Origin: Rhodopseudomonas palustris
GTDB lineage: Bacteria > Pseudomonadota > Alphaproteobacteria > Rhizobiales > Xanthobacteraceae
Direction: 5' to 3'
Length of the DNA stretch: 64,000 nucleotides
Assembly (NCBI RefSeq): GCF_003031265.1
Contig: NZ_CP019966.1
Span: 1,054,001-1,118,000 of the forward strand
Shown: positions 1-64,000 of the stretch, one piece after another
How the letters are laid out: every line of letters begins with the position of its first letter
How positions within the stretch are numbered: position 1 is the first letter of the stretch
Notes under the pieces: model-generated
Database searches by the model: none
What the model was told of the DNA's origin: nothing
Seen by the model: only the letters and a program-made list of their open reading frames with translations
Made by a program: the position numbers and the translations under genes

Positions 1-1
1 C

Positions 2-97
2 GCCGTCGCCGCCGCGCTCAACAGCGCCGCCGAACGCATCGAACGCACCACCCAGGTCCTCAACCGCACCATCGGCGGCGGCATCGCGATCGGGTAA
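2..97 (+). CDS. C-terminal end of an unidentified protein (partial)
   Basis: The frame beginning at base 2 is open from the window edge to a TAA at 95-97. It encodes 31 residues, Ala/Arg/Thr-rich, ending in IGGGIAIG. The codons are typical of the neighbouring genes. The heptad-like stretch LNSAAERIERTTQVLN could be helical. The family cannot be recognised from so short a tail, and the gene lies mostly outside the window. It is called because a palindromic intergenic repeat starts just after the stop, as expected after a gene end. Confidence 0.45.
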   Translation, partial: AVAAALNSAAERIERTTQVLNRTIGGGIAIG

Positions 98-106
98 TTG
101 TTACTC

Positions 107-225
107 CGTCATTCCGGGGCACGCGCAGAGCGCGTGAACCCGGAATCCCGATATGTTGAAATGCCGGTTGCTCAACAGCTCCAGATTCCGGGTTCGCTCG
201 CGTTCGCGATCGCCCCGGAATGACG
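107..225. repeat. Intergenic palindromic repeat (Bradyrhizobiaceae type)
   Basis: Outer arms CGTCATTCCGGGGC (107-120) and its exact reverse complement (212-225) enclose inner arms built on GAACCCGGAATC (136-147) and GATTCCGGGTTC (184-195). The whole unit could fold into one long hairpin. Elements with these words occur between genes throughout Bradyrhizobium and Rhodopseudomonas genomes (from memory). It sits between two gene 3' ends, where it could act as a bidirectional terminator or mRNA stabiliser. Confidence 0.8.
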
Positions 226-235
226 CTTTGAACTA

Positions 236-1474
236 CTACTTCCTGAACACCGCCACCAACTCGACATGCGGTGTGTACTTGAACTGATCGACCGGGATCA
301 CGCGTTCGAGTTTGTAGCCGCCATCGATCAGCAGTTTTGCGTCGCGGGCGAAGGTGGTGGCGTTGCAGGAGACCGCGAGTACCAGCGGCACCCGGCTGGC
401 CGCGAGTTGCGTGGCCTGCGCCTGTGCGCCCTGGCGCGGGGGATCGAACAGCACCGCATCGAAGTCGCGGAGTTCGGGTGGTGCGAGCGGGCGACGGAAC
501 AGATCGCGCGCTTCGGCCTTCACCGGCTTCAGCCCCGGCGTCGCCGGCGCGGCCTTCTGTAGTGCCGCGACGGCCGGCGCGTCGCTGTCACAGGCGAACA
601 CCCGCGCCTTCTCGGCGAGGCGCAGCGCGAACGGGCCGACGCCGCAGAACAGATCTGCGACCTGCTTGGCGCGGCCGAGATTCGCCATCGCCAGCTCCGC
701 GAGCGTCTGTTCGCCGAGCGCCGTCGCCTGCAGAAACGCACCCGGCGGCAAGGTCACCTTGGCCTTGCCGATCGCCACCACCGGCGGCCGCCGCAGCAGC
801 ACTAACTCACCGTGCCGCGTCAGCCGCGCGAGCTTGTGCTTATCGGCAAGCTGCGACAGCGAGGTGATCATCTTCGGCGGCAGCGGCCCGGAGCCGCGTA
901 CGTCGATATCGAGACCGTTCTCGGTGGCGGTGACTTGAATATCGAGCGGCTTGCCGACCGGCGTCAGCGCTTCGGCCAACGCCCAGGCCGCTTCCAGCGC
1001 GCCGCTCAGCGCCGGATCGAGGATCGGGCAGTGATCGATGGCGATGATGTCGTGGCTCGCGGTGGCGCTGAACCCGACCTTGAGGATGTCATGCGTGCCT
1101 CTGCGTGCATGCAGCGTGACGCGGCGGCGACCGGCGCCGTGGGCATCGATCAGGGGATCGACCGGAACGTCGATCCCCGCTTGCGCCAGCGTCTCGGTTA
1201 CCAAGTTGCGCTTCCACGTCCGATATGGCTCGTCGCGCAAGTGCTGGATCGCGCAGCCGCCGCACACGCCGAAATGCGGACAGAACGGCGCCACCCGGTC
1301 GGGGCTGGGGACCTCGACGCGCAGCAGTTTGCGGCGGTCGGGATGGCCCTGTACCGGTTCGGCCTCGACGGTTTCGCCGGGCAGCGCAAACGGCACGTAA
1401 GTCGCGCCGCCTGGCGACAGGCTGACGCCGTCGCCGCGGTGGCCGAGCTGATCGATCGTCAGGGTCTGGATCAT
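236..1474 (-). CDS. Class I SAM-dependent RNA (uracil-C5) methyltransferase, RlmD/RumA-like
   Basis: A 412-residue protein of the TrmA/RumA family, which makes 5-methyluridine in tRNA or 23S rRNA. An N-terminal TRAM-like segment (about 1-55) is followed by a Cys cluster C65, C71, C74 plus C149. This matches the [4Fe-4S] ligands of the RlmD branch. The SAM-binding motif DLFCGVGPF is at 274-282, the FDPPRQG motif at 343-349, the catalytic cysteine in VSCNATT is C370, and the general-base Glu in HVEL is E405. All catalytic parts are present. It converges on the partial gene at the window edge and lies 46 bases downstream of the MATE gene. Which nucleotide it modifies cannot be told from sequence, so no symbol is assigned. 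Confidence 0.9.
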
Positions 1475-1520
1475 GGCGATGCGATAGTCCCCGGCCGGCA
1501 GGCCGTAAAGCCGGAAGTGA

Positions 1521-2933
1521 TCAGGCGGCGACGGCCGCTGCCATTGCGTCGCGCGTCAGCCGGTGAAAACGCCACACCAGCAGCGCCGCATAGACGGTCA
1601 GGCCGATTGCCAACCCGATCCAGACACCGAACGGGCCGAGGTCGGTATGGAAGCCGAGCACCCAGCAGAACGGAAAGCCGATCAGCCAGAACCCGAGCAC
1701 CGCGAACAGCAGCGGCACCTTGGTGTCATTGCGGCCGCGCAGCGCGCCGTTGGCGACGACCTGCAGGCCGTCGGCAATGAAGAAGCTCGCGCCGACGATC
1801 AGCAGCGCTGCGGTCAGCGTTGCGGTTTCGATCGAGGTGTCGGAATCGCCGAGGAACAGCTGCGGGATCTGATGCCGCGTCAACGCGACCAGCAGCGTCA
1901 TCGCGGCCATGAAGATGAAGCCGAGGCCGATCGCCGCAAAGCCGGCGCGTCGCGCCGACGGCGGATCACCGCGGCCGACCGCATGGCCGACCCGCACCGT
2001 GGCTGCGACCGAGATTCCCATCGGCACCATGAACATGATCGCGGCGACCTGCAGAGCGATTTGATGCGCGGCGAGCGCGGTGGTGCCGAACTTGCCCATC
2101 AGCAGCGCCGCGGCGCCGAACACGCCGTATTCCAGCACGGAAGCGCCGGAGATCGGCAGGCCGAGCTGCAGCAGCCGGCGCATCAGCTCGCCGTCGAACC
2201 GAAACAGCTCGCCGAACACTTGGTACTTGCGGAACGGGCGCATCGTCACGCACACCACCGCGGCGGCGATGCACATCGCCCAGGATACGATCGTGGTGGC
2301 GAGGCCGGCGCCGAAGATCTCCAGCCGCGGCAGGCCGAACAAGCCATGGATCAGCACGTAAGCGAGGCCGAGATTGATTGGGATTGCGGTCAGCATGATC
2401 CACAGCGCCGGCTCGGGCCGGTTCACCGCGCCCATGAAGCCGCGCAGCGCGATGAACAGCCAGCCGGGCACCAGCGACCATGCCAGTCCGTCGAGATAAT
2501 CGCCGGCGAGGCGCGAGGTCTCAGGATTCTGGCCGAGCGCGACCAGCAGCTCTTCGCCATAGAGCTGGCCGAGCGTGAGCGGCACGCCGGCGATCACACC
2601 CGCCCACAGCCCGACGCGCAGCGACGCACGCACCTGCCGCGGCGCGCGCGCGCCTAACGCCTGCGCCGCCAGCGGCGTTACTGCGGAGACCAGTCCAAGG
2701 CCCATCGTGAAGGTCGAGAACAGCACGATATGCGCGAGCGCAGCCGCGGCCACGGCGGTGTCGCCGAGCCGGCCGATCAGCGCCAGATCGGTGGTCATCA
2801 TCGCGATCTGGCCGAGCTGCGTCATCGCCATCGGCCACGCGAGCCACAGCGTTTCGATCAGCTCTGTCCGCCACGCAGACGATTTCGCCGGCGCAAGCGC
2901 GCCGGCGGCGATGTTGGAACCAGGTACGGCCAT
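1521..2933 (-). CDS. MATE-family multidrug/cation antiporter
   Basis: About 470 residues with roughly twelve hydrophobic segments and the paired MatE repeats. An early [20 protein letters not shown] segment is typical of NorM/MATE exporters, which swap Na+ or H+ for organic cations in the inner membrane. The frame stays open upstream into tlyA, but the protein similarity begins at [11 protein letters not shown] (ATG at 2931-2933), which gives the usual family length. An ATG twelve bases earlier (2945) is also possible. It is separated from tlyA by 74 bases and is on the same strand. The substrate is unknown. Confidence 0.9.
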
Positions 2934-3007
2934 GGCGCGCACCATAACCGAAGTTGCGGCCGGAGTAAGACTTTGGTTCCGGCCAAGACGTCGCGCCTTG
3001 AAGGCCC

Positions 3008-3748
3008 TTAGCCGCGCTTTGCACCGAGAAAGAATTCGACATTGCCGTCCCCGCCGGCGATCGAGGACGCAAAGACCTCGATGTCGCGGCAGCCGAGCGA
3101 GGCGGCGAGGGCGATCGCATCGTCGCACACCGCGCGATGCACCTTGGCGTCGCGCACGATGCCGCGCTTCGAGGGCGCCTCGAACTGCGGCTTGATCAGC
3201 GCCAGCAGACTCATCGGCGATGCGGCAAGCGACAGCGCCGCCGGCAGCACCTGCTTCAGCGAGATGAAGCTGGCGTCGATCACCACGACGTCCGGCCGCT
3301 GCGGCAGCCGCGTGCCCTCGAGCTTGCGGATGTCGGTCTCTTCCATCGAGACGATCTTGGGATGGCCGCGCAGCGAAGCGTGGAGCTGATCGCGGCCGAC
3401 ATCGACCGCGAACACCAGCGCGGCCCCATGCGCCAGCAGCACCTCGGTGAAGCCGCCGGTGGAGGAGCCGACGTCGAGGCAGACGTGATCCTCGATCTCG
3501 ATCGGATAGCGCTCCAGTGCGCCGGCGAGCTTGACGCCGCCGCGCGATACCCAGGGATGCGCCGGCTGCGCTTCAAGCTGTGCGTCGAGCGCGATCGGTT
3601 CGGAGACCTTGGTGACCGGCTTGCCGTCCGCAACTACGAGCCCGGCCTCGATCGCCGCCTGCGCCCGCGCACGGCTATCGAACAGGCCGCGCTCGACCAG
3701 TACGATATCGGCGCGTTTGCGTGGCGTGGACTCCGGTGGCTTCGCCAT
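3008..3748 (-). CDS. tlyA: TlyA-family 2'-O-ribose rRNA methyltransferase
   Basis: A 246-residue protein with an N-terminal S4 RNA-binding domain (about 10-65; the RADIVLVERGLFDSRARAQ region) and an FtsJ/RrmJ-like methyltransferase domain. The SAM motif is CLDVGSSTGGFTEVLL. The acidic and lysine residues in VVVIDASFISLKQ and LALIKPQFEA fit the K-D-K-E catalytic set. TlyA proteins (also annotated hemolysin A) methylate 16S and 23S rRNA cytidines in some bacteria. The ATG at 3746-3748 is preferred over a longer frame because it starts two bases after the stop of the upstream nucleoside-transferase gene. That spacing suggests translational coupling. Confidence 0.9.
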   Translation of the reverse strand: MAKPPESTPRKRADIVLVERGLFDSRARAQAAIEAGLVVADGKPVTKVSEPIALDAQLEAQPAHPWVSRGGVKLAGALERYPIEIEDHVCLDVGSSTGGFTEVLLAHGAALVFAVDVGRDQLHASLRGHPKIVSMEETDIRKLEGTRLPQRPDVVVIDASFISLKQVLPAALSLAASPMSLLALIKPQFEAPSKRGIVRDAKVHRAVCDDAIALAASLGCRDIEVFASSIAGGDGNVEFFLGAKRG

Positions 3749-3750
3749 GG

Positions 3751-4314
3751 TCAGCGCGCCCGATGCGGCCGCAGCCGCTCCGCCGCGATCCGGACGCAGG
3801 CGGTGAAGCTGTCGAGGTCGTGCCATGGATCGGCCGGCATCTGGCGCGGCGTCACCAGCGGCGCGCCGTGCAGGTCGAGGCAGTGGATCAGCATCAGATT
3901 GTCAGCGAGGCCGAAGTCTTCGACCGCAAGGCCATCGGCGCCGATCAGCAGGCCGTCGCGGCTCTCGACGGTTTCGAACTGCTTGACCCGCGCGACGTAG
4001 TTCGCCGGATCGTTCGAATAGCCGAGCACCAACTTGCCGCGTCCGGCCATGTAGCCGAGTTCGTACACCGTGCCGGCGTCGGCACTGGGACCGCGGAACG
4101 GCGTCAGATTGGCGATGATGGCGTCGGCTTCATTCATCATCGCTTCGTTGCCACGGAAGATCTGCAGCGACGCGTCGTGCGCCGCGAGCGCGACCGCATT
4201 GTCGAGCGGAAACAGCCCGGCAAAGCCGTGATCCGCGCACAGCTCGGCCTTGCGCCGGCCGATCTGCAGCGCATCGGGCAGAAACACATCGGGGCCGGCG
4301 AGGTAGATCTTCAT
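3751..4314 (-). CDS. Nucleoside 2-deoxyribosyltransferase-like protein
   Basis: A 187-residue protein beginning MKIYLAGPDVF, the signature start of the nucleoside 2-deoxyribosyltransferase family (salvage: exchange of bases on deoxyribonucleosides, or nucleotide N-glycoside cleavage). The acidic/Tyr/Glu region NEADAIIANLTPFRG followed by DAGTVYELGYM holds the expected catalytic Glu (VYELG) and the Asp that binds the sugar. It is two bases upstream of tlyA and separated from dxs by a good terminator, so it probably starts a tlyA-MATE transcription unit. The family also includes proteins of unknown substrate, so only the fold and likely chemistry are secure. Confidence 0.85.
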   Translation of the reverse strand: MKIYLAGPDVFLPDALQIGRRKAELCADHGFAGLFPLDNAVALAAHDASLQIFRGNEAMMNEADAIIANLTPFRGPSADAGTVYELGYMAGRGKLVLGYSNDPANYVARVKQFETVESRDGLLIGADGLAVEDFGLADNLMLIHCLDLHGAPLVTPRQMPADPWHDLDSFTACVRIAAERLRPHRAR

Positions 4315-4322
4315 GGGCGCCT

Positions 4323-4357
4323 AAAACAAAACGGCGACACGGTCGCCCGTGCCGCCG
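4323..4357 (-). terminator. Rho-independent terminator downstream of dxs
   Basis: Read on the minus strand, an 11-bp stem (CGGCGGCACGG over CCGTGTCGCCG, one G-U pair, four-base loop) is followed directly by TTTTGTTTT. It lies between the dxs stop and the next minus-strand gene, so it should separate dxs from the deoxyribosyltransferase-tlyA-MATE unit. Confidence 0.85.
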
Positions 4358-4385
4358 TCCTGATGAATTAGCGAAAGCAGCCGGA

Positions 4386-6311
4386 TCAGGCCAGCTTCAC
4401 GGTGTCGGCCTTGGCGTCCTTGCCGAGCACGTCGAACACCTTCTTGACGATCGCCTTGGCGTCGAGGCCGGCGCGGGCGTACATCGCCACCGGGTTGTCG
4501 TGATCCAGGAACACATCGGGAAGCACCAGCGCGCGCATCTTCACTTCGCCGTCGAGCATGCCGTGCTCGGCCAGCGTCTGCATCACGTGGCTGCCGAAGC
4601 CGCCGATCGAACCTTCTTCGATGGTGAGCAGCACTTCGTGATCGCGGGCGAGCTTCAGCACCAGCTCGACGTCGAGCGGCTTCATGAAGCGCGCGTCGGC
4701 GACGGTGGTGGAGAGGCCGAGGGTGGCGAGTTCGTCGGCAGCCTTCTCGGCTTCCGCGAGGCGGGTGCCGAACGACAGCAGCGCGACCTTGTTGCCCTGG
4801 CGGATGACGCGGCCCTTACCGATTTCCAGCGGAACGCCGACTTCCGGCATTTCGACGCCGCGGCCTTCGCCGCGCGGATAGCGTACCGCGCTCGGACGGT
4901 CGTTGATCGCCACCTGGGTGGCGACCATGTGCACCAGTTCGGCTTCGTCCGCCGCAGCCATGATCACCATGTTGGGCAGGCAGCCGAGATAGGCGTTGTC
5001 GAACGAACCGGCGTGGGTGGCGCCGTCGGCACCGACCAGGCCGGCGCGGTCGATCGCAAAGCGCACCGGCAGCTTCTGGATCGCGACATCGTGGACGATC
5101 TGGTCGTAGGCGCGCTGCAGGAAGGTCGAGTAGATCGCGCAGAACGGCTTGTAGCCCTCGGTGGCGAGGCCGGCCGCGAAGGTCACGGCATGCTGTTCGG
5201 CGATGCCGACGTCGAAGGTGCGCTTCGGGAAGGCCTTCTCGAAGATGTCGATGCCGGTGCCCGACGGCATCGCCGCGGTGATGCCGACGATCTTGTCGTC
5301 CTTCTGGGCTTCCTTGACGAGGCTCTGGCCGAATACGTTCTGGTAGGACGGGGCGTTCGACTTGGCCTTGGCCTGGGCGCCGGTGGCGATATCGAACTTG
5401 ACCACCGCGTGATACTTGTCAGCCGCCGCTTCGGCCGGGCCGTAACCCTTGCCCTTTTGGGTGACGACGTGGATCATGAACGGGCCGGTGTCGGCGTCGC
5501 GGACGTTCTGCAGGATCGGCAGCAGGTGGTCCAGATTGTGACCATCGACCGGGCCGACGTAGTAGAAGCCGAGTTCTTCGAACAGGGTGCCGCCGCCCAT
5601 CATGAAGCCGCGGGAATATTCCTCGGCGCGGGCGGCGCGGTCGGCGATCAGCTTGGGCAGGTGCTTGCCGATCTGCTTGCCGGCCTCGCGCAGCGACCGG
5701 TAGGTCTTGCCCGAATACAGCCGCGACAGATACGACGACATCGCGCCGACCGGCGGAGCGATCGACATGTTGTTGTCATTGAGGATCACGATCAGCCGCG
5801 AGTTCATCGCGCCGGCGTTGTTCATCGCCTCATAGGCCATACCGGCGGAGATCGAGCCGTCGCCGATTACCGCGATGACGTTGTTCTTGACGCCCGACAG
5901 CTCGCTGGCCACCGCCATGCCGAGGCCGGCCGAGATCGAGGTCGAGGAATGGCCGGCGCCGAACGGGTCGTGATCGCTCTCGGTGCGCTTGGTGAAGCCG
6001 GACAGGCCACCCGGCGTCCGCAGCGTGCGGATGCGGTCGCGGCGGCCGGTCAGGATCTTATGCGGGTAGGCCTGGTGGCCGACGTCCCAGATTAGGCGGT
6101 CGCGGGGGGTGTCGAAAACATAGTGCAGTGCGGTAGTCAGCTCGACTACGCCGAGACCGGCGCCGAAATGCCCGCCGGTGACCGATACCGCGTCGATCGT
6201 CTCCAATCGCAATTCGTCGGCGACCTGCCGAACCTGGTCGACCCGCAGCTTGCGCAGATCTTCCGGTGTACGAATGGTGTCGAGAAGCGGTGTTTTGCTA
6301 AATTCGGTCAC
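4386..6311 (-). CDS. dxs: 1-deoxy-D-xylulose-5-phosphate synthase
   Basis: A 641-residue thiamine-diphosphate enzyme that condenses pyruvate and glyceraldehyde-3-phosphate, the first step of the MEP isoprenoid pathway (carotenoids, quinones, bacteriochlorophyll tail). The ThDP/Mg motif runs from [18 protein letters not shown] to LNDNNMSI (about 150-185). The transketolase central domain has [16 protein letters not shown], with the catalytic Glu in the EQH element. A C-terminal transketolase domain follows. Length matches the family. The first codon is GTG (6309-6311); the downstream sequence [13 protein letters not shown] is the usual N-terminus. xseB lies upstream on the same strand, as in many alphaproteobacteria, but the ispA gene often found between them is absent here. 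Confidence 0.97.
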
Positions 6312-6724
6312 GGCGATATTCCAGTCTTATAACTATAGGGTGGTGAGTCCCTCGACGAATGGTCCGAGTGTCCAGTCTGCGTGAGCCTCACCCGGCTCCC
6401 GCACTCCTACTTCAGGAGAAATCAACGATCGAAGCGTAGTGTGCGCTCCCGATCGTCGAAGTGACCTCGATCACTTATTGCGGCTGCACACGTCCACCGA
6501 ACTTGACAGTGCCATCCCGGCGAGTGTCAAGCGCGGCGCATAAGCTCATACCTTTACACAAACCCGTCATTAAATCCAACCATCGGCCGCCCAAGGCTTG
6601 GTCAGGCTGCGTAAACTTTCGGCCAACAGGGTTGATGGGGGTAGTTTCGGAACTCCAGTGTTGCGCCGCAAACACGGTCGTGGCCGGACGGCGGCGCAAG
6701 CAATTACCTTTGCGGATGTCGGGG
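6312..6724. other. Noncoding stretch between xseB and dxs
   Basis: These 413 bases carry no convincing gene; a 74-codon minus-strand frame (6475-6699) has no recognisable features. A perfect 7-bp inverted repeat CTTGACA/TGTCAAG (6502-6508 and 6525-6531) puts TTGACA hexamers on both strands. The region probably holds the dxs promoter. No matching -10 could be assigned with confidence. Confidence 0.5.
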
Positions 6725-6976
6725 TTATTGCACGTCCAGCGGCTCGGTGCCGGTCGGAGCGCCCTGCGCGTCGGTGGTAATCTTGTCCACGCGGGCTTCG
6801 GCCTGCCGCAGCAGATCCTCGCAGCGGCGCTTCAAAGCTTCACCGCGTTCATAAATCGTGACCGACTCCTCGAGCGGCACCTTGCCGTCTTCGAGCCGCT
6901 TGACGATGGTCTCGAGTTCCTCGAGGGCGCGCTCGAAGCTGAGCTTCTTCACATCGGCGGTTGCGGCTTCGGCCAT
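6725..6976 (-). CDS. xseB: Exodeoxyribonuclease VII small subunit
   Basis: An 83-residue protein with the XseB core: [20 protein letters not shown], then [18 protein letters not shown] and a second helix. XseB molecules coat the XseA large subunit to form ExoVII, which degrades single-stranded DNA. The acidic and Pro-rich C-terminus is variable in the family. It lies 82 bases downstream of the deacetylase gene on the same strand. xseA is not in the window. Confidence 0.95.
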
Positions 6977-7058
6977 TTCGCATTCCCGGCTGCCCCGCGC
7001 TGGGGCGCGGCAGCATTGTTTTGGTTGTTGTTCTTGGTCGCCTGGCGGGGCGGCTGGT

Positions 7059-7988
7059 TCAAGCGCCCATCAGGGCGCCCACATGCGCAGCCACCGATTC
7101 ACTCAGGCCCTGGAGGTCATATCCCCCCTCGAGCACCGAGACAATGCGGCCTCCGGCGGTCTGGGTTGCGACCTCCATCAGCCGTTCGGTGACCCAGCCG
7201 AAATCTTCGGCGCGCAGGTTCAGGCTGGCGAGCGGATCGCGGTAATGGGCGTCGAAACCGGCCGAAATCACGATCAATTCCGGCGAAAACCGCTTGAGCT
7301 GGGGCAGGATCAGCTGCTCGAACGCGAACCGGAACTCAGTCCCCCCATCTTCGGAAGCCAGGGGCGCGTTGACGATATTGTCATATTCGCCGCGCTCGCC
7401 CTGCGAGCCGGTACCCGGGAACAGGGGCATCTGGTGGGTCGAGCAATACATCACCGTTCGGTCGCCCCAGAAGATGTCCTGGGTGCCGTTACCGTGGTGG
7501 ACGTCGAAATCCACCACCGCGGCGCGCTCGATGCCGTATTGGCGCTGGGCATAGCGCGCGGCGATCGCGGCATTGCCGAAAAAGCAGAACCCCATCGGCT
7601 TGGTGATTTCGGCATGGTGACCCGGCGGCCGGGTGGCGACGAAGGCGTTGGCGGCCTCGCCCTTCATCACTGCATCCACCGCGGCGACCGAACCGCCGAC
7701 GCCGCGTAGCGCGGCTTCGAATGTGCCCGGCGACATCGAGGTGTCGCCGTCGACATAGACGATGCCGGTGGACGGCGACATGTGGCGCAGCTCGACGATG
7801 TGGTGATCGGTGTGGCACAGCGCGATGTGCTCGAGCGAGCCGATCGGCGACTCCGCGCGCGCCAGCGGTGCAAAGCGTTCTTCGCCCAGCGTCTTGTTGA
7901 TGGCGGCGAGGCGCGCAGCGCGCTCAGGATGTCCTTCCGGCGTGTGATGGTCGAGGCACGCGGAATGGGTCAGAAAAAGCGTGGTCAT
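7059..7988 (-). CDS. Histone deacetylase-family (arginase-fold) amidohydrolase
   Basis: A 309-residue zinc amidohydrolase of the class II HDAC/acetylpolyamine-amidohydrolase type. The catalytic His pair is H124-H125 (PPGHHAE). The zinc ligands are D162 and H164 ([10 protein letters not shown]) and D246 (SAGFDAH). The transition-state Tyr lies in the LEGGYDL motif near the C-terminus. Bacterial members deacetylate small molecules (acetylpolyamines, acetoin-pathway substrates) or lysines. The sequence does not decide which. It lies upstream of xseB and dxs and may share transcription with xseB. Confidence 0.92.
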
Positions 7989-8151
7989 TCAGAAGTGCCC
8001 GGGCGCCGATCTGTGTCTGTATTATATTCGAATGAATGTAGTTACTCGCTGCGGCGAGCGAAAGGGCCGCTTAAGGCTTAGAGTGATTTCCAGCGACAGG
8101 GACACTGCTCCGCTCGAAGAAAACACATCAAAACAAACAACTAGAGCTCGC

Positions 8152-9834
8152 TCAATTCAAGCGCGTCACCCGGTCGGTCGGCGGCGGCGCCACCGGACTG
8201 TGGGTCTTGAAATAGGCGAACAGCGCGTCGACGTCGTACACGCCGGTTTGCAGTGCAACACCGTCCTTGAACACGGTGAAGCCGTCGCCGCCTGCCGCCA
8301 GATAGGCGTTCAGCGTCACCCGGTAGGCGCGGTTCGGATCGATCGGCGCTCCGTTCAACGTCATCCTGTCCGACGGAATTCTCGCACCCGAGACGCCCGC
8401 TGCATCCCAGGCGAAGTGAAAGCCCTTCGACACCTGCAGAATTCGCGGCCGCGCCGGCTCCGCCCATTGCTGTTCGAGCGCCGCCTTGAGCTGAGCCCCG
8501 GTCAGCGTCATCGTCACCAGCTGATTGCGGAACGGCTGCGCGGCGAACACTTGGCCGAACGTGACTGCTCCGCCTTCGCCGCCGAGAATATCGGAGCGGA
8601 CGCCGCCCGGGTTGGTCAGCGCGATCTCGGCGCCGCCTTTGTCTTTATCCGATGTCGCGGCGAGCTGGGCATCGGCCACCACGTCGCCCAGCACGCTCTC
8701 GCCCGCCGCATTCGGCATCCGCGACAGCGCCGATGTCACCGAACCCGCCGGCCTCGCCGCGATCGGGCCGGCCAGTTTGTCGTAGGCGGCGATCAGTGCG
8801 GTCTGCGCCGGATCCTTGGCCAGCGCGTCGGTCCGGACGATCGTGTTATTGGCCGCCGCGCTGATCACGTCGCGGGTGGTGGGATCGAGCTTGAGGTCGA
8901 TCGCAGTGACGATGGTGCCGTATTTGTCGCCGCTGGTGACGAGGCGGCCGTCGATCCGGCAGGTGTAGGCGCGGTGAGTATGACCGCTGATTACCACGTC
9001 GACGGCGCGGTCGAGCTTGTTGACGATCTCGACGATCGGGCCGGAGATCCCCGGGCATTCGTTGTAGTCGCCGGTCGGAAAACCACCTTCATGGATTAGC
9101 ACCACGATCGCCTCGACGCCCTTGGCCTTCAGCTCCGGGATCAGGGCGTTGACGGTCTCGGCCTCGTCCCTGAACGACAGGCCGGCGACACCCGGCGGTG
9201 ACACCATGTTGGGTGTGTTCTTCAGCGTCAGCCCGATGAACGCCACCGGCACGCCGCCGAACTTGCGGATTGCGTAGGGAGGAAACACCGTCTTGCCGGT
9301 CGCGGTCTCGACCGTGGAGGCGGCCAGATAGTTAAACGCCGCGCCCTTGAACGGATGCGGCCCCTGGCAGCCGTCGACCGGATGGCAGCCGCCGTTCTGC
9401 ATCCGGAGCAGCTCGGTCTTGCCCTCGTCGAATTCATGATTGCCGACCGAGGACAGCGCCAGACCCATCAGCGACAGCGACTCGATGGTCGGCTCGTCGT
9501 GAAACATCGCGGACAGAAACGGGCTGGCGCCGATCAGGTCGCCTGCCGCAACGAAGATCGCGTTGGGATGATCCTTGCGCAGCGCTTTGACCAGCGTTGC
9601 CATATGTTCGGCGCCGCCGGCGGGGACGTGAATCTTCTTGGTCCGATCGGCCGGGTCGTCGATCGCGATGCCGCCGGGCGGCGGCTGCAGATTGCCGTGG
9701 AAATCGTTGATCGCCAGAATCCGCAGATCGACCGGCGGAGGCAGCAATTCGGCCGCGCGCGGGGCGGATACGGATGCGACAGTGAGCGCGGCGGCGGTGG
9801 CGAGCAGGGGCAGGCGAGAGCGGAGCTTGATCAT
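8152..9834 (-). CDS. Periplasmic 5'-nucleotidase / 2',3'-cyclic phosphodiesterase family (UshA-like)
   Basis: About 560 residues. A Sec signal peptide (MIKLRSRLPLLATAAALTVA, cleavage near APRAAE) leads into a calcineurin-like metallophosphoesterase domain. The metal-binding motifs are INDFHGN, AAGDLIG, VGNHEFDEG and SGHTHRAYTC. A 5'-nucleotidase C-terminal domain follows, with TFGQVFAAQPFRNQLV and NAYLAAGGDGFTVF. It hydrolyses nucleotides in the periplasm for salvage. The ATG at 9832-9834 is chosen because the signal peptide starts there; the frame continues 36 codons upstream without one. Confidence 0.92.
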   Translation of the reverse strand: MIKLRSRLPLLATAAALTVASVSAPRAAELLPPPVDLRILAINDFHGNLQPPPGGIAIDDPADRTKKIHVPAGGAEHMATLVKALRKDHPNAIFVAAGDLIGASPFLSAMFHDEPTIESLSLMGLALSSVGNHEFDEGKTELLRMQNGGCHPVDGCQGPHPFKGAAFNYLAASTVETATGKTVFPPYAIRKFGGVPVAFIGLTLKNTPNMVSPPGVAGLSFRDEAETVNALIPELKAKGVEAIVVLIHEGGFPTGDYNECPGISGPIVEIVNKLDRAVDVVISGHTHRAYTCRIDGRLVTSGDKYGTIVTAIDLKLDPTTRDVISAAANNTIVRTDALAKDPAQTALIAAYDKLAGPIAARPAGSVTSALSRMPNAAGESVLGDVVADAQLAATSDKDKGGAEIALTNPGGVRSDILGGEGGAVTFGQVFAAQPFRNQLVTMTLTGAQLKAALEQQWAEPARPRILQVSKGFHFAWDAAGVSGARIPSDRMTLNGAPIDPNRAYRVTLNAYLAAGGDGFTVFKDGVALQTGVYDVDALFAYFKTHSPVAPPPTDRVTRLN

Positions 9835-10050
9835 CGGCGATCCGAGCAGAGCTTTTTCACGCTTCGCATCGCCTGCCGCGCGCGCGAATGCAAGTGGCGT
9901 CGGTTTGCCGCAGGACGACGCGAATGCGCCGCCGAATACCAACCTTGCCGACGTGCCGATTGAACTTCACGGCGGCGCGGCGTTACTGATGGCACTCAAT
10001 CGCGCGACGGACCGCGAGTCGCGATGCTCGTACAAGACCGGGGATGACGC

Positions 10051-10527
10051 ATGAAGAGGTTTTCGTTCGCTGGGCCCGCAGCCGTTGTTATCGGTGCGAT
10101 GGCGTTCGCCGGCACGATGTCGTTCGCCGTCGCGCAACAGCCGCGGGGAGGCGAACGGCCTCAACCGCGCCTTTCCGATCTGATGCAGGGCGCGCAGGTC
10201 GCGCACATCAAGCTGTGGTACGCCGGCAAGGCGGGCAATTGGGGGCTTGCGACTTACGAGACCAAGCAGCTCAAGGCGAGGCTCGAAGATGCCGCCCAGC
10301 TCTATCAGAGCCTGCCGGTCAACGACGTCACCACCATGGCCAAGCCGCTCGATGCGGTGTCGGCGGCGATCGCCGCCAAGGACGCCCGCGAATTCGCCCG
10401 GGCCTATGATGACCTCACCGCCGGCTGCAATTCGTGCCACCGCGAGCTCAAGCTCGGCTTCGTCCATCTGCGGACGCCGGCGTCGAACCCGTTCAGCGAT
10501 CAGAATTTCGCGCCCGGGAAAAAGTAA
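10051..10527 (+). CDS. Periplasmic c'-type (class II) monohaem cytochrome-like protein
   Basis: 158 residues. A signal peptide (hydrophobic stretch about 7-28, AVAQQ cleavage region) precedes an all-helical domain with a single haem-attachment motif CNSCH at 126-130, near the C-terminus. A C-terminal CxxCH after three helices is the hallmark of cytochromes c' and c-556, four-helix bundles that bind NO or transfer electrons in purple bacteria. The precise role is unknown. It is the only plus-strand gene in this block and converges on the enoyl-CoA hydratase gene, with a terminator between. Confidence 0.85.
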   Translation: MKRFSFAGPAAVVIGAMAFAGTMSFAVAQQPRGGERPQPRLSDLMQGAQVAHIKLWYAGKAGNWGLATYETKQLKARLEDAAQLYQSLPVNDVTTMAKPLDAVSAAIAAKDAREFARAYDDLTAGCNSCHRELKLGFVHLRTPASNPFSDQNFAPGKK

Positions 10528-10533
10528 TCGGTC

Positions 10534-10570
10534 CGGCTGCGGCGCCCGCCGGGTGCCACAGCCGCAGCCG
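10534..10570. terminator. Bidirectional stem-loop between convergent genes
   Basis: A perfect 10-bp inverted repeat, CGGCTGCGGC (10534-10543) and GCCGCAGCCG (10561-10570), lies exactly in the 48-base gap between the stops of the cytochrome gene and the enoyl-CoA hydratase gene. T tracts are weak on both strands. Confidence 0.65.
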
Positions 10571-10575
10571 TCATC

Positions 10576-11337
10576 TCACCCCTTCTTCCGCTGAAAGAAG
10601 CGCATGAAGGCGTTGACGGCTTCGGGCGACTTCATCCGCTCGCCGAACAGATGCGTTTCCTGATCGATCCGCCGGGTGATCTCATCGGGCGCCAGCCGCA
10701 GCAGCTTGCGCGAGATCGCCACCGCTTCGGCCGGCAGCGCGCAGATTTCCCGCGCGGCTTTCTTGGCTTCCATTTCGGTCTGCCCGGGCGCCACCACGAC
10801 GTTGACAAAGCCGGCGACGCGGGCGTTTTCGGCCGTCATGGTGTGGCCCATCACCAGCGTGGCGAACGCGCGCTGATAACCCATGGTGCGCGGCATCAGC
10901 AGGCTGGACGCGCCCTCCGGCACCAGCCCGAGTTGGATGAACGGCGTCGAGAACGTCGCCGTGGTCGAGGCCAGCACGTAGTCGCAGTGAAACAGCATCG
11001 TGGTGCCGATGCCGATCGCAATGCCGTCGACGGCCGCGATGATCGGCTTCACGTTGTGAGCCAGCGAATACAGAAACTTGGTGGCGTTGGTGACGCGCGC
11101 CGCGCCGCTGGTATCGGTTCCGGCTTTGAGGAAATCGTCGAGATCGTTGCCGGCCGTGAACACGCCGGAGCCGCCGGTGATGATCAGGCAACGGATGCTG
11201 GGATTGTTCTGCGCGGTGTCGATCGCGTGACTCATCTCGCGATACATGTCCTGCGTCAGCGCGTTCTTCTTTTCCGGCCGGCGCATGGTGATCACGCGCG
11301 TGCCGTCCTCATCCGTGACGATCAGATGCTCCGTCAT
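10576..11337 (-). CDS. Enoyl-CoA hydratase/isomerase family protein
   Basis: A 253-residue crotonase-fold protein. The oxyanion-hole segments are ITGGSGVFTAGNDLDDF and VDGIAIGIGTTMLFHCDYV. The Glu in GLVPEGASSLL occupies a usual catalytic position. Members hydrate enoyl-CoA in beta-oxidation or carry out related isomerase or hydrolase reactions. A long acyl-CoA dehydrogenase lies upstream on the same strand, with a terminator between the two, so fatty-acyl or aromatic-acid degradation is a reasonable setting. The substrate cannot be assigned. Confidence 0.88.
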   Translation of the reverse strand: MTEHLIVTDEDGTRVITMRRPEKKNALTQDMYREMSHAIDTAQNNPSIRCLIITGGSGVFTAGNDLDDFLKAGTDTSGAARVTNATKFLYSLAHNVKPIIAAVDGIAIGIGTTMLFHCDYVLASTTATFSTPFIQLGLVPEGASSLLMPRTMGYQRAFATLVMGHTMTAENARVAGFVNVVVAPGQTEMEAKKAAREICALPAEAVAISRKLLRLAPDEITRRIDQETHLFGERMKSPEAVNAFMRFFQRKKG

Positions 11338-11482
11338 GGCATTTCCCCCGTAAGACCCGGCGTCCCCGCCTCAAGCGGAGCGCTCCTCGGCACGCACAGT
11401 ATCACGTTCGTTCGTGACGTCAGCTGACGGCCCGCCGTCCGCGATGAATTTCTGTCGAAGCTCACGCCCAACGCGATGTGCA

Positions 11483-11514
11483 CAAAATAAAGGGTGGCTG
11501 CAATGCAGCCACCC
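11483..11514 (-). terminator. Rho-independent terminator after the acyl-CoA dehydrogenase
   Basis: A perfect inverted repeat GGGTGGCTGCA / TGCAGCCACCC (11492-11502 and 11504-11514) lies 29 bases past the stop. On the minus strand it is followed by TTTATTTTG, a proper U-rich tail. Confidence 0.88.
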
Positions 11515-11543
11515 CGGAGTTCTTCGTAAGCCGAAGGATCAAC

Positions 11544-13325
11544 TTAAGCGGTCAGCACCGCCTCGGCACCGGCCACCGAAGCGGCGCTGTCGACCACGCT
11601 GCGCTCCAGCGCAGGGGCCTGCACCGCGACGGTCTCGGCGAAGAACCGCGCCAGCGCCACGTAGCGCGACGGATCGTTGATGCCCTCGAGATCGCGCGCC
11701 GCGAGCGCTTCTGCCGCCAGCGCGCAGCCGCCCAGCGTGGCGCCGAACAGTCGCAGATAGGGAGTGGCACCGGCGAGCGCATCGTTGGTGGCGCTGCCGA
11801 GTTTGTCGAGCAGATAGCGGCTGGTGCGGTCGAGCGCTTCCAGCGCCTCGCGCAGTCGCAGGCCGGTGAGGCCGAAGCCCGGATCGTTCGACGCTTCGAC
11901 ATCCTTGACGATCAGCGTCAGCTCGTCGAGCAGCGCGAACACCGAGGCGCCGCCGCTCGTGCCGAGCTTGCGGGTGACGAGGTCGATCGCCTGGATGCCG
12001 TTGGTGCCTTCGTAGATCGGCGCAATCCGCGCGTCGCGATAGTGCTGCGCGGCGCCGGTCTCTTCGATGAAGCCCATGCCGCCATGGATCTGCACGCCGA
12101 GCGAGGCGACTTCGATGCCGATGTCGGTGGAAAACGCCTTGGCGATCGGCGTCAGCAGCGCGCCACGCGCCGCCGCGGAGGCCTTGACCTTCGGATCGGT
12201 GCTGCGCGCCGCAATGTCGAGCGCCACCGCGGTCGAGTAGCAAATCGTACGCGCGGCGCCGATCAGCGCGCGCATCGTCAGCAGCGTGCGCTTGACGTCG
12301 GGGTGCTTGATGATCGGATCCGAGCCCGGGCCGGCGCTGCCCACCGCGCGGCCTTGCTTGCGCTCCTGCGCATAGGCCAGCGCCTGCTGATAGGCGCGGT
12401 CGGCAATGCCGACGCCTTCGAGGCCGACCGCGAGACGGGCCTGGTTCATCATCGTGAACATGCACTGCATGCCGCGGTTTTCTTCGCCGATCAGATAGCC
12501 GATTGCGCCGCCGTGATCGCCCATCGTCATGGTGCAGGTCGGCGAGGCGTGGATGCCGAGCTTGTGCTCGACGCCGCTCGGATAGATGTCGTTGCGGACA
12601 CCCAGCGAGCCGTCGGCGTTGACCAGGAATTTCGGCACCAGGAACAGCGAGATGCCTTTGGTGCCGGCCGGCGCATCCGGCAGCCGCGCGAGCACGAAAT
12701 GCACGATGTTATCGGTCATGTCGTGGTCGCCGTAGGTGATGAAGATCTTGCTGCCGAAGATCTTGTAGCTGCCGTCGGCAGCGCGCTCGGCGCGGGTGCG
12801 CAGCGCGCCGACATCGGAGCCGGCCTGCGGCTCGGTGAGCTGCATCGTGCCGGTCCACTCGCCGGCGATCAGCTTGCCGAGATAGACCTGCTTCAGCGCG
12901 TCGCTGCCGTGCGTATGCAGGGCGTCGATCGCCGACAGGGTCAGCAGCGGGCACAGCCCGAACGCCATATTGGACGACGCCCAGATCTCGGTGCAGGCGG
13001 CGTTGACCGCCATCGGCAGCCCCTGGCCGCCGAAATCCTCCGGTCCCGACACCGCATTCCAGCCGGCGGCGATCCAGCGCTGATAGGCGTCCGGCCAGCC
13101 CGGCGCGGTGGTGACCTTGCCATGCTCCAGCTTGATGCCGTGCTTGTCGCCGACCCGGTTCAGCGGCGCCAGGATGTCGCTGGCGAACTTGCCCGCCTCG
13201 TCCAGGACTTGCGCAGTGATCTCGCTGTCGTAGTCGCCAAAATGGCCGGCGGCGACGGCGGCCTGCAGTCCTGCACCGTGGTTCAGGGAAAGAAGGATGT
13301 CGTCGATCGGAGCGCGATAGGTCAT
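11544..13325 (-). CDS. Acyl-CoA dehydrogenase, long (DmdC-like) form
   Basis: A 593-residue flavoprotein, longer than the usual 380-residue dehydrogenase. It resembles the FadE/DmdC (3-methylmercaptopropionyl-CoA dehydrogenase) branch, which has an extra N-terminal segment and a C-terminal extension. Visible features are MQLTEPQAGSDVGALRTRA (FAD and substrate binding), IFITYGDHDM, IHGGMGFIEE and the catalytic-Glu segment IAPIYEGTNGIQAIDL. It introduces a double bond in acyl-CoA and passes electrons to ETF. The frame extends upstream through the tRNA gene, which is not coding. The ATG at 13323-13325 (MTYRAPIDDIL) is the family start. Confidence 0.92.
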   Translation of the reverse strand: MTYRAPIDDILLSLNHGAGLQAAVAAGHFGDYDSEITAQVLDEAGKFASDILAPLNRVGDKHGIKLEHGKVTTAPGWPDAYQRWIAAGWNAVSGPEDFGGQGLPMAVNAACTEIWASSNMAFGLCPLLTLSAIDALHTHGSDALKQVYLGKLIAGEWTGTMQLTEPQAGSDVGALRTRAERAADGSYKIFGSKIFITYGDHDMTDNIVHFVLARLPDAPAGTKGISLFLVPKFLVNADGSLGVRNDIYPSGVEHKLGIHASPTCTMTMGDHGGAIGYLIGEENRGMQCMFTMMNQARLAVGLEGVGIADRAYQQALAYAQERKQGRAVGSAGPGSDPIIKHPDVKRTLLTMRALIGAARTICYSTAVALDIAARSTDPKVKASAAARGALLTPIAKAFSTDIGIEVASLGVQIHGGMGFIEETGAAQHYRDARIAPIYEGTNGIQAIDLVTRKLGTSGGASVFALLDELTLIVKDVEASNDPGFGLTGLRLREALEALDRTSRYLLDKLGSATNDALAGATPYLRLFGATLGGCALAAEALAARDLEGINDPSRYVALARFFAETVAVQAPALERSVVDSAASVAGAEAVLTA

Positions 13326-13541
13326 GTTGAAGTCCCGGCTGACGGAAGGAATGCCGGCCTTTTTCCACGAAAACCCATTCCCCTCAACCGTCCGTCGCGT
13401 CGCGCCGGCTCTGCAGCCGGGCCGCCCACACCCGGCGCACGACGCTTTCGGCGGTTGAAATGCCGCTTGGGTGTCGATAGACCGGCGGAGCCGAAGCGAA
13501 TCCGCCATCCGGCCGCCCCAGCGCGGTCCGGAACCGGCTGT

Positions 13542-13616
13542 TGGGGCGTAGCCAAGCGGTAAGGCAGGGGATTTTGATTCCCCCATGCGGAGGTTCGATC
13601 CCTCCCGCCCCAGCCA
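13542..13616 (+). tRNA. tRNA-Gln (anticodon TTG), CCA encoded
   Basis: The cloverleaf is readable. The acceptor stem TGGGGCG pairs with CGCCCCA. The D-arm runs GCC...GGC. The anticodon stem GGGGA/TCCCC encloses loop TTTTGAT with anticodon TTG. The T-arm contains GGTTCGATCC. Discriminator G13613 is followed by an encoded CCA. Its last 17 bases are repeated at 58593-58609, marking it as the insertion site of the island that follows. Confidence 0.97.
13600..13616 (+). repeat. attL: 3' end of tRNA-Gln used as attachment site
   Basis: The 17-mer CCCTCCCGCCCCAGCCA covers part of the T-arm, the 3' acceptor strand, the discriminator and CCA. The same 17 bases occur at 58593-58609 in the same orientation. 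A truncated integrase gene starts about 100 bases downstream, the classical layout for a tRNA-integrated element. Confidence 0.85.
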
Positions 13617-13718
13617 GAATACCCTATCTTATTGATAGTATTGGAGTAAATTTCCGAGCTGGGGGGCTGATGCACAGCCCTGCGACACACCGCTGCTACA
13701 CTAGGGTGTCGTACGACC

Positions 13719-14279
13719 GTGGCTTTCCACATTTTTCGCCGCCGAGCCACCTACTATTGGAGGCGTCGCAGGCCGCTCCAGCTTGCCAGTTTTTGGGCTC
13801 CCTCGCATATTCTAGTGAGCCTGCGCACAACCGCGTTGCCATCGGCACGTCGGTTGGCGGTGGCGCTTGATGCAAAGCTTGAGGACGCAGTGATGCTCGC
13901 CGAAAGTGCCGATCCAACGCTTTCGAAATCCCAGATCGATGCCATGCTTCGGACGGTCGTGGATCGGCATCTAACGAAGCTCGATAGGGTCGCGTTGGTC
14001 GCCAAGGGGTTCACGGGCTTCGATCCAGATCAAGCCCGTCGCGACGATAGGAGAGCTTTCTGGACCTACTCGCTCCTCGATGCCAGCGGTCCCTACGCCG
14101 AGGTCACGGATAGCGATCATGTCCGTATGGTGGATGACGGCCTATGTGATGCTGATATCGAGGCGGTGAAGCGTCACCTGAAGATGCTGAAGGACAACGG
14201 GCTCGTCCCGACCAAACAGCATATTCTTCGGGGATTGATTGAAGGCGTTGCGGCCAAAGCGGTCTCGACAGTGTCGTAG
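13719..14279 (+). pseudogene. Truncated tyrosine site-specific integrase, N-terminal part
   Basis: 186 residues beginning MAFHIFRRRATYYWRRRRP. This is the typical start of alphaproteobacterial phage-type integrases (beta-strand RRR-x-TYYWRRR, then LRTT-x-LPSARRLAVAL). The N-terminal arm and core-binding portion is present, but the frame stops before any catalytic domain. The Arg, His-x-x-Arg and Tyr residues of tyrosine recombinases are missing. Location beside the tRNA 3' end supports an integrase of this element. An IS21 remnant follows at once and may have caused the truncation. It could be annotated as a hypothetical protein, but it cannot recombine DNA alone. Confidence 0.75.
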
Positions 14280-14289
14280 ATAAGCCAGG

Positions 14290-14851
14290 AGATGGTGTTC
14301 GACGCGCACGAGCGCGCCTTCGCGTTCTTCAAGAACTATGCACGCGCGGTATGCACCGCGTCCAGAGGAGAAGAGCTACGACGAGTCGCACGCCTGGCTG
14401 GTCGACAAGTGCGTCGCCTACGCCAAGAGCCGCGCACATCTCGCCACGATCTGGAGGCGTTCGAGTACGAGCGGTCGCACCTCATTCCGTATCGAGGCCA
14501 GTTCGACGGCTTTCATCCGCTGCCGACCGTCGATCTCGTCAACCGGCTGGAAGCCGAGACCCGCTCCGGACGCCGACGAGGCTCGCCGACTATCTCACCC
14601 ACCTCAACTTTGTCATGCTGGATGAACTCGGCTATCTGACGTTACCCAGGCCGGTCGCCAACTCCTGTTCCACGTCATCAGCGGGTTCTACGAGCGAACC
14701 TTGATCATCGTAACTTCCAATTGGCCTTCGGCGGATGGCCGAAGGCGTTCGGCGATCCAAAGAAGACCACGGCATGCTCGACCGCCTAACGCACCACTGC
14801 GATCTCATCGAACCCGGCAACGACAGCTGGCACTTCAAAAGCCGCGCCTGA
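14290..14851 (+). pseudogene. Internally deleted, frameshifted IS21-family istA-istB remnant
   Basis: Pieces of an IS21-type transposase pair occur in order but in different frames. IstA-like VFDAHERAFAFFKNYAR is followed after a deletion by KSYDESHAWLVDKCVAYAKSR and then FEYERSHLIPYRGQFDGFH. The sequence then passes directly into the IstB ATPase: PTVDLVNRLEAETR, LADYLTHLNFVMLDELGYL (Walker B), LLFHVISGFYERT, and a tail ending [21 protein letters not shown]. The N-terminal half of IstA and the Walker A part of IstB are gone, and several frameshifts interrupt the rest. No terminal inverted repeats were identified. Not functional. Confidence 0.8.
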
Positions 14852-14944
14852 ACTCACCCTGTTGATCCGAGCGCCGACGCCGCAAGCCTCGGCCAGCTAC
14901 ACCGGCGCGCACCAGCTTACCAGAGGGGCCCTCTCGGACGATCA

Positions 14945-15215
14945 TTGACACACGGATCGAAGCTATGCTCCGGACGGTCCTCAGCCGACATCTGACGAAG
15001 CTTGATACGTTTGCGTTGATCGCACAGGGTTCGCCGGAACTATCAAGCTCGTCGCGATGATCGGCGTTCTGGACTTACACGCATCCTCGATGCCTACTGC
15101 CCCTGAGCCAACGTTGCGCCTAAAGCTGCGCTCGTATGGCCGAAGATGGCCTATGCGATGGATGACGACATTTGTGATCACCGGGGTCAAAGTGACGAGA
15201 TTGCCAAGAGAGTTA
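14945..15215 (+). pseudogene. Second, more decayed copy of the integrase segment
   Basis: This stretch repeats part of the integrase fragment at 13930-14170 with many changes. RIEAMLRTVLSRHLTKLD here corresponds to [18 protein letters not shown] there. SAFWTY and EDGLCD-like segments follow in shifted frames with in-frame stops. The nucleotide match is clearest around ATGCT-CGGACGGTC and CT-ACGAAGCT-GATA. It suggests duplication of the integrase gene or two successive integrations at the same tRNA, followed by decay. Confidence 0.7.
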
Positions 15216-15397
15216 AGGGCGCGCAGAATTGTGCTGCTGCCTCGGTATTGATTGAGTGCCGCTCTTTGCAGCGGCAAACCAATGTATGATGTTTGCCGAG
15301 ATTATTGATCACATATCCGGCAGCAGGCCAAGTTCGTCGCCGGGACGAAGATCCTGGCGTGCTCTTTCGCAAGTAACTGCCCCAGCCGGAGCCCTTC

Positions 15398-16513
15398 ATG
15401 TCCCATCCGAAACTGTTCACGCCCCTACAGGTCGGCGCGTTGGAGCTCGAAAACCGTATCGTGATCGCTCCGATGTGCCAGTATTCGGCGCGTGAAGGCG
15501 AGATGACGGATTGGCATCTCATGCACTTAGGCAATCTGGCCCTTTCGGGCGCGGCGTTGCTTACGATAGAAGCCACCGCGGTCGCTCCTGAAGGCCGCAT
15601 CACGGCTTTCGATGTCGGCCTTTGGGACGACCGTACCGAGGCGGCGATCGGTCGGGTCGTCGATGCGATTCGGAGCTGGTCATCGATCCCGATTGCGATC
15701 CAGCTATCACATGCCGGCCGCAAGGCGTCGGTCGATGTGCCTTGGCGGGGCGGCCGCCATCTCCCGCCGCACGACCCTAACGGCTGGCAGACCGTGGCGC
15801 CCTCGGCGCTCCCGCTCAGTGTCGGCGGCCGGTCTCCCGTCGCCCTCCATGCCGCAGGTCTCGAGCAGATCCGCCAGGGCTTTGCCCAGAGCGCGCGACG
15901 CGCGGCCCGACTCGGCCTTGATGCTGTGCAATTGCACGCGGCGCACGGCTATCTGTTGCATCAGTTCTTCTCGCCCATCTCGAACAAGCGAGAGGATGAA
16001 TATGGCGGGTCGCTCGAGAATCGGATGCGCTTTCCACTGGTAGTCTTCGACGCAGTTCGTGCTGCCTTCCCCGCAGATCGCCCGGTCACGGTTCGCATTT
16101 CGGGAGCCGACTGGATCGAAGGAGGCGCGACAATCGACGACGCGGTCTCCTTCGCGAAGGCGCTGGAAGCACGCGGCTGCTCGGCTCTCAACGTTTCCAG
16201 CGGCGGGATCGATCCGCTCCAGCGGATCACCGATGGGCCCAGCTACCAGGTTCCGTTTGCGCGGGCCGTGAAACAGGCTGTCTCGATCCCGGTGGCCGCC
16301 GTCGGGCTGATCACGGACTATGAACAGGCAGAAGCGATCATCGCGACCGGCGACGCCGATCTTGTCGCGCTGGCCCGCGGCATCCTGTACGACCCGCGCT
16401 GGCCCTGGCACGCCGCTGCGCACCTGGGTGGCCGCGTACGCGCGCCGGATCAGTACCTTCGCTCTCAGCCTCGTCAGTACAAGAATCTTTTCGACTACCA
16501 ATCCCCGGCGTGA
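15398..16513 (+). CDS. Old Yellow Enzyme-family FMN ene-reductase (YqjM/XenA type)
   Basis: A 371-residue TIM-barrel flavoprotein that reduces activated C=C bonds (enones, nitro compounds) with NAD(P)H. It has the marks of the thermophilic-like/YqjM class: C27 and Y29 in APMCQYS, the substrate-binding pair H180/H183 in QLHAAHGYLLHQFFSP, and HAGRKAS. The C-terminal part has the phosphate-binding VAAVGLI and ADLVALARGILYDPRWPW. Family length fits. It is monocistronic in the left part of the island, after the integrase debris. OYEs are often induced by electrophile or oxidative stress; the sequence does not show its control. Confidence 0.93.
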   Translation: MSHPKLFTPLQVGALELENRIVIAPMCQYSAREGEMTDWHLMHLGNLALSGAALLTIEATAVAPEGRITAFDVGLWDDRTEAAIGRVVDAIRSWSSIPIAIQLSHAGRKASVDVPWRGGRHLPPHDPNGWQTVAPSALPLSVGGRSPVALHAAGLEQIRQGFAQSARRAARLGLDAVQLHAAHGYLLHQFFSPISNKREDEYGGSLENRMRFPLVVFDAVRAAFPADRPVTVRISGADWIEGGATIDDAVSFAKALEARGCSALNVSSGGIDPLQRITDGPSYQVPFARAVKQAVSIPVAAVGLITDYEQAEAIIATGDADLVALARGILYDPRWPWHAAAHLGGRVRAPDQYLRSQPRQYKNLFDYQSPA

Positions 16514-16739
16514 GCTTGCGCTCGACATCAACGTCCGCGCGCTGGTCGGCTATTGAGCCGGCTCCCAAATATGGCGGCTCATGAGGCGTCCTCGCTGAGC
16601 CCTCTGGCGGCTCAACCAAACCTAGGTATGGCTGCAGTTCGCTCGACCGACCAATATGGTGCGGAGTTCGTGACCAGAGCATGTCAGGCGTCGGCGCTCG
16701 CGTCTTGGCCGATGCGCTGGGGTTCCGTAGGGGCGAACT

Positions 16740-18638
16740 GTGAGGACGATCGACCGGAAAAAACGTCGGGCCGTGCTTGTGATAGCCGTCGTTGCATCGG
16801 CGTTGATCTTTGCTGCAGATGCGCTGAGTCCGATCGATGGTGCGGTGGCGGTGCTTTACACCGGTGTGGTGCTGATGGTCGCTCCGCTCGGCCGCAGGTT
16901 CATCGTCGCTGCGGGTTGCATCGCGGCGCTGCTGGCGCTGACGGCCTTTCTGTGGGGGCATGCGTCCGAACTGGTCGGTGGCGCACTGCTGCGGCTCGTC
17001 GTCAGTCTGGTCGCCATCCTGATCACTGTTCTTTTGTCGGTGCGGGACCGATCCGCCCGCATTTCGCTGGCCGAGCAGGTGAGAATTCTCGAGGCGGCAC
17101 ACGACACGGTGATCATTCGCGATTCCGCCGGGATCGTTGGTTACTGGAACGAGGGCGCCGAGCGTCTGTACGGCTGGTCGCGGGATGAGGCGATCGGGCG
17201 TCACTACGCCGAACTCTTCGACGAAGCGGCACCGGTCGAGGACATTGATCGATCGATCCGAGATAGCGGAACGTGGTCCGGCGAGGTCGTCCGCATACGC
17301 CGCGACGGCGCCCGGCTGATTCTGGCAAGCCGCTGGTTGCAGCGGCGCGATCCGGAGGGACGGGCGATCGGGATCATCGAGGCCAGCGCCGACCTCACGG
17401 AGAGCCGGCGGGCACATGCGGAACGGCTCAACTCGGAGCGGCGCTACAGCACCATCTTCAATTCCGCCGGCTTTGCGGCCCTGGAATGCGATCTCAGCAG
17501 TGCTTTGCGTCTGGTGTCGTCCGGGACCGGCGATGTAGTCGGTGCGCTGTGCGCGGATCTGACGCTGCTGGTAGCCGCAGTAGAGCGGATCACGATTTAC
17601 AATGCCAATCCGGCCGCCTTGGAGATGTTCGACGCCAAAGACACTGGCGATCTGATTGCGGCCGAGTTGCTGGCCTGTTCGATCCCGGAGGTTCGGCAGG
17701 CGCTCGAAACCATTTTCGTCGCGCTCGTCGGCGGTGCGACACAGATCGAGACTGAAACGCGCTTCATCACACGGAGCGGGCGGTCGATCGACGCGGTGTT
17801 GCGATTGTCGGTGTTGCCGGACGGAGCCGACTGGTCGCGGGTGCTGCTGATGGCGTTCGACGTGACCGAACGCAACGAGGCGCGGGCCAAGATCGAGCGG
17901 ATCTCCGCCGAGCTCGCCCACGCCGGGCGCGTCTCGGTGCTCGGTCAACTGGCGGCATCGGTTGCGCACGAAGTCAATCAGCCGCTTGCCGCGATTATCA
18001 ACTACGGCAAATCAGGCAAACGCTGGCTGATGCGGCCGACCCCGGATCTCGGCGAGGTTGCCGATTGCCTGGACAAGATCGTGTCGAACGCTAATCGCGC
18101 GGCCGAGGTCGTCGGCCGCGTCCGCTTTCTGACGCGCAAATCGGCGCCGCGGTCGGATTCGGTCGATCTGGTGGTGATGGTTCAGGATGCCATCGAGTTG
18201 CTGAGACGGGAGATCCACCGCGCCAAGGCGACTGTGCGTGTCGAACCCGGCGGTCCGATCGCGGAGATCGATTGCGACCGCGTTCAGGTTCAGCAGGTGA
18301 TCGTCAACCTGCTGATGAACGGGCTCCAGGCAATGCGAGGGCTCGATGCACGTCGTGAGATCCTGGTCAGTCTCGACGACAGCGGCGACACAGTGGCGGT
18401 CGCCGTCTGCGACACCGGGGCGGGGATCGCGGGGGACCCCAAGCAGATCTTCGAGCCGTTTTTCTCGACCAAATCCGATGGGATGGGTCTGGGATTGTCG
18501 ATCTGCCGGACCATCATCGAGGCACAAGGCGGCCAGATCCTGGCGTCGAACAACGACGGTTCCGGCGCCACCGTGGCGTTCACTTTGCCGCGGAGCAACC
18601 CGCAAGAGGGGCGGCATCATCGCGGCCTCATATCTTGA
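16740..18638 (+). CDS. Membrane-bound PAS sensor histidine kinase
   Basis: 632 residues with a GTG start. Four hydrophobic segments in the first 100 residues form a membrane sensor module. A PAS domain (about 118-230, RDSAGIVGYWNEGAERLYGW) and a second PAS-like domain (about 245-380) follow. The HisKA domain has phospho-acceptor H410 in ASVAHEVNQPLAAI. The HATPase has N-box VQQVIVNLLMNGLQAM, G1 DTGAGIA and G2 GMGLGLSICR. The HEVNQP class is typical of FixL/DctB/TodS-like kinases. It is followed at once by a single-domain receiver and a FixJ-like regulator, so these three form a phosphorelay operon. The ligand is unknown. Confidence 0.9.
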   Translation: MRTIDRKKRRAVLVIAVVASALIFAADALSPIDGAVAVLYTGVVLMVAPLGRRFIVAAGCIAALLALTAFLWGHASELVGGALLRLVVSLVAILITVLLSVRDRSARISLAEQVRILEAAHDTVIIRDSAGIVGYWNEGAERLYGWSRDEAIGRHYAELFDEAAPVEDIDRSIRDSGTWSGEVVRIRRDGARLILASRWLQRRDPEGRAIGIIEASADLTESRRAHAERLNSERRYSTIFNSAGFAALECDLSSALRLVSSGTGDVVGALCADLTLLVAAVERITIYNANPAALEMFDAKDTGDLIAAELLACSIPEVRQALETIFVALVGGATQIETETRFITRSGRSIDAVLRLSVLPDGADWSRVLLMAFDVTERNEARAKIERISAELAHAGRVSVLGQLAASVAHEVNQPLAAIINYGKSGKRWLMRPTPDLGEVADCLDKIVSNANRAAEVVGRVRFLTRKSAPRSDSVDLVVMVQDAIELLRREIHRAKATVRVEPGGPIAEIDCDRVQVQQVIVNLLMNGLQAMRGLDARREILVSLDDSGDTVAVAVCDTGAGIAGDPKQIFEPFFSTKSDGMGLGLSICRTIIEAQGGQILASNNDGSGATVAFTLPRSNPQEGRHHRGLIS

Positions 18639-18711
18639 TATGATGGGTTCTGCAGGCCAAAGCCGTCATACCATCGCGGGGCCAGGTTCGCGGACGCCGC
18701 AGGAGACGACT

Positions 18712-19125
18712 TTGGCGCAGGGAAATACGATCTGCATCGTGGACGACGACGAAGACGTGCGAGAGAGCATTTCCAGCTTCTTTCGGTCGGTCGGGCTCCA
18801 GGTCGTCGGCTTCGGCACCGCCGAGAACTGTCTGTCGTCTGCGACGATCGACAGTGCCGCGTGTCTGATCACGGACCTGCATATGCCCGGAATGAACGGG
18901 CTTGGATTGCACCGCGAACTGCAGCGTCGCGGCGTCCAGGTGCCGGTCATCGTGATGACGGCCTATTCGACACCGGAGGCCCGTGCGGAAGCTCGCCATC
19001 TTGGCGCCGCCGGGTTCGTCGAGAAGCCGGTCGATCCCGAAATCCTACTGCAGAACGTCGAAACGATCCTGCGGGAGGCATCGGCTCATGATCGCGATCC
19101 AGATTCGCCGGAGCCGACGTCATGA
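18712..19125 (+). CDS. Single-domain response regulator (CheY/FixJ-receiver-like)
   Basis: 137 residues, essentially one receiver domain. The acidic pocket is DDDED, the phospho-acceptor D55 lies in LITDLHMPGMNG, and T/K signature residues lie in VMTAY and VEKPVD (K105). No output domain follows. The TTG start at 18712 is chosen because AGGAGA lies five bases upstream and the domain begins directly after it. ATG codons at 18640 and 18643 are possible but lack a ribosome-binding site. Its end overlaps the start of the next regulator by four bases. It may act as phosphate sink or intermediate between the kinase and the DNA-binding partner. Confidence 0.85.
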   Translation: MAQGNTICIVDDDEDVRESISSFFRSVGLQVVGFGTAENCLSSATIDSAACLITDLHMPGMNGLGLHRELQRRGVQVPVIVMTAYSTPEARAEARHLGAAGFVEKPVDPEILLQNVETILREASAHDRDPDSPEPTS

Positions 19126-19808
19126 GCGAGCCGTCGGGTGGGCCAGAACCATCACTGATCTGTGTCGTCGATGACGACGAAGACGTCCGTAGCTCGATCA
19201 GCAGCCTGCTGCGCTCGGTCGGCTATCGGGTGAAGACCTTCGCCGGACCGCAAGAATTTCTTGCCTCCGACGCCGTGGACACCGCCTCCTGCCTGATTCT
19301 GGATATCCGGCTCGGAGAAGCAGATGGCTTGGAATTCCAGGAGGAGCTTGTCGCCGCCGATACGCCGATTCCGATCATCCTGATCTCGGGGCACGGCGAC
19401 ATTCCGATGACGGTCCGGGCGATGAAGGCCGGCGCCGTCAACTTTCTGCCCAAGCCTTTCGCCGAGGCGGCGCTGCTCGCCGGCGTCCGGGAGGCCGTGT
19501 CTCGCGCGCGGCAGAAGCGGAGCGAGGCGGACCGGGATCATAGTCTCCGCATGCACTACGAATCGCTGACGTCGCGCGAACGCGAGGTGATGGGGCTTGT
19601 CACGGCCGGCTTGATGAACAAGCAGATTGCCTGGCAGCTGTCGCTCAGCGAGATCACCGTCAAGATTCACCGCGGCAACATGATGCGCAAGATGCAGGCG
19701 AAGTCTCTTGCCGAGCTGGTCCGGATGGCCGACGCGCTTGGCGTCCGGGCGACGTCTGCTGCTCGGCTCGACGGCCGCCGGCGTGAACCGCCGACGTCGC
19801 AACGTTAG
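19122..19808 (+). CDS. FixJ-family response regulator with LuxR-type HTH
   Basis: 228 residues. The receiver domain (about 12-125) has DDDED, phospho-acceptor D61 in LILDIRLGEADG, and K111 in FLPKPF. A GerE/LuxR helix-turn-helix (about 150-215) contains LTSREREVMGLVTAGLMNKQ and IHRGNMMRKM. The start ATG overlaps the preceding regulator's stop (ATGA), indicating translational coupling. Phosphorylation by the upstream PAS kinase is the natural assumption. Targets are not visible; the stress genes that follow on the same strand are candidates. Confidence 0.93.
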   Translation: MSEPSGGPEPSLICVVDDDEDVRSSISSLLRSVGYRVKTFAGPQEFLASDAVDTASCLILDIRLGEADGLEFQEELVAADTPIPIILISGHGDIPMTVRAMKAGAVNFLPKPFAEAALLAGVREAVSRARQKRSEADRDHSLRMHYESLTSREREVMGLVTAGLMNKQIAWQLSLSEITVKIHRGNMMRKMQAKSLAELVRMADALGVRATSAARLDGRRREPPTSQR

Positions 19809-20189
19809 CTCTGCGTCTATCCAGTTCGGATTTAGGTAAGGCTCGGCGGCTCGTTCGGTGCCGCGGAGGCGCGTGCCGACTCGAAGGGCGCTTCGTCAGG
19901 CGTCGTTGTCGCTCGGTGATCCGGCGGCTGTCAGATGAATCGTGCGGCGGACGCATCATGTCTGTTACGAGATCGACGATCACACGAACCTGTCGGCCGC
20001 TGACGAAGCGCGAGACCCGACATTGTTCGTGATGACCCGCTGATGTCTTCGAAGTGCTGTTGCGCAAACGCAGTGCTGATCCGGAACGGCTTCCGTCCCT
20101 GCGTTGCCAGATCGATGTCACGCGGCCGTCGAAAGGTAGCGCAGCTACCCTCGGCCTCGACGCTGTCGCACCGCAATCAGGAGACGATC
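19809..20189. other. Gene-free stretch before the hydrolase
   Basis: 381 bases with no coding frame that looks real. It separates the two-component operon from the hydrolase gene and must contain the hydrolase promoter and leader, ending in a CAGGAGA ribosome-binding site. No clear terminator, palindrome or promoter consensus was seen. Confidence 0.5.
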
Positions 20190-21011
20190 ATGTCGACCTT
20201 CACGACCGCCGATACCACGAAACTGTACTACAAGGATTGGGGCAGCGGCCAGCCGGTCGTGTTCAGTCACGGCTGGCCGCTATCGTCGGACGCGTTCGAG
20301 GACCAGATGTTCTTCCTCGCCCAGCGTGGCTTCCGGGTGATCGCCCACGATCGTCGCGGTCATGGCCGATCGGACCAGCCGTGGACCGGCAACGATATGG
20401 ATACATACGCCGACGATCTCGCGGCGTTGGTCAAGCACCTCGATCTCTCGAATGCGATCCACGTTGGGCACTCCACCGGCGGCGGTGAGGTGGCGCGCTA
20501 CATCGGCCGTCACGGTGCGGCGCGGGTGGCCAAGGCGGTGCTGATCGGCGCGGTCCCGCCAGTAATGGTGAAGTCCGCGACCAACCCCGGTGGACTGGAC
20601 ATCTCGGTGTTCGACGGTCTGCGCGCCGGCGTGACCACCGATCGCTCCAAATTGTGGAAGGATCTCAGCCTGCCGTTCTACGGCTACAATAAGCCGGGCG
20701 CGCAGGTGTCCGAGGCGGTGCGCGAGTCGTTCTGGCTGCAGGGCATGATGGCCGGTCTTCCGGCTGCGTATTTTTGCATCAAGGCGTTCTCCGAAACCGA
20801 CATGACGGACGACCTCAAGAAGATCGAAGTGCCGACGCTGTTGTTGCACGGCGACGCCGATCAGATCGTCCCGATCGACGATTCGGCAAAACTCTCAGCG
20901 AAGCTGCTGAAGAATTGCGAACTGCAGGTGATTCCCGGCGCGCCGCACGGGATGTGCACGACCCACAAGGACCTGATCAACGAACGCCTGCTCGCCTTCT
21001 TCCAGAAGTAG
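20190..21011 (+). CDS. Alpha/beta hydrolase, non-haem chloroperoxidase (perhydrolase) family
   Basis: 273 residues. The alpha/beta-hydrolase core has nucleophile S95 in GHSTGGGE, the oxyanion region FSHGWPL, the acid in [13 protein letters not shown] (about D223) and the catalytic His in GAPHGMC (about H252). This is the CpoF/haloperoxidase-like esterase branch, whose members hydrolyse esters and make peracids in vitro; the physiological substrate is usually unknown. Start ATG 20190 has a CAGGAGA ribosome-binding site seven bases upstream; the open frame extends further 5' without coding character. Dps and HdeD-like genes follow on the same strand. Confidence 0.9.
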
Positions 21012-21146
21012 TTGCTTGCGTCGGCCGGCCGAGCTCGTTCCTCCTTGTCGATCAGGCCCTTCGTTGAGCCGACCGCTCGACCCTCACGCCAGCGCTTTGC
21101 CCAGGCCAATCACGACCCTCCCTACGACCGATGAAAGGACCCTCAC

Positions 21147-21668
21147 ATGCAGCTGCCCCTCGTCCGCCCGAACCTGGATAGTCCAACGGATCTGTCGTCC
21201 GAGGCCATTCGCGACATTGCTGCCGCGTTGCGCGCCCTGCTGGCCGATGTCTTCGCCATTTATCTAAAGACGAAGAATTTCCACTGGCACATGTCCGGTC
21301 CGCACTTTCGCGACTACCATCTGATGCTCGACGAACAGTCGGACCAGATCTTCGGCATGACGGATCAGATCGCCGAACGTTCCCGCAAGATCGGGGGCAC
21401 GGCACTGCATTCGATCGGACACATCGCCCGGACCCAGCGCATCCTCGACAACGACGCCGACTACGTGGATCCGCAAGACATGCTGGCCGAGCTTCGCGGC
21501 GACAATCAACAACTGACCGTCGAGCTACGCCGCCTGCACGGGCTTTGCGACCAATATGGCGATATCGCGACGACTAGCCTCATCGAGAACTGGATCGACG
21601 AGGCTGAGCGGCGGGTCTGGTTTCTCTACGAAGCTGGTCGGCACGGCCATAACTCGCACGGCGAATAG
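21147..21668 (+). CDS. dps: Dps-family DNA-protecting ferritin-like protein
   Basis: 173 residues of the Dps/miniferritin fold. The ferroxidase-site segments NFHWHMSGPHF and LMLDEQSDQIFGMTDQIAER carry the His, Asp and Glu ligands shared across subunits. Dodecameric Dps oxidises Fe2+ with hydrogen peroxide, stores iron, and in some species coats DNA. The N-terminus lacks the Lys-rich tail of E. coli Dps, so DNA binding is uncertain. An AAAGGA site lies eight bases upstream of the ATG. It lies 14 bases before the HdeD-like gene and is probably co-transcribed with it. Confidence 0.93.
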   Translation: MQLPLVRPNLDSPTDLSSEAIRDIAAALRALLADVFAIYLKTKNFHWHMSGPHFRDYHLMLDEQSDQIFGMTDQIAERSRKIGGTALHSIGHIARTQRILDNDADYVDPQDMLAELRGDNQQLTVELRRLHGLCDQYGDIATTSLIENWIDEAERRVWFLYEAGRHGHNSHGE

Positions 21669-21682
21669 ACGGGAGGCACCAC

Positions 21683-22264
21683 ATGACAATGACTTCCGAG
21701 GCGAGCCCTTCGCTCGGCAGCGTGCCCCGAGTCCTGGACGACAAATGGGGCTGGTTCGTCGCGATCGGGTTGATCGATCTGATCATCGGCGGGATCTCAT
21801 CCACCAACCTGATGCTGGCCAATCTGGTATCCGTGGTGGTGATCGGCGCTGCGATGATCGTCAGCGGCATTGCCCAGGTCGTGCATGCCTTTTCGGCTCG
21901 CGGGCCGCGAGGCACGGCGTTTTGGTTTCTCAGCAGCTTGATTTATACGGCCGCCGGGGCCCTCATCGTGTATGATCCGCTGCTGGCGTCGCTCGAACTC
22001 GCGCTGCTGGCAGGATTCTTCCTGGCGAGCGTGGGCGTGATGCGCACCATTGTCGGCATCAAGACACGGCCTGCGGCGGGTTGGGGCTGGATCGTTGCCG
22101 CCGGCATTGTCAGCTTTGCAACTGGCAGCGTGCTGATCGTCAGTTCGCCGGGGATTGGCCTTTGGCTGTTTGGTGCGTTGCTTGTCGTCGACCTCATCGT
22201 GCAGGGCTGGGGTAACCTCGCCTTTGGCATTGCGCTCAAGGTGCGGGAGCTGCGGGCGGCGTGA
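21683..22264 (+). CDS. HdeD/DUF308-family membrane protein (acid-resistance type)
   Basis: 193 residues with six predicted membrane segments in three helix pairs. The first is WGWFVAIGLIDLIIGGIS, and a repeated WGWIVAAGIVSF element lies near residue 133. This is the DUF308/HdeD architecture. E. coli HdeD contributes to acid resistance at high cell density; the mechanism is not known. A strong GGGAGG ribosome-binding site precedes the ATG. It sits directly behind dps. Confidence 0.88.
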   Translation: MTMTSEASPSLGSVPRVLDDKWGWFVAIGLIDLIIGGISSTNLMLANLVSVVVIGAAMIVSGIAQVVHAFSARGPRGTAFWFLSSLIYTAAGALIVYDPLLASLELALLAGFFLASVGVMRTIVGIKTRPAAGWGWIVAAGIVSFATGSVLIVSSPGIGLWLFGALLVVDLIVQGWGNLAFGIALKVRELRAA

Positions 22265-22405
22265 CGCAGTCGTCGTCCAGCCGAGTAGCCGCTAGCCGGC
22301 GGGCACTTGGTGCTCCGCTGGCTGCTTGTCCGCTGAAGCATTTCCCGGCCGAAGACTTTCAGTCGTCGACTCCTGGCTGCCTCCAGGACCTTCGGTGTGC
22401 AGAGG

Positions 22406-23248
22406 TCAGTGTGTCACATCGAGATGAAACGAGAGCGTGCTGCCGATCCCAGCCTGGGAGCGCGCCTGGAGCTTGCCGCCATGCGCTTCGATGATGGCGC
22501 GCGCGATCGTCAGGCCGAGGCCTCTCTTGGCCGGACGGGTCGAGAAGAACGGCTCGAACACGCGAGCCACGGTGTCCGCTTCCATCCCTGTTCCAGTATC
22601 GCTGATGCTGCAATGGACCGCGCTGCCGACATTCCGGATGGCAATCGACAGGCGCCGGTCTCGGCCTTCTGTGACGGCCATCGCGTCGACTGCGTTGCCG
22701 ATGAGGTCGAGCAGGACCTGTTGGACTTGCACGGCATCGGCCCTCGCATAGCTCCGCATCGCAGGGAGCTCAGTTTCGACCGCGATCCTATGCCGTTCGA
22801 TATCCTTCGCAACATTCCGCAGCACTGCTTCAAGCAGATCCTCGATCAGAACGGGCTCGAATGACGGTGCGGCGTGAACAGCCAGAGCTTGCAAGGACCG
22901 TGCGATGGCGACGGTGCGAAGCGCCGCGTCGCGCATGCGTTCCAGCCCCCGGATGACTTCACCGAGCTCGGCTTGCGGCCGGTCGAGCCAGCGAAGCGCC
23001 GCCTCCGCATCGAACACCAGGCTGGTGAGCGGATGATGGAGCTCCCGCGACATCACCGCGGCATAATGCCCAACGGCTGCCATTTCGTCGGAGCTGGCAG
23101 CATTCACAGACTTCACCGGATCGCCGATGCCATTGCGACTGCGGCTGTCAGGCGACGAGCGGAGGTCGCTCAGGGCCGGACTTTCGCCGGACCAGCACAT
23201 CTGGGGGGTGCGGAAAGTTCGCGGGGCCGAAGCAGGCGGTTCTCGCAT
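22406..23248 (-). CDS. Orphan soluble sensor histidine kinase
   Basis: About 280 residues from the chosen ATG (MREPPASAPR). No membrane segment and no recognisable sensor domain. The HisKA-like segment is VMSRELHHPLTSLVFDAEAALRWL with a His pair at the acceptor position. The HATPase has VQVQQVLLDLIGNAVDAM, SDTGTGM and GLGLTIARAIIEAHGG. The EAALRWL element resembles the giant kinase at 47891. The N-terminus is low in conserved sequence, and the frame stays open 30 codons upstream, so the start is uncertain. It lies downstream of an AraC regulator on the same strand and has no adjacent response regulator. Confidence 0.78.
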   Translation of the reverse strand: MREPPASAPRTFRTPQMCWSGESPALSDLRSSPDSRSRNGIGDPVKSVNAASSDEMAAVGHYAAVMSRELHHPLTSLVFDAEAALRWLDRPQAELGEVIRGLERMRDAALRTVAIARSLQALAVHAAPSFEPVLIEDLLEAVLRNVAKDIERHRIAVETELPAMRSYARADAVQVQQVLLDLIGNAVDAMAVTEGRDRRLSIAIRNVGSAVHCSISDTGTGMEADTVARVFEPFFSTRPAKRGLGLTIARAIIEAHGGKLQARSQAGIGSTLSFHLDVTH

Positions 23249-23395
23249 CCTTGCATTCCTCGGAAATCGGAGAGCGGCGCGCCGACGCCTCGGCCGGCAG
23301 CCCTTCCTCGATCGCGATGATGCCCGGCCCAGAACCATGCGTCTTGAACGAAATGCGAATCCGCTTGTGCAGATTGGGAGCGGCCTGACGCTTGC

Positions 23396-24301
23396 TCACC
23401 GGAGATGGTCGCGCCACGCCCTCGGCGTCGCGCCGGTCTCGCGGGCGAAAACCCGTGTGAAATGACTTTGGTCGGCAAAGCCGCAGGCGGCCGCAATCTC
23501 CGCGAGCGAAAGTCTGCCTTCGACGATCAGGCGCTTGGCGGTTTCGACGCGCATCTTGAGCAGCCAACGATGCGGTGTCGTCCCGGTGGCTTCGGCAAAC
23601 TGCCGCGCGAAATAGCTCGGCGTAAGCCCGCATTCGGCCGCGATCTCGGCAATCGAAACGTCGCCGTCAAGACGGCTCGCGATCAGGTCCTTGGCTCGCC
23701 GCAGCCGCCAGCCCGACAGCCCCTTCGCCAGGACCCGCGGCTCGATCGCGACGCCGTAAGTGCCGGCAATGTGCGCACAGAGCGCCAGCATCGTGTGATC
23801 GAGGAAGAGCCGATTGGCCTCCGTGGGGCGCTCGAGCGCGGGAAGCATCGCCATCCCCAGATGCAGCATCGTCGGGTCGAAGAAGCCCTGGCCGCTCTGC
23901 GCGCGGAGTTCGTCGATCGCTCTCACGCCGCTGGCGGCGGCAAGGTCGGAAAAGTACTGTCGCGGAATATGGAAATGAAGGAAATCGAACGGATCCTCCA
24001 GCTTGGCTTCGACGCCATTGCGAAGGTCGAAGAAGACGCTGTGATTCCTGAGCAGATCGGTCTGCGGAGTGGTTCGGCCGCCGAGCCAGAGCTCACCCTT
24101 CTGATAGTCGATCAATTCGATCGTCAGCGCGTAGCCCTCTTCAGGCGGCACCGGTGCGACCATTCCGAACCCTGGGCCTCCGATCAAGCGGGCCACCGTG
24201 ACGTCGCTTTGCGCCTTTCCCTTCACCAGCAGCGATGTGACCGAACACTGCCCACGCCAATGCTCGTCCAGCCGTGTGCCGTAGAATTCGGCGCTGCTCA
24301 T
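23396..24301 (-). CDS. AraC-family transcriptional regulator
   Basis: 301 residues. A variable N-terminal sensing domain (about 1-190) is followed by the two-helix-turn-helix AraC domain: DVSIAEIAAECGLTPSYFARQFAE, then RLSLAEIAAACGFADQSHFTRVF and ATPRAWR. The inducer is unknown. It lies upstream of the orphan histidine kinase and downstream of the RpoH-like sigma factor gene, all on the minus strand. This part of the island is therefore densely regulatory. Confidence 0.92.
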   Translation of the reverse strand: MSSAEFYGTRLDEHWRGQCSVTSLLVKGKAQSDVTVARLIGGPGFGMVAPVPPEEGYALTIELIDYQKGELWLGGRTTPQTDLLRNHSVFFDLRNGVEAKLEDPFDFLHFHIPRQYFSDLAAASGVRAIDELRAQSGQGFFDPTMLHLGMAMLPALERPTEANRLFLDHTMLALCAHIAGTYGVAIEPRVLAKGLSGWRLRRAKDLIASRLDGDVSIAEIAAECGLTPSYFARQFAEATGTTPHRWLLKMRVETAKRLIVEGRLSLAEIAAACGFADQSHFTRVFARETGATPRAWRDHLR

Positions 24302-24431
24302 CCGCGTTCCTTGCTGGGTATGGCAGCCCGACGGAGCTGCCTGTCGACACGCTGAGGGTCACGCGGCGGTTCGTCGGCCGGAGTGCAGGATGAGCGGTGC
24401 TCATTCCGAACGGTTGAGCGCGGTCCATTCG

Positions 24432-25412
24432 TCACGAGGCATGCGCCATCTGCTCCATTCCGAGTCGGCGGCTCTGGATGGTCGGATGCGGATGTCGGTC
24501 GATCCTGCCTCGGGCAACTTGCTGGGCCGTGCCGCAATGCCGCCGCGCCGCTGTCGCTACCTTGGCGAACGCGCGCGCTTCGATCTGCCGGACCCGTTCG
24601 GCAGAAAGCGAGAGCGATTGACCGATGGCCTCGAAGCTGGCGGGGCGGTCGCCCAGATGCCGCGCCGAAAAGATGTAGCGCTCACGCGCGTCGAGCTGCA
24701 CCAGCGCGTCCCGGAGCGCGCCGCGCTGACGATCGAGTTCGTCGTGGCCCGCCAGAATGGCTTCGGCATTCGGCGAGTCGTCGGCGATCAAATCCTGCCA
24801 CTCGCCGCTTTCGTCGAGGTCCGACAGCGGTGCGTTCAACGACAGATCGCCCGCCAAGCGCTGCTCCATCTCGACGACCTCGCGCAGCGGGACCTCGAGT
24901 GAGGTCGATATCTGCTCCGCCAGGTCTTTGGTGAGGGCACCGTGGTGGTCGGGCCTGAGCCGGCGGATCTCGCCGCGGAGACGGAAGAACAGCTTCTTCT
25001 GCGCCGGCGTTCGACCGATGCGCACCAGCGACCACGACCTAACGATATGATCGTAGATCGCCGACCGGATCCACCACACGGCGCAGGTCGCAAAGCGTGC
25101 GCCGCGCGTCGGATCGAACTTGTCGAGCGCCATCATCAGGCCGAGATTGGCTTCGGCGATCAGATCGCCGATCGGAAATCCGTAGCGTCGATAGTTGCGG
25201 GCCAGCTTCGCCGCGAGCCGAAGATGGCTTGTGATCAGCACGTCAGCCGCAGCTTTGTCGCGAGCAGTGTGCCAGCGCTGCCACAAGCGCGCCTCTTCAT
25301 CCGGTTCGAGCACCGGATAGCGGCCGATCGCCCGCATGTAGTCTTGCTCGTCGAACAGCACGGAATTGACGTGTGTCGATGCGGGCGCCGCCATAGGAAA
25401 TGATGAGGCCAT
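24432..25412 (-). CDS. Sigma-70 family sigma factor of the RpoH (sigma-32) group
   Basis: About 326 residues. Region 2 has SHLRLAAKLARNYRRYG, DLIAEANLGLMMALDKFDP and FATCAVWWIRSAIYDHI. The RpoH-box-like segment WSLVRIGRTPAQKKLFFRLR follows. Region 4 contains LDARERYIFSARHL and SFEAIGQSLSLSAERVRQIEARAF. It is probably a paralogue of the core heat-shock sigma factor carried by the island. The ATG at 25410-25412 has GGAG six bases upstream and is preferred over a GTG four codons earlier. The promoter region carries a motif shared with the kinase gene at 41897. The C-terminal 30 residues are unusually His/Arg-rich. Confidence 0.9.
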   Translation of the reverse strand: MASSFPMAAPASTHVNSVLFDEQDYMRAIGRYPVLEPDEEARLWQRWHTARDKAAADVLITSHLRLAAKLARNYRRYGFPIGDLIAEANLGLMMALDKFDPTRGARFATCAVWWIRSAIYDHIVRSWSLVRIGRTPAQKKLFFRLRGEIRRLRPDHHGALTKDLAEQISTSLEVPLREVVEMEQRLAGDLSLNAPLSDLDESGEWQDLIADDSPNAEAILAGHDELDRQRGALRDALVQLDARERYIFSARHLGDRPASFEAIGQSLSLSAERVRQIEARAFAKVATAARRHCGTAQQVARGRIDRHPHPTIQSRRLGMEQMAHAS

Positions 25413-25424
25413 AGTAATCTCCAC

Positions 25425-25729
25425 TACCGATGCTGAACTCTAGTAAGCAAGGTAGCGAGGCCCCCTTCGACTGAACATTAAATCTAGGTGTTAAGTGGAC
25501 AGCGGAACGAATAATCTGCGCTTCGTCCCGTCGCGTCCAGCGGGCGAGGCTGGATATCCGACCTTGGACGACGTTGCTGCGCGCGAAATGCACAAGGCAT
25601 CGTTTATTTCGACAAGACGGGACCGCGAATCGATGCCGTAGATGCGTCCGGCTACTCACGATTCGTCTATCTTGATGGTACGCGCCCGATGGCTGTCGGC
25701 TTGACGGCCCTGTCGGATGCGCCGGCCCG
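25425..25729. other. Noncoding region upstream of the sigma factor gene
   Basis: About 305 bases between the sigma factor start and the DUF1275 gene's stop, both on the minus strand. It contains the motif at 25474-25494. Short frames in this stretch have no coding character. No terminator for the DUF1275 gene was identified. Confidence 0.5.
25474..25494 (-). promoter_or_regulatory. Candidate promoter/operator motif shared with the 41897 kinase gene
   Basis: On the minus strand the sequence reads TTAACACCT, six bases, AAT, one base, TT. The same pattern with the same spacing occurs at 41825-41845. Each starts 70-80 bases before the start codon of a regulatory gene (an RpoH-like sigma factor; a HisKA_2 kinase). 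The element does not match the sigma-32, sigma-54 or EcfG consensus. The function is inferred only from conservation and position. Confidence 0.4.
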
Positions 25730-26467
25730 TTACGGGCTGGTCGACCGCTGCTGTGAGTCGGCGATCGGGTTCGGCGAGTCGAGCTGGTCGGACGCCGCGC
25801 CGATTGCGAGGGCCACCAGCACCCCAGCGCCCCCCGACATTGAGCCGGTCAGGCCGAAATGCCCCAGTGCCGAGCTGCCCAGAACGACGCCGAGGAGAAA
25901 GGCGCTCCATGAGGCTCCATAGGCCAGCGCCTGAGCCGCGCCTCCTCGACCCTGCGCCAGATGTGCCAGAGCCTTGCCGAGATTGAATAGAAAACCGGTG
26001 ATGAAGCTCTTGCCGAGGTCGGCGCCGGCGATCGTCTCGTGAGCGGCGTTCTGAATGCCCATCGCGACGCAGATAGGAAGCAGCGCGGCGTAGCTCGCGG
26101 TGCCGAGGCTCAGAGCGATCGTCAACAGCAGAAGGGCGATCTCCGTGGCCAGGACTGCCGTCAGCTTGAAGCGACTAACGGCATCACCTATCCACGATCC
26201 GATGAATGCGCCTGTGACGAATCCGACGATTACCACGGCGCAAAGTACCAGAAGGGCCCGATCGCCTTCGGCAATCGCAATGCCCAGGCGGGTGCTGTTG
26301 CCGCTCATGAACGAGACGTACAAGCCGGCCAAATGGGTGTAGCCCACGGCGTCGAGGTAGCCCGCCATGCACGTAAGCGACATTGCAAACACGCCGTGGA
26401 GCATCGAGCTTGCGCCGGCACCGGTCGCGATCTCCGGCGCTCCTGTCCTGTCGGCATCCGACCGCAT
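25730..26467 (-). CDS. DUF1275 (YoaK-family) membrane protein
   Basis: About 245 residues with six or seven hydrophobic segments. The family motif is GYLDAVGYTHLAGLYVSFMSGNSTRLG in the first third and AAHETIAGADLGKSFITG in the middle. DUF1275 proteins are inner-membrane proteins of unknown function. The ATG at 26465-26467 (MRSDADRTG) is chosen; the longer frame starts with TTG inside a terminator hairpin of the upstream gene. It lies downstream of the oxalate decarboxylase gene on the same strand, separated by that hairpin. Confidence 0.87.
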   Translation of the reverse strand: MRSDADRTGAPEIATGAGASSMLHGVFAMSLTCMAGYLDAVGYTHLAGLYVSFMSGNSTRLGIAIAEGDRALLVLCAVVIVGFVTGAFIGSWIGDAVSRFKLTAVLATEIALLLLTIALSLGTASYAALLPICVAMGIQNAAHETIAGADLGKSFITGFLFNLGKALAHLAQGRGGAAQALAYGASWSAFLLGVVLGSSALGHFGLTGSMSGGAGVLVALAIGAASDQLDSPNPIADSQQRSTSP

Positions 26468-26516
26468 CGTGGTCACTCGCTCTGGATGTCGGCTCTGCAC
26501 TTGGACGAGAAACAAC

Positions 26517-26550
26517 GATGCTTGCGCGCGATTATTCACACGCAAGCATC
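26517..26550 (-). terminator. Stem-loop after the oxalate decarboxylase gene
   Basis: A perfect 10-bp inverted repeat GATGCTTGCG / CGCAAGCATC (26517-26526 and 26541-26550) with a 14-base loop starts 19 bases past the stop. On the minus strand GTTGTTTCT follows, a moderate U-rich tail. Confidence 0.7.
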
Positions 26551-26568
26551 AGTCGGGACCGTCCTGCG

Positions 26569-27705
26569 TCAGCGCGTCACGGAACGTGGGTTTGGATTGA
26601 GCGCCGCCATCGCGACGTCGTCGAGCTCGAGGTGACCGCGGACCAGATCCGGCGGTGTCAGCGCCAGCCACTGATTGAGCGGAACGTCCCTGAAAAGCGG
26701 CTTGTTGAAGACGTTCAGCACGCGCACCGGGGTGGTGCCGATGTTCTCGATGTAGTGCGCGAGCGTCTTCGGCACATAGCCGACGTCGCCGGCGCGATAG
26801 TTGAACGTCCGCGCCTTGGAGGTGGCGTCGAACACCGTCATCCGGGCCTCGCCCTGGATGTAGTATTGCCATTCGTCGGCGTCGGGGTGCCAATGAATTT
26901 CGCGGAGCGCGCCAGGCTCGAGATCGATGATCAGCGCCGCCATGTTGGTCACCGGGAAGTTGCGGACGTCGATCACCGTGGTCTTGCCGCCGTCCCACTG
27001 CGTCGGCGTGAAGTCGCCGCCATGCACCGTGAACGGCGTGGCAGGGCGGTTCTTCGGCAGCTTGGCCATCACCTCGCCGAGCGGCGGCGGCACCGGCAGC
27101 GGGAAGATGTACTTCTCCTTCGGCGGCAGATTGGCGAAATGCGTCGCCGGGATGCCGAAGTTCTTGGCGACGACATCGATCGGCATGTGTGCCATCAGCT
27201 CGGTCACCAGCAGCGTTTCGTTCTCGGAGAAGTTGCCGTCGTCGAACACCAGCAGAAACTCGCAGCCTTCCGCGTGCGCCTGGATGGAATGCGGGATGCC
27301 GGAGGGGAACAGCCAGATGTCGCCGGCCTTCAGATCATCGACGAAGACGCCGCGATCGGCATCGACGGCGGTGACGCGGCAGCGGCCCTCGAGCACGTAG
27401 CCCCATTCTGCTTCCTTGTGCCAATGCAGCTCACGGACCACGCCGGGGCCGAGGCGCATGTCGACGCCGGCCATGCCCTTGGCGGCAGGCAATTCCCGGA
27501 CCGTGACTTCGCGCGCCCAGCCGCCGGCTTCGAGCCGGTTGTGCGCCATGCCGAACGAGAACTTCAGGTTCGGGATCGAGCCGTTGTCGGTTGGCGGCGG
27601 AATGAGAATATCGGGGTTCTGCAGATCGAGTTCGATATTGCGCGGACCGGGATCGTCGGCGCCGTAGCTGCCGCGGATCGGTTGAGGTTTGGCTGATGTC
27701 GGCAT
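26569..27705 (-). CDS. oxdC: Bicupin oxalate decarboxylase
   Basis: 378 residues, two cupin domains. The N-terminal Mn site is H94, H96, E100 and H139 (RELHWHKEAEWGY, GIPHS). The C-terminal site is H271, H273, E278 and H317 (REIHWHPDADEW, LAHYI). The lid loop over the N-terminal site reads SENE (160-163). The SEN with Glu resembles the decarboxylase lid SENS of Bacillus OxdC rather than an oxidase lid. The enzyme converts oxalate to formate and CO2, consuming a proton, and is acid-induced in Bacillus. No signal peptide is visible, so it is probably cytoplasmic. No oxalate:formate antiporter is seen nearby. The ATG at 27703-27705 has GGAGA upstream. Confidence 0.9.
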   Translation of the reverse strand: MPTSAKPQPIRGSYGADDPGPRNIELDLQNPDILIPPPTDNGSIPNLKFSFGMAHNRLEAGGWAREVTVRELPAAKGMAGVDMRLGPGVVRELHWHKEAEWGYVLEGRCRVTAVDADRGVFVDDLKAGDIWLFPSGIPHSIQAHAEGCEFLLVFDDGNFSENETLLVTELMAHMPIDVVAKNFGIPATHFANLPPKEKYIFPLPVPPPLGEVMAKLPKNRPATPFTVHGGDFTPTQWDGGKTTVIDVRNFPVTNMAALIIDLEPGALREIHWHPDADEWQYYIQGEARMTVFDATSKARTFNYRAGDVGYVPKTLAHYIENIGTTPVRVLNVFNKPLFRDVPLNQWLALTPPDLVRGHLELDDVAMAALNPNPRSVTR

Positions 27706-27885
27706 TGCGTGTCTCCGCTGCATTGGATTGAGCCGGGTGTCTCGGCGCGCCGCTGAGGGCGGTCGAGCGAGTGGCGTTGCTCAAGTGAGACGGATGTCCC
27801 GCGCTACGCTTGTCCAATTGCACGCCGATGGTGGAGCGGTTCCGCTATCGAACGATCGCGCAGGGCGGGTTGTGAACGGCATGCG

Positions 27886-28329
27886 TCATGACAGCGCCCG
27901 GCATTCTTCGATCGTTTTGACCCCAGCAGCAGGCTCGAACGAACGGCCCAATCGATATCCGCCTGCGGCAGCGAGCAGTGAGAGTGCGACGACGCCGGTC
28001 ACATAGGCGATTCCCAAGAGCGGGTGACGATCCAGAATGAGCGTGAACGTCTCCAGTCCCATCAGTGACCGTGTCGTGAAGCCGCCGCAGAATCCCGCCA
28101 TCACGAACTGACGCGACACCGCGCTCGCGGGGAAAACCCCGCGCCGATCTGTCAGCGTGGCGTAAAGCGCGATGATGAACGAGCCGACGATGTTGACGAC
28201 GGCCGTCGCGATCAGATCGCCGTTGCCTCCGACATCCATGATGATCGCAGCTGAGGTGAACCGCGACAGCGCCCCGAGCGCGCTGCCGAGCGCTACCGCG
28301 GTGCAGAGAACGATGCGCGAGGCCGGCAT
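27886..28329 (-). CDS. crcB: FluC/CrcB-family fluoride channel subunit, divergent copy
   Basis: 147 residues, four hydrophobic helices. The family features present are GSALGALSRF (loop 1) and VVNIVGSFIIALY (helix 2, with the conserved Asn). The third motif reads GFCGGFTTRSLMGLET where canonical FluC has GGFTTFSTF, so the Phe-box and Ser/Thr track are altered. The next gene upstream is a second, more canonical copy only two bases away. A two-gene heterodimeric channel, as known in some Gram-positive bacteria, is likely. It exports fluoride passively. Confidence 0.88.
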   Translation of the reverse strand: MPASRIVLCTAVALGSALGALSRFTSAAIIMDVGGNGDLIATAVVNIVGSFIIALYATLTDRRGVFPASAVSRQFVMAGFCGGFTTRSLMGLETFTLILDRHPLLGIAYVTGVVALSLLAAAGGYRLGRSFEPAAGVKTIEECRALS

Positions 28330-28331
28330 GG

Positions 28332-28742
28332 TTAAGCTCCTCCGCCCGCCGCCCAGATCGTACCGAAATAGCCCAGCGCCACGGCGATCAGACACAGAGT
28401 GGTCGATGCGATCACGTTGAGCACGGCGAGCCCTGCGCGACGGTCGAGCACCAGATTGATGGTCTGCAGACTGAACGACGACACCGTGGTGTAGCCGCCG
28501 AGCACGCCGGTGATGATCAGATCTCGTGTGAGCGGGCCGTCGAATGCACCCGCATAGACCCGGGCGAAGCCGACGAAGACGCCGATGAGCAACGCGCCGG
28601 TCACGTTGACGACGAGTGTGCCCCAGGGGAACGTCGTCCCCCATCGCAGTCCGACCGCATCCGAAACGACGAAGCGGGAAGCGCCTCCGATGGCGCCGCC
28701 GACACCGACCAACAAGCAGGCCTCGAGCGTCATTGTCTGCAC
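28332..28742 (-). CDS. crcB: FluC/CrcB-family fluoride channel subunit, canonical copy
   Basis: 136 residues with four membrane helices. GGAIGGASRFVVSD, TLVVNVTGALLIG and the signature GVLGGYTTVSSFSLQT are all present. FluC channels form antiparallel dimers that let fluoride leave the cell, important at low pH when HF enters. It overlaps the end of the RND pump gene by 13 bases and is followed at two bases by the divergent copy. The three genes are probably one transcript. No fluoride riboswitch is possible in the missing leader, since the gene is internal to an operon. Confidence 0.9.
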   Translation of the reverse strand: MQTMTLEACLLVGVGGAIGGASRFVVSDAVGLRWGTTFPWGTLVVNVTGALLIGVFVGFARVYAGAFDGPLTRDLIITGVLGGYTTVSSFSLQTINLVLDRRAGLAVLNVIASTTLCLIAVALGYFGTIWAAGGGA

Positions 28743-31700
28743 CTCAGATGCGTCGTCGACGGAGACGTGTTGATGTCATCGATCGGCAGCGCAGGCGGGG
28801 GCGCGGGCGGCGTGCCCGCATGCGATCGCAGCCGCGCGATGTGGTTTCCGAGCGCGTCGAGATAGAGATAGACGACGGGCGTCGTGTATAGGGTCAGCAC
28901 TTGCGACAGTAGCAGTCCGCCGACGATGGCGGTGCCGAGCGGCTGCCGCAGCTCCGATCCGGTGCCGGTGCCGAGCATCAACGGCAAGCCGCCCAGGATC
29001 GCCGCGCTGGTCGTCATCAGGATCGGCCGGAACCGCAGGGTGCAGGCCTGATAGATCGAGTCCTCGGGCGAGAGCCCCTGCGTGCGCCGGACATCAAGCG
29101 CGAAGTCGACCAGCATGATGCCGTTCTTCTTGACGATGCCGATCAGCAGGATGATGCCGATCAGCGCGATCACGCTGAGATCCATCTTCACGGCCATCAG
29201 CAATAGCAGCGCGCCGATTCCGGCCGACGGCAAGGTCGAAAGGATCGTGATGGGGTGGATCAGGCTTTCGTAGAGCACGCCGAGAATGATGTAGATCACG
29301 ATCAACGCAACGCCGATCAGCAGCGGCGTGCCGGCCAGAGACGACTGAAACGCCTGGGCGTTGCCCTGGAATGAAGTAGCCAGCGCCGCCGGCTTGCCGG
29401 ATGACTTCTCGAAAGCCTTGATCGCCGCTACGGCATCGCCGAGTGCGATCCCGGGCTGTAGGTTGAACGACAGCGTCACCGAAGGAAACATACTCTGGTG
29501 ATTGATCAGGATCGGGCTCGGCACGATCTTGCTGGTCACCAGCGTGCTGAGTGGCACCTCTTGGCCGCTGGACGACGGCACGTATATCTGTTGCAACGCA
29601 TCAGGGCCGTATTGGTAACGCGGGTCGACTTCCAGGATGACGTGGTACTGGTTCAGCGAGGTGAACATCGTCGAGACGATGCGCTGGCCGAAGGCGTCGT
29701 CGAGTGTATTGTCGATCGTGCTTGGGAGGATGCCGAAGATGGAGGCGACCTGGCGGTCGACCGTGATGTCCAGCCGCGGTCCCGCATTTGCCTGATCGCT
29801 GGCGACGTCAGTGATGCCCGGGATCTGCTTGAGCTTAGCGAGATAGATCGTCGCCCAATGGGCCAGCTCGGCGGAGTCGGCATCCGTCAGCGTGTACTGA
29901 TACTGCGTCTTCGACAGCCGGGCACCGATCGTGATGTCCTGTGCCGACTGCATGTAAAGCTCGACACCCTGAATACGGGCCAGCTCCGGCTTGAGCCGGG
30001 CGATGATCTCGTCGGCGCTGACGTGGCGCTGCTCGCGTGGTTTCAGGATGATGAAGATACGGCCTTGATTCAGCGTCGCGGTCGGGCCGCCCGGCCCGAT
30101 ATAGCTGGCGACCGACTGCACCGCCGGATCCTTCAGCAGCACGCCGACGATCGCCTGCTGGCGCTCGGACATCGCAGGGAACGAAATGTCCTGCGAGGCT
30201 TCGGTGATGCCGACGATCTGCCCGGTGTCCTCCTGCGGGAAGAAGCCCTTGGGGATCACGCTATAGAGGTAGCCGGTCAGCGCGATGGTGGAGGCCATCA
30301 CCATCAGCGTCGAGAAGCGATACCGCAGCACGACGCGCAATCCGCGTGCGTACAGCGCCAGCAGAGAATCGAAAGCCCGCTCGACGACCAGATAGACCTG
30401 TCCATGCCGCTTGCGGGTCTCGTCCTTGAGCAGCCGCGCGCACATCATCGGCGTCAGCGTCAGCGAGATGATCAGCGACAGGATCAGTGAGGCGGTGATG
30501 GTGACGGCGAATTCCTGGAACAGCTTGCCGACGTAACCGCCCATCAGGAACAGCGGGATGAACACCGCGATCAGCGACAGCGTGATCGACACGATGGTGA
30601 AGCCGATCTCGCCCGATCCCTTGATCGCCGCCTGCATCGGGCTGAGGCCGTTCTCGATGTGGCGCACGATGTTCTCGATCACCACGACGGCGTCGTCAAC
30701 GACGAAGCCGACCGCGATGGACAACGCCATCAGCGACAGATTGTCGAGGCTGTAGTCGAGCAGATAGAGTACCGCGAAGCTGCCGACTAGTGACAGCGGT
30801 ACGGTCACCGCCGGAATCACTGTCGCCCAGACATTGCGCAGGAACAGGAAAATCACCATCACGACAAGCCCGATGGTGAGCAGCAACGTGTGCTGCACGT
30901 CGGACACCGCGGCGCGGATCGTCTGCGTCCGGTCGGCGGCGATCGTCACCTTGATGGCGGGGGGCAGCGAGGCCTGCAGCTCCGGCAACAGCGCCTTGAT
31001 CCGGTCCACCGTTGCGATCACATTGGCGCCGGGTACTCGCTGGACCGCGAGAATGATGGCGCGGTCCTTGTTGTACCAGCCGGCCAACAGATCATTCTCG
31101 GGACCTTCGATGGCTTTGCCGATGTCGCGGATTCGTATCGGTGAGCCGTTGCGATAGGCGATAATCAGAGCGTCGTATTGGTCCGGCTTGAGCAGCTGGT
31201 CGTTGGTGTTGAGGGTATAGGTGACGCGCGGGCTGTTGAGCGTGCCTTTGGGCAGATCGACATTGGCGCCGGCGACGACGCTGCGGACCTCCTCGAGGCT
31301 GAGGCCGCGGGCCGCCAAAGCCTCCGGATCGACCTGGATGCGGATCGCCGGCTTCTGCTGGCCGCCGATGCCGACCAGCCCGACGCCGGGAATCTGCGAA
31401 ATCTTCGGCAGCAGGATGTTTTCCGCATAGGCGTCGACGGTGGTGAGCGGCAGGCTGTCGGACGTCAGTGCCAGCAGCATCACCGGCGTTTCGGCCGGGT
31501 TCACTTTGCGGATCGTCGGCGGGTAGGGGATATTCGGCGGCAGGTACGGACTCGCGGCGTTGATTGCGGCCAACACGTCTGTCGCGGCGCTGTCGACGTT
31601 CCGCGACAAATCGAACTGCACGATCAGCTGCGCGACGCCGAGCGCGCTCGAGGACGTCATCTGCACCACGCCGGGGATCTGGCTGAGCTGTTGCTCCAGC

Positions 31701-31897
31701 GGCGTCGCGATCGACGAGGCGATGGTCTGCGGATCGGCGCCTGGCAGCTGCGCCGAGATCTGGATGGTCGGATAATTGACGTTCGGCAGAGCGCCGACGG
31801 GGAGAAGCCGATAAGTCGCGAGCCCGCACAGCAGCAGGCCGAACATCAATAGCGAGGTTGCGATTGGACGGCTGATGAAGGGAGCCGAGAGATTCAT
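28730..31897 (-). CDS. RND-family multidrug efflux transporter (HAE1/MdtB-like)
   Basis: 1055 residues with the RND layout: 12 membrane helices and two large periplasmic loops. NLSAPFISRPIATSLLMFG is the family start. Loop motif PGADPQTIASSIATPLEQQL and the helix-4 proton-relay acids in GFVVDDAVVVIENI are present. It is an inner-membrane proton antiporter that needs a periplasmic adaptor (the overlapping upstream gene) and an outer-membrane channel (none in the window). Similarity is strongest to MdtB/C-type pumps. The ATG at 31895-31897 overlaps the adaptor's stop by four bases; the frame remains open 107 codons upstream without coding similarity. Confidence 0.94.
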   Translation of the reverse strand: MNLSAPFISRPIATSLLMFGLLLCGLATYRLLPVGALPNVNYPTIQISAQLPGADPQTIASSIATPLEQQLSQIPGVVQMTSSSALGVAQLIVQFDLSRNVDSAATDVLAAINAASPYLPPNIPYPPTIRKVNPAETPVMLLALTSDSLPLTTVDAYAENILLPKISQIPGVGLVGIGGQQKPAIRIQVDPEALAARGLSLEEVRSVVAGANVDLPKGTLNSPRVTYTLNTNDQLLKPDQYDALIIAYRNGSPIRIRDIGKAIEGPENDLLAGWYNKDRAIILAVQRVPGANVIATVDRIKALLPELQASLPPAIKVTIAADRTQTIRAAVSDVQHTLLLTIGLVVMVIFLFLRNVWATVIPAVTVPLSLVGSFAVLYLLDYSLDNLSLMALSIAVGFVVDDAVVVIENIVRHIENGLSPMQAAIKGSGEIGFTIVSITLSLIAVFIPLFLMGGYVGKLFQEFAVTITASLILSLIISLTLTPMMCARLLKDETRKRHGQVYLVVERAFDSLLALYARGLRVVLRYRFSTLMVMASTIALTGYLYSVIPKGFFPQEDTGQIVGITEASQDISFPAMSERQQAIVGVLLKDPAVQSVASYIGPGGPTATLNQGRIFIILKPREQRHVSADEIIARLKPELARIQGVELYMQSAQDITIGARLSKTQYQYTLTDADSAELAHWATIYLAKLKQIPGITDVASDQANAGPRLDITVDRQVASIFGILPSTIDNTLDDAFGQRIVSTMFTSLNQYHVILEVDPRYQYGPDALQQIYVPSSSGQEVPLSTLVTSKIVPSPILINHQSMFPSVTLSFNLQPGIALGDAVAAIKAFEKSSGKPAALATSFQGNAQAFQSSLAGTPLLIGVALIVIYIILGVLYESLIHPITILSTLPSAGIGALLLLMAVKMDLSVIALIGIILLIGIVKKNGIMLVDFALDVRRTQGLSPEDSIYQACTLRFRPILMTTSAAILGGLPLMLGTGTGSELRQPLGTAIVGGLLLSQVLTLYTTPVVYLYLDALGNHIARLRSHAGTPPAPPPALPIDDINTSPSTTHLRCRQ

Positions 31898-33078
31898 GGT
31901 AGGGCGTCCTGAACGGCGCTCTGCAGATCGGCTTCCTGCGCCGCCTTGCCGTACAATGGCTGAATTCGGCTTCCGTCCGTCAGTCGATACTGCCCGTCGA
32001 CCACTACCGTCTCGTCGCCGGCGAGGCCGGAGTCGATCAGCGCCTGTCCGCGGCTGATTTGACCGACTGTCACAGGCCGCATCTCGGCTGTTCCCGACGG
32101 CGAAACCACGTAGATGTAGGAGCCATTCGGCCCCTGCTGCACGGCGGAGCCCGCGACGGTGGCGGCGTTCTTTCGCGTCGTCAGCAGCAGATTGACCGTG
32201 ACTAACTGGCCCGGCCACAGCCGATGCTCGGTGTTGGCGAACTCCGCCTTGAGCTGCACGGTGCCGGTCGCCTGGTCGATCTGGTTGTTGACGAGCAGAA
32301 GCTTGCCTTCGTCGAGCCTGGTCCGGCCGTCTTGGGTATAGGCGATCACTGGGAGGGAGCCCTTGGCCATCTGAGTCTGAATCCGGGGCAGATCGGCTTC
32401 GGGCAAAGCGAACAGAACGGAGATCGGCTCGATCTGGGTCACCACCACCAAACCATTGGGATCGGTCGGATGAATGATATTGCCGATATCGATTTGTCGA
32501 ACGCCAGTGATGCCGGGGATCGGCGAGGTCAGACGGGTGTAGCCGAGCTGAACGTTGGCCTGATCGATCGCCGCTTGGTCGGCCTCTACGGCTGCCTGAA
32601 GCTGAGAGACCTTCGCCTGCTGGGTCTCGATCGCTTGGGTGCTGGCGAAGCCCTTGTCGCCGAGCTGAGTATCTCGATCGAGATTAGCCTTGGCGTTGCC
32701 AAGGTGTGCAGCATCTCGGTCGCGATTAGCGGTCAGCTGTGCGATCTGCGCCTGATAGGGACGCGGATCGATCTGCGCCAGCAGGTCGCCGGCTTTGACG
32801 AATTGCCCTTCAGTGAAATCGATCGCGGTGAGCTGGCCCTGGATCTGACTGCGGACCACATCGGTGTTGTAGGCGACGACGGTCCCGATGCCGCGCAAAT
32901 AGATCGGCACATCGCTGCGCGTGACCCTCGCGGTAATCACCGGCACCGCTGCGCTTGGCACCTGCACCACGGCTGATGCAACGACGGACTCGTCTTGTCG
33001 GACGTACCAGAGGCTTGCCGCAAGCGCGGCTCCGGCCAGCGTGGAGGCGAGAATGGCGGATTTGCGCATGGTCGACAT
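31894..33078 (-). CDS. RND efflux periplasmic adaptor (membrane fusion protein, MdtA-like)
   Basis: 394 residues. An N-terminal signal anchor (about 8-26) is followed by a lipoyl half-motif (GTVVAYNTDVVRSQIQGQL, GQFVKAGDLLAQIDPRPY) and a coiled-coil hairpin rich in Ala/Gln (about 105-170). The second lipoyl half is LGYTRLTSPIPGITGV, then beta-barrel and membrane-proximal domains. It links the RND pump to an outer-membrane tunnel. AAGGA precedes the ATG. It is the first gene of the adaptor-pump-FluC-FluC operon. A perfect 12-bp palindrome lies in the upstream region shared with poxB. Confidence 0.93.
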   Translation of the reverse strand: MSTMRKSAILASTLAGAALAASLWYVRQDESVVASAVVQVPSAAVPVITARVTRSDVPIYLRGIGTVVAYNTDVVRSQIQGQLTAIDFTEGQFVKAGDLLAQIDPRPYQAQIAQLTANRDRDAAHLGNAKANLDRDTQLGDKGFASTQAIETQQAKVSQLQAAVEADQAAIDQANVQLGYTRLTSPIPGITGVRQIDIGNIIHPTDPNGLVVVTQIEPISVLFALPEADLPRIQTQMAKGSLPVIAYTQDGRTRLDEGKLLLVNNQIDQATGTVQLKAEFANTEHRLWPGQLVTVNLLLTTRKNAATVAGSAVQQGPNGSYIYVVSPSGTAEMRPVTVGQISRGQALIDSGLAGDETVVVDGQYRLTDGSRIQPLYGKAAQEADLQSAVQDALP

Positions 33079-33439
33079 GTCCTTGCGAGTCTGACGAATT
33101 CACGCCGCACCATGCCGCTGTCCGAGCCGCGACTTCGACGCCTGCAGGCGGAGCAAGCGGAGCGCAATCGGCGGTGCGTTGCAGCCGGAGATCGATTAGA
33201 CAGCTGGACTGTGGCGCCGCGCGATTTTGCAAATTTGCACGGCACAGGCGCGCCATAGCGGGGCCTGAGAGCATTGCAGCTCTGCTCGGCACGCCGCGTG
33301 GGCCTCGGATGAAATAGTCTTGTGATTCGGCGCGCGGCTTTCCACCTGCTCAAAGCTTCAATCGGTGAAGGCGTGAATCGCGGTGTGGTGGTCGCGCCCA
33401 ATTGCTGATCCTTCACAGCTCAGTCAGGGAGTCGGGTGC
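33079..33439. other. Divergent intergenic region between the RND operon and poxB
   Basis: 361 bases without a gene, upstream of two divergently transcribed units, so it should hold both promoters. The one clear structure is the palindrome TGCAAATTTGCA at 33228-33239, 150 bases from the adaptor start and 201 from poxB. It is a plausible operator for a dimeric repressor. No regulator gene is adjacent. Confidence 0.5.
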
Positions 33440-35170
33440 ATGCCCAAGGTCGCGGATCGAATTGTCGAGACCCTTCATCAAGCCGGAGTCCGGCGCATCT
33501 TCGGCGTCGTCGGAGACAGCCTCAACGGACTGACGGAGGCGCTGCGCGAGCACGGCGGAATCCAGTGGGTGCACGTCCGCCACGAGGAAGTCGCCGCCTT
33601 CGCCGCCGCCGGCGAATCCCAGATCACCGGCGAACTCGCGGTCTGCGCAGGTTCCTGCGGCCCGGGTAATCTCCATTTGATCAACGGCCTTTACGACGCG
33701 CAGCGGACACGTACGCCGGTGTTGGCGATCGCGGCGCAGATCCCGTCGGCCGAGATCGGCGGCGGCTACTTCCAGGAGACGCACCCGCAGAATCTGTTCC
33801 GTGAATGCAGCGTGTATTGCGAGCTGGTCTCTGATCCGCATCAGTTCGACTTCGTCATCGAGAACGCGATCCGCGCCGCCATCGGCCGTCGCGGCGTCGC
33901 CGTCGTGGTGATCCCCGGCGACGTTGCGTTGCGTGAGGCGACGGGGCGCGGAGTGTCGCCGGTCTCGGGCCTGCTGCCGCCGGCACCGGTCGTCACGCCG
34001 GGCGAGGCGGAGATCGAGGCGCTGGCGACATTGCTCAACGGCGCCGGCAGGGTCACGCTGTTCTGCGGCCGCGGCTGCGCCGGCGCGCACGACGAGCTGA
34101 TGGCGCTGGCAGAGGCGCTGAAGAGCCCGATGGTTCACGCGCTCGGCGGCAAGGAGTACGTCGAATACGACAATCCCTACGACGTCGGCATGACCGGCTT
34201 CATCGGCTTTTCATCGGGCTATGAGGCCATGCACGCCTGCGACGTGCTGCTGATGCTGGGCACCGACTTCCCGTACAAGCAGTTCTTGCCAGGCGACGTG
34301 AAGATCGCCCAGATCGATCTCCGCGCCGAACAGCTCGGCCGCCGCTGCAAGCTCGACCTCGGTGTCGTCGGCGGCGTGCGCGAGGCCATCGCAGCGCTGT
34401 TGCCGAAGCTGACGACCAAGACCGATCGCCGGCATCTCGACCACTGCGTGGCGCACTACGTGTCGGCCCGAGAGGGTCTCGACGACCTCGCCAAGGGTAC
34501 GCCTGGCCACAAGCCGATCCATCCGCAATACCTCGCCAAGCTGATCAGCGACAGCGCCGCCGAGGATGCGGTGTTCAGCTTCGACGTCGGCACGCCGACG
34601 ATCTGGGCGGCGCGCTATCTGAAGATGAATGGTCGTCGCCGCCTGATCGGCTCCCTCGCGCACGGCTCGATGGCGAACGCGCTGCCGCAGGCGATCGGCG
34701 TCCAGGCGGCGCAGCCGGGCCGGCAGGTGATCTCGCTGTCCGGCGACGGCGGATTCACCATGCTGATGGGTGATCTCATCACGCTGACCCAGATGAAGTT
34801 GCCGGTGAAGATCGTGATCTTCAACAACGGCGTGCTTGGCTTCGTGGCGCTGGAGATGAAGGCGGCCGGCTTCGTCGAGCTCGGTACCGATCTGCAGAAT
34901 CCGGACTTCGCCGCGATGGCGCGGGCGGTGGGCATTCACGGCGCTCGGGTCGAGGATCCCGGCGACCTTCCGTCTGCGGTGGCCGAGTTTCTCGCTCACG
35001 ACGGCCCCGCCGTGCTCGACGTTGTAACCGCCAAGCAGGAACTGTCGATGCCGCCGACAATCGGCGCCGAGCAGGTCAAGGGCTTTAGCCTGTGGCTGGT
35101 CCGGGCGGTGATGAGCGGGCGCGGCGACGAAGTGATTGATCTCGCCGAACAGAATATGTTGCCCCGCTAG
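33440..35170 (+). CDS. poxB: Pyruvate dehydrogenase (quinone) / pyruvate oxidase
   Basis: 576 residues, a ThDP- and FAD-dependent enzyme that turns pyruvate into acetate and CO2 and passes electrons to ubiquinone at the membrane. The ThDP Glu lies in VRHEEVAAFAAAGESQ. The ThDP/Mg motif runs from SGDGGFTMLMGD to IFNNGVLGF. The C-terminus, KGFSLWLVRAVMSGRGDEVI followed by DLAEQNMLPR, closely follows the membrane-activation tail of E. coli PoxB. Start ATG 33440 gives the family length. In E. coli PoxB is made under stationary-phase and acid stress. A strong stem-loop follows the gene, which precedes the YdeP-like/CioAB operon. Confidence 0.93.
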   Translation: MPKVADRIVETLHQAGVRRIFGVVGDSLNGLTEALREHGGIQWVHVRHEEVAAFAAAGESQITGELAVCAGSCGPGNLHLINGLYDAQRTRTPVLAIAAQIPSAEIGGGYFQETHPQNLFRECSVYCELVSDPHQFDFVIENAIRAAIGRRGVAVVVIPGDVALREATGRGVSPVSGLLPPAPVVTPGEAEIEALATLLNGAGRVTLFCGRGCAGAHDELMALAEALKSPMVHALGGKEYVEYDNPYDVGMTGFIGFSSGYEAMHACDVLLMLGTDFPYKQFLPGDVKIAQIDLRAEQLGRRCKLDLGVVGGVREAIAALLPKLTTKTDRRHLDHCVAHYVSAREGLDDLAKGTPGHKPIHPQYLAKLISDSAAEDAVFSFDVGTPTIWAARYLKMNGRRRLIGSLAHGSMANALPQAIGVQAAQPGRQVISLSGDGGFTMLMGDLITLTQMKLPVKIVIFNNGVLGFVALEMKAAGFVELGTDLQNPDFAAMARAVGIHGARVEDPGDLPSAVAEFLAHDGPAVLDVVTAKQELSMPPTIGAEQVKGFSLWLVRAVMSGRGDEVIDLAEQNMLPR

Positions 35171-35191
35171 GCATATCGGCAGTGGAAGAAT

Positions 35192-35232
35192 GAAGATGCG
35201 CCGCACCAGCCCAGCCTTGGCGGCGCATCTTC
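35192..35232 (+). terminator. Stem-loop terminator after poxB
   Basis: A perfect 13-bp stem, GAAGATGCGCCGC (35192-35204) and its reverse complement (35220-35232), with a 15-base loop, 21 bases past the poxB stop. No long T tract follows. Confidence 0.75.
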
Positions 35233-35420
35233 GTGTCAATCGCGCCTGAGCCGGACGCGTGCCGCCGCGCGCCCGGCCGGCAGCGGATGCCCCCCGATTA
35301 CCAACTCTTCGGGCGTTCGTTTCGCACTCCGCAATGCGAAATGAAAATGCATTGGTCCCGATGTCACCACCTGAGAGAGGCGCGGGATACGGTCCCGCTG
35401 CCAGTTCTCGCAGAGGGGCC

Positions 35421-37817
35421 ATGGTGACAAAGCGGCGACCAGAGGGGATTCGAGACTACGAGGAGCCGGCGGGCGGGTGGGGTGCGCTGAAGGCGCTGGC
35501 CGTCGCGTTGAAGGAACAGCAGCTCATCGTCGACGGCGTTCCCACTCTCTTGAGGCAGAACCAGCCGGACGGTTTCGATTGTCCGGGTTGCGCCTGGCCG
35601 GACCCCAAGCACACCTCGGCCTTCGAGTTCTGCGAGAACGGCGCCAAGGCGGTGACCTGGGAATCGACGCAGAAGCGGGTCGGACCTGAGTTTTTCGCGC
35701 AGCATACGGTCGCATCGCTGTGGGAGCGATCCGATTATTGGCTCGAAGATCAGGGCCGGCTGACCCATCCGCTGCGATACAACGCCGAAACCGACAAATA
35801 CGAGGCGGTCGACTGGCAGGCCGCGTTCGACGATATCGCCACGCGACTGAGCGCGCTCGACGATCCCAATCAGCTCGAACTCTACACCTCCGGCCGCGCC
35901 TCAAACGAAGCGGCGTTTCTGTTTCAGCTGTTCGGCCGCCAGTTCGGCACCAACAATTTCCCCGACTGCTCGAACATGTGCCACGAGGCGACCTCGGTCG
36001 GCTTGCCGCGGTCGATCGGCATCGGCAAGGGCACCGTCACGCTCGAGGATTTCGACAAGGCCGAACTGATCATCTCGATCGGCCACAACCCCGGCACCAA
36101 TCATCCTCGGATGATGACGCCGCTCCGCAATGCGTCGCGGCGCGGCGTCAAGATCATCGTGCTTAACCCGCTGCGCGAACGCGCGCTGGAGCGCTTCGAG
36201 GCCCCGCAGGCGCCGATCGAAATGGCGACCACCTCGTCGACGCCGATCGCCTCGTGCTACTTCCAGGTCAAGGTCGGCGGCGACGCCGCCGCGCTCAAGG
36301 GGATCTGCAAGGCGCTGGTGGCGAAGGACAAGGCGGCGCGGGCCGCCGATCTGGCGCCGCTGCTCGATCACACCTTCATCGCCGGCCACACCGCAGGATT
36401 CGACGCGATGGTCGCCGATCTCGAGGCCTGCAGCTGGTCGGCGATCGAGCGCGCTTGCGGATTGCCGCGTGCCGATCTGGAGCGGATCGCCGACGACTAC
36501 GCGGCCTCGAACGCCACCATCGTCTGCTACGGCATGGGCGTCACGCAACACGTCACAGGCACCGCCAATGTGCAGCAGATCGTCAATCTGCTGCTGCTGA
36601 AGGGCAACATCGGCAAGCCCGGCACCGGCATCTGTCCGCTGCGCGGGCACTCCAACGTGCAGGGCGATCGCACCGTCGGCATCACCGAGCGGCCGTCGGC
36701 GCAACTGCTCGATCGTCTTCGCGACGTGTTCGGCTTCGAGCCGCCGCGGGCCTTCGGCCATTCGGTGGTCGACAGCATCGCGGCGATGCGCGACGGCGCC
36801 GCCAAGGCGGTGATCTGCCTCGGCGGCAATCTGGCGATGGCGGCATCCGATCCGCAGGCGTGCTTTGCGGGATTCCGCGGGCTCGATCTCGCCGTGCATC
36901 TCGCTACCAAGCTCAATCGCACGCATCTACTCGCGGCCAGGACGACCTATCTGTTTCCGGTTCTGGGCCGCACCGACGCCGACATGCAGGCGTCCGGGCG
37001 GCAGGCGCTCACCGTCGAAGACTCGATGTCGATGGTGCATGCCTCGCGCGGCTTCCTCGCGCCGCCGAGCGATCAGGTGCGCTCCGAACCGGCGATCCTG
37101 GCCGGCATCGCCAAAGCGACGTTGGCCGGCCGGACACGGGTCGATTGGGATGCGCTGGCCGGCAACTACGACCTGATCCGGGATGCCATCGAAGAAGTCT
37201 TTCCGGAATTCGAGGCCTACAATGATCGGATCCGCAAGCCCGGCGGATTCCAGCTGCCGAATTCGGCGGCGATGCGGATCTGGAACACGCCGACCGGCAA
37301 GGCGAATTTCGCCATCTTCGCCGGCCTCGGAGAGGACGAGACCACCGCGGATCCCGACGTGTTGCGGATGACTTCGCTGCGCGCCCACGATCAGTACAAC
37401 ACCACGATCTACGGCCTCAACGACCGTTACCGCGGCGTGTTCGGCCGCCGCGATGTGCTGTTCGTCAATCCCCGCGATCTGGCACGGCTCGGCTTTGCCG
37501 AAGGCGACGTCGTCGACGTTGCCACTGCGCTGGACTACGCGCGGCCCGACCGCATTGTCCAGGGCCTGACATTGGTGAGCTACAATCTGCCGGACGGCTG
37601 CTGCGCCTCTTACTACCCGGAGATCCAGCCGCTGGTGGCGCTCGACTTCCGTGATCCGGAGTGCCTGACGCCGTCCTACAAATCGATCCCCGTCAAGATA
37701 ACTCCCGCCGCGGCGTCGCTCACCGGCAATCGGGCGGTGGCACGCGACGGGATCGTCGGCAGATCCCCGGCCGCAACCGCCGCCGCACATGCTTCGCCCA
37801 TATCCCCCAGCGAATGA
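35421..37817 (+). CDS. FdhF/YdeP-family molybdopterin oxidoreductase
   Basis: 798 residues of the DMSO-reductase superfamily. The YdeP-type N-terminus has GFDCPGCAWPDPKH and FEFCENGAKA, giving Cys residues for a possible Fe-S site. The molybdopterin-binding core follows (LYTSGRASNEAAFLFQLF, NNFPDCSNMCHEATSVGL, ISIGHNPGTNHPRMM, LLKGNIGKPGTGICPLRGH). A C-terminal MGD-binding domain contains RAHDQYNTTIYGLNDRYRG. Annotated homologues are called formate dehydrogenase-like, but the substrate of YdeP is not established; E. coli YdeP supports acid resistance. ATG 35421 starts the conserved protein, although the frame opens earlier. It ends 18 bases before the bd-oxidase gene, implying co-transcription and electron delivery to quinone. 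Confidence 0.88.
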   Translation: MVTKRRPEGIRDYEEPAGGWGALKALAVALKEQQLIVDGVPTLLRQNQPDGFDCPGCAWPDPKHTSAFEFCENGAKAVTWESTQKRVGPEFFAQHTVASLWERSDYWLEDQGRLTHPLRYNAETDKYEAVDWQAAFDDIATRLSALDDPNQLELYTSGRASNEAAFLFQLFGRQFGTNNFPDCSNMCHEATSVGLPRSIGIGKGTVTLEDFDKAELIISIGHNPGTNHPRMMTPLRNASRRGVKIIVLNPLRERALERFEAPQAPIEMATTSSTPIASCYFQVKVGGDAAALKGICKALVAKDKAARAADLAPLLDHTFIAGHTAGFDAMVADLEACSWSAIERACGLPRADLERIADDYAASNATIVCYGMGVTQHVTGTANVQQIVNLLLLKGNIGKPGTGICPLRGHSNVQGDRTVGITERPSAQLLDRLRDVFGFEPPRAFGHSVVDSIAAMRDGAAKAVICLGGNLAMAASDPQACFAGFRGLDLAVHLATKLNRTHLLAARTTYLFPVLGRTDADMQASGRQALTVEDSMSMVHASRGFLAPPSDQVRSEPAILAGIAKATLAGRTRVDWDALAGNYDLIRDAIEEVFPEFEAYNDRIRKPGGFQLPNSAAMRIWNTPTGKANFAIFAGLGEDETTADPDVLRMTSLRAHDQYNTTIYGLNDRYRGVFGRRDVLFVNPRDLARLGFAEGDVVDVATALDYARPDRIVQGLTLVSYNLPDGCCASYYPEIQPLVALDFRDPECLTPSYKSIPVKITPAAASLTGNRAVARDGIVGRSPAATAAAHASPISPSE

Positions 37818-37835
37818 ACTGAACAGGCTCACCCG

Positions 37836-39233
37836 ATGGATCAGCTCCTTCTCTCCCGACTGCAGTTCGCGTTTACGATCGGCTATCACATCCTGTGGCC
37901 GGCCTTCACCATCGGAATCGCTTGGTTCATCGTGGTGCTGAGCGCGTTGTGGCTGCGCACGCACAATGCGGTCTATCAGCACCTGGTTCGGTTTTGGACC
38001 AAGGTATTCGCGCTTGCTTTCGGCATGGGCGTGGTCACCGGCGTCGTCATCTCGTATCAGCTCGGGCTCAATTGGTCCGGCTACGCGCGAGCGACCGCCG
38101 ATGCGATCGGGCCGCTGTTCGTGATGGAGGTGCTGACGGCGTTTTTCCTTGAAGCCGGATTCATCGGCGTGATGCTGTACGGACAAGAAAGGGTCGGGGA
38201 GAAGCTGCACTTCGTCGCCTGCCTGATCGTCGCGATCGGCACGGTAATCTCGGCGTTCTGGATCATCTCGGCCAATTCCTGGATGCAGACGCCGACTGCC
38301 TTCACCACCACGGCGGATGGCCGCTTCGTCGCCACCGATTTCTGGGGCGTGGTGTTCAATCCGTCGATGCCCTACCGGCTGGCGCATATGATCGCCGCGA
38401 GCTTCATCACCGGCGGTTTCGTGGTGACCGGCGTCTCGGCGTTCTGGCTGTGGCGCGGACGTCCCGCCGATCAGCCGGCGGCCCGCAAGGCGTTCTCGGT
38501 CTGCCTCGGCCTGTTGGCGGTGCTAATGCCGGCGCAAATGTTGATCGGCGATCAGCACGGGCTGAACACCCGCAAATATCAACCGATGAAGCTCGCCGCG
38601 ATCGAGGCGCGCTGGGACACGGCGCGCCGCGTGCCGATCAATTTGATCGCATGGCCGGACGAGAAAGCCGAGCGTAACGACTACGCGCTCGAGATCCCGC
38701 TGCTCGGCAGCCTGATCCTGACGCATTCGCTGAACGGAGAGGTCAAGGGCCTGAAGGAAGTGCCGGCCTCCGAGCGACCGCCGGTGCTTCCCGTGTTCCT
38801 GGCCTTCCGCGTCATGGTCGGCTGCGGGATGCTGCTGCTCGCGGTTGCGTTCACCGGCTTGTATCTGCGCTGGCGCGGACGGCTTTACACTACGCGCTGG
38901 TATCAAATCGCCTGCATGGGCTGCGTCCCGCTCGGCTTCATCGCCACACTGGCGGGCTGGGTGGTCACCGAGGTCGGCCGGCAGCCCTATGTGATCTACG
39001 GGCATTTCCGCACGGCCGAGGCGGTGTCGCCACTCGCCACCGGTGCCGTTGCCGGTTCGATGGCGGTCGCCTTCGTGCTCTACAATTGCCTGCTGCTCGT
39101 CTTCTTTTGGTACGCCGGCCGGCTGGCGTGGCGCGGTCCAATGAGCGGACTGCCGACTCATCCGGCCGTGCCGCTGGCGACCGTCGCCGCCGCGCTCGGT
39201 CAGATCCCACAAGCCACCGGAGGTGCAAAATGA
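37836..39233 (+). CDS. cioA: Cyanide-insensitive bd-type quinol oxidase subunit I
   Basis: 465 residues, about nine membrane helices. It starts MDQLLLSRLQFAFTIGYHILWP, with the haem b595 His in GYHI, and has the conserved GVVISYQLGLNWSGY and MEVLTAFFLEAGFIGVMLYG (Glu residues of the proton path). The quinol-binding loop is short, which together with the length places it in the CioA (short Q-loop) subgroup rather than E. coli CydA. The enzyme oxidises ubiquinol and reduces O2 to water without pumping. Overlaps subunit II by four bases. Confidence 0.93.
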   Translation: MDQLLLSRLQFAFTIGYHILWPAFTIGIAWFIVVLSALWLRTHNAVYQHLVRFWTKVFALAFGMGVVTGVVISYQLGLNWSGYARATADAIGPLFVMEVLTAFFLEAGFIGVMLYGQERVGEKLHFVACLIVAIGTVISAFWIISANSWMQTPTAFTTTADGRFVATDFWGVVFNPSMPYRLAHMIAASFITGGFVVTGVSAFWLWRGRPADQPAARKAFSVCLGLLAVLMPAQMLIGDQHGLNTRKYQPMKLAAIEARWDTARRVPINLIAWPDEKAERNDYALEIPLLGSLILTHSLNGEVKGLKEVPASERPPVLPVFLAFRVMVGCGMLLLAVAFTGLYLRWRGRLYTTRWYQIACMGCVPLGFIATLAGWVVTEVGRQPYVIYGHFRTAEAVSPLATGAVAGSMAVAFVLYNCLLLVFFWYAGRLAWRGPMSGLPTHPAVPLATVAAALGQIPQATGGAK

Positions 39234-40255
39234 GCATGCTGGCGAACTTCGACTTTGCGTCCTTCTTCGCCGTCGCCGCGGCGATCGTGATCGGGCTCTA
39301 CGTCGTGCTGGACGGCTTCGACCTCGGCGTCGGCATCCTGTTTCCGTTGGCGCCGCGCGCGTCAGATCGCGACGCGATGATGGCGACGCTCGAGCCGTTC
39401 TGGGACGGCAACGAGACCTGGCTGGTGCTCGGCGGCATGGTGCTGCTCGGCGCGTTCCCCCTCGCGTTCGCGATCCTGCTGCCGGCGTTCTACGTGCCAC
39501 TGTGCCTGATGCTGTTCGGACTGGTCATTCGCGGCGTAGCGTTCGAATTCCGCTCGCAGGGCGGACGATTCCAGATCGTCTGGTCGGCGACCTTCGCGGC
39601 CGGTTCGTTCATCGCGGCGTTCTGCCAGGGAGCCGTTCTCGGGGCGTTCGTCGGGCGCAACATCACCGTGTCGGATGGCGCGTTCGCGGGTGGTCCGTTC
39701 GACTGGCTCGGGCTGTTTTCGCTCGCGACGGGACTGGGCGTGGTCGCCGCCTACGGCCTGCTCGGCGCCTGTTGGCTCGTTTGGAAGACGAGCGGATCGA
39801 CTCAGAATTTCGGCCGCGAATTGATGCTGCCGACGCTTCTGTGCGCCGGCGCCGCAATCCTGCTGATCAGCGTCTGGACGCCGTTTGCCAAGCCGCAGAT
39901 CGCCGAACGCTGGTTTGCATGGCCGGATTTTCTCTGGCTGACACCGCTGCCGATCATCGCGTTTCTGGCCGGGATCGGCATTCTGCTGACGCGCTGGAGC
40001 GAGCGCGAATGGGTGCCGCTGGCATTGTCGCTGTTGCTGTTCGTCACCTCGCTTGCCGGGCTCGGCGCCAGCGTGTGGCCGGAAGCCATTCCGGGCGTGA
40101 TGACGATCTGGCAGGCTTCGTCGATGCACAGGACGCAGGTCATCGTCGCCGGCGCTGTCGTGATCATCGTGCCGATCATCCTGGCCTATATCGGCTATGG
40201 TTACTGGCTGTTCCGCGGCAAGACCAAACCGGTGCCGGAGTTTCCGCCACGCTGA
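39230..40255 (+). CDS. cioB: Cyanide-insensitive bd-type quinol oxidase subunit II
   Basis: 341 residues with about eight membrane helices. It begins MSMLANFDFASFFAVAAAIV and continues with YVVLDGFDLGVGILFPLAP, the CydB signature. EPFWDGNETWLVLGG, another family motif, follows. It completes the bd oxidase with subunit I, whose stop it overlaps (ATGA). No CydX-like small subunit and no cydCD genes are seen in the window. A very stable hairpin lies 17 bases after the stop. Confidence 0.93.
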   Translation: MSMLANFDFASFFAVAAAIVIGLYVVLDGFDLGVGILFPLAPRASDRDAMMATLEPFWDGNETWLVLGGMVLLGAFPLAFAILLPAFYVPLCLMLFGLVIRGVAFEFRSQGGRFQIVWSATFAAGSFIAAFCQGAVLGAFVGRNITVSDGAFAGGPFDWLGLFSLATGLGVVAAYGLLGACWLVWKTSGSTQNFGRELMLPTLLCAGAAILLISVWTPFAKPQIAERWFAWPDFLWLTPLPIIAFLAGIGILLTRWSEREWVPLALSLLLFVTSLAGLGASVWPEAIPGVMTIWQASSMHRTQVIVAGAVVIIVPIILAYIGYGYWLFRGKTKPVPEFPPR

Positions 40256-40271
40256 CGTCGCGATGGCCAGA

Positions 40272-40315
40272 TTCAATGTCCGGCGCTTTGCTTCGGCGAA
40301 GCGCCGGACATTGAA
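40272..40315. terminator. 20-bp stem with UUCG tetraloop after cioB
   Basis: Left arm 40272-40291, loop TTCG, right arm 40296-40315. The stem pairs over 20 positions with a single G-U. The C(UUCG)G closing loop is the most stable RNA tetraloop. It lacks a T tract, so it may stop transcription weakly, protect the operon mRNA 3' end, or belong to a repeat family. Confidence 0.75.
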
Positions 40316-40362
40316 CTCAAATCAGTTCGCGATCCGGCGCGGCCACAGCGAGGGAAATGCAC

Positions 40363-40671
40363 ATGACGATGGGATGCAGACATGTCGCGGGGATCCGTAC
40401 CGTCACGCCGAGCGCGCTCGGTTGTGAGGAGTGTCTGAAGATCGGCAGCCCGTGGGTCCACTTGCGGATCTGTCGAACCTGCGGTCACGTCGGATGTTGC
40501 GACGACTCTCCGCACAAGCACGCCACTCGGCATTTCCATGCGACCTGTCATCCGATCATCGAGGGCTACGACCCGCCGGAAGGATGGGGGTGGTGCTATG
40601 TCGACGAGGTCATGTTCGACCTGTCGGACCGCATGACCCTGCACAACGGACCTATTCCGCGCTACGTCTGA
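40363..40671 (+). CDS. Stand-alone UBP-type zinc-finger protein
   Basis: 102 residues, almost entirely one ZnF-UBP domain. Ligand candidates are Cys and His in MGCRHV, CEEC, CRTCGHVGCCD, and HATRHFHATCHP. In eukaryotes this finger binds the C-terminal tail of ubiquitin in deubiquitinases. Bacterial single-domain versions are common in Actinobacteria and some Proteobacteria, with unknown partners. GAGGG lies eight bases before the ATG at 40363; an ATG at 40357 is too close to that site. It follows the cioAB hairpin and precedes an AraC gene. Confidence 0.87.
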   Translation: MTMGCRHVAGIRTVTPSALGCEECLKIGSPWVHLRICRTCGHVGCCDDSPHKHATRHFHATCHPIIEGYDPPEGWGWCYVDEVMFDLSDRMTLHNGPIPRYV

Positions 40672-40854
40672 AGCGTCACTTAGGACCTGGCGCTCGCGGT
40701 TACGTTTCGAATGTGACTGCGCAGGCGGTACCTCTCGCGGGCCCATCATGAGGGTCCGGTTGCGCATACATTCGTATGATGTTCGGTCGAGCGCCCCCCT
40801 TCATATAAAGGAAGCGCGCAACGTGGCGCGTGACCGTCAATGTGGAGGTCGACC

Positions 40855-41703
40855 GTGTCGCATCAGTCCTGTCAGTTCGTCCGTGAAGCACAGCCGCAAC
40901 GCCAGGACGGTGACATCCGGACCCAACTGGACGTCGGCGATCGGCAACAGGACGGGCCGCCGCATCCCCAGCCCGAGAAGATTGATTTCAAGAGCATCGC
41001 TGCGTCGATCAGCATCGTGACGGGCGATGCAGCAGCGGCTTCGGCGATCAAGCAGGGATGGCGGTGCCGTGTCGCCAACGACAGCCGCGAGACGGTCTTG
41101 AGCGTTCCTGACGTCGTACATTGGTTCACCTGCGAAGGTCAGGCCGTCTCTGGCGATCAGGATCCGGTGGCGGTCCGGCTGTCGGAGGCGCTGGCGGCAG
41201 CAGAGCGCGATCCATCGGAATTCTCGGCGCTTTATGCGGACGCCGTCCGCCTCGTCACAGTGGTTCGTCGCCTCAGCATCGAGGGACACACCGATGCCGT
41301 CCGCGAGTCGCAAACGACGGCCGCCGCGGGCCTTCCGAAGTGGCGGCTCAAGCTGGTCCACGATTACGTCACCACACATCTCGGCGAGAAGGTGACGCTG
41401 GCCGACATGGCGACCGCGGCACGGCTGAGCCGGATGCACTTTGCGGCGCTGTTTTTGCGCGCAACCGGCATGCGGCCCCATCAATATCTACTGCAGCGGC
41501 GAATTGGGGTGGCACAAGAGTTGCTCCTGGACTCCAACCAGCCAATCATCCAGATCGCCATTCAGGTCGGATTTCAGACCCAGGCGCACTTCACCACGGT
41601 CTTCAAGAAGATCACCGGTGTGACGCCGGCGAAGTGGCGGGAGATGGTGATGTCGCAGAGCTCGCATCCCGATCAGTTCGGCGGCCACGCCGTCGTCCCG
41701 TAG
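40855..41703 (+). CDS. AraC-family transcriptional regulator
   Basis: About 282 residues. The N-terminal 170 residues match no domain I can name. The C-terminal AraC domain is clear: HLGEKVTLADMATAARLSRM, ALFLRATGMRPHQYLLQRRI and IIQIAIQVGFQTQAHFTTVF, ending GVTPAKWRE. A GTG at 40855 with GGAGG six bases upstream is favoured; the ATG at 40840 lies before that site. An inducer cannot be guessed. Confidence 0.88.
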   Translation: MSHQSCQFVREAQPQRQDGDIRTQLDVGDRQQDGPPHPQPEKIDFKSIAASISIVTGDAAAASAIKQGWRCRVANDSRETVLSVPDVVHWFTCEGQAVSGDQDPVAVRLSEALAAAERDPSEFSALYADAVRLVTVVRRLSIEGHTDAVRESQTTAAAGLPKWRLKLVHDYVTTHLGEKVTLADMATAARLSRMHFAALFLRATGMRPHQYLLQRRIGVAQELLLDSNQPIIQIAIQVGFQTQAHFTTVFKKITGVTPAKWREMVMSQSSHPDQFGGHAVVP

Positions 41704-41824
41704 AGCACGGCCGCTTTCCCGTTACAATCGGTGGCGCTTCCGGGCGAATTCATCGCCCATCAGTTCGCCGCTGCTGCCTGTTTTGTGTCGCGTCCTCCGC
41801 ATTTCGCGACCGCGGTCGCCCAAT

Positions 41825-41845
41825 TTAACACCTGAGTACAATATT
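41825..41845 (+). promoter_or_regulatory. Candidate promoter/operator motif shared with the sigma factor gene
   Basis: TTAACACCT, six bases, AAT, one base, TT, starting 72 bases before the ATG at 41897. The same pattern and spacing occurs on the minus strand at 25474-25494 upstream of the RpoH-like gene. The six-base spacers differ, so this is not a simple repeat of a longer sequence. Confidence 0.4.
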
Positions 41846-41896
41846 GCTTACCAAGCCGAATGGCATAATCCGCCCACAATCGTGGAGAGGCGAATA

Positions 41897-42595
41897 ATGA
41901 TTAGCGAGGCTTACATTCACGGCGGGACGTCGGTAATCCTTGAGACTCCGATCGGACTATACATGAATGCCGAGTGCAATCATCGGATCGCAAATAGTCT
42001 GCAGATGGTCGCGTCGCTGATTTCGATGGAAAGCATGCAGCTTCACGATGACCGGGCGCGGCGCAGCCTCGAAATGGCGGGCTTGAGAATACAGGCGATC
42101 GCTGGGGTGCATCGCAGGCTCTATTCCACGTCTCTGGGCGAAGACTCTCTTGATTTGGCCGATTATCTGATCTCGTTGATCGGTAACCTTCGTCCGCTGT
42201 GTCTGCCGTCTCTTAATTCGGGCAGACTGCTTGCGGACCTCATCCCGATGACGGTGCCGCCCGAAACGGCAACCAGCCTTGGTCTCATTACGGCGGAGGC
42301 GGTCGTCAATGCCTGCAAATATGCCTACAGCGATGGGCGATGCGGCGATGTTATCATTGAGATCCGCCGGAACGGTCTTGACAGAGGAACAATTTCGATC
42401 GCCGATACCGGGTGTGGACGTTCAGTTGATGATGGAGCTGCGAGGTCTGGTTTCGGAAGTCGCGTGATCGATCTCGCGGCGGACCGTATCGGCGCCACCG
42501 TCCGCTATGAGGACAATCGTCCGGGGACGCGGCTGATCGTCGATTTCCCGGTCGAATCTTCCACGCAGTACCCGGTATTGTCAGGATCTGAATAA
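41897..42595 (+). CDS. HisKA_2-type sensor histidine kinase (no sensor domain)
   Basis: 232 residues. NAECNHRIANSLQMVASLIS is the HisKA_2/HWE-like dimerisation box with the acceptor His in NHRIANSLQ. The HATPase half includes LGLITAEAVVNACKYAY (N-box), ISIADTGCGRS, SGFGSRVIDLAADRIGA and GTRLIVDF. The protein is only the catalytic core, with no sensory domain visible. Kinases of this class often act in the alphaproteobacterial general stress response (PhyR/NepR/EcfG) or in light signalling. ATG 41897 has GGAGAGG upstream; the longer frame is not supported. Confidence 0.83.
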   Translation: MISEAYIHGGTSVILETPIGLYMNAECNHRIANSLQMVASLISMESMQLHDDRARRSLEMAGLRIQAIAGVHRRLYSTSLGEDSLDLADYLISLIGNLRPLCLPSLNSGRLLADLIPMTVPPETATSLGLITAEAVVNACKYAYSDGRCGDVIIEIRRNGLDRGTISIADTGCGRSVDDGAARSGFGSRVIDLAADRIGATVRYEDNRPGTRLIVDFPVESSTQYPVLSGSE

Positions 42596-42961
42596 TCCCC
42601 GAAGCGAGGCCGGTCGCAGGGGCGAGGGGGGTCGACGATACGACAGCGCTCTGCCTTCCGGTGCCCGACGCACAAGCGAATTCCTGTCTTAGAAAAACAC
42701 GGCCTGACGATGCCTGTTGAAGTACTTCGCGCGAACGCCCGGCGCGCGAGCCTGAGCGATGGCGACTTGACGATTTGAAGTCAGCCTGACGGCCTCGGAA
42801 TCTCAGCTCGATATACAGAATTCAGCTGTGATGATGACGGCGGTGGATTGCGATACTCGCCTGCAGAGCGAACCTCAGCATGAGAGCCCGTGCCGCAATG
42901 CGGAAGGACTAAGGGAGCGCCGCAGTGTGCTGGCGCTCCCTTTTGGTTCGATCTGCCGTGG
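42596..42961. other. Noncoding stretch downstream of the HisKA_2 kinase
   Basis: 366 bases with no credible gene. It contains the terminator at 42911-42944, which serves the convergent small periplasmic gene and possibly the kinase. Nothing else structured was noticed. Confidence 0.5.
42911..42944. terminator. Terminator between convergent genes
   Basis: AAGGGAGCGCC and GGCGCTCCCTT form an 11-bp stem with a ten-base loop, followed on the plus strand by TTTT (42941-42944 region). It lies 18 bases past the stop of the minus-strand DUF3551-like gene. Confidence 0.8.
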
Positions 42962-43192
42962 TCAACGCGCCGACTGCGCGGTGCTGGCGTTGCCGAACAG
43001 CAGATGCGGATTGACGGTGCACTCGCCGCCCACGCCCGAGGCGCTGGCCCGGCACGCGGCGAGCGTGCGATATTCGCATTCCAGCGCGTCAGCGGTGCCG
43101 TAATCGATGCACCATTTGTAGGAAGCGGCCGAGGCCGCGCTCGCGGTCAGCATGCCGACGCCAACAACCGACAGCATCAAAAGCTTTTTCAT
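42962..43192 (-). CDS. Small secreted Cys-containing protein (DUF3551-like)
   Basis: 76 residues. Signal peptide MKKLLMLSVVGVGMLTASAA with cleavage near ASAAS. A short mature domain has conserved-looking cysteines (YKWCIDY, ALECEYRT, AACRAS, GECTVNPH). Small proteins with this C...C.Y.T...C pattern and a signal peptide are abundant in Bradyrhizobium/Rhodopseudomonas and are annotated DUF3551; their function is unknown. The start is placed at the signal peptide Met; the frame opens 14 codons earlier. Confidence 0.82.
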   Translation of the reverse strand: MKKLLMLSVVGVGMLTASAASAASYKWCIDYGTADALECEYRTLAACRASASGVGGECTVNPHLLFGNASTAQSAR

Positions 43193-43460
43193 CGTTCCAT
43201 CCTCGCTTGATCGGCAGCCATTTGCCGTGCACAAGCCATTTGCGCGCCGGTTCGTGATGTTCTTTTCCGATTATTTCGCGGTTGTTCGGATTCGAACGGC
43301 TGGTCACTCAAACCAAGGTTGGTATCAATTACGCCGTTTCGCCTGCGCAAGGCGCTTAGCTCATTGGAGAGCGAGTAACCTGCGCTGGCAAACCATCGTA
43401 TGATGGAGCTCGTCACCCGCCGGATCCATCTGAGATGCACCCAGCCTCGAGGTGTCCGAG

Positions 43461-45512
43461 ATGAGCGTATTCGACCACAGCGGCCGCGATGCTCGGCTTT
43501 TCTGGCACGGCTTACGGCAGGCGGTGCTGTTGCGTCTCGAAGCGTTGGCTCCCCGCGTGCTGTTCGGTCTACGCTTGTCGGCCTCTGTCTGCCTCGCGCT
43601 GTTCGCCACCTATTATCTCGAATTGCAGAACGCGTTTTGGGCGGCGACGACGGCGGCGATCGTTTGCCAGCCGAATCTCGGCGCATCGATCCAGAAGGGT
43701 CGCTTTCGCGCGATCGGATCGGCTCTCGGCGCTCTGGTCATGGTGGCGCTGCTGGTCGCGTTTCCCCAGCAGCGCGAACCGGCGCTGCTGCTGCTCGCGC
43801 TGTTCTGCGGTCTGTGCGCGGCCGCCGCCACATTGCTGCGCAATCTGGCGGCCTATGCGGCTGCGTTGGCTGGCATCACCAGCGCCATCATCTTCGCCGA
43901 CACCATGATGGATCCTTCCTCGGCTCCCTTTCTTGCGATCGTCCGTGTAGGCGAGATCTACATCGGCATCTGGTCGGCCACTGTCGTCGCGATGCTGACC
44001 GGCTCTGGGTCGGCCCGGCGACAGCTGTGCCAGACACTCGGCCGGATCGCGGCCAATCTCCTCGCCGGCTTCTCCGCGGATGTCACCTCCGGTCGCGGTG
44101 CCGCTGATAGTCGTACCGCACGCATCGCCCTCGCGCGCGAGTTGGGCCCGCTCAATCTCGCCATCGACGCAGCCTTGGGTGAGCAATCGCCGGTGCTCGC
44201 CGATCGTGCTCGACTGCGCCGAATTCCGTTCGCGCTGCTGGATGCACTGACCAGCTGGCGAAATGCGGCTCGTTTCGGCGAGCGGTCCAGCGTGGCGGAG
44301 ACTACCAGCCGCGGCGAGCTGCGCGCCTCGCTCGCTGCAATCGATCCGGCCCGATTCCAGACCGATCCGGCGGGCTTCCGGGATAGCTGCCGCACCACGC
44401 TCGGTCGCATCGACGCGACGCGGAGTAGCGATGTCGACGCGCCGATCGTGGTGGCGGCTCGCGACGTCGTCCAAGGCCTCGCCGCCGCGGCTGACGGAAT
44501 GCTGGCCAAGGGGGCTGCCGGTAGCAACATCTCAACATGGCGAGCTTTCTTCGTTGTCGCCGACCCGCTGCCCGCGCTGGTGAACGGGGCCCGGACAGCC
44601 GCGGCGATCCTGGCGATCACCTGGTTCTGGGTGTTGACGGCCTGGCCGTCGGGGCCGTTTGCAATCGTCTTCACCGCGGTGGCCACGCTGATCTTCGCGT
44701 CGTTTGGAGACCACGCGGGTGATCTCGCCAAGGACTACACGATCGGCGTCGCACTGATGGCCGTGGTAGGGAGCGTGCTCTATTTTGGCGTGCTGCCGGC
44801 GCTATCGAGCTTCGCGGCCCTCATCGCCGTGCTGTCGGTGCTGTTCATCGTGCTCGGCATGATGCAAGCGGGGCCGTGGCACAGCGTCGTCTTCCTGGCG
44901 ATGACGATCTCGTCGCTGCCGCTGCTCGGTGTCGGAAACCCGTTCACCTACGACGCCTCGGCGTATTTCAATTTGGCGCTGGCGATCGTGTCTGGAAGTG
45001 CGGTGGGGGCGATGTTCTTCGTCGCCATCCCGGTCGTGCCGCCGAGCCTTCGGCTGCGCCGCTTGATCGCTCTCTCGCTGCGCGATCTGCGTCGGCTGCT
45101 GTCGCTTCGGAGGACGCCCGATCAGCTTCGTTGGACAGCGCTGATGGCGCGGCGCATCGAGCTTCTGCCGTCGGAGGCGACGGCGGACGACGTCGCCGAT
45201 CTGCTCGCGCTCCATGCAGTCGGTCGTGCAGCTCTCCGCCTCGGGCAAGAGGTTTCGGACGACCGCGCGCTGGGCCTGCTCCGAGCCGCCCTGACTGCGC
45301 TTGCCGATGGCCATTTGGCGGACGCGCGGATGATGCTGGTGACATGGCGTGGCCAGAGCCTCGCGCTCGATCCGCCCGACGGTGCGGACCACCGGCGCTG
45401 GATCGCCAGCCAGTCGCACATCGCCGTCATCATCGACGCGATCGACAACCATCCAGTGCTGCTGGCGACTCCGTTCCGTGGCTGGCAGCCGTTCTTCAAG
45501 GCATTCAGGTGA
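43461..45512 (+). CDS. FUSC/AaeB-type aromatic-acid efflux membrane protein
   Basis: 683 residues. Two clusters of about six membrane helices each (about 35-180 and 380-530) and cytoplasmic segments give the fusaric acid resistance (FUSC) layout. The start of the first cluster is LRLSASVCLALFATYYLELQ, then NAFWAATTAAIVCQPNLGAS, a family hallmark. AaeB-like pumps export hydroxybenzoates and related acids with an HlyD-type partner. ATG 43461 is preferred to the GTG at 43452 because GAGG lies eight bases upstream. It is the first gene of a three-gene operon with a DUF1656 protein and an adaptor. Confidence 0.92.
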   Translation: MSVFDHSGRDARLFWHGLRQAVLLRLEALAPRVLFGLRLSASVCLALFATYYLELQNAFWAATTAAIVCQPNLGASIQKGRFRAIGSALGALVMVALLVAFPQQREPALLLLALFCGLCAAAATLLRNLAAYAAALAGITSAIIFADTMMDPSSAPFLAIVRVGEIYIGIWSATVVAMLTGSGSARRQLCQTLGRIAANLLAGFSADVTSGRGAADSRTARIALARELGPLNLAIDAALGEQSPVLADRARLRRIPFALLDALTSWRNAARFGERSSVAETTSRGELRASLAAIDPARFQTDPAGFRDSCRTTLGRIDATRSSDVDAPIVVAARDVVQGLAAAADGMLAKGAAGSNISTWRAFFVVADPLPALVNGARTAAAILAITWFWVLTAWPSGPFAIVFTAVATLIFASFGDHAGDLAKDYTIGVALMAVVGSVLYFGVLPALSSFAALIAVLSVLFIVLGMMQAGPWHSVVFLAMTISSLPLLGVGNPFTYDASAYFNLALAIVSGSAVGAMFFVAIPVVPPSLRLRRLIALSLRDLRRLLSLRRTPDQLRWTALMARRIELLPSEATADDVADLLALHAVGRAALRLGQEVSDDRALGLLRAALTALADGHLADARMMLVTWRGQSLALDPPDGADHRRWIASQSHIAVIIDAIDNHPVLLATPFRGWQPFFKAFR

Positions 45513-45525
45513 GGGGACCGATGTG

Positions 45526-45732
45526 ATGTATCGGGAGGTCAATGTATTCGGCGTCTACGTCGCGCCGTTCGTGGTGATGATGGTGATCGCGTGGGCGGCC
45601 TCCGTACCGCTCGGCATCTTGGGCGCGCGGCTGCAGCTGGGCCGGTGGGTCTGGCACCCGGGTCTCTTCAATCTGTCGATTTACGTCATCGTCCTCTCGA
45701 TCGTCGTCATCGTCTCGGGAGCTCATCAATGA
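45526..45732 (+). CDS. DUF1656 small inner-membrane protein of the efflux operon
   Basis: 68 residues with two membrane helices (about 8-31 and 45-65). MYREVNVFGVYVAPFVV is the usual DUF1656 (AaeX-like) start. It lies 13 bases after the FUSC gene and overlaps the adaptor gene by four bases, the conserved AaeBXA arrangement. Its role in the pump is unknown. Confidence 0.9.
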   Translation: MYREVNVFGVYVAPFVVMMVIAWAASVPLGILGARLQLGRWVWHPGLFNLSIYVIVLSIVVIVSGAHQ

Positions 45733-46670
45733 CGGCCGTTGATACTCCTGCAGCACGCCGGCTGTCGGTCGGGACGGTGCTCTCGGTCCTGGCCACGCTC
45801 GCCGCAGTCGCTGCAGCGGCCTTTATGGGCCGGCTGATGTGGCAGGCCTACATGGCCGCGCCGTGGACGCGCGACGGCACCGTGCGGGCCTATGTGGTCG
45901 GCGTGACGCCACAGGTATCGGGCCGGATTTCGCAGCTTTCGGTCAAGGCGGCGCAGTATGTCCGCAAGGGCGATCCGCTGATGAAAATCGATCCGGTCGA
46001 TTTCCAGATCGCGCTGGCGAGCGCGGAAGCGACCGTCGCCAGCGCCAGGGCGGACCTCGTGAACAAGCAGGCCGAAGCCGAGCGCCGCAACCGTCTCTCG
46101 TCCCTCGCGGTCTCCAAGGAGGAGCAGCAGATCTATGCGACCGCGGCCGACATGGCCGCTGCGGCCTTGCATCAGGCGCTCAGCAACCTCGACAAGGCGC
46201 GGCTGGCACTCGGCCGGACGGAGATCGTCTCACCGGTCGACGGGTACGTCACCAATCTGGTCACCCAGGCGGGCGACTACGCCACCAGCGGCCAGCGGGC
46301 GTTGTCGATCGTCGATAGCGATAGTTTCTGGGTTGATGCGTATTTCGAGGAAACCTTGCTCCGCGGCATTCGCGTCGGCGACCGGGCGCGGGTCGCGCTG
46401 ATGGCGTATCCGCAGACACTCGCGGGCGAGGTGGTCGGAATCGAGCGGGGTATCGCGGTGCCCAACGCCGAGTCCGATCCGTCCGGACTTGCAACGGTGA
46501 ATCCGGTGTTCACCTGGGTGCGGCTGGCGCAGCGCGTCCCAGTCCGGATCGCGTTGAAGGATGTACCAACGTCGATCGTGCTCGCTGCGGGCCTCACGGC
46601 GACGGTGTCGATCCTGCCGAACAGCGCTCCCGCCGGCGCGAAGCCGATCGTGCCGCCGCCAGCGGAGTAG
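45729..46670 (+). CDS. HlyD-family adaptor (AaeA/EmrA-like)
   Basis: 313 residues. One N-terminal membrane helix (about 18-38) is followed by a biotinyl/lipoyl-like half (VRAYVVGVTPQVSGRIS, YVRKGDPLMKIDPVDF), a coiled-coil hairpin (about 95-165), the second half (LGRTEIVSPVDGYVTNL) and a beta-barrel domain (DSFWVDAYFEETLLRGI). It partners the FUSC protein across the periplasm. The start overlaps the DUF1656 stop (ATGA). A palindromic repeat follows the operon. Confidence 0.93.
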   Translation: MTAVDTPAARRLSVGTVLSVLATLAAVAAAAFMGRLMWQAYMAAPWTRDGTVRAYVVGVTPQVSGRISQLSVKAAQYVRKGDPLMKIDPVDFQIALASAEATVASARADLVNKQAEAERRNRLSSLAVSKEEQQIYATAADMAAAALHQALSNLDKARLALGRTEIVSPVDGYVTNLVTQAGDYATSGQRALSIVDSDSFWVDAYFEETLLRGIRVGDRARVALMAYPQTLAGEVVGIERGIAVPNAESDPSGLATVNPVFTWVRLAQRVPVRIALKDVPTSIVLAAGLTATVSILPNSAPAGAKPIVPPPAE

Positions 46671-46686
46671 CATCGCAGCGATGCAT

Positions 46687-46793
46687 CTAGAGCGTTTTCG
46701 AGCGAAGTAGATACCTGTTCGCGTGAAGAGAACGCGTCAAACAAAGATCGAGAACTCCGGTTCTAATTCTATCAGAACCGGAAAAGCTCCAGG
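46687..46793. repeat. Rhizobiales intergenic repeat with palindromes
   Basis: A sequence of the CTAGAGCGTTTTCGAGCGAA type, containing TTCGCGTGAAGA-like words and the palindromic pair CCGGTTCT (46757-46764) / AGAACCGG (46774-46781). I recognise this as a repeat scattered between genes in Bradyrhizobium, Rhodopseudomonas and Rhizobium. It lies between the adaptor gene and a convergent AraC gene and may end both transcripts. Its presence inside the island shows that the island has been resident in this lineage or came from a relative. Confidence 0.75.
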
Positions 46794-46807
46794 CCGTCGC
46801 CCCAGGC

Positions 46808-47791
46808 TCAGGTGCGGGAGAGATGTCGATATTCACCCGGCGAGGTACCGACATGGCGTCGAAACGCCCGGGTGAAGGTGGCCTGTGAGGAGAACCGGCA
46901 GATGTAGGCGATTTCCGCCAAGCTCAGTCGGCCGTCTTTGAGCAGGTTCAGCGCGTGATCGAGCCTGCGCTCACTGATGAAGCGGTACGGCGGCGTTCCC
47001 GTCGCTTCCCGGAACGCCCGTGCAAAATGATGTTTACTGAGGCAGGCGACCTCTGACAGCTTCGACAGAGACAGGTCCTGATCGATGTTGTCGTAAATGT
47101 AGTCCAGCACCCGGCGCAGCCTCGCGTCGTCGAGCTTCGATGGTCCGCTGTCGGGGCTGAGGTGGATCCGGATGTCGTGGGAATAGTCGGAAACGAGATG
47201 CGCCACCAGGGACTGGGCGAGGCAGTCGATCAGGATCTTGCCGCTGCTGGTTTCTTCCTGCGCCTCCCGATAGATCCGCTGGCAAATCTGGCGGACCAGC
47301 TCGTCGTTGACGTCCGCCAGATAGGCGATGCTTGCAGGTGACAGCGATCTCGAACTCAGCTCGGAAAGACTGTCGAACTGCGACTTTGCAAGGAAGACAT
47401 GCTGCACTACCGGCAGCGTTTCGGTGATCCGGATCGAATCCTCGGTGACGCCAATGGGACAGAACCACAGTGTGCCCGGTCGCGCCGTCGTATTCTGAAA
47501 CGCGCTGCCGGAGCGACGCTCCACGCGTCCTGTCTGTGAGCCGGCGATGGCGAGGGTGACCTCCATCTGGTCGGGAATCGGCACCGGGATCTCGCCGGCG
47601 GGATGGCGTCGAACCTGCGTGCCGATGCCGTCCCAGCCTCGTCCTTCGGAGCTCAGAATAAGCTCGGCGGCTGGAAACTTTCGATCTCCGAACGCCTCCA
47701 GTCTGGTCATCTGGTCCTCGTCCTCAGGCTCATCGGCTGCATCCCGTCGCCCGTTGGCAATCTGGACCCGAGCCTCGTGCGGATCAAGCAT
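46808..47791 (-). CDS. AraC-family transcriptional regulator
   Basis: 327 residues from the ATG at 47791 (MLDPHEARV), which has AGGA five bases upstream; a TTG five codons earlier and an ATG at 47710 are alternatives. The N-terminal domain is cupin-like (LWFCPIGVTEDSIRIT region). The C-terminal AraC DNA-binding domain contains QDLSLSKLSEVACLSKHHFA and LSLAEIAYICRFSSQATFTR, and ends GTSPGEYRHL. It is divergent from the giant sensor kinase (100 bases between starts), so the two may be functionally linked. Targets could include the neighbouring efflux operon; this is inference. Confidence 0.9.
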   Translation of the reverse strand: MLDPHEARVQIANGRRDAADEPEDEDQMTRLEAFGDRKFPAAELILSSEGRGWDGIGTQVRRHPAGEIPVPIPDQMEVTLAIAGSQTGRVERRSGSAFQNTTARPGTLWFCPIGVTEDSIRITETLPVVQHVFLAKSQFDSLSELSSRSLSPASIAYLADVNDELVRQICQRIYREAQEETSSGKILIDCLAQSLVAHLVSDYSHDIRIHLSPDSGPSKLDDARLRRVLDYIYDNIDQDLSLSKLSEVACLSKHHFARAFREATGTPPYRFISERRLDHALNLLKDGRLSLAEIAYICRFSSQATFTRAFRRHVGTSPGEYRHLSRT

Positions 47792-47890
47792 ATCAATCCT
47801 GGCCAAAACGTCGCTCGTCCGTGCAAAGACCGAGCCAGCCGGTTGAGGTAAGCCTATCCCTCAGGTCATCAACAGCTGTGGAATGCGACC

Positions 47891-50800
47891 TTGGCAACCT
47901 CGCAGCAGACATGTCACGGCGACGCGCGGAGCAGCTCCGCGGAGCCTGGGCCCTACCAAGCGATCAATCGCCAATGGTGGTCCGAACTCGCTTTTTCCTT
48001 CATAGGCCTGGCTGACGGGATCGAAACGCATCTCGCGGAGGACAAGAGCGGTCGAATCTGGCGCGTCCGCAGCGCGGCTGCGGGAACTTTTGCAGCGACC
48101 CGACTGGAGCGCGAGGCATCGGTCGCGGCCCGCGTGGGCGCCGCCGCGGCCGAGTTACCCGCCTATGTCGGCAATAGCGACAAGGTCGTCCTTGTCTATC
48201 CCGCCGCCGCCCGTCGCGCATTGGCATCGTTGCCGATCGGCGAGGTCGCGGTCGATCGCTTTCTCGCGATTGCAGAGGCCGCGGCCATTTCACTGTCGCG
48301 AGTGCATGCATGTGACGTCGTCCACGGAACCCTGGACCCCTGTAAAGTCCTCCTCGACGGGAACGGCAGCGTCCGCTTTGCGGAGTTCGGCCGGGCGCGC
48401 CTGACCGGACAGGAGTTTGCGCCCGATATATCCGGGCTGCCGCAGATCGACTTCAAGTATACGGCCCCAGAACAGGCCCGGCGAGATCACCCCGTGCTGG
48501 ATACGCGAAGCGACCTCTATGCAGTGGGAGTGATCCTCTACGAATTTCTGGTCGGTCGTCCGCCACTGCTCGCGGCGAGCATTGCCGAGTGGCTACACGC
48601 CCATGTGGCAATCGATGTGCCGCCGCCGAGCCAGGTCCGGGCGCGTATTCCGCCTGCGATCGATGCAGTTCTGCTCAAGCTGTTGGCGAAAGATCCTGAC
48701 CAGCGTTACGACACTGCGGGCGAGCTGCAGGCCGAGATTGCACGGATAGCAGCCTTGCGTGGAACGGCAGGCGCGGAGGATGCACTTTCCTATCCGTCCG
48801 GAAAGCTGGCCGTCCGGGCCCGTCTCGCCGACGCGTTGTTTGGCCGCAACGCTGAGCTCGACAGCTTGGTTCGTTCGCTGGACAATGTGCGGCAATCCTG
48901 CAGGGCCGAAGTGGTGCTGTTGTCGGGGCCACCGGGCGCGGGAAAATCCGCTCTCGTCGGCTGTCTGCTGAAGCGCGTCAGTCCGAGCGACGCCATCAGC
49001 GCTGTCGGCAAGGGTGACCCGCTGCGCAAGGCGATCCCGTATGCGCCCATTGTTCAGGCACTGCGCTCGGCCATGATCAGCCTCGTGGCCGGGGATCGTG
49101 AGGCGCGCGAGGCGGTACGTAGTCGTCTCGCCGAGGTCCCCGGCTGCGGCCGGCTGCTGACCGAACTCATCCCCGATGTCGAGTTGCTATCAGGGAGCAG
49201 TCGGCCTCTGCCCGAGGTTCCTGCCCATCTCGCGCAGGTCCGCACCACGCGCATCATCCGCGAGACCTTCGCCGCGCTGGCCTCTGCGCAAACGCCGCTC
49301 ATCCTGTTTCTCGACGATTTGCAATGGTTCGACGGCGCCAGTCTCGACGTCGCCAAGGCGCTGCTCGACGCGCGCTCGTCGCACATCCTGCTGATCTGTA
49401 GCCATCGCAGCGACGAACGGAGTGATGGTCCCTGGAGCTCGCTGTCCGACGAAGCGCGCGCCTCCGGCATTCCCTGCACCGAAATGAACCTTGCGGCGCT
49501 TTCGCTGGGCGACACGGCCGAACTTATCGCCTTCGCCCTGAACCATCCGATCGATCAGGTCAGGGAGATGTCGGCGATCATTCATCGCGAGACCAATGGC
49601 AATCCGTTCTACATCGGTCAGATCGTGCAGAAATTGACCGACGAGCAGATCGTTTCGTTCGACGAAGCGCGACAGCAGTGGGTGTGGGACCAGGGCCGCC
49701 TGTTTCAGGGCTTCACGGTGATCGAATTCATGGCGCGCCGGCTCGAGGCGCTGCCCAAGCGCCAGCGCGAGGTGCTTCGTCATCTCGCCTGCCTCAGTCG
49801 GCGAGGATCGATCGAGGTTCTGGCCGGACTGACGGCGATTCCTTCGGACGATGCGCGCAAACTTGTCGACAGCCTGGTGCAGGCCAATCTCATCTTGCGC
49901 GCCGGGGGCTATCTCACATTTTCGCACGATCGCGTTCGCGAGGCGGCCTATTCGCTCACGCCGGAGCAGCGTCGGCCCAGTGAGCACCTCCGCATCGCGC
50001 GCTATTTTGTTGCTGGTGGTGACGGCGACTGCACCCCGGATCTGGCCTTCGATATCGCGACGCAGATCACGCGCGCCGATAGAGGCAGGCTTGATGACCG
50101 CGAGCGTGTGATCTTCGCCGGGGTGCTTCTGACCGCGGCGAGGACGTCGCGATCGACCGGCGCGGTCGAGCAGGCGTTGCGATTTCTCGACGTGGCCCGC
50201 GACCTGCGATCGCATAGCGGCGCCACGGACCGCGAGTTTCCGGTCTTCGCGATCGAGTGGCTGCGATGCGATTGCCTGCTCGCGCTCGCTGATACCGAGG
50301 ACGCGCTCCTTGCACTCGGCCATTTAATGGACGTCGCCGTGACGCCCGTCGAAATCGCCGACACTTATCGTCTGCGGGCACTGGCTCTGACCATCAGGTC
50401 CGAATACGATTCGGCGATCGAGGCCGCGTTGCAGGGCCTCGCGGCGATCGGCATCGAAATCCAGCGTCTCCCAGATCTGGCCGACCTGGAGCAGCTCTAT
50501 CGCGCTTGCCAGGCGCGGCTGGATGAACTGACGCCTGCCGGGATATTGGCTCTGCCCGACGCTTCCGATGAAGTCGCACGCGCAGCCCTCCCGCTGCTGT
50601 CGACGCTGATCTCAGCGTCCTTTGTTCCCGGCGACCTTCGCTTTCTTCACGTTCTCAAAATCGTCGAGCTCACATTGGACTACGGCCTGACGCCGGAGTC
50701 CGCCTATGGGCTGGCATGGTTTGGCGTCTACGGCGCGCATCACTTCGCGGCGTATGAGCAAGGGGTGATCTGGGCGGAAGTCGCTTGCCGGATGGTGGAG

Positions 50801-53029
50801 CGCGAGGGCTACGAAGCGCAACGGGCCGCGGCTCTGATCGCGTTGGACCAAGTTAGCGTCTGGACCAGGCCGATGCGTTTTGCGCTCGAGCGCGCGCGCG
50901 AAGGTGCCCGCGTCGGCCAGGCTGCGGGCGATCTCGGCATGGCCTGCTATGCGCGCAACCACATCGCCTCTAATCTTCTCGTGCTCGGCGAGCCCCTCGA
51001 CGCGGTTCGAGCCGAGATATCGGAAGGCCTCACCTATACCATCGAGATCGGCTACAAGGATATCGAGCGTATCCTCGACGCCCAGATGGGCCTCGTCACC
51101 GCACTGCTGAGCGGAGACATCGATCGCCATCGCGTCCCCGACGCTGACTCCATCACGTCGAAGGTGACCCAGTTCTGGGTGAGCTACTACGCCGGCGTCA
51201 CCGCCTTGCTGTTCAATCGGGATGCCGCGGCGCTGCGCCATCTGGAGAAGGCGATGGACTTGGCGTGGTCCGCGCCGGCGCACATCGACACCGCGCAGTG
51301 CCAGTTCTTCTTCGCGCTGGCATCGTGCCGTTCGATCGCGGCAGGCCGACCGACCGATGACAAGATCGCGCGCCTCGACACGGTCCGCACGCGCTTCGCC
51401 GAATGGGCGCGTTTGAATCCGGACACGTTCGAGAGCAAGCATCTTATGCTTGAAGCCGAAGCCGCGCGGCTGGGCGGTGACGCCGTGGCCGCGCAGAGAT
51501 TGTACGAGCGGGCGGCCCGTGTCGCGGAGAGAACGGGCTTCATCCACGAGCAGGCGCTCGCCCACGAGCTGGCCGGGACTTACTACACGGAGGCCGGTCT
51601 ATTCGTCCCGGCGCAGGGCTACCTGATTGCGGCGGGCGCCTGTTATCGTCAGTGGGGCGCGATCGGCAAGGCCACGCATCTCGCCGTTCGATTTCCGCTC
51701 CACGCGGGCAGGGTTGCTCCGGCGGAGGACGGGATCGGCCAGCGCGAGCTCGATCTTGCGGCGCTGACGGCGGCGGCCCAGACGCTGGCCGAAGAGGTCG
51801 GCCTCGAGCAGGTGCTACGAACCTTGATGCGGAGCATGGTCGTCCATGCGGGCGCACAGTTCGGTTTGTTCCTGCTGGTGCAGGACGGAGCTGCGGGAAT
51901 CGAAGCCTCGGCACGGGTGGAGCGGCAGGAGATCCGGGTCGATCTCTACAGCGCGATCCCGACGGACGACGACCTGCCGCTGTCGTTGATGAAGACCGTG
52001 ATGCGGACCAAGAAGGCTGTGACCTTCTCCGACGTCTCGGCGGACGCGCCGCAGCTCGATGCTGCCGGACCGCGCCGCCGGGCCGCCCGCTCGCTGGCCT
52101 GCATCCCCTTCATCAAGCGCGGCGATCTGGTGGGCGTGCTGTATCTGGAGAATTCGCTGGCCGCCAATGTCTTCACCCCCGGCCGGACCGCGATGCTTGA
52201 GGTGCTGGCCGCGCAGGCGGCGATCTCTCTGGACGCGGCGCGGCTGTATCGCAACCTGATCGACGAGAATCGGCGCCGGGCCGAGGCGGAGTTTCAACTG
52301 CGGGAGGCCCGGGCGGAGTTGGGGCGGACCTCGCAAATGACCGCGCTCGGCAGTTTCGCCGCCTCGATTGTGCACGAGATCAATCAGCCGATCGCCAGTA
52401 TTCTGGCACAAACCGAGGCCGCGCTGCGCTGGCTCAACCGGGAGCAGCCCGACATCGGCGAGGTGACCCAAGGGCTGACCCGGATCAGGAATTCGGGACG
52501 CCGCACCGCCGATATCGTCAAGTCGCTGCGGGCGCTGGGAAAGCAGGCGCCGGCGACATTATCTCCGATCTTTCTGGAAGAAGTGGTGGAGGAAGTCACG
52601 AGGTTGGTCGCCGAAGACCTCGATGCGGACAGCGTGCAGATGGCGGTGGAGCTGTCCGATCGACGGCGCAGTATTTTTGCCGATCGCGTCCAGCTGCAGC
52701 AGGTCATCTTTAATCTCGTCACCAATGCGATTCACGCGATGGCCGAGATGGAGGTGAGCGCGAGGCGGATCGTGATCAGGACCACCGAAGCCGGCGACGG
52801 AATGGTTCGCCTCACCATCGAGGACAGCGGCTGCGGCATGTCCGAGGAGGTGCGCAGCAGGATTTTCGAACCGTTCTTCACCACTAAGACGGCGGGCATG
52901 GGCGTTGGGCTCGCGATCTGCCGCTCGATCGTGGAGCTGCATCGCGGCACGATCGACGTGCGTTCGACGCCTGGGCAGGGCAGTACGTTCGAGATCTCCA
53001 TCCCCGTCTGCGAGCACGTCGCGACCTGA
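47891..53029 (+). CDS. Giant pseudokinase-AAA ATPase-GAF-sensor histidine kinase
   Basis: 1712 residues. (1) A Ser/Thr kinase-like domain (about 35-300) in which the catalytic loop reads HGTLDPCKVLL at 145 instead of HRDLKPxN, and DFG is EFG at 165-167; APE (about 192) is kept. The catalytic Asp and metal Asp are missing, so it should be inactive. (2) An AAA/predicted-ATPase module with Walker A SGPPGAGKS (about 345-353) and Walker B LILFLDDLQWFD. (3) A long helical-repeat region (about 720-1280). (4) A GAF domain (about 1310-1450). (5) HisKA with H1495 in SIVHEINQPIASI, and a HATPase with GMGVGLAICR. Members with active kinases are known in bacteria and cyanobacteria. The first codon is TTG at 47891, and no better start is visible. 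No response regulator is adjacent. Confidence 0.9.
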   Translation: MATSQQTCHGDARSSSAEPGPYQAINRQWWSELAFSFIGLADGIETHLAEDKSGRIWRVRSAAAGTFAATRLEREASVAARVGAAAAELPAYVGNSDKVVLVYPAAARRALASLPIGEVAVDRFLAIAEAAAISLSRVHACDVVHGTLDPCKVLLDGNGSVRFAEFGRARLTGQEFAPDISGLPQIDFKYTAPEQARRDHPVLDTRSDLYAVGVILYEFLVGRPPLLAASIAEWLHAHVAIDVPPPSQVRARIPPAIDAVLLKLLAKDPDQRYDTAGELQAEIARIAALRGTAGAEDALSYPSGKLAVRARLADALFGRNAELDSLVRSLDNVRQSCRAEVVLLSGPPGAGKSALVGCLLKRVSPSDAISAVGKGDPLRKAIPYAPIVQALRSAMISLVAGDREAREAVRSRLAEVPGCGRLLTELIPDVELLSGSSRPLPEVPAHLAQVRTTRIIRETFAALASAQTPLILFLDDLQWFDGASLDVAKALLDARSSHILLICSHRSDERSDGPWSSLSDEARASGIPCTEMNLAALSLGDTAELIAFALNHPIDQVREMSAIIHRETNGNPFYIGQIVQKLTDEQIVSFDEARQQWVWDQGRLFQGFTVIEFMARRLEALPKRQREVLRHLACLSRRGSIEVLAGLTAIPSDDARKLVDSLVQANLILRAGGYLTFSHDRVREAAYSLTPEQRRPSEHLRIARYFVAGGDGDCTPDLAFDIATQITRADRGRLDDRERVIFAGVLLTAARTSRSTGAVEQALRFLDVARDLRSHSGATDREFPVFAIEWLRCDCLLALADTEDALLALGHLMDVAVTPVEIADTYRLRALALTIRSEYDSAIEAALQGLAAIGIEIQRLPDLADLEQLYRACQARLDELTPAGILALPDASDEVARAALPLLSTLISASFVPGDLRFLHVLKIVELTLDYGLTPESAYGLAWFGVYGAHHFAAYEQGVIWAEVACRMVEREGYEAQRAAALIALDQVSVWTRPMRFALERAREGARVGQAAGDLGMACYARNHIASNLLVLGEPLDAVRAEISEGLTYTIEIGYKDIERILDAQMGLVTALLSGDIDRHRVPDADSITSKVTQFWVSYYAGVTALLFNRDAAALRHLEKAMDLAWSAPAHIDTAQCQFFFALASCRSIAAGRPTDDKIARLDTVRTRFAEWARLNPDTFESKHLMLEAEAARLGGDAVAAQRLYERAARVAERTGFIHEQALAHELAGTYYTEAGLFVPAQGYLIAAGACYRQWGAIGKATHLAVRFPLHAGRVAPAEDGIGQRELDLAALTAAAQTLAEEVGLEQVLRTLMRSMVVHAGAQFGLFLLVQDGAAGIEASARVERQEIRVDLYSAIPTDDDLPLSLMKTVMRTKKAVTFSDVSADAPQLDAAGPRRRAARSLACIPFIKRGDLVGVLYLENSLAANVFTPGRTAMLEVLAAQAAISLDAARLYRNLIDENRRRAEAEFQLREARAELGRTSQMTALGSFAASIVHEINQPIASILAQTEAALRWLNREQPDIGEVTQGLTRIRNSGRRTADIVKSLRALGKQAPATLSPIFLEEVVEEVTRLVAEDLDADSVQMAVELSDRRRSIFADRVQLQQVIFNLVTNAIHAMAEMEVSARRIVIRTTEAGDGMVRLTIEDSGCGMSEEVRSRIFEPFFTTKTAGMGVGLAICRSIVELHRGTIDVRSTPGQGSTFEISIPVCEHVAT

Positions 53030-53161
53030 GCATATCTTGGTATTATTGGGGCCTGACATTTGCGGTCCCAACTCCTAACCGGTGCCGCGCGAAGTCACCG
53101 CTGCCGCCTCGTTGAAAGGTTCCGGCCGGACAAGCGCGCCAAAGGTTCTGGAGCGGAAGCA

Positions 53162-54619
53162 ATGGCGAGCGAGACTGTGACACCGACCCTGCGTGATGTG
53201 GCGATCGGCCTCACGGCGACAGGCGATCGCCGCGAATTCGACAGCATGGGCAGCGTCGACGTTCCCGCCGACCGCTATTGGGGTGCGCAGACGCAGCGCT
53301 CACTGCAGCATTTCTCGATCGGCGGCGACCGGATGCCGAAAGCGGTGTACCACGCCTATGGCTACGTCAAGAAAGCCTGCGCGCTGGTCAATCACGCGGC
53401 GGGGCGGCTGCCGGCCTGGAAGACCGAGGCTATCGTCCGGGCCGCCGACGAGACGATCTCGGGCGCGTTGGACGATCACTACCCGCTGTTCGTGTGGCAG
53501 ACCGGCTCCGGCACCCAGAGCAACATGAACGTCAACGAAGTCGTTTCCAACCGGGCGATCCAGCTGCTTGGCGGTACGCTCGGCACGCAGCAGCCGGTCG
53601 GGCCGAACGATGACGTCAATATGGGCCAATCCTCGAACGACACCTTTCCGACCGCGATGCACATTGCCGCGGTGACGGCGATCGACGACCAAGTTATGCC
53701 GCAGCTCTCCAAGCTGATCGAGATCATCGAACGCAAGGCCGACGGCTGGAAGGATGTCGTCAAGATCGGTCGTACCCATCTCGAAGACGCCGTGCCGCTG
53801 ACGGTCGGCCAGGAGTGGCACGGTTGGGCTGGCCAGTTGCGCGACGCACGAGATGCGATCGAAGCCAGCCGCGCCGGTTTGTATCAGCTCGCCGTCGGCG
53901 GCACTGCGGTCGGCACCGGCCTCAACGCGCCGAAGGGGTTTGCGGCCGACGTCGCCGCCAGGATTGCCGAGCTCACCGGCAAGCCGTTTGTCACCGCTCC
54001 GAACAAATTTGCCGCCCAAGGCTCGCTCGACGCGATGGTGCGCGCCCACGGCGCGTTGCGCGATCTCGCGGTGGCGCTGATGAAGATCGCCAACGACATG
54101 CGCTGGCTCGCCTCGGGGCCGCGCTGCGGCTTCGGCGAATTGCTGCTGCCGAGCAACGAGCCCGGGTCCTCGATCATGCCCGGCAAGGTCAACCCGACGC
54201 AGTGCGAAGCGATGGTGATGATCTGCATTCAGGTGATGGGCAACGACAGTGCCGTCGCTTTCGCCGGCAGCCAGGGCAATTTCGAGCTCAACGCGATGCG
54301 CCCGGTGATCATCAACAACTTCCTGCATTCGGCGCGCATCCTTGCCGACGGCTGCGAAAAATTCCGGACCTATTCGGTCGAAGGCACCGAGCTCAACCGC
54401 GACCGCATCGCCCAGTATGTCGAGGGCAGCGTGATGCTGGTCACCGCGCTGTCGCCGGTGATCGGCTATCAGAACGCCGCACACATCGCCGAGGATGCGA
54501 TTGCAAAGGATCTTACGCTGAAGCAGGCAGCGCTCGCGTCCGGAAAGGTCGACGAGGCGACGTTCGACCGCATCGTCAGGCCGATCGACATGGTCGGCAG
54601 CGGCCTCGCGGGCGCCTGA
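53162..54619 (+). CDS. fumC: Class II fumarate hydratase
   Basis: 485 residues of the fumarase/aspartase superfamily, interconverting fumarate and malate without an Fe-S cluster, hence oxygen-stable. Visible elements are TGSGTQSNMNVNEVVSNR, NMGQSSNDTFPTAMH, GRTHLEDAVPLTVGQEWHG and the signature GSSIMPGKVNPTQCE. About 15-20 extra N-terminal residues precede the usual start (REFDSMGSVDVPADRYWGAQ). ATG 53162 has GGAG nine bases upstream; the open frame is longer. It is the first gene of a four-gene operon ending in mqo. A core class I or II fumarase probably exists elsewhere, so this may be a stress isoform. Confidence 0.95.
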   Translation: MASETVTPTLRDVAIGLTATGDRREFDSMGSVDVPADRYWGAQTQRSLQHFSIGGDRMPKAVYHAYGYVKKACALVNHAAGRLPAWKTEAIVRAADETISGALDDHYPLFVWQTGSGTQSNMNVNEVVSNRAIQLLGGTLGTQQPVGPNDDVNMGQSSNDTFPTAMHIAAVTAIDDQVMPQLSKLIEIIERKADGWKDVVKIGRTHLEDAVPLTVGQEWHGWAGQLRDARDAIEASRAGLYQLAVGGTAVGTGLNAPKGFAADVAARIAELTGKPFVTAPNKFAAQGSLDAMVRAHGALRDLAVALMKIANDMRWLASGPRCGFGELLLPSNEPGSSIMPGKVNPTQCEAMVMICIQVMGNDSAVAFAGSQGNFELNAMRPVIINNFLHSARILADGCEKFRTYSVEGTELNRDRIAQYVEGSVMLVTALSPVIGYQNAAHIAEDAIAKDLTLKQAALASGKVDEATFDRIVRPIDMVGSGLAGA

Positions 54620-54620
54620 G

Positions 54621-55901
54621 GTGCTGCGTGAACCGATCCCGGCGCAGCACGCCGCGCATGTCGCGCTACGGCTCGGACGACTGATGCTGGCGAACGGCGC
54701 TGACACCGCGCATGTAGTGAGCGCCGTCACCGGCTTCGCCGAACGGCTCGGCTATCGCGTCCGCCTGTTCGTCGGCCTCGAAGGGCTGATCCTGACGCTC
54801 GAAGACGACGAAGGCTTTCGCACCCGGCTGGGCCCGGCGATCGCCGGCACCGCCGTCAACATGGGCGTGCTCAGTGCGCTCGGCGAGCTGCGCCGCCGCA
54901 CCATTGCCGACGCCGATGATCTCGCCGCGATCGACCGTGCGCTCGACGACATCGAACACGGCGGTGCTCACTATCCTCGCTGGCTGGTGGCGCTCGGCAT
55001 GGGCGTCACCGCCGCCGCGCTGGCCCGGTTGTTCGGCGCCGCGTGGCCGGTGGTCGGCGTCTCGGTGCTGGTCGGCATCGTCACGCAAAGCCTGCGGCAA
55101 TATCTGGCGGCGAGCGGGACCAACCCTGTCGCCGGCGCGGCCCTCGCCGCCTTCGGCGGCTCGATGGTCGGGCTGCTGGCGATGCGGGCTTTCCCAGGCG
55201 TCTCGCCGACGTTGTGTTTGGTAGCCGCTGGCATGATCCTGGTCCCCGGCGTGCCGCTGCTCAACGGAGTTCGTGATATCCTGGGCAGCCACATCGGCAC
55301 CGGCCTCGGCCGGCTGTTGCTCGCGGCCGTCGCCGTACTGGCAATCACGCTCGGGCTGTTTTTGTCCGCAAGCCTGATGGGCGATGTGCTGCAGGTTAAC
55401 GGCAGTCCACCGCTGCTCGCCACGTCCGAAGATCTGTTGTTCTCTGCGCTGGCCGGTGCCGGCTACGCGCTGCTGTTCAATGTGCCGGCGCGCGCCGCAT
55501 GGGTCTGCGTGATCTGCGGCATGGCGGGCCACGGGCTGCGCACCGGGCTCGAACATCTCGGCCTCGAGCTTAGCCTCGCCTGCCTGATCGGCGCGTTCGT
55601 CGCCGCTCTGCTGGGGAGGATATTCGCCGGCCACTTCCGAGTCCCGGCCGTCACCTTTGCATTTCCCGGCATTGTCGCGATGATCCCGGGCTCCTACGCG
55701 TTTCGCGCCGGCATCGGCGGGCTTGCCATCATGAAGGCGGGCGGTTCGGTGGCGCCCGAACTGATCGCCGACACGCTCGGCCTGATCGTCACCGTGATGG
55801 TGGTGACGGCGGCTCTGGGCGTCGGCCTGTGCTTGGCGCTGGCCGCGCCGCTTCCGGCTGCTTTGGGCGGCCAATCGAACCAGGAAGGAGTGATCCGATG
55901 A
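54621..55901 (+). CDS. ThrE/YjjP-YjjB-family (DUF1212-DUF3815) transporter
   Basis: 426 residues with a GTG start one base after the fumC stop. The N-terminal DUF1212 half (HVALRLGRLMLANGADTAHV, then helices to about residue 250) is fused to a DUF3815 half (about 270-415, ending in VAPELIADTLGLIVT). About ten membrane segments. This is the threonine/serine exporter (ThrE) superfamily, which also contains the E. coli succinate exporter YjjPB. Its place between fumC and mqo makes a C4-dicarboxylate an attractive substrate, but that is inference. It overlaps the cupin gene by four bases. Confidence 0.88.
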   Translation: MLREPIPAQHAAHVALRLGRLMLANGADTAHVVSAVTGFAERLGYRVRLFVGLEGLILTLEDDEGFRTRLGPAIAGTAVNMGVLSALGELRRRTIADADDLAAIDRALDDIEHGGAHYPRWLVALGMGVTAAALARLFGAAWPVVGVSVLVGIVTQSLRQYLAASGTNPVAGAALAAFGGSMVGLLAMRAFPGVSPTLCLVAAGMILVPGVPLLNGVRDILGSHIGTGLGRLLLAAVAVLAITLGLFLSASLMGDVLQVNGSPPLLATSEDLLFSALAGAGYALLFNVPARAAWVCVICGMAGHGLRTGLEHLGLELSLACLIGAFVAALLGRIFAGHFRVPAVTFAFPGIVAMIPGSYAFRAGIGGLAIMKAGGSVAPELIADTLGLIVTVMVVTAALGVGLCLALAAPLPAALGGQSNQEGVIR

Positions 55902-56299
55902 TACGCTGCGTGCGGATGTGGACTGGCGAGGACGGCAACTCGCTGTTCGAGGAGGGCTGGATCGATCTGACCGAAGGCGCGCGCGGCGACGCGGTCGGCA
56001 AGCCGGTGCCCGCCATCGAGGTGTCGTTTCAGGAGACGAAGTCGGGCGGCTCGTTCGAATGGCATCAGGACCCGGTGCCGCGCTATGTGATTACGCTGTC
56101 GGGCACGCTCGAATTCGAGACCAAGTCGGGCGCGACCTTCAAGATCCGTCCCGGCGACATCCTGCTGGCGCAGGACAACAGCGGCTCCGGCCACAAATGG
56201 CGGCTGATTGGCGAGGAGCCGTGGCGCCGCGCCTATGTGGTGTACCGCGAAGGCTCCGAGCTGCAATTCGTCGCTGCGCCGAAGGAGCCCCAGGCATGA
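55898..56299 (+). CDS. Small single-domain cupin protein
   Basis: 133 residues. One cupin barrel: motif 1-like HQDPVPRYVITLSGTLEFET and motif 2-like IRPGDILLAQDNSGSGHKW. The first motif keeps one His and lacks the full H-x-H-x4-E metal set, so metal binding is uncertain. A GGAAGGAG ribosome-binding site lies inside the end of the transporter gene, and its own stop overlaps mqo (ATGA). Co-translation with mqo suggests a role linked to malate oxidation. The activity is unknown. Confidence 0.85.
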   Translation: MIRCVRMWTGEDGNSLFEEGWIDLTEGARGDAVGKPVPAIEVSFQETKSGGSFEWHQDPVPRYVITLSGTLEFETKSGATFKIRPGDILLAQDNSGSGHKWRLIGEEPWRRAYVVYREGSELQFVAAPKEPQA

Positions 56300-57786
56300 G
56301 CGCGATCCCCGAGACCTCCGACATCGTGCTGATCGGCGCCGGCATCATGAGCGCGACGCTCGGCACCGTGCTGAAAGAGCTGGAGCCGTCGCTCTCCGTG
56401 ACGATGTTCGAGACGCTGCACGATTGCGGCCAGGAAAGTTCGCAGGCCTGGAACAATGCCGGCACCGGCCACGCCGCCAATTGCGAACTCAACTACACGC
56501 CGCAGCGGCCGGACGGCAGCGTCGACATTTCCAAGGCGCTCGAGGTCAACACCGAGTTCGACATCTCGCGCCAGCTCTGGGCGTATCTCGTCGGCAAGGG
56601 CGCGATTCCGGATCCGCGTGCCTTCCTGCATGCCTGTCCGCATATGAGCTTCGTCTGGGGAGACGACAACGTCGAATTCCTGCGCGAGCGCCACCGCGAG
56701 ATGGCAGCGCATCATTGCTATCACGGCATGGAGTTCAGCGAGGACCCGGCGCAAATCGCCGCCTGGGCGCCGCTGATCATCGAGGGGCGCGAGCCGGGCC
56801 AGCCGATCGCCGCGACGCGAATCATCACCGGCGCCGACGTCGACTACGGCGCGCTGACGCATCTGCTGGTGAAGCAACTGCAGGCGAAGTCCGGCTTCTC
56901 GGTGCACTATAAGCACCGCGTTGTCGCGCTGGCGCGCGACGACGGGCGCTGGCTGGTGACGGTCGAGAACGTCGCGACCACTGAGCGAACCACCACATCG
57001 GCGCGCTTCGTGTTCGCTGGCGCCGGCGGCGGCGCGCTCGACATCCTGCAGAAGTCGGGCATTCCGGAAGGCAACGGCTATGCGGGCTTTCCGGTGAGTG
57101 GCATCTGGCTGCGCTGCGACGTCGACGACATCAGCGTGCGGCATCATGCCAAGGTTTACGGCAAAGCCGCGCACGGCTCGCCGCCGATGTCGGTGCCGCA
57201 TCTCGACACTCGCATCATCGGCGGAAAGCGCTCGCTGCTGTTCGGGCCGTATGCGGGTTTCTCCAGCAAATTCCTCAAGCACGGCTCCTACGCGGATTTG
57301 CTACGCTCGATCGAGCCCGGCAACATTTTGCCGATGCTGGCAGTGGCGCGCGAGGACTGGCAGCTCAGCGAATATCTGATCGGCCAGGTATTGCAGACCT
57401 CCGAACATCAGTTTGCCGCGCTGCAGGGCTTCTTCCCGAAGGCCCAGCGCGAGGATTGGCAGCGCGCCGTCGCCGGCCAGCGGGTGCAGATCATCAAGCC
57501 CGATCCGCAGCACACCGGCGTGCTCGAATTCGGCACCGAACTCGTCGCCAGCGCCGACAAGTCCTTCGTCGCGCTGCTCGGCGCCTCGCCGGGCGCCTCG
57601 ACCGCCGCCTTCATCGCCATGGAGGTGCTGCAGAAATGTTTCGATGACAAGCTCACGCCGGACGGTTGGCTCGGGGCGCTGAAGCAGATGATCCCGACCT
57701 ACGGCATCGATCTGAAACAGGACGCCGCCGCCTGCCGCGACAGCCGCGCCCGGACCGCGAAGGTGCTGCAGCTCGATTTCGTCTAG
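56296..57786 (+). CDS. mqo: Malate:quinone oxidoreductase
   Basis: 496 residues, a peripheral membrane FAD enzyme oxidising malate to oxaloacetate and reducing quinone. N-terminal Rossmann motif DIVLIGAGIMSATLGTVL, the family block SQAWNNAGTGHAANCELNYT, VFAGAGGGAL in the middle, and a C-terminal GASPGASTAAFIAMEVLQK FAD motif. Full family length. The start overlaps the cupin stop. With fumC at the head of the operon, it makes a fumarate-to-oxaloacetate path that feeds electrons straight into the quinone pool, usable by the CioAB oxidase of the same island. Confidence 0.95.
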   Translation: MSAIPETSDIVLIGAGIMSATLGTVLKELEPSLSVTMFETLHDCGQESSQAWNNAGTGHAANCELNYTPQRPDGSVDISKALEVNTEFDISRQLWAYLVGKGAIPDPRAFLHACPHMSFVWGDDNVEFLRERHREMAAHHCYHGMEFSEDPAQIAAWAPLIIEGREPGQPIAATRIITGADVDYGALTHLLVKQLQAKSGFSVHYKHRVVALARDDGRWLVTVENVATTERTTTSARFVFAGAGGGALDILQKSGIPEGNGYAGFPVSGIWLRCDVDDISVRHHAKVYGKAAHGSPPMSVPHLDTRIIGGKRSLLFGPYAGFSSKFLKHGSYADLLRSIEPGNILPMLAVAREDWQLSEYLIGQVLQTSEHQFAALQGFFPKAQREDWQRAVAGQRVQIIKPDPQHTGVLEFGTELVASADKSFVALLGASPGASTAAFIAMEVLQKCFDDKLTPDGWLGALKQMIPTYGIDLKQDAAACRDSRARTAKVLQLDFV

Positions 57787-58099
57787 CCTTCGTTGCAACG
57801 ATGTCTTGAAAGTACCGCTAACGGGCGCATTGGCGATGCCAAGACGTACCGCTTGCCTTGCTGCATTTCGATCGACGATTGCTCCCTGCGACGTGTTCGC
57901 TTTGTCCGTTTTGGGTCACAAGCGGACATGCGCACTCACATTGCCCCGAGGGGGTAGGCTTTGCCGCCGTTGCAGCGACCGACATTTGGGACTCGCTACG
58001 GCGAGAGGCGACTCGGCTCCGCGGGGCAGACGATCTCGAGCGACATAGCCGCGACCGTTGGTAACGCTGGTATCGAAATTGGAAACGCAAAACGAGGGC

Positions 58100-58193
58100 T
58101 TTTGTAACGCCTAAATCGAATTTCGACATCGCGGCAGGCGGCGCCAAACATCCGAATTTAGGCGTTATTTTTCCTAATTTAAGCGTTACAAAA
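58100..58193. repeat. Triple inverted TAACGC(C/T)TAAAT repeats
   Basis: TTTTGTAACGCCTAAAT (58100-58116) is matched in inverse by ATTTAGGCGTTA (58156-58167 region) and again by AATTTAAGCGTTACAAAA (58176-58193). The outer pair aligns over 17 bases with one change. Repeats of this sort close to an att site can be integrase or excisionase arm sites, or an operator or replication-protein site. No protein partner remains in the window. Confidence 0.6.
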
Positions 58194-58450
58194 GGGGGTA
58201 TGTAACGGGGGGCGTAGACGAATTTGCCTCCCACGCTGATGCCTACAATGCCGTCTACGAAAATCGCCCGATGGGCGATGTCATCGTAGGCATTTGACGC
58301 ATTCTTGAATTCGAACGATGCGTTGGCAGGAACACGCTATCCGATCAATTCCACGGCTCCCTTTGGGCTCTAGGTAGCGCCAAGCCTTCGGCCATGGCCC
58401 GAGGATTGGACATCAGATTGCGCTATGTCCTCGTCATCCTAATCTTGAAA

Positions 58451-58480
58451 GAAGGCAGGCAAGCCGGCGGCTTTGCCTTC
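58451..58480. terminator. Stem-loop near the island's right end
   Basis: GAAGGCA (58451-58457) pairs with TGCCTTC (58474-58480), and inside it AAGCC pairs with GGCTT around a GGC loop. It could be a terminator relic of a lost gene. No T tract follows. Confidence 0.4.
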
Positions 58481-58592
58481 TACGTCTGCTCAGAGTTGCC
58501 CATGCGACACCTTGATGCTATACAAGCCGTGTGTCGCGAATAGAAACTCAGTAATTTCAATAAGTTGGATCCGGTTGGCTGCTGGCTGAGTA

Positions 58593-58609
58593 CCCTCCCG
58601 CCCCAGCCA
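58593..58609 (+). repeat. attR: duplicated 3' end of tRNA-Gln
   Basis: An exact copy of bases 13600-13616 (CCCTCCCGCCCCAGCCA), same orientation, with unrelated flanks and no other part of a tRNA. Immediately beyond it the hydrogenase cluster begins. This defines the right border of the putative island. Confidence 0.85.
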
Positions 58610-58739
58610 ATCATTTCAGCAACTTAGGTCATGCGCGCCGGCGCGTCTCGATGCGCGCGTGTTGGACATCCGCCTTGCGGCGGTCGCGCGAACTCCCGCA
58701 TAGTCGCTGGCCACAGAGCTGGTTGGGAGGCCGGCGGCG

Positions 58740-59741
58740 ATGGACTCCTTCGACATCCTTTGGCTGCAAGGAGCCAGTTGCGGCGGCTGCACCATGGCGG
58801 CGCTGGAGGGCGGGCATTCTGGCTGGTTTGCCGAGCTGAAGCGGTTCGGGATCAATCTGCTGTGGCATCCGTCGGTCAGCGAGGCGACCGCCGACGAGGC
58901 GGTGGCGATCTTCGAGCGCATTGCGTCCGGTGAGCAGCGGCTCGGCGCGCTGGTGCTGGAAGGCGCGGTGCTGCGTGGGCCGAATGGCAGTGGCCGGTTC
59001 AACATGCTCGGCGGCACCGGCCGTTCGATGCTGCATTGGGTGACGGCGCTGGCGCCGCGCGCCGATTATGTGGTTGCGGCTGGGAGCTGCGCGGCGTTCG
59101 GCGGCGTGCCGATGGCCGGCAGCAATCCGACCGATGCCAGCGGCCTGCAATATGCGGCGGCTGAGGCCGGCGGCGTGCTCGGCGCCAGCTTCCGCTCCCG
59201 CGCCGGGCTGCCGGTCATCAACATCGCCGGCTGCGCGCCGCATCCGGGCTGGATTTCCGAAACGCTGGCGGCGCTGGCGCTCGGCGCTGTCGACACCGCC
59301 GCGCTCGATGCGTTCGGCCGGCCGCGGTTCTTTGCCGATCATCTGGCGCATCACGGCTGCGCCCGTAACGAGTACTACGAGTTCAAGGCCAGCGCCGAGG
59401 AGCTGTCGCAACAGGGCTGCCTGATGGAGCATCTCGGCTGCAAGGCAACCCAGGCAGTCGGCGACTGTAATCAGCGCGGCTGGAACGGCAGCGGCTCCTG
59501 CACCAGCGGCGGCTATGCCTGCATTGCTTGCACCTCGCCGGGCTTCGAGACCTCGCAGGGCTTCATGGAAACCGCCAAGCTCGCCGGCATCCCAGTCGGC
59601 CTGCCGCTCGATATGCCGAAAGCGTGGTTCGTCGCGCTGGCGGCGCTATCGAAATCGGCGACGCCGAAGCGGGTCCGCGCCAACGCGGCAGCGGATCACA
59701 TCGTGGTGCCGCCGCGCAGCGATCCCGGCCGGCGGCCATGA
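58740..59741 (+). CDS. hupU: Regulatory (H2-sensing) [NiFe] hydrogenase small subunit
   Basis: 333 residues. The proximal Fe-S cluster motif is LQGASCGGCTMAAL at the N-terminus. Further ligands are in AAGSCAAFGG and NIAGCAPHPGW. The distal cluster set includes HHGCARNEYYEF, GCKATQAVGDCNQRGWNG and GGYACIACTSPGF. No Tat signal peptide and no C-terminal membrane anchor, as expected for a cytoplasmic sensor subunit. With HupV it detects hydrogen and controls the HupT kinase and HupR regulator, which then switch on hupSL. HupT and HupR are not in the window. The gene overlaps hupV by four bases. Confidence 0.95.
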   Translation: MDSFDILWLQGASCGGCTMAALEGGHSGWFAELKRFGINLLWHPSVSEATADEAVAIFERIASGEQRLGALVLEGAVLRGPNGSGRFNMLGGTGRSMLHWVTALAPRADYVVAAGSCAAFGGVPMAGSNPTDASGLQYAAAEAGGVLGASFRSRAGLPVINIAGCAPHPGWISETLAALALGAVDTAALDAFGRPRFFADHLAHHGCARNEYYEFKASAEELSQQGCLMEHLGCKATQAVGDCNQRGWNGSGSCTSGGYACIACTSPGFETSQGFMETAKLAGIPVGLPLDMPKAWFVALAALSKSATPKRVRANAAADHIVVPPRSDPGRRP

Positions 59742-61183
59742 CGCGGCGGATCACGGTCGGCCCGTTCAACCGCGTCGAGGGCGATCTGGAGGTGCGGCTC
59801 GATCTTGCCGACGGCGTCGTTCGCTCGGCCGAAGTCACCGCGCCGTTGTATCGCGGCTTCGAACAGATCCTGCGCGGGCGATCGGCGATGGATGCGCTGA
59901 CTTTGGTGCCGCGGATCTGCGGCATCTGCTCGGTGTCGCAGTCGATGGCCGCGGTGGCGGCGCTGCGGGCCGCCGGCGGGGTGCGGCCGGCGCGCAACGG
60001 CGTGCTCGCCGCCAATCTGGCGCACGCCGCCGAGAATGCGGCCGATCACCTGACCCACTTCTATCTGTTCTTCATGCCGGACTTCGCCCGCGACGCTTAT
60101 GCGGCGCGGCGGTGGCATCCAGAGATCGCGGCCCGGTTCAAGGCGGTGCAAGGGCGTGCGGCGCAGGCGATGCTGCCGGCGCGGGCGCGGCTGTTGCAGA
60201 TCATGGGCCTGCTCGCCGGCAAATGGCCGCACAGTCTGGCGTTTCAGCCGGGCGGTACCACCTGCGCGATTGATCTCGGCGAGCGAGTGCAGTTGCTGTC
60301 GATCATCGGCGACTTCCGCGACTTTCTCGAACGCACCGTGTTCGGCGACAATCTCGACAACGTGCTGGCGATCGACAGCGTGGCGGGCCTCGAGGCATGG
60401 CGGGACGGTCGCGGCAGTGATTTCGCCGGCTTTCTCGGCATTGCCGATGATCTTGCGCTTCACCAGCTCGGCCGGATCGCGCTGCCGCTGATGAGCTTCG
60501 GCGCCTATCAGGGCGAGGATGCAGCGCTGTTTGCAGCCGGCGTGCTCGATCCTTCCAGTGCGGAGCGGACGTCGTTCGATCCCGCCGCGATCACCGAGGA
60601 TGTTGCTCACGCCTGGATGCGCGAGACTTCCTTGTTGCCGATGGAAGCCGACACCGATCCTGATGCCGACAAACCGGCCGGTTATAGCTGGTGCAAGGCA
60701 CCCCGGCTCGCCGGTGGCCCGGCCGAAGTCGGGGCCCTGGCGCGGCAGGCGGTCGACGGCGATCCGCTGATCCGCGATTGTCTCGCCCGTTTCGGTCCCT
60801 GCGTCACCACCCGCGTTGTCGCGCGATTGCGCGAGACGGCCCGGCTGGCGCTGGCAATGCACCAGTGGGCACGACAGCTCGATCTTGCCGAACCGTTTCT
60901 GGAGCGGGGGGAGCGTGGCTGCGATGGGACCGGCATCGGCCTCGTCGAAGCTGCCCGCGGTAGCCTCGGCCATTGGATCGAACTGCGCGGCGACAGTATC
61001 CGCCGCTATCAGATCATCGCGCCGACCAGCTGGAATTTCTCGCCGCGTGATCGCGACGGCGTTCCCGGCCCGCTCGAACAAGCGCTGGTCGGCACGCCGG
61101 TCGGCGACGCCGGCGCGCGCGCGGTCACGATCCAGCACGTCGTGCGTTCGTTCGATCCCTGCATGGTGTGCACTGCACACTAA
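59738..61183 (+). CDS. hupV: Regulatory (H2-sensing) [NiFe] hydrogenase large subunit
   Basis: 481 residues holding the Ni-Fe active site. Motif L1 is RICGICSVSQ with C61 and C64; motif L2 is FDPCMVCTAH with C475 and C478. The protein stops right after the His. It therefore lacks the cleavable C-terminal peptide of uptake hydrogenases, which is the rule in HupV/HoxC sensors, so no protease maturation is needed. The frame is intact from ATG to stop. From memory, the R. palustris CGA009 hupV carries a frameshift that abolishes hydrogen sensing; this copy does not show one. Confidence 0.95.
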   Translation: MTRRITVGPFNRVEGDLEVRLDLADGVVRSAEVTAPLYRGFEQILRGRSAMDALTLVPRICGICSVSQSMAAVAALRAAGGVRPARNGVLAANLAHAAENAADHLTHFYLFFMPDFARDAYAARRWHPEIAARFKAVQGRAAQAMLPARARLLQIMGLLAGKWPHSLAFQPGGTTCAIDLGERVQLLSIIGDFRDFLERTVFGDNLDNVLAIDSVAGLEAWRDGRGSDFAGFLGIADDLALHQLGRIALPLMSFGAYQGEDAALFAAGVLDPSSAERTSFDPAAITEDVAHAWMRETSLLPMEADTDPDADKPAGYSWCKAPRLAGGPAEVGALARQAVDGDPLIRDCLARFGPCVTTRVVARLRETARLALAMHQWARQLDLAEPFLERGERGCDGTGIGLVEAARGSLGHWIELRGDSIRRYQIIAPTSWNFSPRDRDGVPGPLEQALVGTPVGDAGARAVTIQHVVRSFDPCMVCTAH

Positions 61184-61300
61184 CTGCTTGACTGATCGCA
61201 GCTGCGGTCACTCGGTTGTCAGCGCCGCAACCGGCTTATCACCTCGTCGTTTTCCGAAGCTCACGGGACTCACCCGAGCGCGCCGCGCTTTACCGTTCGT

Positions 61301-61314
61301 ATCAAGCACTTGAT
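61301..61314. promoter_or_regulatory. Inverted repeat upstream of the hupS promoter
   Basis: ATCAAGCACTTGAT has 6-bp arms around a two-base centre and lies 26 bases upstream of the -24 element. Its position suits an activator or repressor site. HupR in Rhodobacter capsulatus binds a TTG-N5-CAA palindrome (from memory), which this does not match exactly. The assignment is tentative. Confidence 0.4.
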
Positions 61315-61339
61315 GCACCGCATCATTTCTGCGCGTCGC

Positions 61340-61354
61340 TGGCATGGTTCTTGC
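61340..61354 (+). promoter_or_regulatory. Sigma-54 (-24/-12) promoter of hupSL
   Basis: TGGCATGGTTCTTGC matches the sigma-54 consensus (TGGCAC-N5-TTGC) with a single change and exact spacing. Transcription would start near 61366, about 53 bases before the hupS ATG. Hydrogenase structural genes in Bradyrhizobium japonicum are known to use sigma-54 promoters. Confidence 0.85.
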
Positions 61355-61418
61355 GATCTCTCGTGAAGTTGCGAAGTCCGGAACGAGACTTCGAGAGGGC
61401 GGGACACCGGGAGCCATC

Positions 61419-62531
61419 ATGGGTGCAGTGACGGAAACCTTTTACGAGGTGATCAGGCGGCAGGGGATCACGCGGCGCAGCTTCGTGAAGTTCTGCAGTC
61501 TCACGGCCACCAGTCTCGGCCTCGGGCCGATCGGCGCCACCCAGATCGCGCACGCGCTGGAGACCAAGCCGCGCGTCCCGGTGATCTGGATGCACGGGCT
61601 GGAATGCACCTGCTGCTCGGAAAGCTTCATCCGCTCGGCGCATCCTCTGGTGAAGGATGCGGTGCTGTCGATGATCTCGCTCGATTACGACGACACCATC
61701 ATGGCGGCGGCCGGCCATCAGGCCGATGCGATCCTTGAAGAGACCCGCAAGAAGTACAAAGGCCAGTACGTGCTGGCGGTGGAAGGCAATCCGCCGCTGA
61801 ACGAAGACGGCATGTTCTGCATCGACGGCGGCCGCCCGTTCGTCGAGAAGCTGAAGGAAATGGCCGAGGACTCGATGGCGGTGATCGCCTGGGGCAGCTG
61901 CGCCTCGTGGGGCTGCGTGCAGGCCGCCAAGCCGAACCCGACTAATGCGACCCCGATCGACAAGGTGATCCGCAACAAGCCGGTGATCAAAGTGCCGGGC
62001 TGCCCGCCGATCGCCGAGGTGATGACTGGCGTCGTCTCCTACATCATCACTTTCGGACGGCTGCCCGAACTCGACCGCCAGGGCCGGCCGAAGATGTTCT
62101 ACTCCCAGCGCATCCACGACAAATGCTATCGCCGGCCGCATTTCGACGCCGGTCAGTTCGTCGAGGAATGGGACGACGACGGCGCGCGCAAGGGCTATTG
62201 CCTTTACAAGATGGGCTGCAAGGGCCCGACCACCTACAACGCCTGTTCGACGGTGCGCTGGAACGGCGGCGTGTCGTTCCCGATCCAGTCGGGCCATGGC
62301 TGCATCGGCTGCTCGGAAGACGCGTTCTGGGACAAGGGCTCGTTCTACGACCGGCTCACCACCATCAATCAGTTCGGTATCGAGGCCAACGCCGACAAGA
62401 TCGGCGCCACGGTCGCCGGCATCGTCGGCACGGCGATCGCCGCGCACGCCGCGGTGACCACCGTGCGCAATCTGTCGCGCCGCAAGGAAGTCCCGAACGG
62501 CAACGGCACCTCCAACGGCAAGTCGGCTTAA
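61419..62531 (+). CDS. hupS: Uptake [NiFe] hydrogenase small subunit
   Basis: 370 residues. A twin-arginine signal (RR at 19-20 in [20 protein letters not shown]) exports the folded heterodimer. Fe-S ligands lie in [23 protein letters not shown] and [40 protein letters not shown] and [16 protein letters not shown] supply the other clusters. A hydrophobic helix near the C-terminus (about 327-350) anchors it to the periplasmic face of the membrane. It passes electrons from H2 towards quinone via a HupC-type cytochrome b, not in the window. ATG 61419 is the Tat start; the frame is open further 5'. Confidence 0.96.
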
Positions 62532-62549
62532 GGCCCAGGACGCAGCATC

Positions 62550-64000
62550 ATGACCAACGTCACGACTCCCAACGGCTTCAAGCTCGACAATGCCGGCCGC
62601 CGCGTCGTCGTCGATCCGGTGACCCGGATCGAGGGGCACCTGCGCGTCGAGGTCAATGTCGACAGCAACAACGTCATCCGCAACGCGGTGTCGACCGGCA
62701 CGATGTGGCGCGGCATCGAGGTGATCCTCAAGGGCCGCGACCCGCGCGACGCCTGGGCGTTCACCCAGCGGATCTGCGGCGTCTGCACCGGCACGCACGC
62801 GCTCACGTCGGTGCGCGCGGTCGAGAACGCGCTGAAGATCAACGTGCCGGAGAATGCCAACACCATCCGCAACATCATGCAGCTCGCGCTGTATGTGCAC
62901 GACCATCTGGTCCACTTCTATCATCTGCACGCGCTCGACTGGGTCGATGTGGTGTCGGCCCTGAAGGCCGATCCGAAAGCCACCTCGGCGCTGGCGCAGT
63001 CGATCTCGCCGTGGCCGATGTCGTCGCCGGGCTATTTCAAGGATCTGCAGATCCGCCTGACCAAGTTCGTCGAGAGCGGCCAGCTCGGCCCGTTCAAGAA
63101 CGGCTATTGGGGCCATCCCGCCTACAAGCTACCGCCTGAAGCCAATCTGATGGCGGTGGCGCACTATCTCGAAGCGCTCGATTTCCAGAAGGAGATCGTC
63201 AAGATCCACACCATCTACGGCGGCAAGAACCCGCATCCGAACTGGCTGGTCGGCGGCGTGCCGTGCTCGATCAACGTCGATGGTACCGGCGCGGTCGGTG
63301 CGATCAACATCGAGCGGCTCAATCTGGTGTCGTCGATCATCGACCAGACCGTCGCCTTCGTCGAGCAGGTCTATGTGCCCGATCTGGTGGCGATTGCCGG
63401 ATTCTATAAGGACTGGCTGTATGGCGGCGGGCTGTCGTCGAAGTCGGTGATGTCCTACGGCGATCTGCCGGAATACGCCAACGACTATTCCGACAAGAGC
63501 CTGATGCTGCCGCGCGGCGTGATCATCAACGGCAATCTCAACGAGGTGCTGCCGGTCGATCTGAGCGCGCCGGACCAGATCCAGGAATTCGTCACCCACT
63601 CGTGGTACAAGTACGCCGACGAGGGCAAGGGCCTGCATCCGTATGACGGCGTCACTGAGCCGAACTTCGTGCTCGGCCCCAACGCCAAGGGCACCCGCAC
63701 CAACATCGAGGCGCTGGACGAGTCGGCCAAATACTCGTTCCTGAAGGCGCCGCGCTGGAAGGGCCACGCGGTCGAGGTCGGTCCGCTGGCGCGCTACATC
63801 ATCGGCTATGCCCAGGGCAAGCCGGAGTTCAAGGAGCCGACCGAAAAGCTCCTGAAGACGCTCGACGTGCCGGTCACCGCGCTGTTTTCGACGCTCGGCC
63901 GCACCGCGGCGCGTGGCCTCGAATGCCAGTGGGCGGCGCGCAAGCTGCGTGCGGCCCAGGACAAGCTGATGGCCAGCATCAAGGCCGGCGACTTGTCCAC
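62550..64000 (+). CDS. hupL: Uptake [NiFe] hydrogenase large subunit (cut by window end)
   Basis: The first 483 residues or so are present and the frame is open at the window edge. Near the N-terminus is [17 protein letters not shown]. Motif L1 is RICGVC with C76 and C79, binding Ni-Fe. [29 protein letters not shown] and [16 protein letters not shown] are further family blocks. Motif L2 and the C-terminal processing site lie beyond the window. It starts 18 bases after hupS and is exported with it. The start ATG at 62550 is the only reasonable one. Confidence 0.96.

Follow-up and report, generated by a model that had tools for sequence, protein, structure and literature searches.

The 64-kb window analysed here (G000:C1:1054001-1118000, in a single-contig genome, G000, of 5,269,926 bp) holds 45 kb of DNA between a dxs block and hydrogenase genes. 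How did this DNA come to lie there, did it arrive in one step, and what might it do? It is very probably an old genomic island at tRNA-Gln that has lost its own integrase. The following elements delimit it (G-numbers denote genomes).

13542..13616, + strand: tRNA-Gln (TTG), the integration target, detected by ARAGORN
13600..13616, + strand: attL core, 17 bp, at the tRNA 3' end, exact repeat
13617..13718, + strand: left attachment arm, resembling the arms of G001, G003 and G011
58513..58592, + strand: right attachment arm, 90% identical over 80 bp to the arm of the G003 island
58593..58609, + strand: attR core, 17 bp, exact repeat

This tRNA-Gln(TTG) gene is the only tRNA gene found by ARAGORN in the 64-kb window. 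The 17-mer CCCTCCCGCCCCAGCCA is present exactly at 13600-13616 and 58593-58609, and since the preceding bases differ between the copies (ttcgat and gagta), the repeat is 17 bp long. The original prediction of an exact 17-base repeat of the tRNA end was thus right to the base, and the genome contains no further exact copy. One additional match in the window with up to three mismatches on either strand, at 10913-10929, is located beyond the island; shuffled controls (n=100) gave a mean of 0.40 such matches, and three were reached in 1 of 100. No internal copy with up to four mismatches was found on the + strand between 13001 and 59000. Apart from the G000-G003 pair, the right arms of G000, G003, G006 and G014 share 35-53% identity over 80 bp in the five remaining pairs, three of which are within chance, as random pairs of island 80-mers (n=2000) averaged 27% and reached 46% at most.

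We searched 61 genomes for an empty site, using the HupU-like protein and the DNA from dxs to the tRNA as queries. In G004, the dxs block is followed by tRNA-Gln, a single 17-mer and, 130 bp further, a HupU-like gene, which is the arrangement that had been proposed as a check. The region G004:C1:1040000-1052000 aligns with window positions 7552-8081 (96%), 8150-13616 (93%) and 58593-64000 (94%), and the alignments up to 13616 and from 58593 overlap on its one 17-mer. Integration at tRNA-Gln is confirmed by this empty site. That the repeat arose by chance in an ordinary variable part of the backbone is extremely improbable. The composition of the region, described below, is not clearly foreign, as this would predict, but the G004 alignments break exactly at the repeat, both exact copies in 5.27 Mb belong to this island, and an integrase relic and attachment arms are held in common with other islands. 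The comparison between G004 and G000 is one of presence and absence and does not give the direction, gain or loss; the island may have been lost in G004. The hydrogenase neighbourhood of tRNA-Gln is not general across the genus: in G003, 4.2 Mb (linear coordinates) separate the HupU-like gene from the tRNA-Gln/dxs block, and no HupU-like match was found in four of the 16 genus genomes (G002, G005, G012 and G013).

Integrase debris had been predicted just inside the left copy, and this is what the left end contains.

13719..14276, + strand: integrase relic, N-terminal 186 codons with DUF6538, catalytic part gone
14280..14910, + strand: decayed stretch, IstB/IS21-like by reading of its translations; two ORFs scanned, no Pfam match
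14917..15162, + strand: second, diverged integrase relic with stops, 41-43% identical to integrase residues 60-145

Of about 657 codons, the first relic keeps 186; over 184 residues it shares 93% identity with the N-terminal end of an integrase frame that is open in G011. Its low pN relative to pS in that comparison (0.034 and 0.19, 184 codons) indicates that selection acted on it during most of the period after their divergence. For the same genomes, core pS is 0.25 for gyrB and 0.29 for dxs; the relic is slightly closer to G011, a modest hint that the left end may have moved later. Part of the decayed stretch (14373-14844) matches G011 DNA in inverted orientation at 71-74% nucleotide identity, and the second relic suggests that accretion at the left end is likely. 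No intact integrase is present in this copy of the island.

The same site is occupied elsewhere in the genus. The 17-mer is present in all 16 genus genomes, and two copies are found on one contig in four of them, spaced by 45.0 kb (G000), 16.5 kb (G003), 44.1 kb (G006) and 33.1 kb (G014); G008 and G011 have two copies on separate contigs. Open integrase frames of 657-668 residues in G011, G014 and G006 start 98-103 bp beyond the core, and the two that were scanned (G011 and G014) combine DUF6538 and Phage_integrase domains. The G014, G006 and G003 islands share with this one the 17-bp core and a related integrase or arms. Their contents differ: blastn matches longer than 150 bp to the cargo were absent from the G014 and G006 intervals and limited to two stretches (69% nucleotide identity) in that of G003, which nevertheless encodes a 32% identical relative of the large hybrid kinase described below. 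G010 resembles the empty site of the G014 island. In a sample of the family, the integrase was detected at E <= 1e-40 in 11 of 198 genomes. The fetched locus harbours tRNA-Gln(TTG) in eight of these, the exact 17-mer in two more and neither in one (G198). A protein search that scored the 8000 candidates sharing most words returned at least 132 relatives at E <= 1e-30, many of which bear a Bradyrhizobium name.

The comparison of composition inside and outside the island gave a mixed outcome. Its GC content is 0.638, with 0.660 in the window flanks and 0.653 in 19 sampled host stretches. By 10-kb blocks, four island blocks span 0.626-0.648 and 37 host blocks average 0.653 +/- 0.013 (range 0.606-0.679). 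The tetranucleotide distances of the island blocks do not leave the host range either; 5% of host blocks reach the value of the most deviant one. GC3 alone is lower inside, at 0.772 in 31 island ORFs and 0.847 in 13 flank ORFs.

Families were assigned to the cargo by Pfam analyses of 35 island ORFs, complemented with NCBIfam.

15398..16510, + strand: OYE-type NADH:flavin oxidoreductase, in a stretch missing from the G001 copy
16740..19805, + strand: PAS histidine kinase and two response regulators
20043..22261, + strand: alpha/beta hydrolase, Dps/ferritin-like protein, HdeD-like (DUF308) protein
22409..25424, - strand: histidine kinase, AraC regulator, RpoH-like sigma factor
25733..28742, - strand: DUF1275 protein, bicupin oxalate decarboxylase, two CrcB-family fluoride exporters
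28733..33078, - strand: MdtABC/MuxABC-like RND pump and adaptor
33383..40252, + strand: PoxB, FdhF/YdeP-family oxidoreductase, cytochrome bd subunits I and II
40357..42592, + strand: UBP-type zinc finger protein, AraC regulator, histidine kinase
43452..46667, + strand: FUSC/AaeB-like exporter, AaeA/HlyD-like adaptor
46811..47806, - strand: AraC regulator, absent from the G001 copy
47891..53026, + strand: 1712-residue Ser/Thr kinase - AAA - GAF - histidine kinase hybrid
53060..57783, + strand: class II fumarase, ThrE-like exporter, malate:quinone oxidoreductase (Mqo)

The PoxB match is above its NCBIfam equivalog cut-off, and the FdhF/YdeP match is above the subfamily cut-off and below that of the YdeP equivalog. 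Matches to HdeD, the YdeP and RpoH equivalogs, Dps, AaeA, AaeB, MdtA and ThrE are under the curated cut-offs. The expectation that only accessory genes lie between the repeats agrees with the scans of these 35 larger ORFs. No relaxase or type IV secretion genes and no phage structural genes were detected by Pfam among the 35.

A second copy of most of this cargo informs on the age of the island. In G001, at the same tRNA, window positions 16571-57888 are found in order over 41 kb, without the AraC gene at 46811-47806, in blocks of 77-91% nucleotide identity. The G001 copy also differs from this one in that its integrase is almost wholly gone and the stretch 13751-16571, with the OYE gene, is missing. 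No exact second 17-mer was found in G001, nor, on the + strand of C74:49901-89700, any copy with up to four mismatches. Comparison of the right flank of this G001 copy with 20 loci gave a single match, of 97 bp in L084. As a side observation, a 20-kb core query gave 30 short matches in G001, 29 of which correspond to one dispersed repeat. The 41 kb common to both genomes moved or stayed nearly as one block.

In a midpoint-rooted gyrB+dxs tree of 15 genomes (G008, with no gyrB over the cut-off, was left out), G000 groups with G004, G007, G005, G003 and G015, and G001 with G006, G012, G002, G009, G011 and G013, support being weak at some inner nodes. We compared synonymous divergence between G000 and G001 (Nei-Gojobori pS, at least 100 aligned codons per ORF). 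Island pS is 0.312 (27 ORFs), and core pS is 0.320 for ten ORFs near the origin and 0.316 for nine ORFs left of dxs; the hup ORF set was kept out of the core since it includes reverse-strand ORFs over hydrogenase genes. ORFs below 60% amino acid identity were then dropped as a few paralogues or spurious ORFs (3 of 27 in the island, one of ten and one of nine in the core sets), which gave 0.305 (24 ORFs) for the island and 0.312 (9) and 0.321 (8) for the core. As island and core pS are about equal, the two copies appear to have split about when the clades did. Individual island ORFs range from 0.19 to 0.51 after filtering and from 0.10 to 0.57 before, and the core sets from 0.24 to 0.46; with this spread, the copies may not be uniformly old.

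The original prediction favoured one acquisition event, which is not established, given a G001 copy in the other clade and an island as diverged as the core. A single recent entry into this lineage after its split from G004 is possible, at somewhat less than an even chance. G004, the nearest genome compared, is cleanly empty, and divergence from G011 is slightly lower for the integrase relic than for gyrB and dxs. Moreover, close relatives (at least 89% identical) of ThrE and the large kinase occur in only two of the 16 genus genomes, G000 and G001, which belong to different clades, a distribution that would require fewer gains than losses. However, a recent donor of the G001 type would make the island closer than the core, and the distances are equal; a recent gain would require a donor from an unsampled lineage whose distance to G001 is about that of this strain. 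Equal divergence in opposite clades weakens the case for a private gain of recent date and speaks for an old island that was lost many times, or for exchange within each clade. An old genus-level island with losses accounts for these divergence estimates no less well than a private gain does, and the spread of pS and the slightly lower pS of the relic to G011 leave room for later exchange.

Growth of the island by successive entry of several elements at one site, the 45 kb being their sum, is unlikely, but parts of the left end are consistent with it: the second integrase relic at 14917-15162 and the first 2.8 kb, OYE gene included, that G001 lacks. Tandem islands offer a precedent, since BJ6TGI11 and BJ6TGI12 occupy trnQ-TTG in Bradyrhizobium japonicum USDA6 (PMC3927601). 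Like the island studied here, they reside at the same tRNA isoacceptor, in another genus, and duplicate the tRNA end; they differ in the length of the duplication (47 and 39 bp, versus 17 bp here) and in size (6.6 and 30.4 kb, versus 45 kb), and no integrase gene is listed for either in the parts of that paper available to us. Against stepwise growth, the 41 kb have the same order in G001 except for one AraC gene, and the + strand shows no internal 17-mer. Thus, any growth within the 41 kb would predate the split of the two copies, and recent growth would mostly concern the left end.

Coming back to an old island at tRNA-Gln, the following course of events can be proposed. A DUF6538-type tyrosine recombinase would have recombined a circular element with the final 17 bp of tRNA-Gln(TTG), which would have kept the tRNA whole at the left and closed the right end with a 17-bp copy. 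Decay of the integrase, which is observed, would have followed integration and fixed this island copy in place. The island was probably in the genus when the main clades split; afterwards, many lineages would have lost it, or it would have been transmitted inside each clade.

Parts of the cargo recur at other sites. G012 harbours a related cluster with 18 matched ORFs at about 71% mean amino acid identity, some of the matches being weak or spurious; RpoH, OxdC, PoxB, YdeP and CydAB are 80-91% identical to those of the island. The gene order RpoH-DUF1275-OxdC-CrcB-CrcB-PoxB-YdeP-CydAB-zfUBP-AraC is conserved, except that the RND pump is missing and a weak HlyD match is present in addition. The G012 cluster lies between 22-bp repeats, one at tRNA-Ser(CGA) and the other 32 kb away. 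As its pS to the island (0.505) exceeds that of the core (0.338), it is not a vertical copy of this island. G002 aligns with the G012 tRNA-Ser site up to the tRNA end alone, which does not prove an empty site there. Outside the genus, cargo subsets are found near YdeP or the large kinase in six genomes (G028, G033, G061, G063, G079 and G116, in the latter spread over two contigs), with no cargo neighbours in G057 and two weak ones in G065; these contexts were chosen from the best YdeP or kinase matches and are not a random sample.

Which function might hold such genes together? In Escherichia coli, the acid fitness island and the EvgA/YdeP regulon bring together HdeD- and YdeP-family genes with regulators. 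The island shares this combination. It differs in that no gad-type match was found among the scanned ORFs, and oxalate decarboxylase, PoxB, cytochrome bd and Mqo are present instead. A horizontally held set for acid and weak-acid stress is thus a plausible function, at close to an even chance, as judged by the family names and the roles of the E. coli relatives. Oxalate decarboxylase would consume protons, the FUSC/AaeA-like, RND and CrcB proteins would expel weak acids and fluoride, and pyruvate, malate and the substrate of YdeP would supply electrons that flow via quinone to cytochrome bd, under the control of the kinases, AraC regulators and sigma factor of the island.

The cargo might also be an assortment of respiratory, redox and efflux genes without one purpose, a reading to which we give slightly less than an even chance. 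Many of the regulators and pumps are of broad role, and YdeP has few recurring neighbours. Among the best 80 of at least 594 named YdeP loci, 62 are at least 20 kb long, and the recurring neighbours in these 62 are CydAB, Dps, OxdC and PoxB. One or more members of a chosen set of eight cargo families occur in 13 of the 34 loci with YdeP at 56.5% identity or more, a cut chosen after seeing the data, and in two of the 28 below it; a response-regulator match is equally common in both groups (6/34 and 6/28). In contrast, the recurrence of the RpoH-to-AraC order at another tRNA in G012, and of subsets in the six genomes outside the genus, argues against a mere assortment. We propose, tentatively and with some doubt, that the cargo could be one self-regulated programme of acid and weak-acid stress and quinol oxidation that behaves as a movable unit in the genus. 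It would have been kept since the clade split, at tRNA-Gln in two lineages and partly at tRNA-Ser in a third, and become fixed here after integrase loss.

The island is of a known kind, integrated at a tRNA, with recurrent cargo. Among the matches listed in our literature search, no title or abstract opening describes this island or cluster, which is no proof of absence. In the accessible parts of the 2018 paper on R. palustris PS3, no genomic island is reported, GC anomaly being the only criterion (PMC6109142); the same paper gives 95% identity between PS3 and R. palustris YSC3 (CP019967). As the GC content of the island is near that of the host, a GC-based predictor could miss it, which would account for the lack of a reported island in PS3. 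Att sites and an empty site reveal a 45-kb island of a type that a GC-anomaly method can miss. For the genus, tRNA-Gln(TTG) emerges as a site where islands have landed repeatedly with the help of a single integrase family, and the gene set found beside two different tRNAs is a candidate unit.

When a 20-kb core stretch was used as a query against the genus genome G001, a 28-bp dispersed repeat accounted for 29 of the 30 matches listed. This repeat is found in G001 and also in the genome of the window (C1:2810591-2810618, within L232).

The island encodes a large hybrid kinase:

47891-53026: 1712-aa protein combining Ser/Thr kinase, AAA ATPase, GAF and histidine kinase

Relatives at ~50% identity occur outside the genus, in G028, G033, G061, G079 and G116, and a 32% identical relative (G003:C1:229971-234917) lies within the tRNA-Gln interval of the genus genome G003.

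Part of the cargo of the island is shared by an island-like stretch at tRNA-Ser(CGA) of another genus genome, G012 (C1:210078-242261; L125, L126), which has a 22-bp repeat.

At L316 and L320 (G181 and G249), an integrase of the island's family is adjoined by the exact 17-mer of the tRNA-Gln(TTG) 3' end, with no tRNA called beside it. These copies of the 17-mer are perhaps the inner att copies of tandem arrays.
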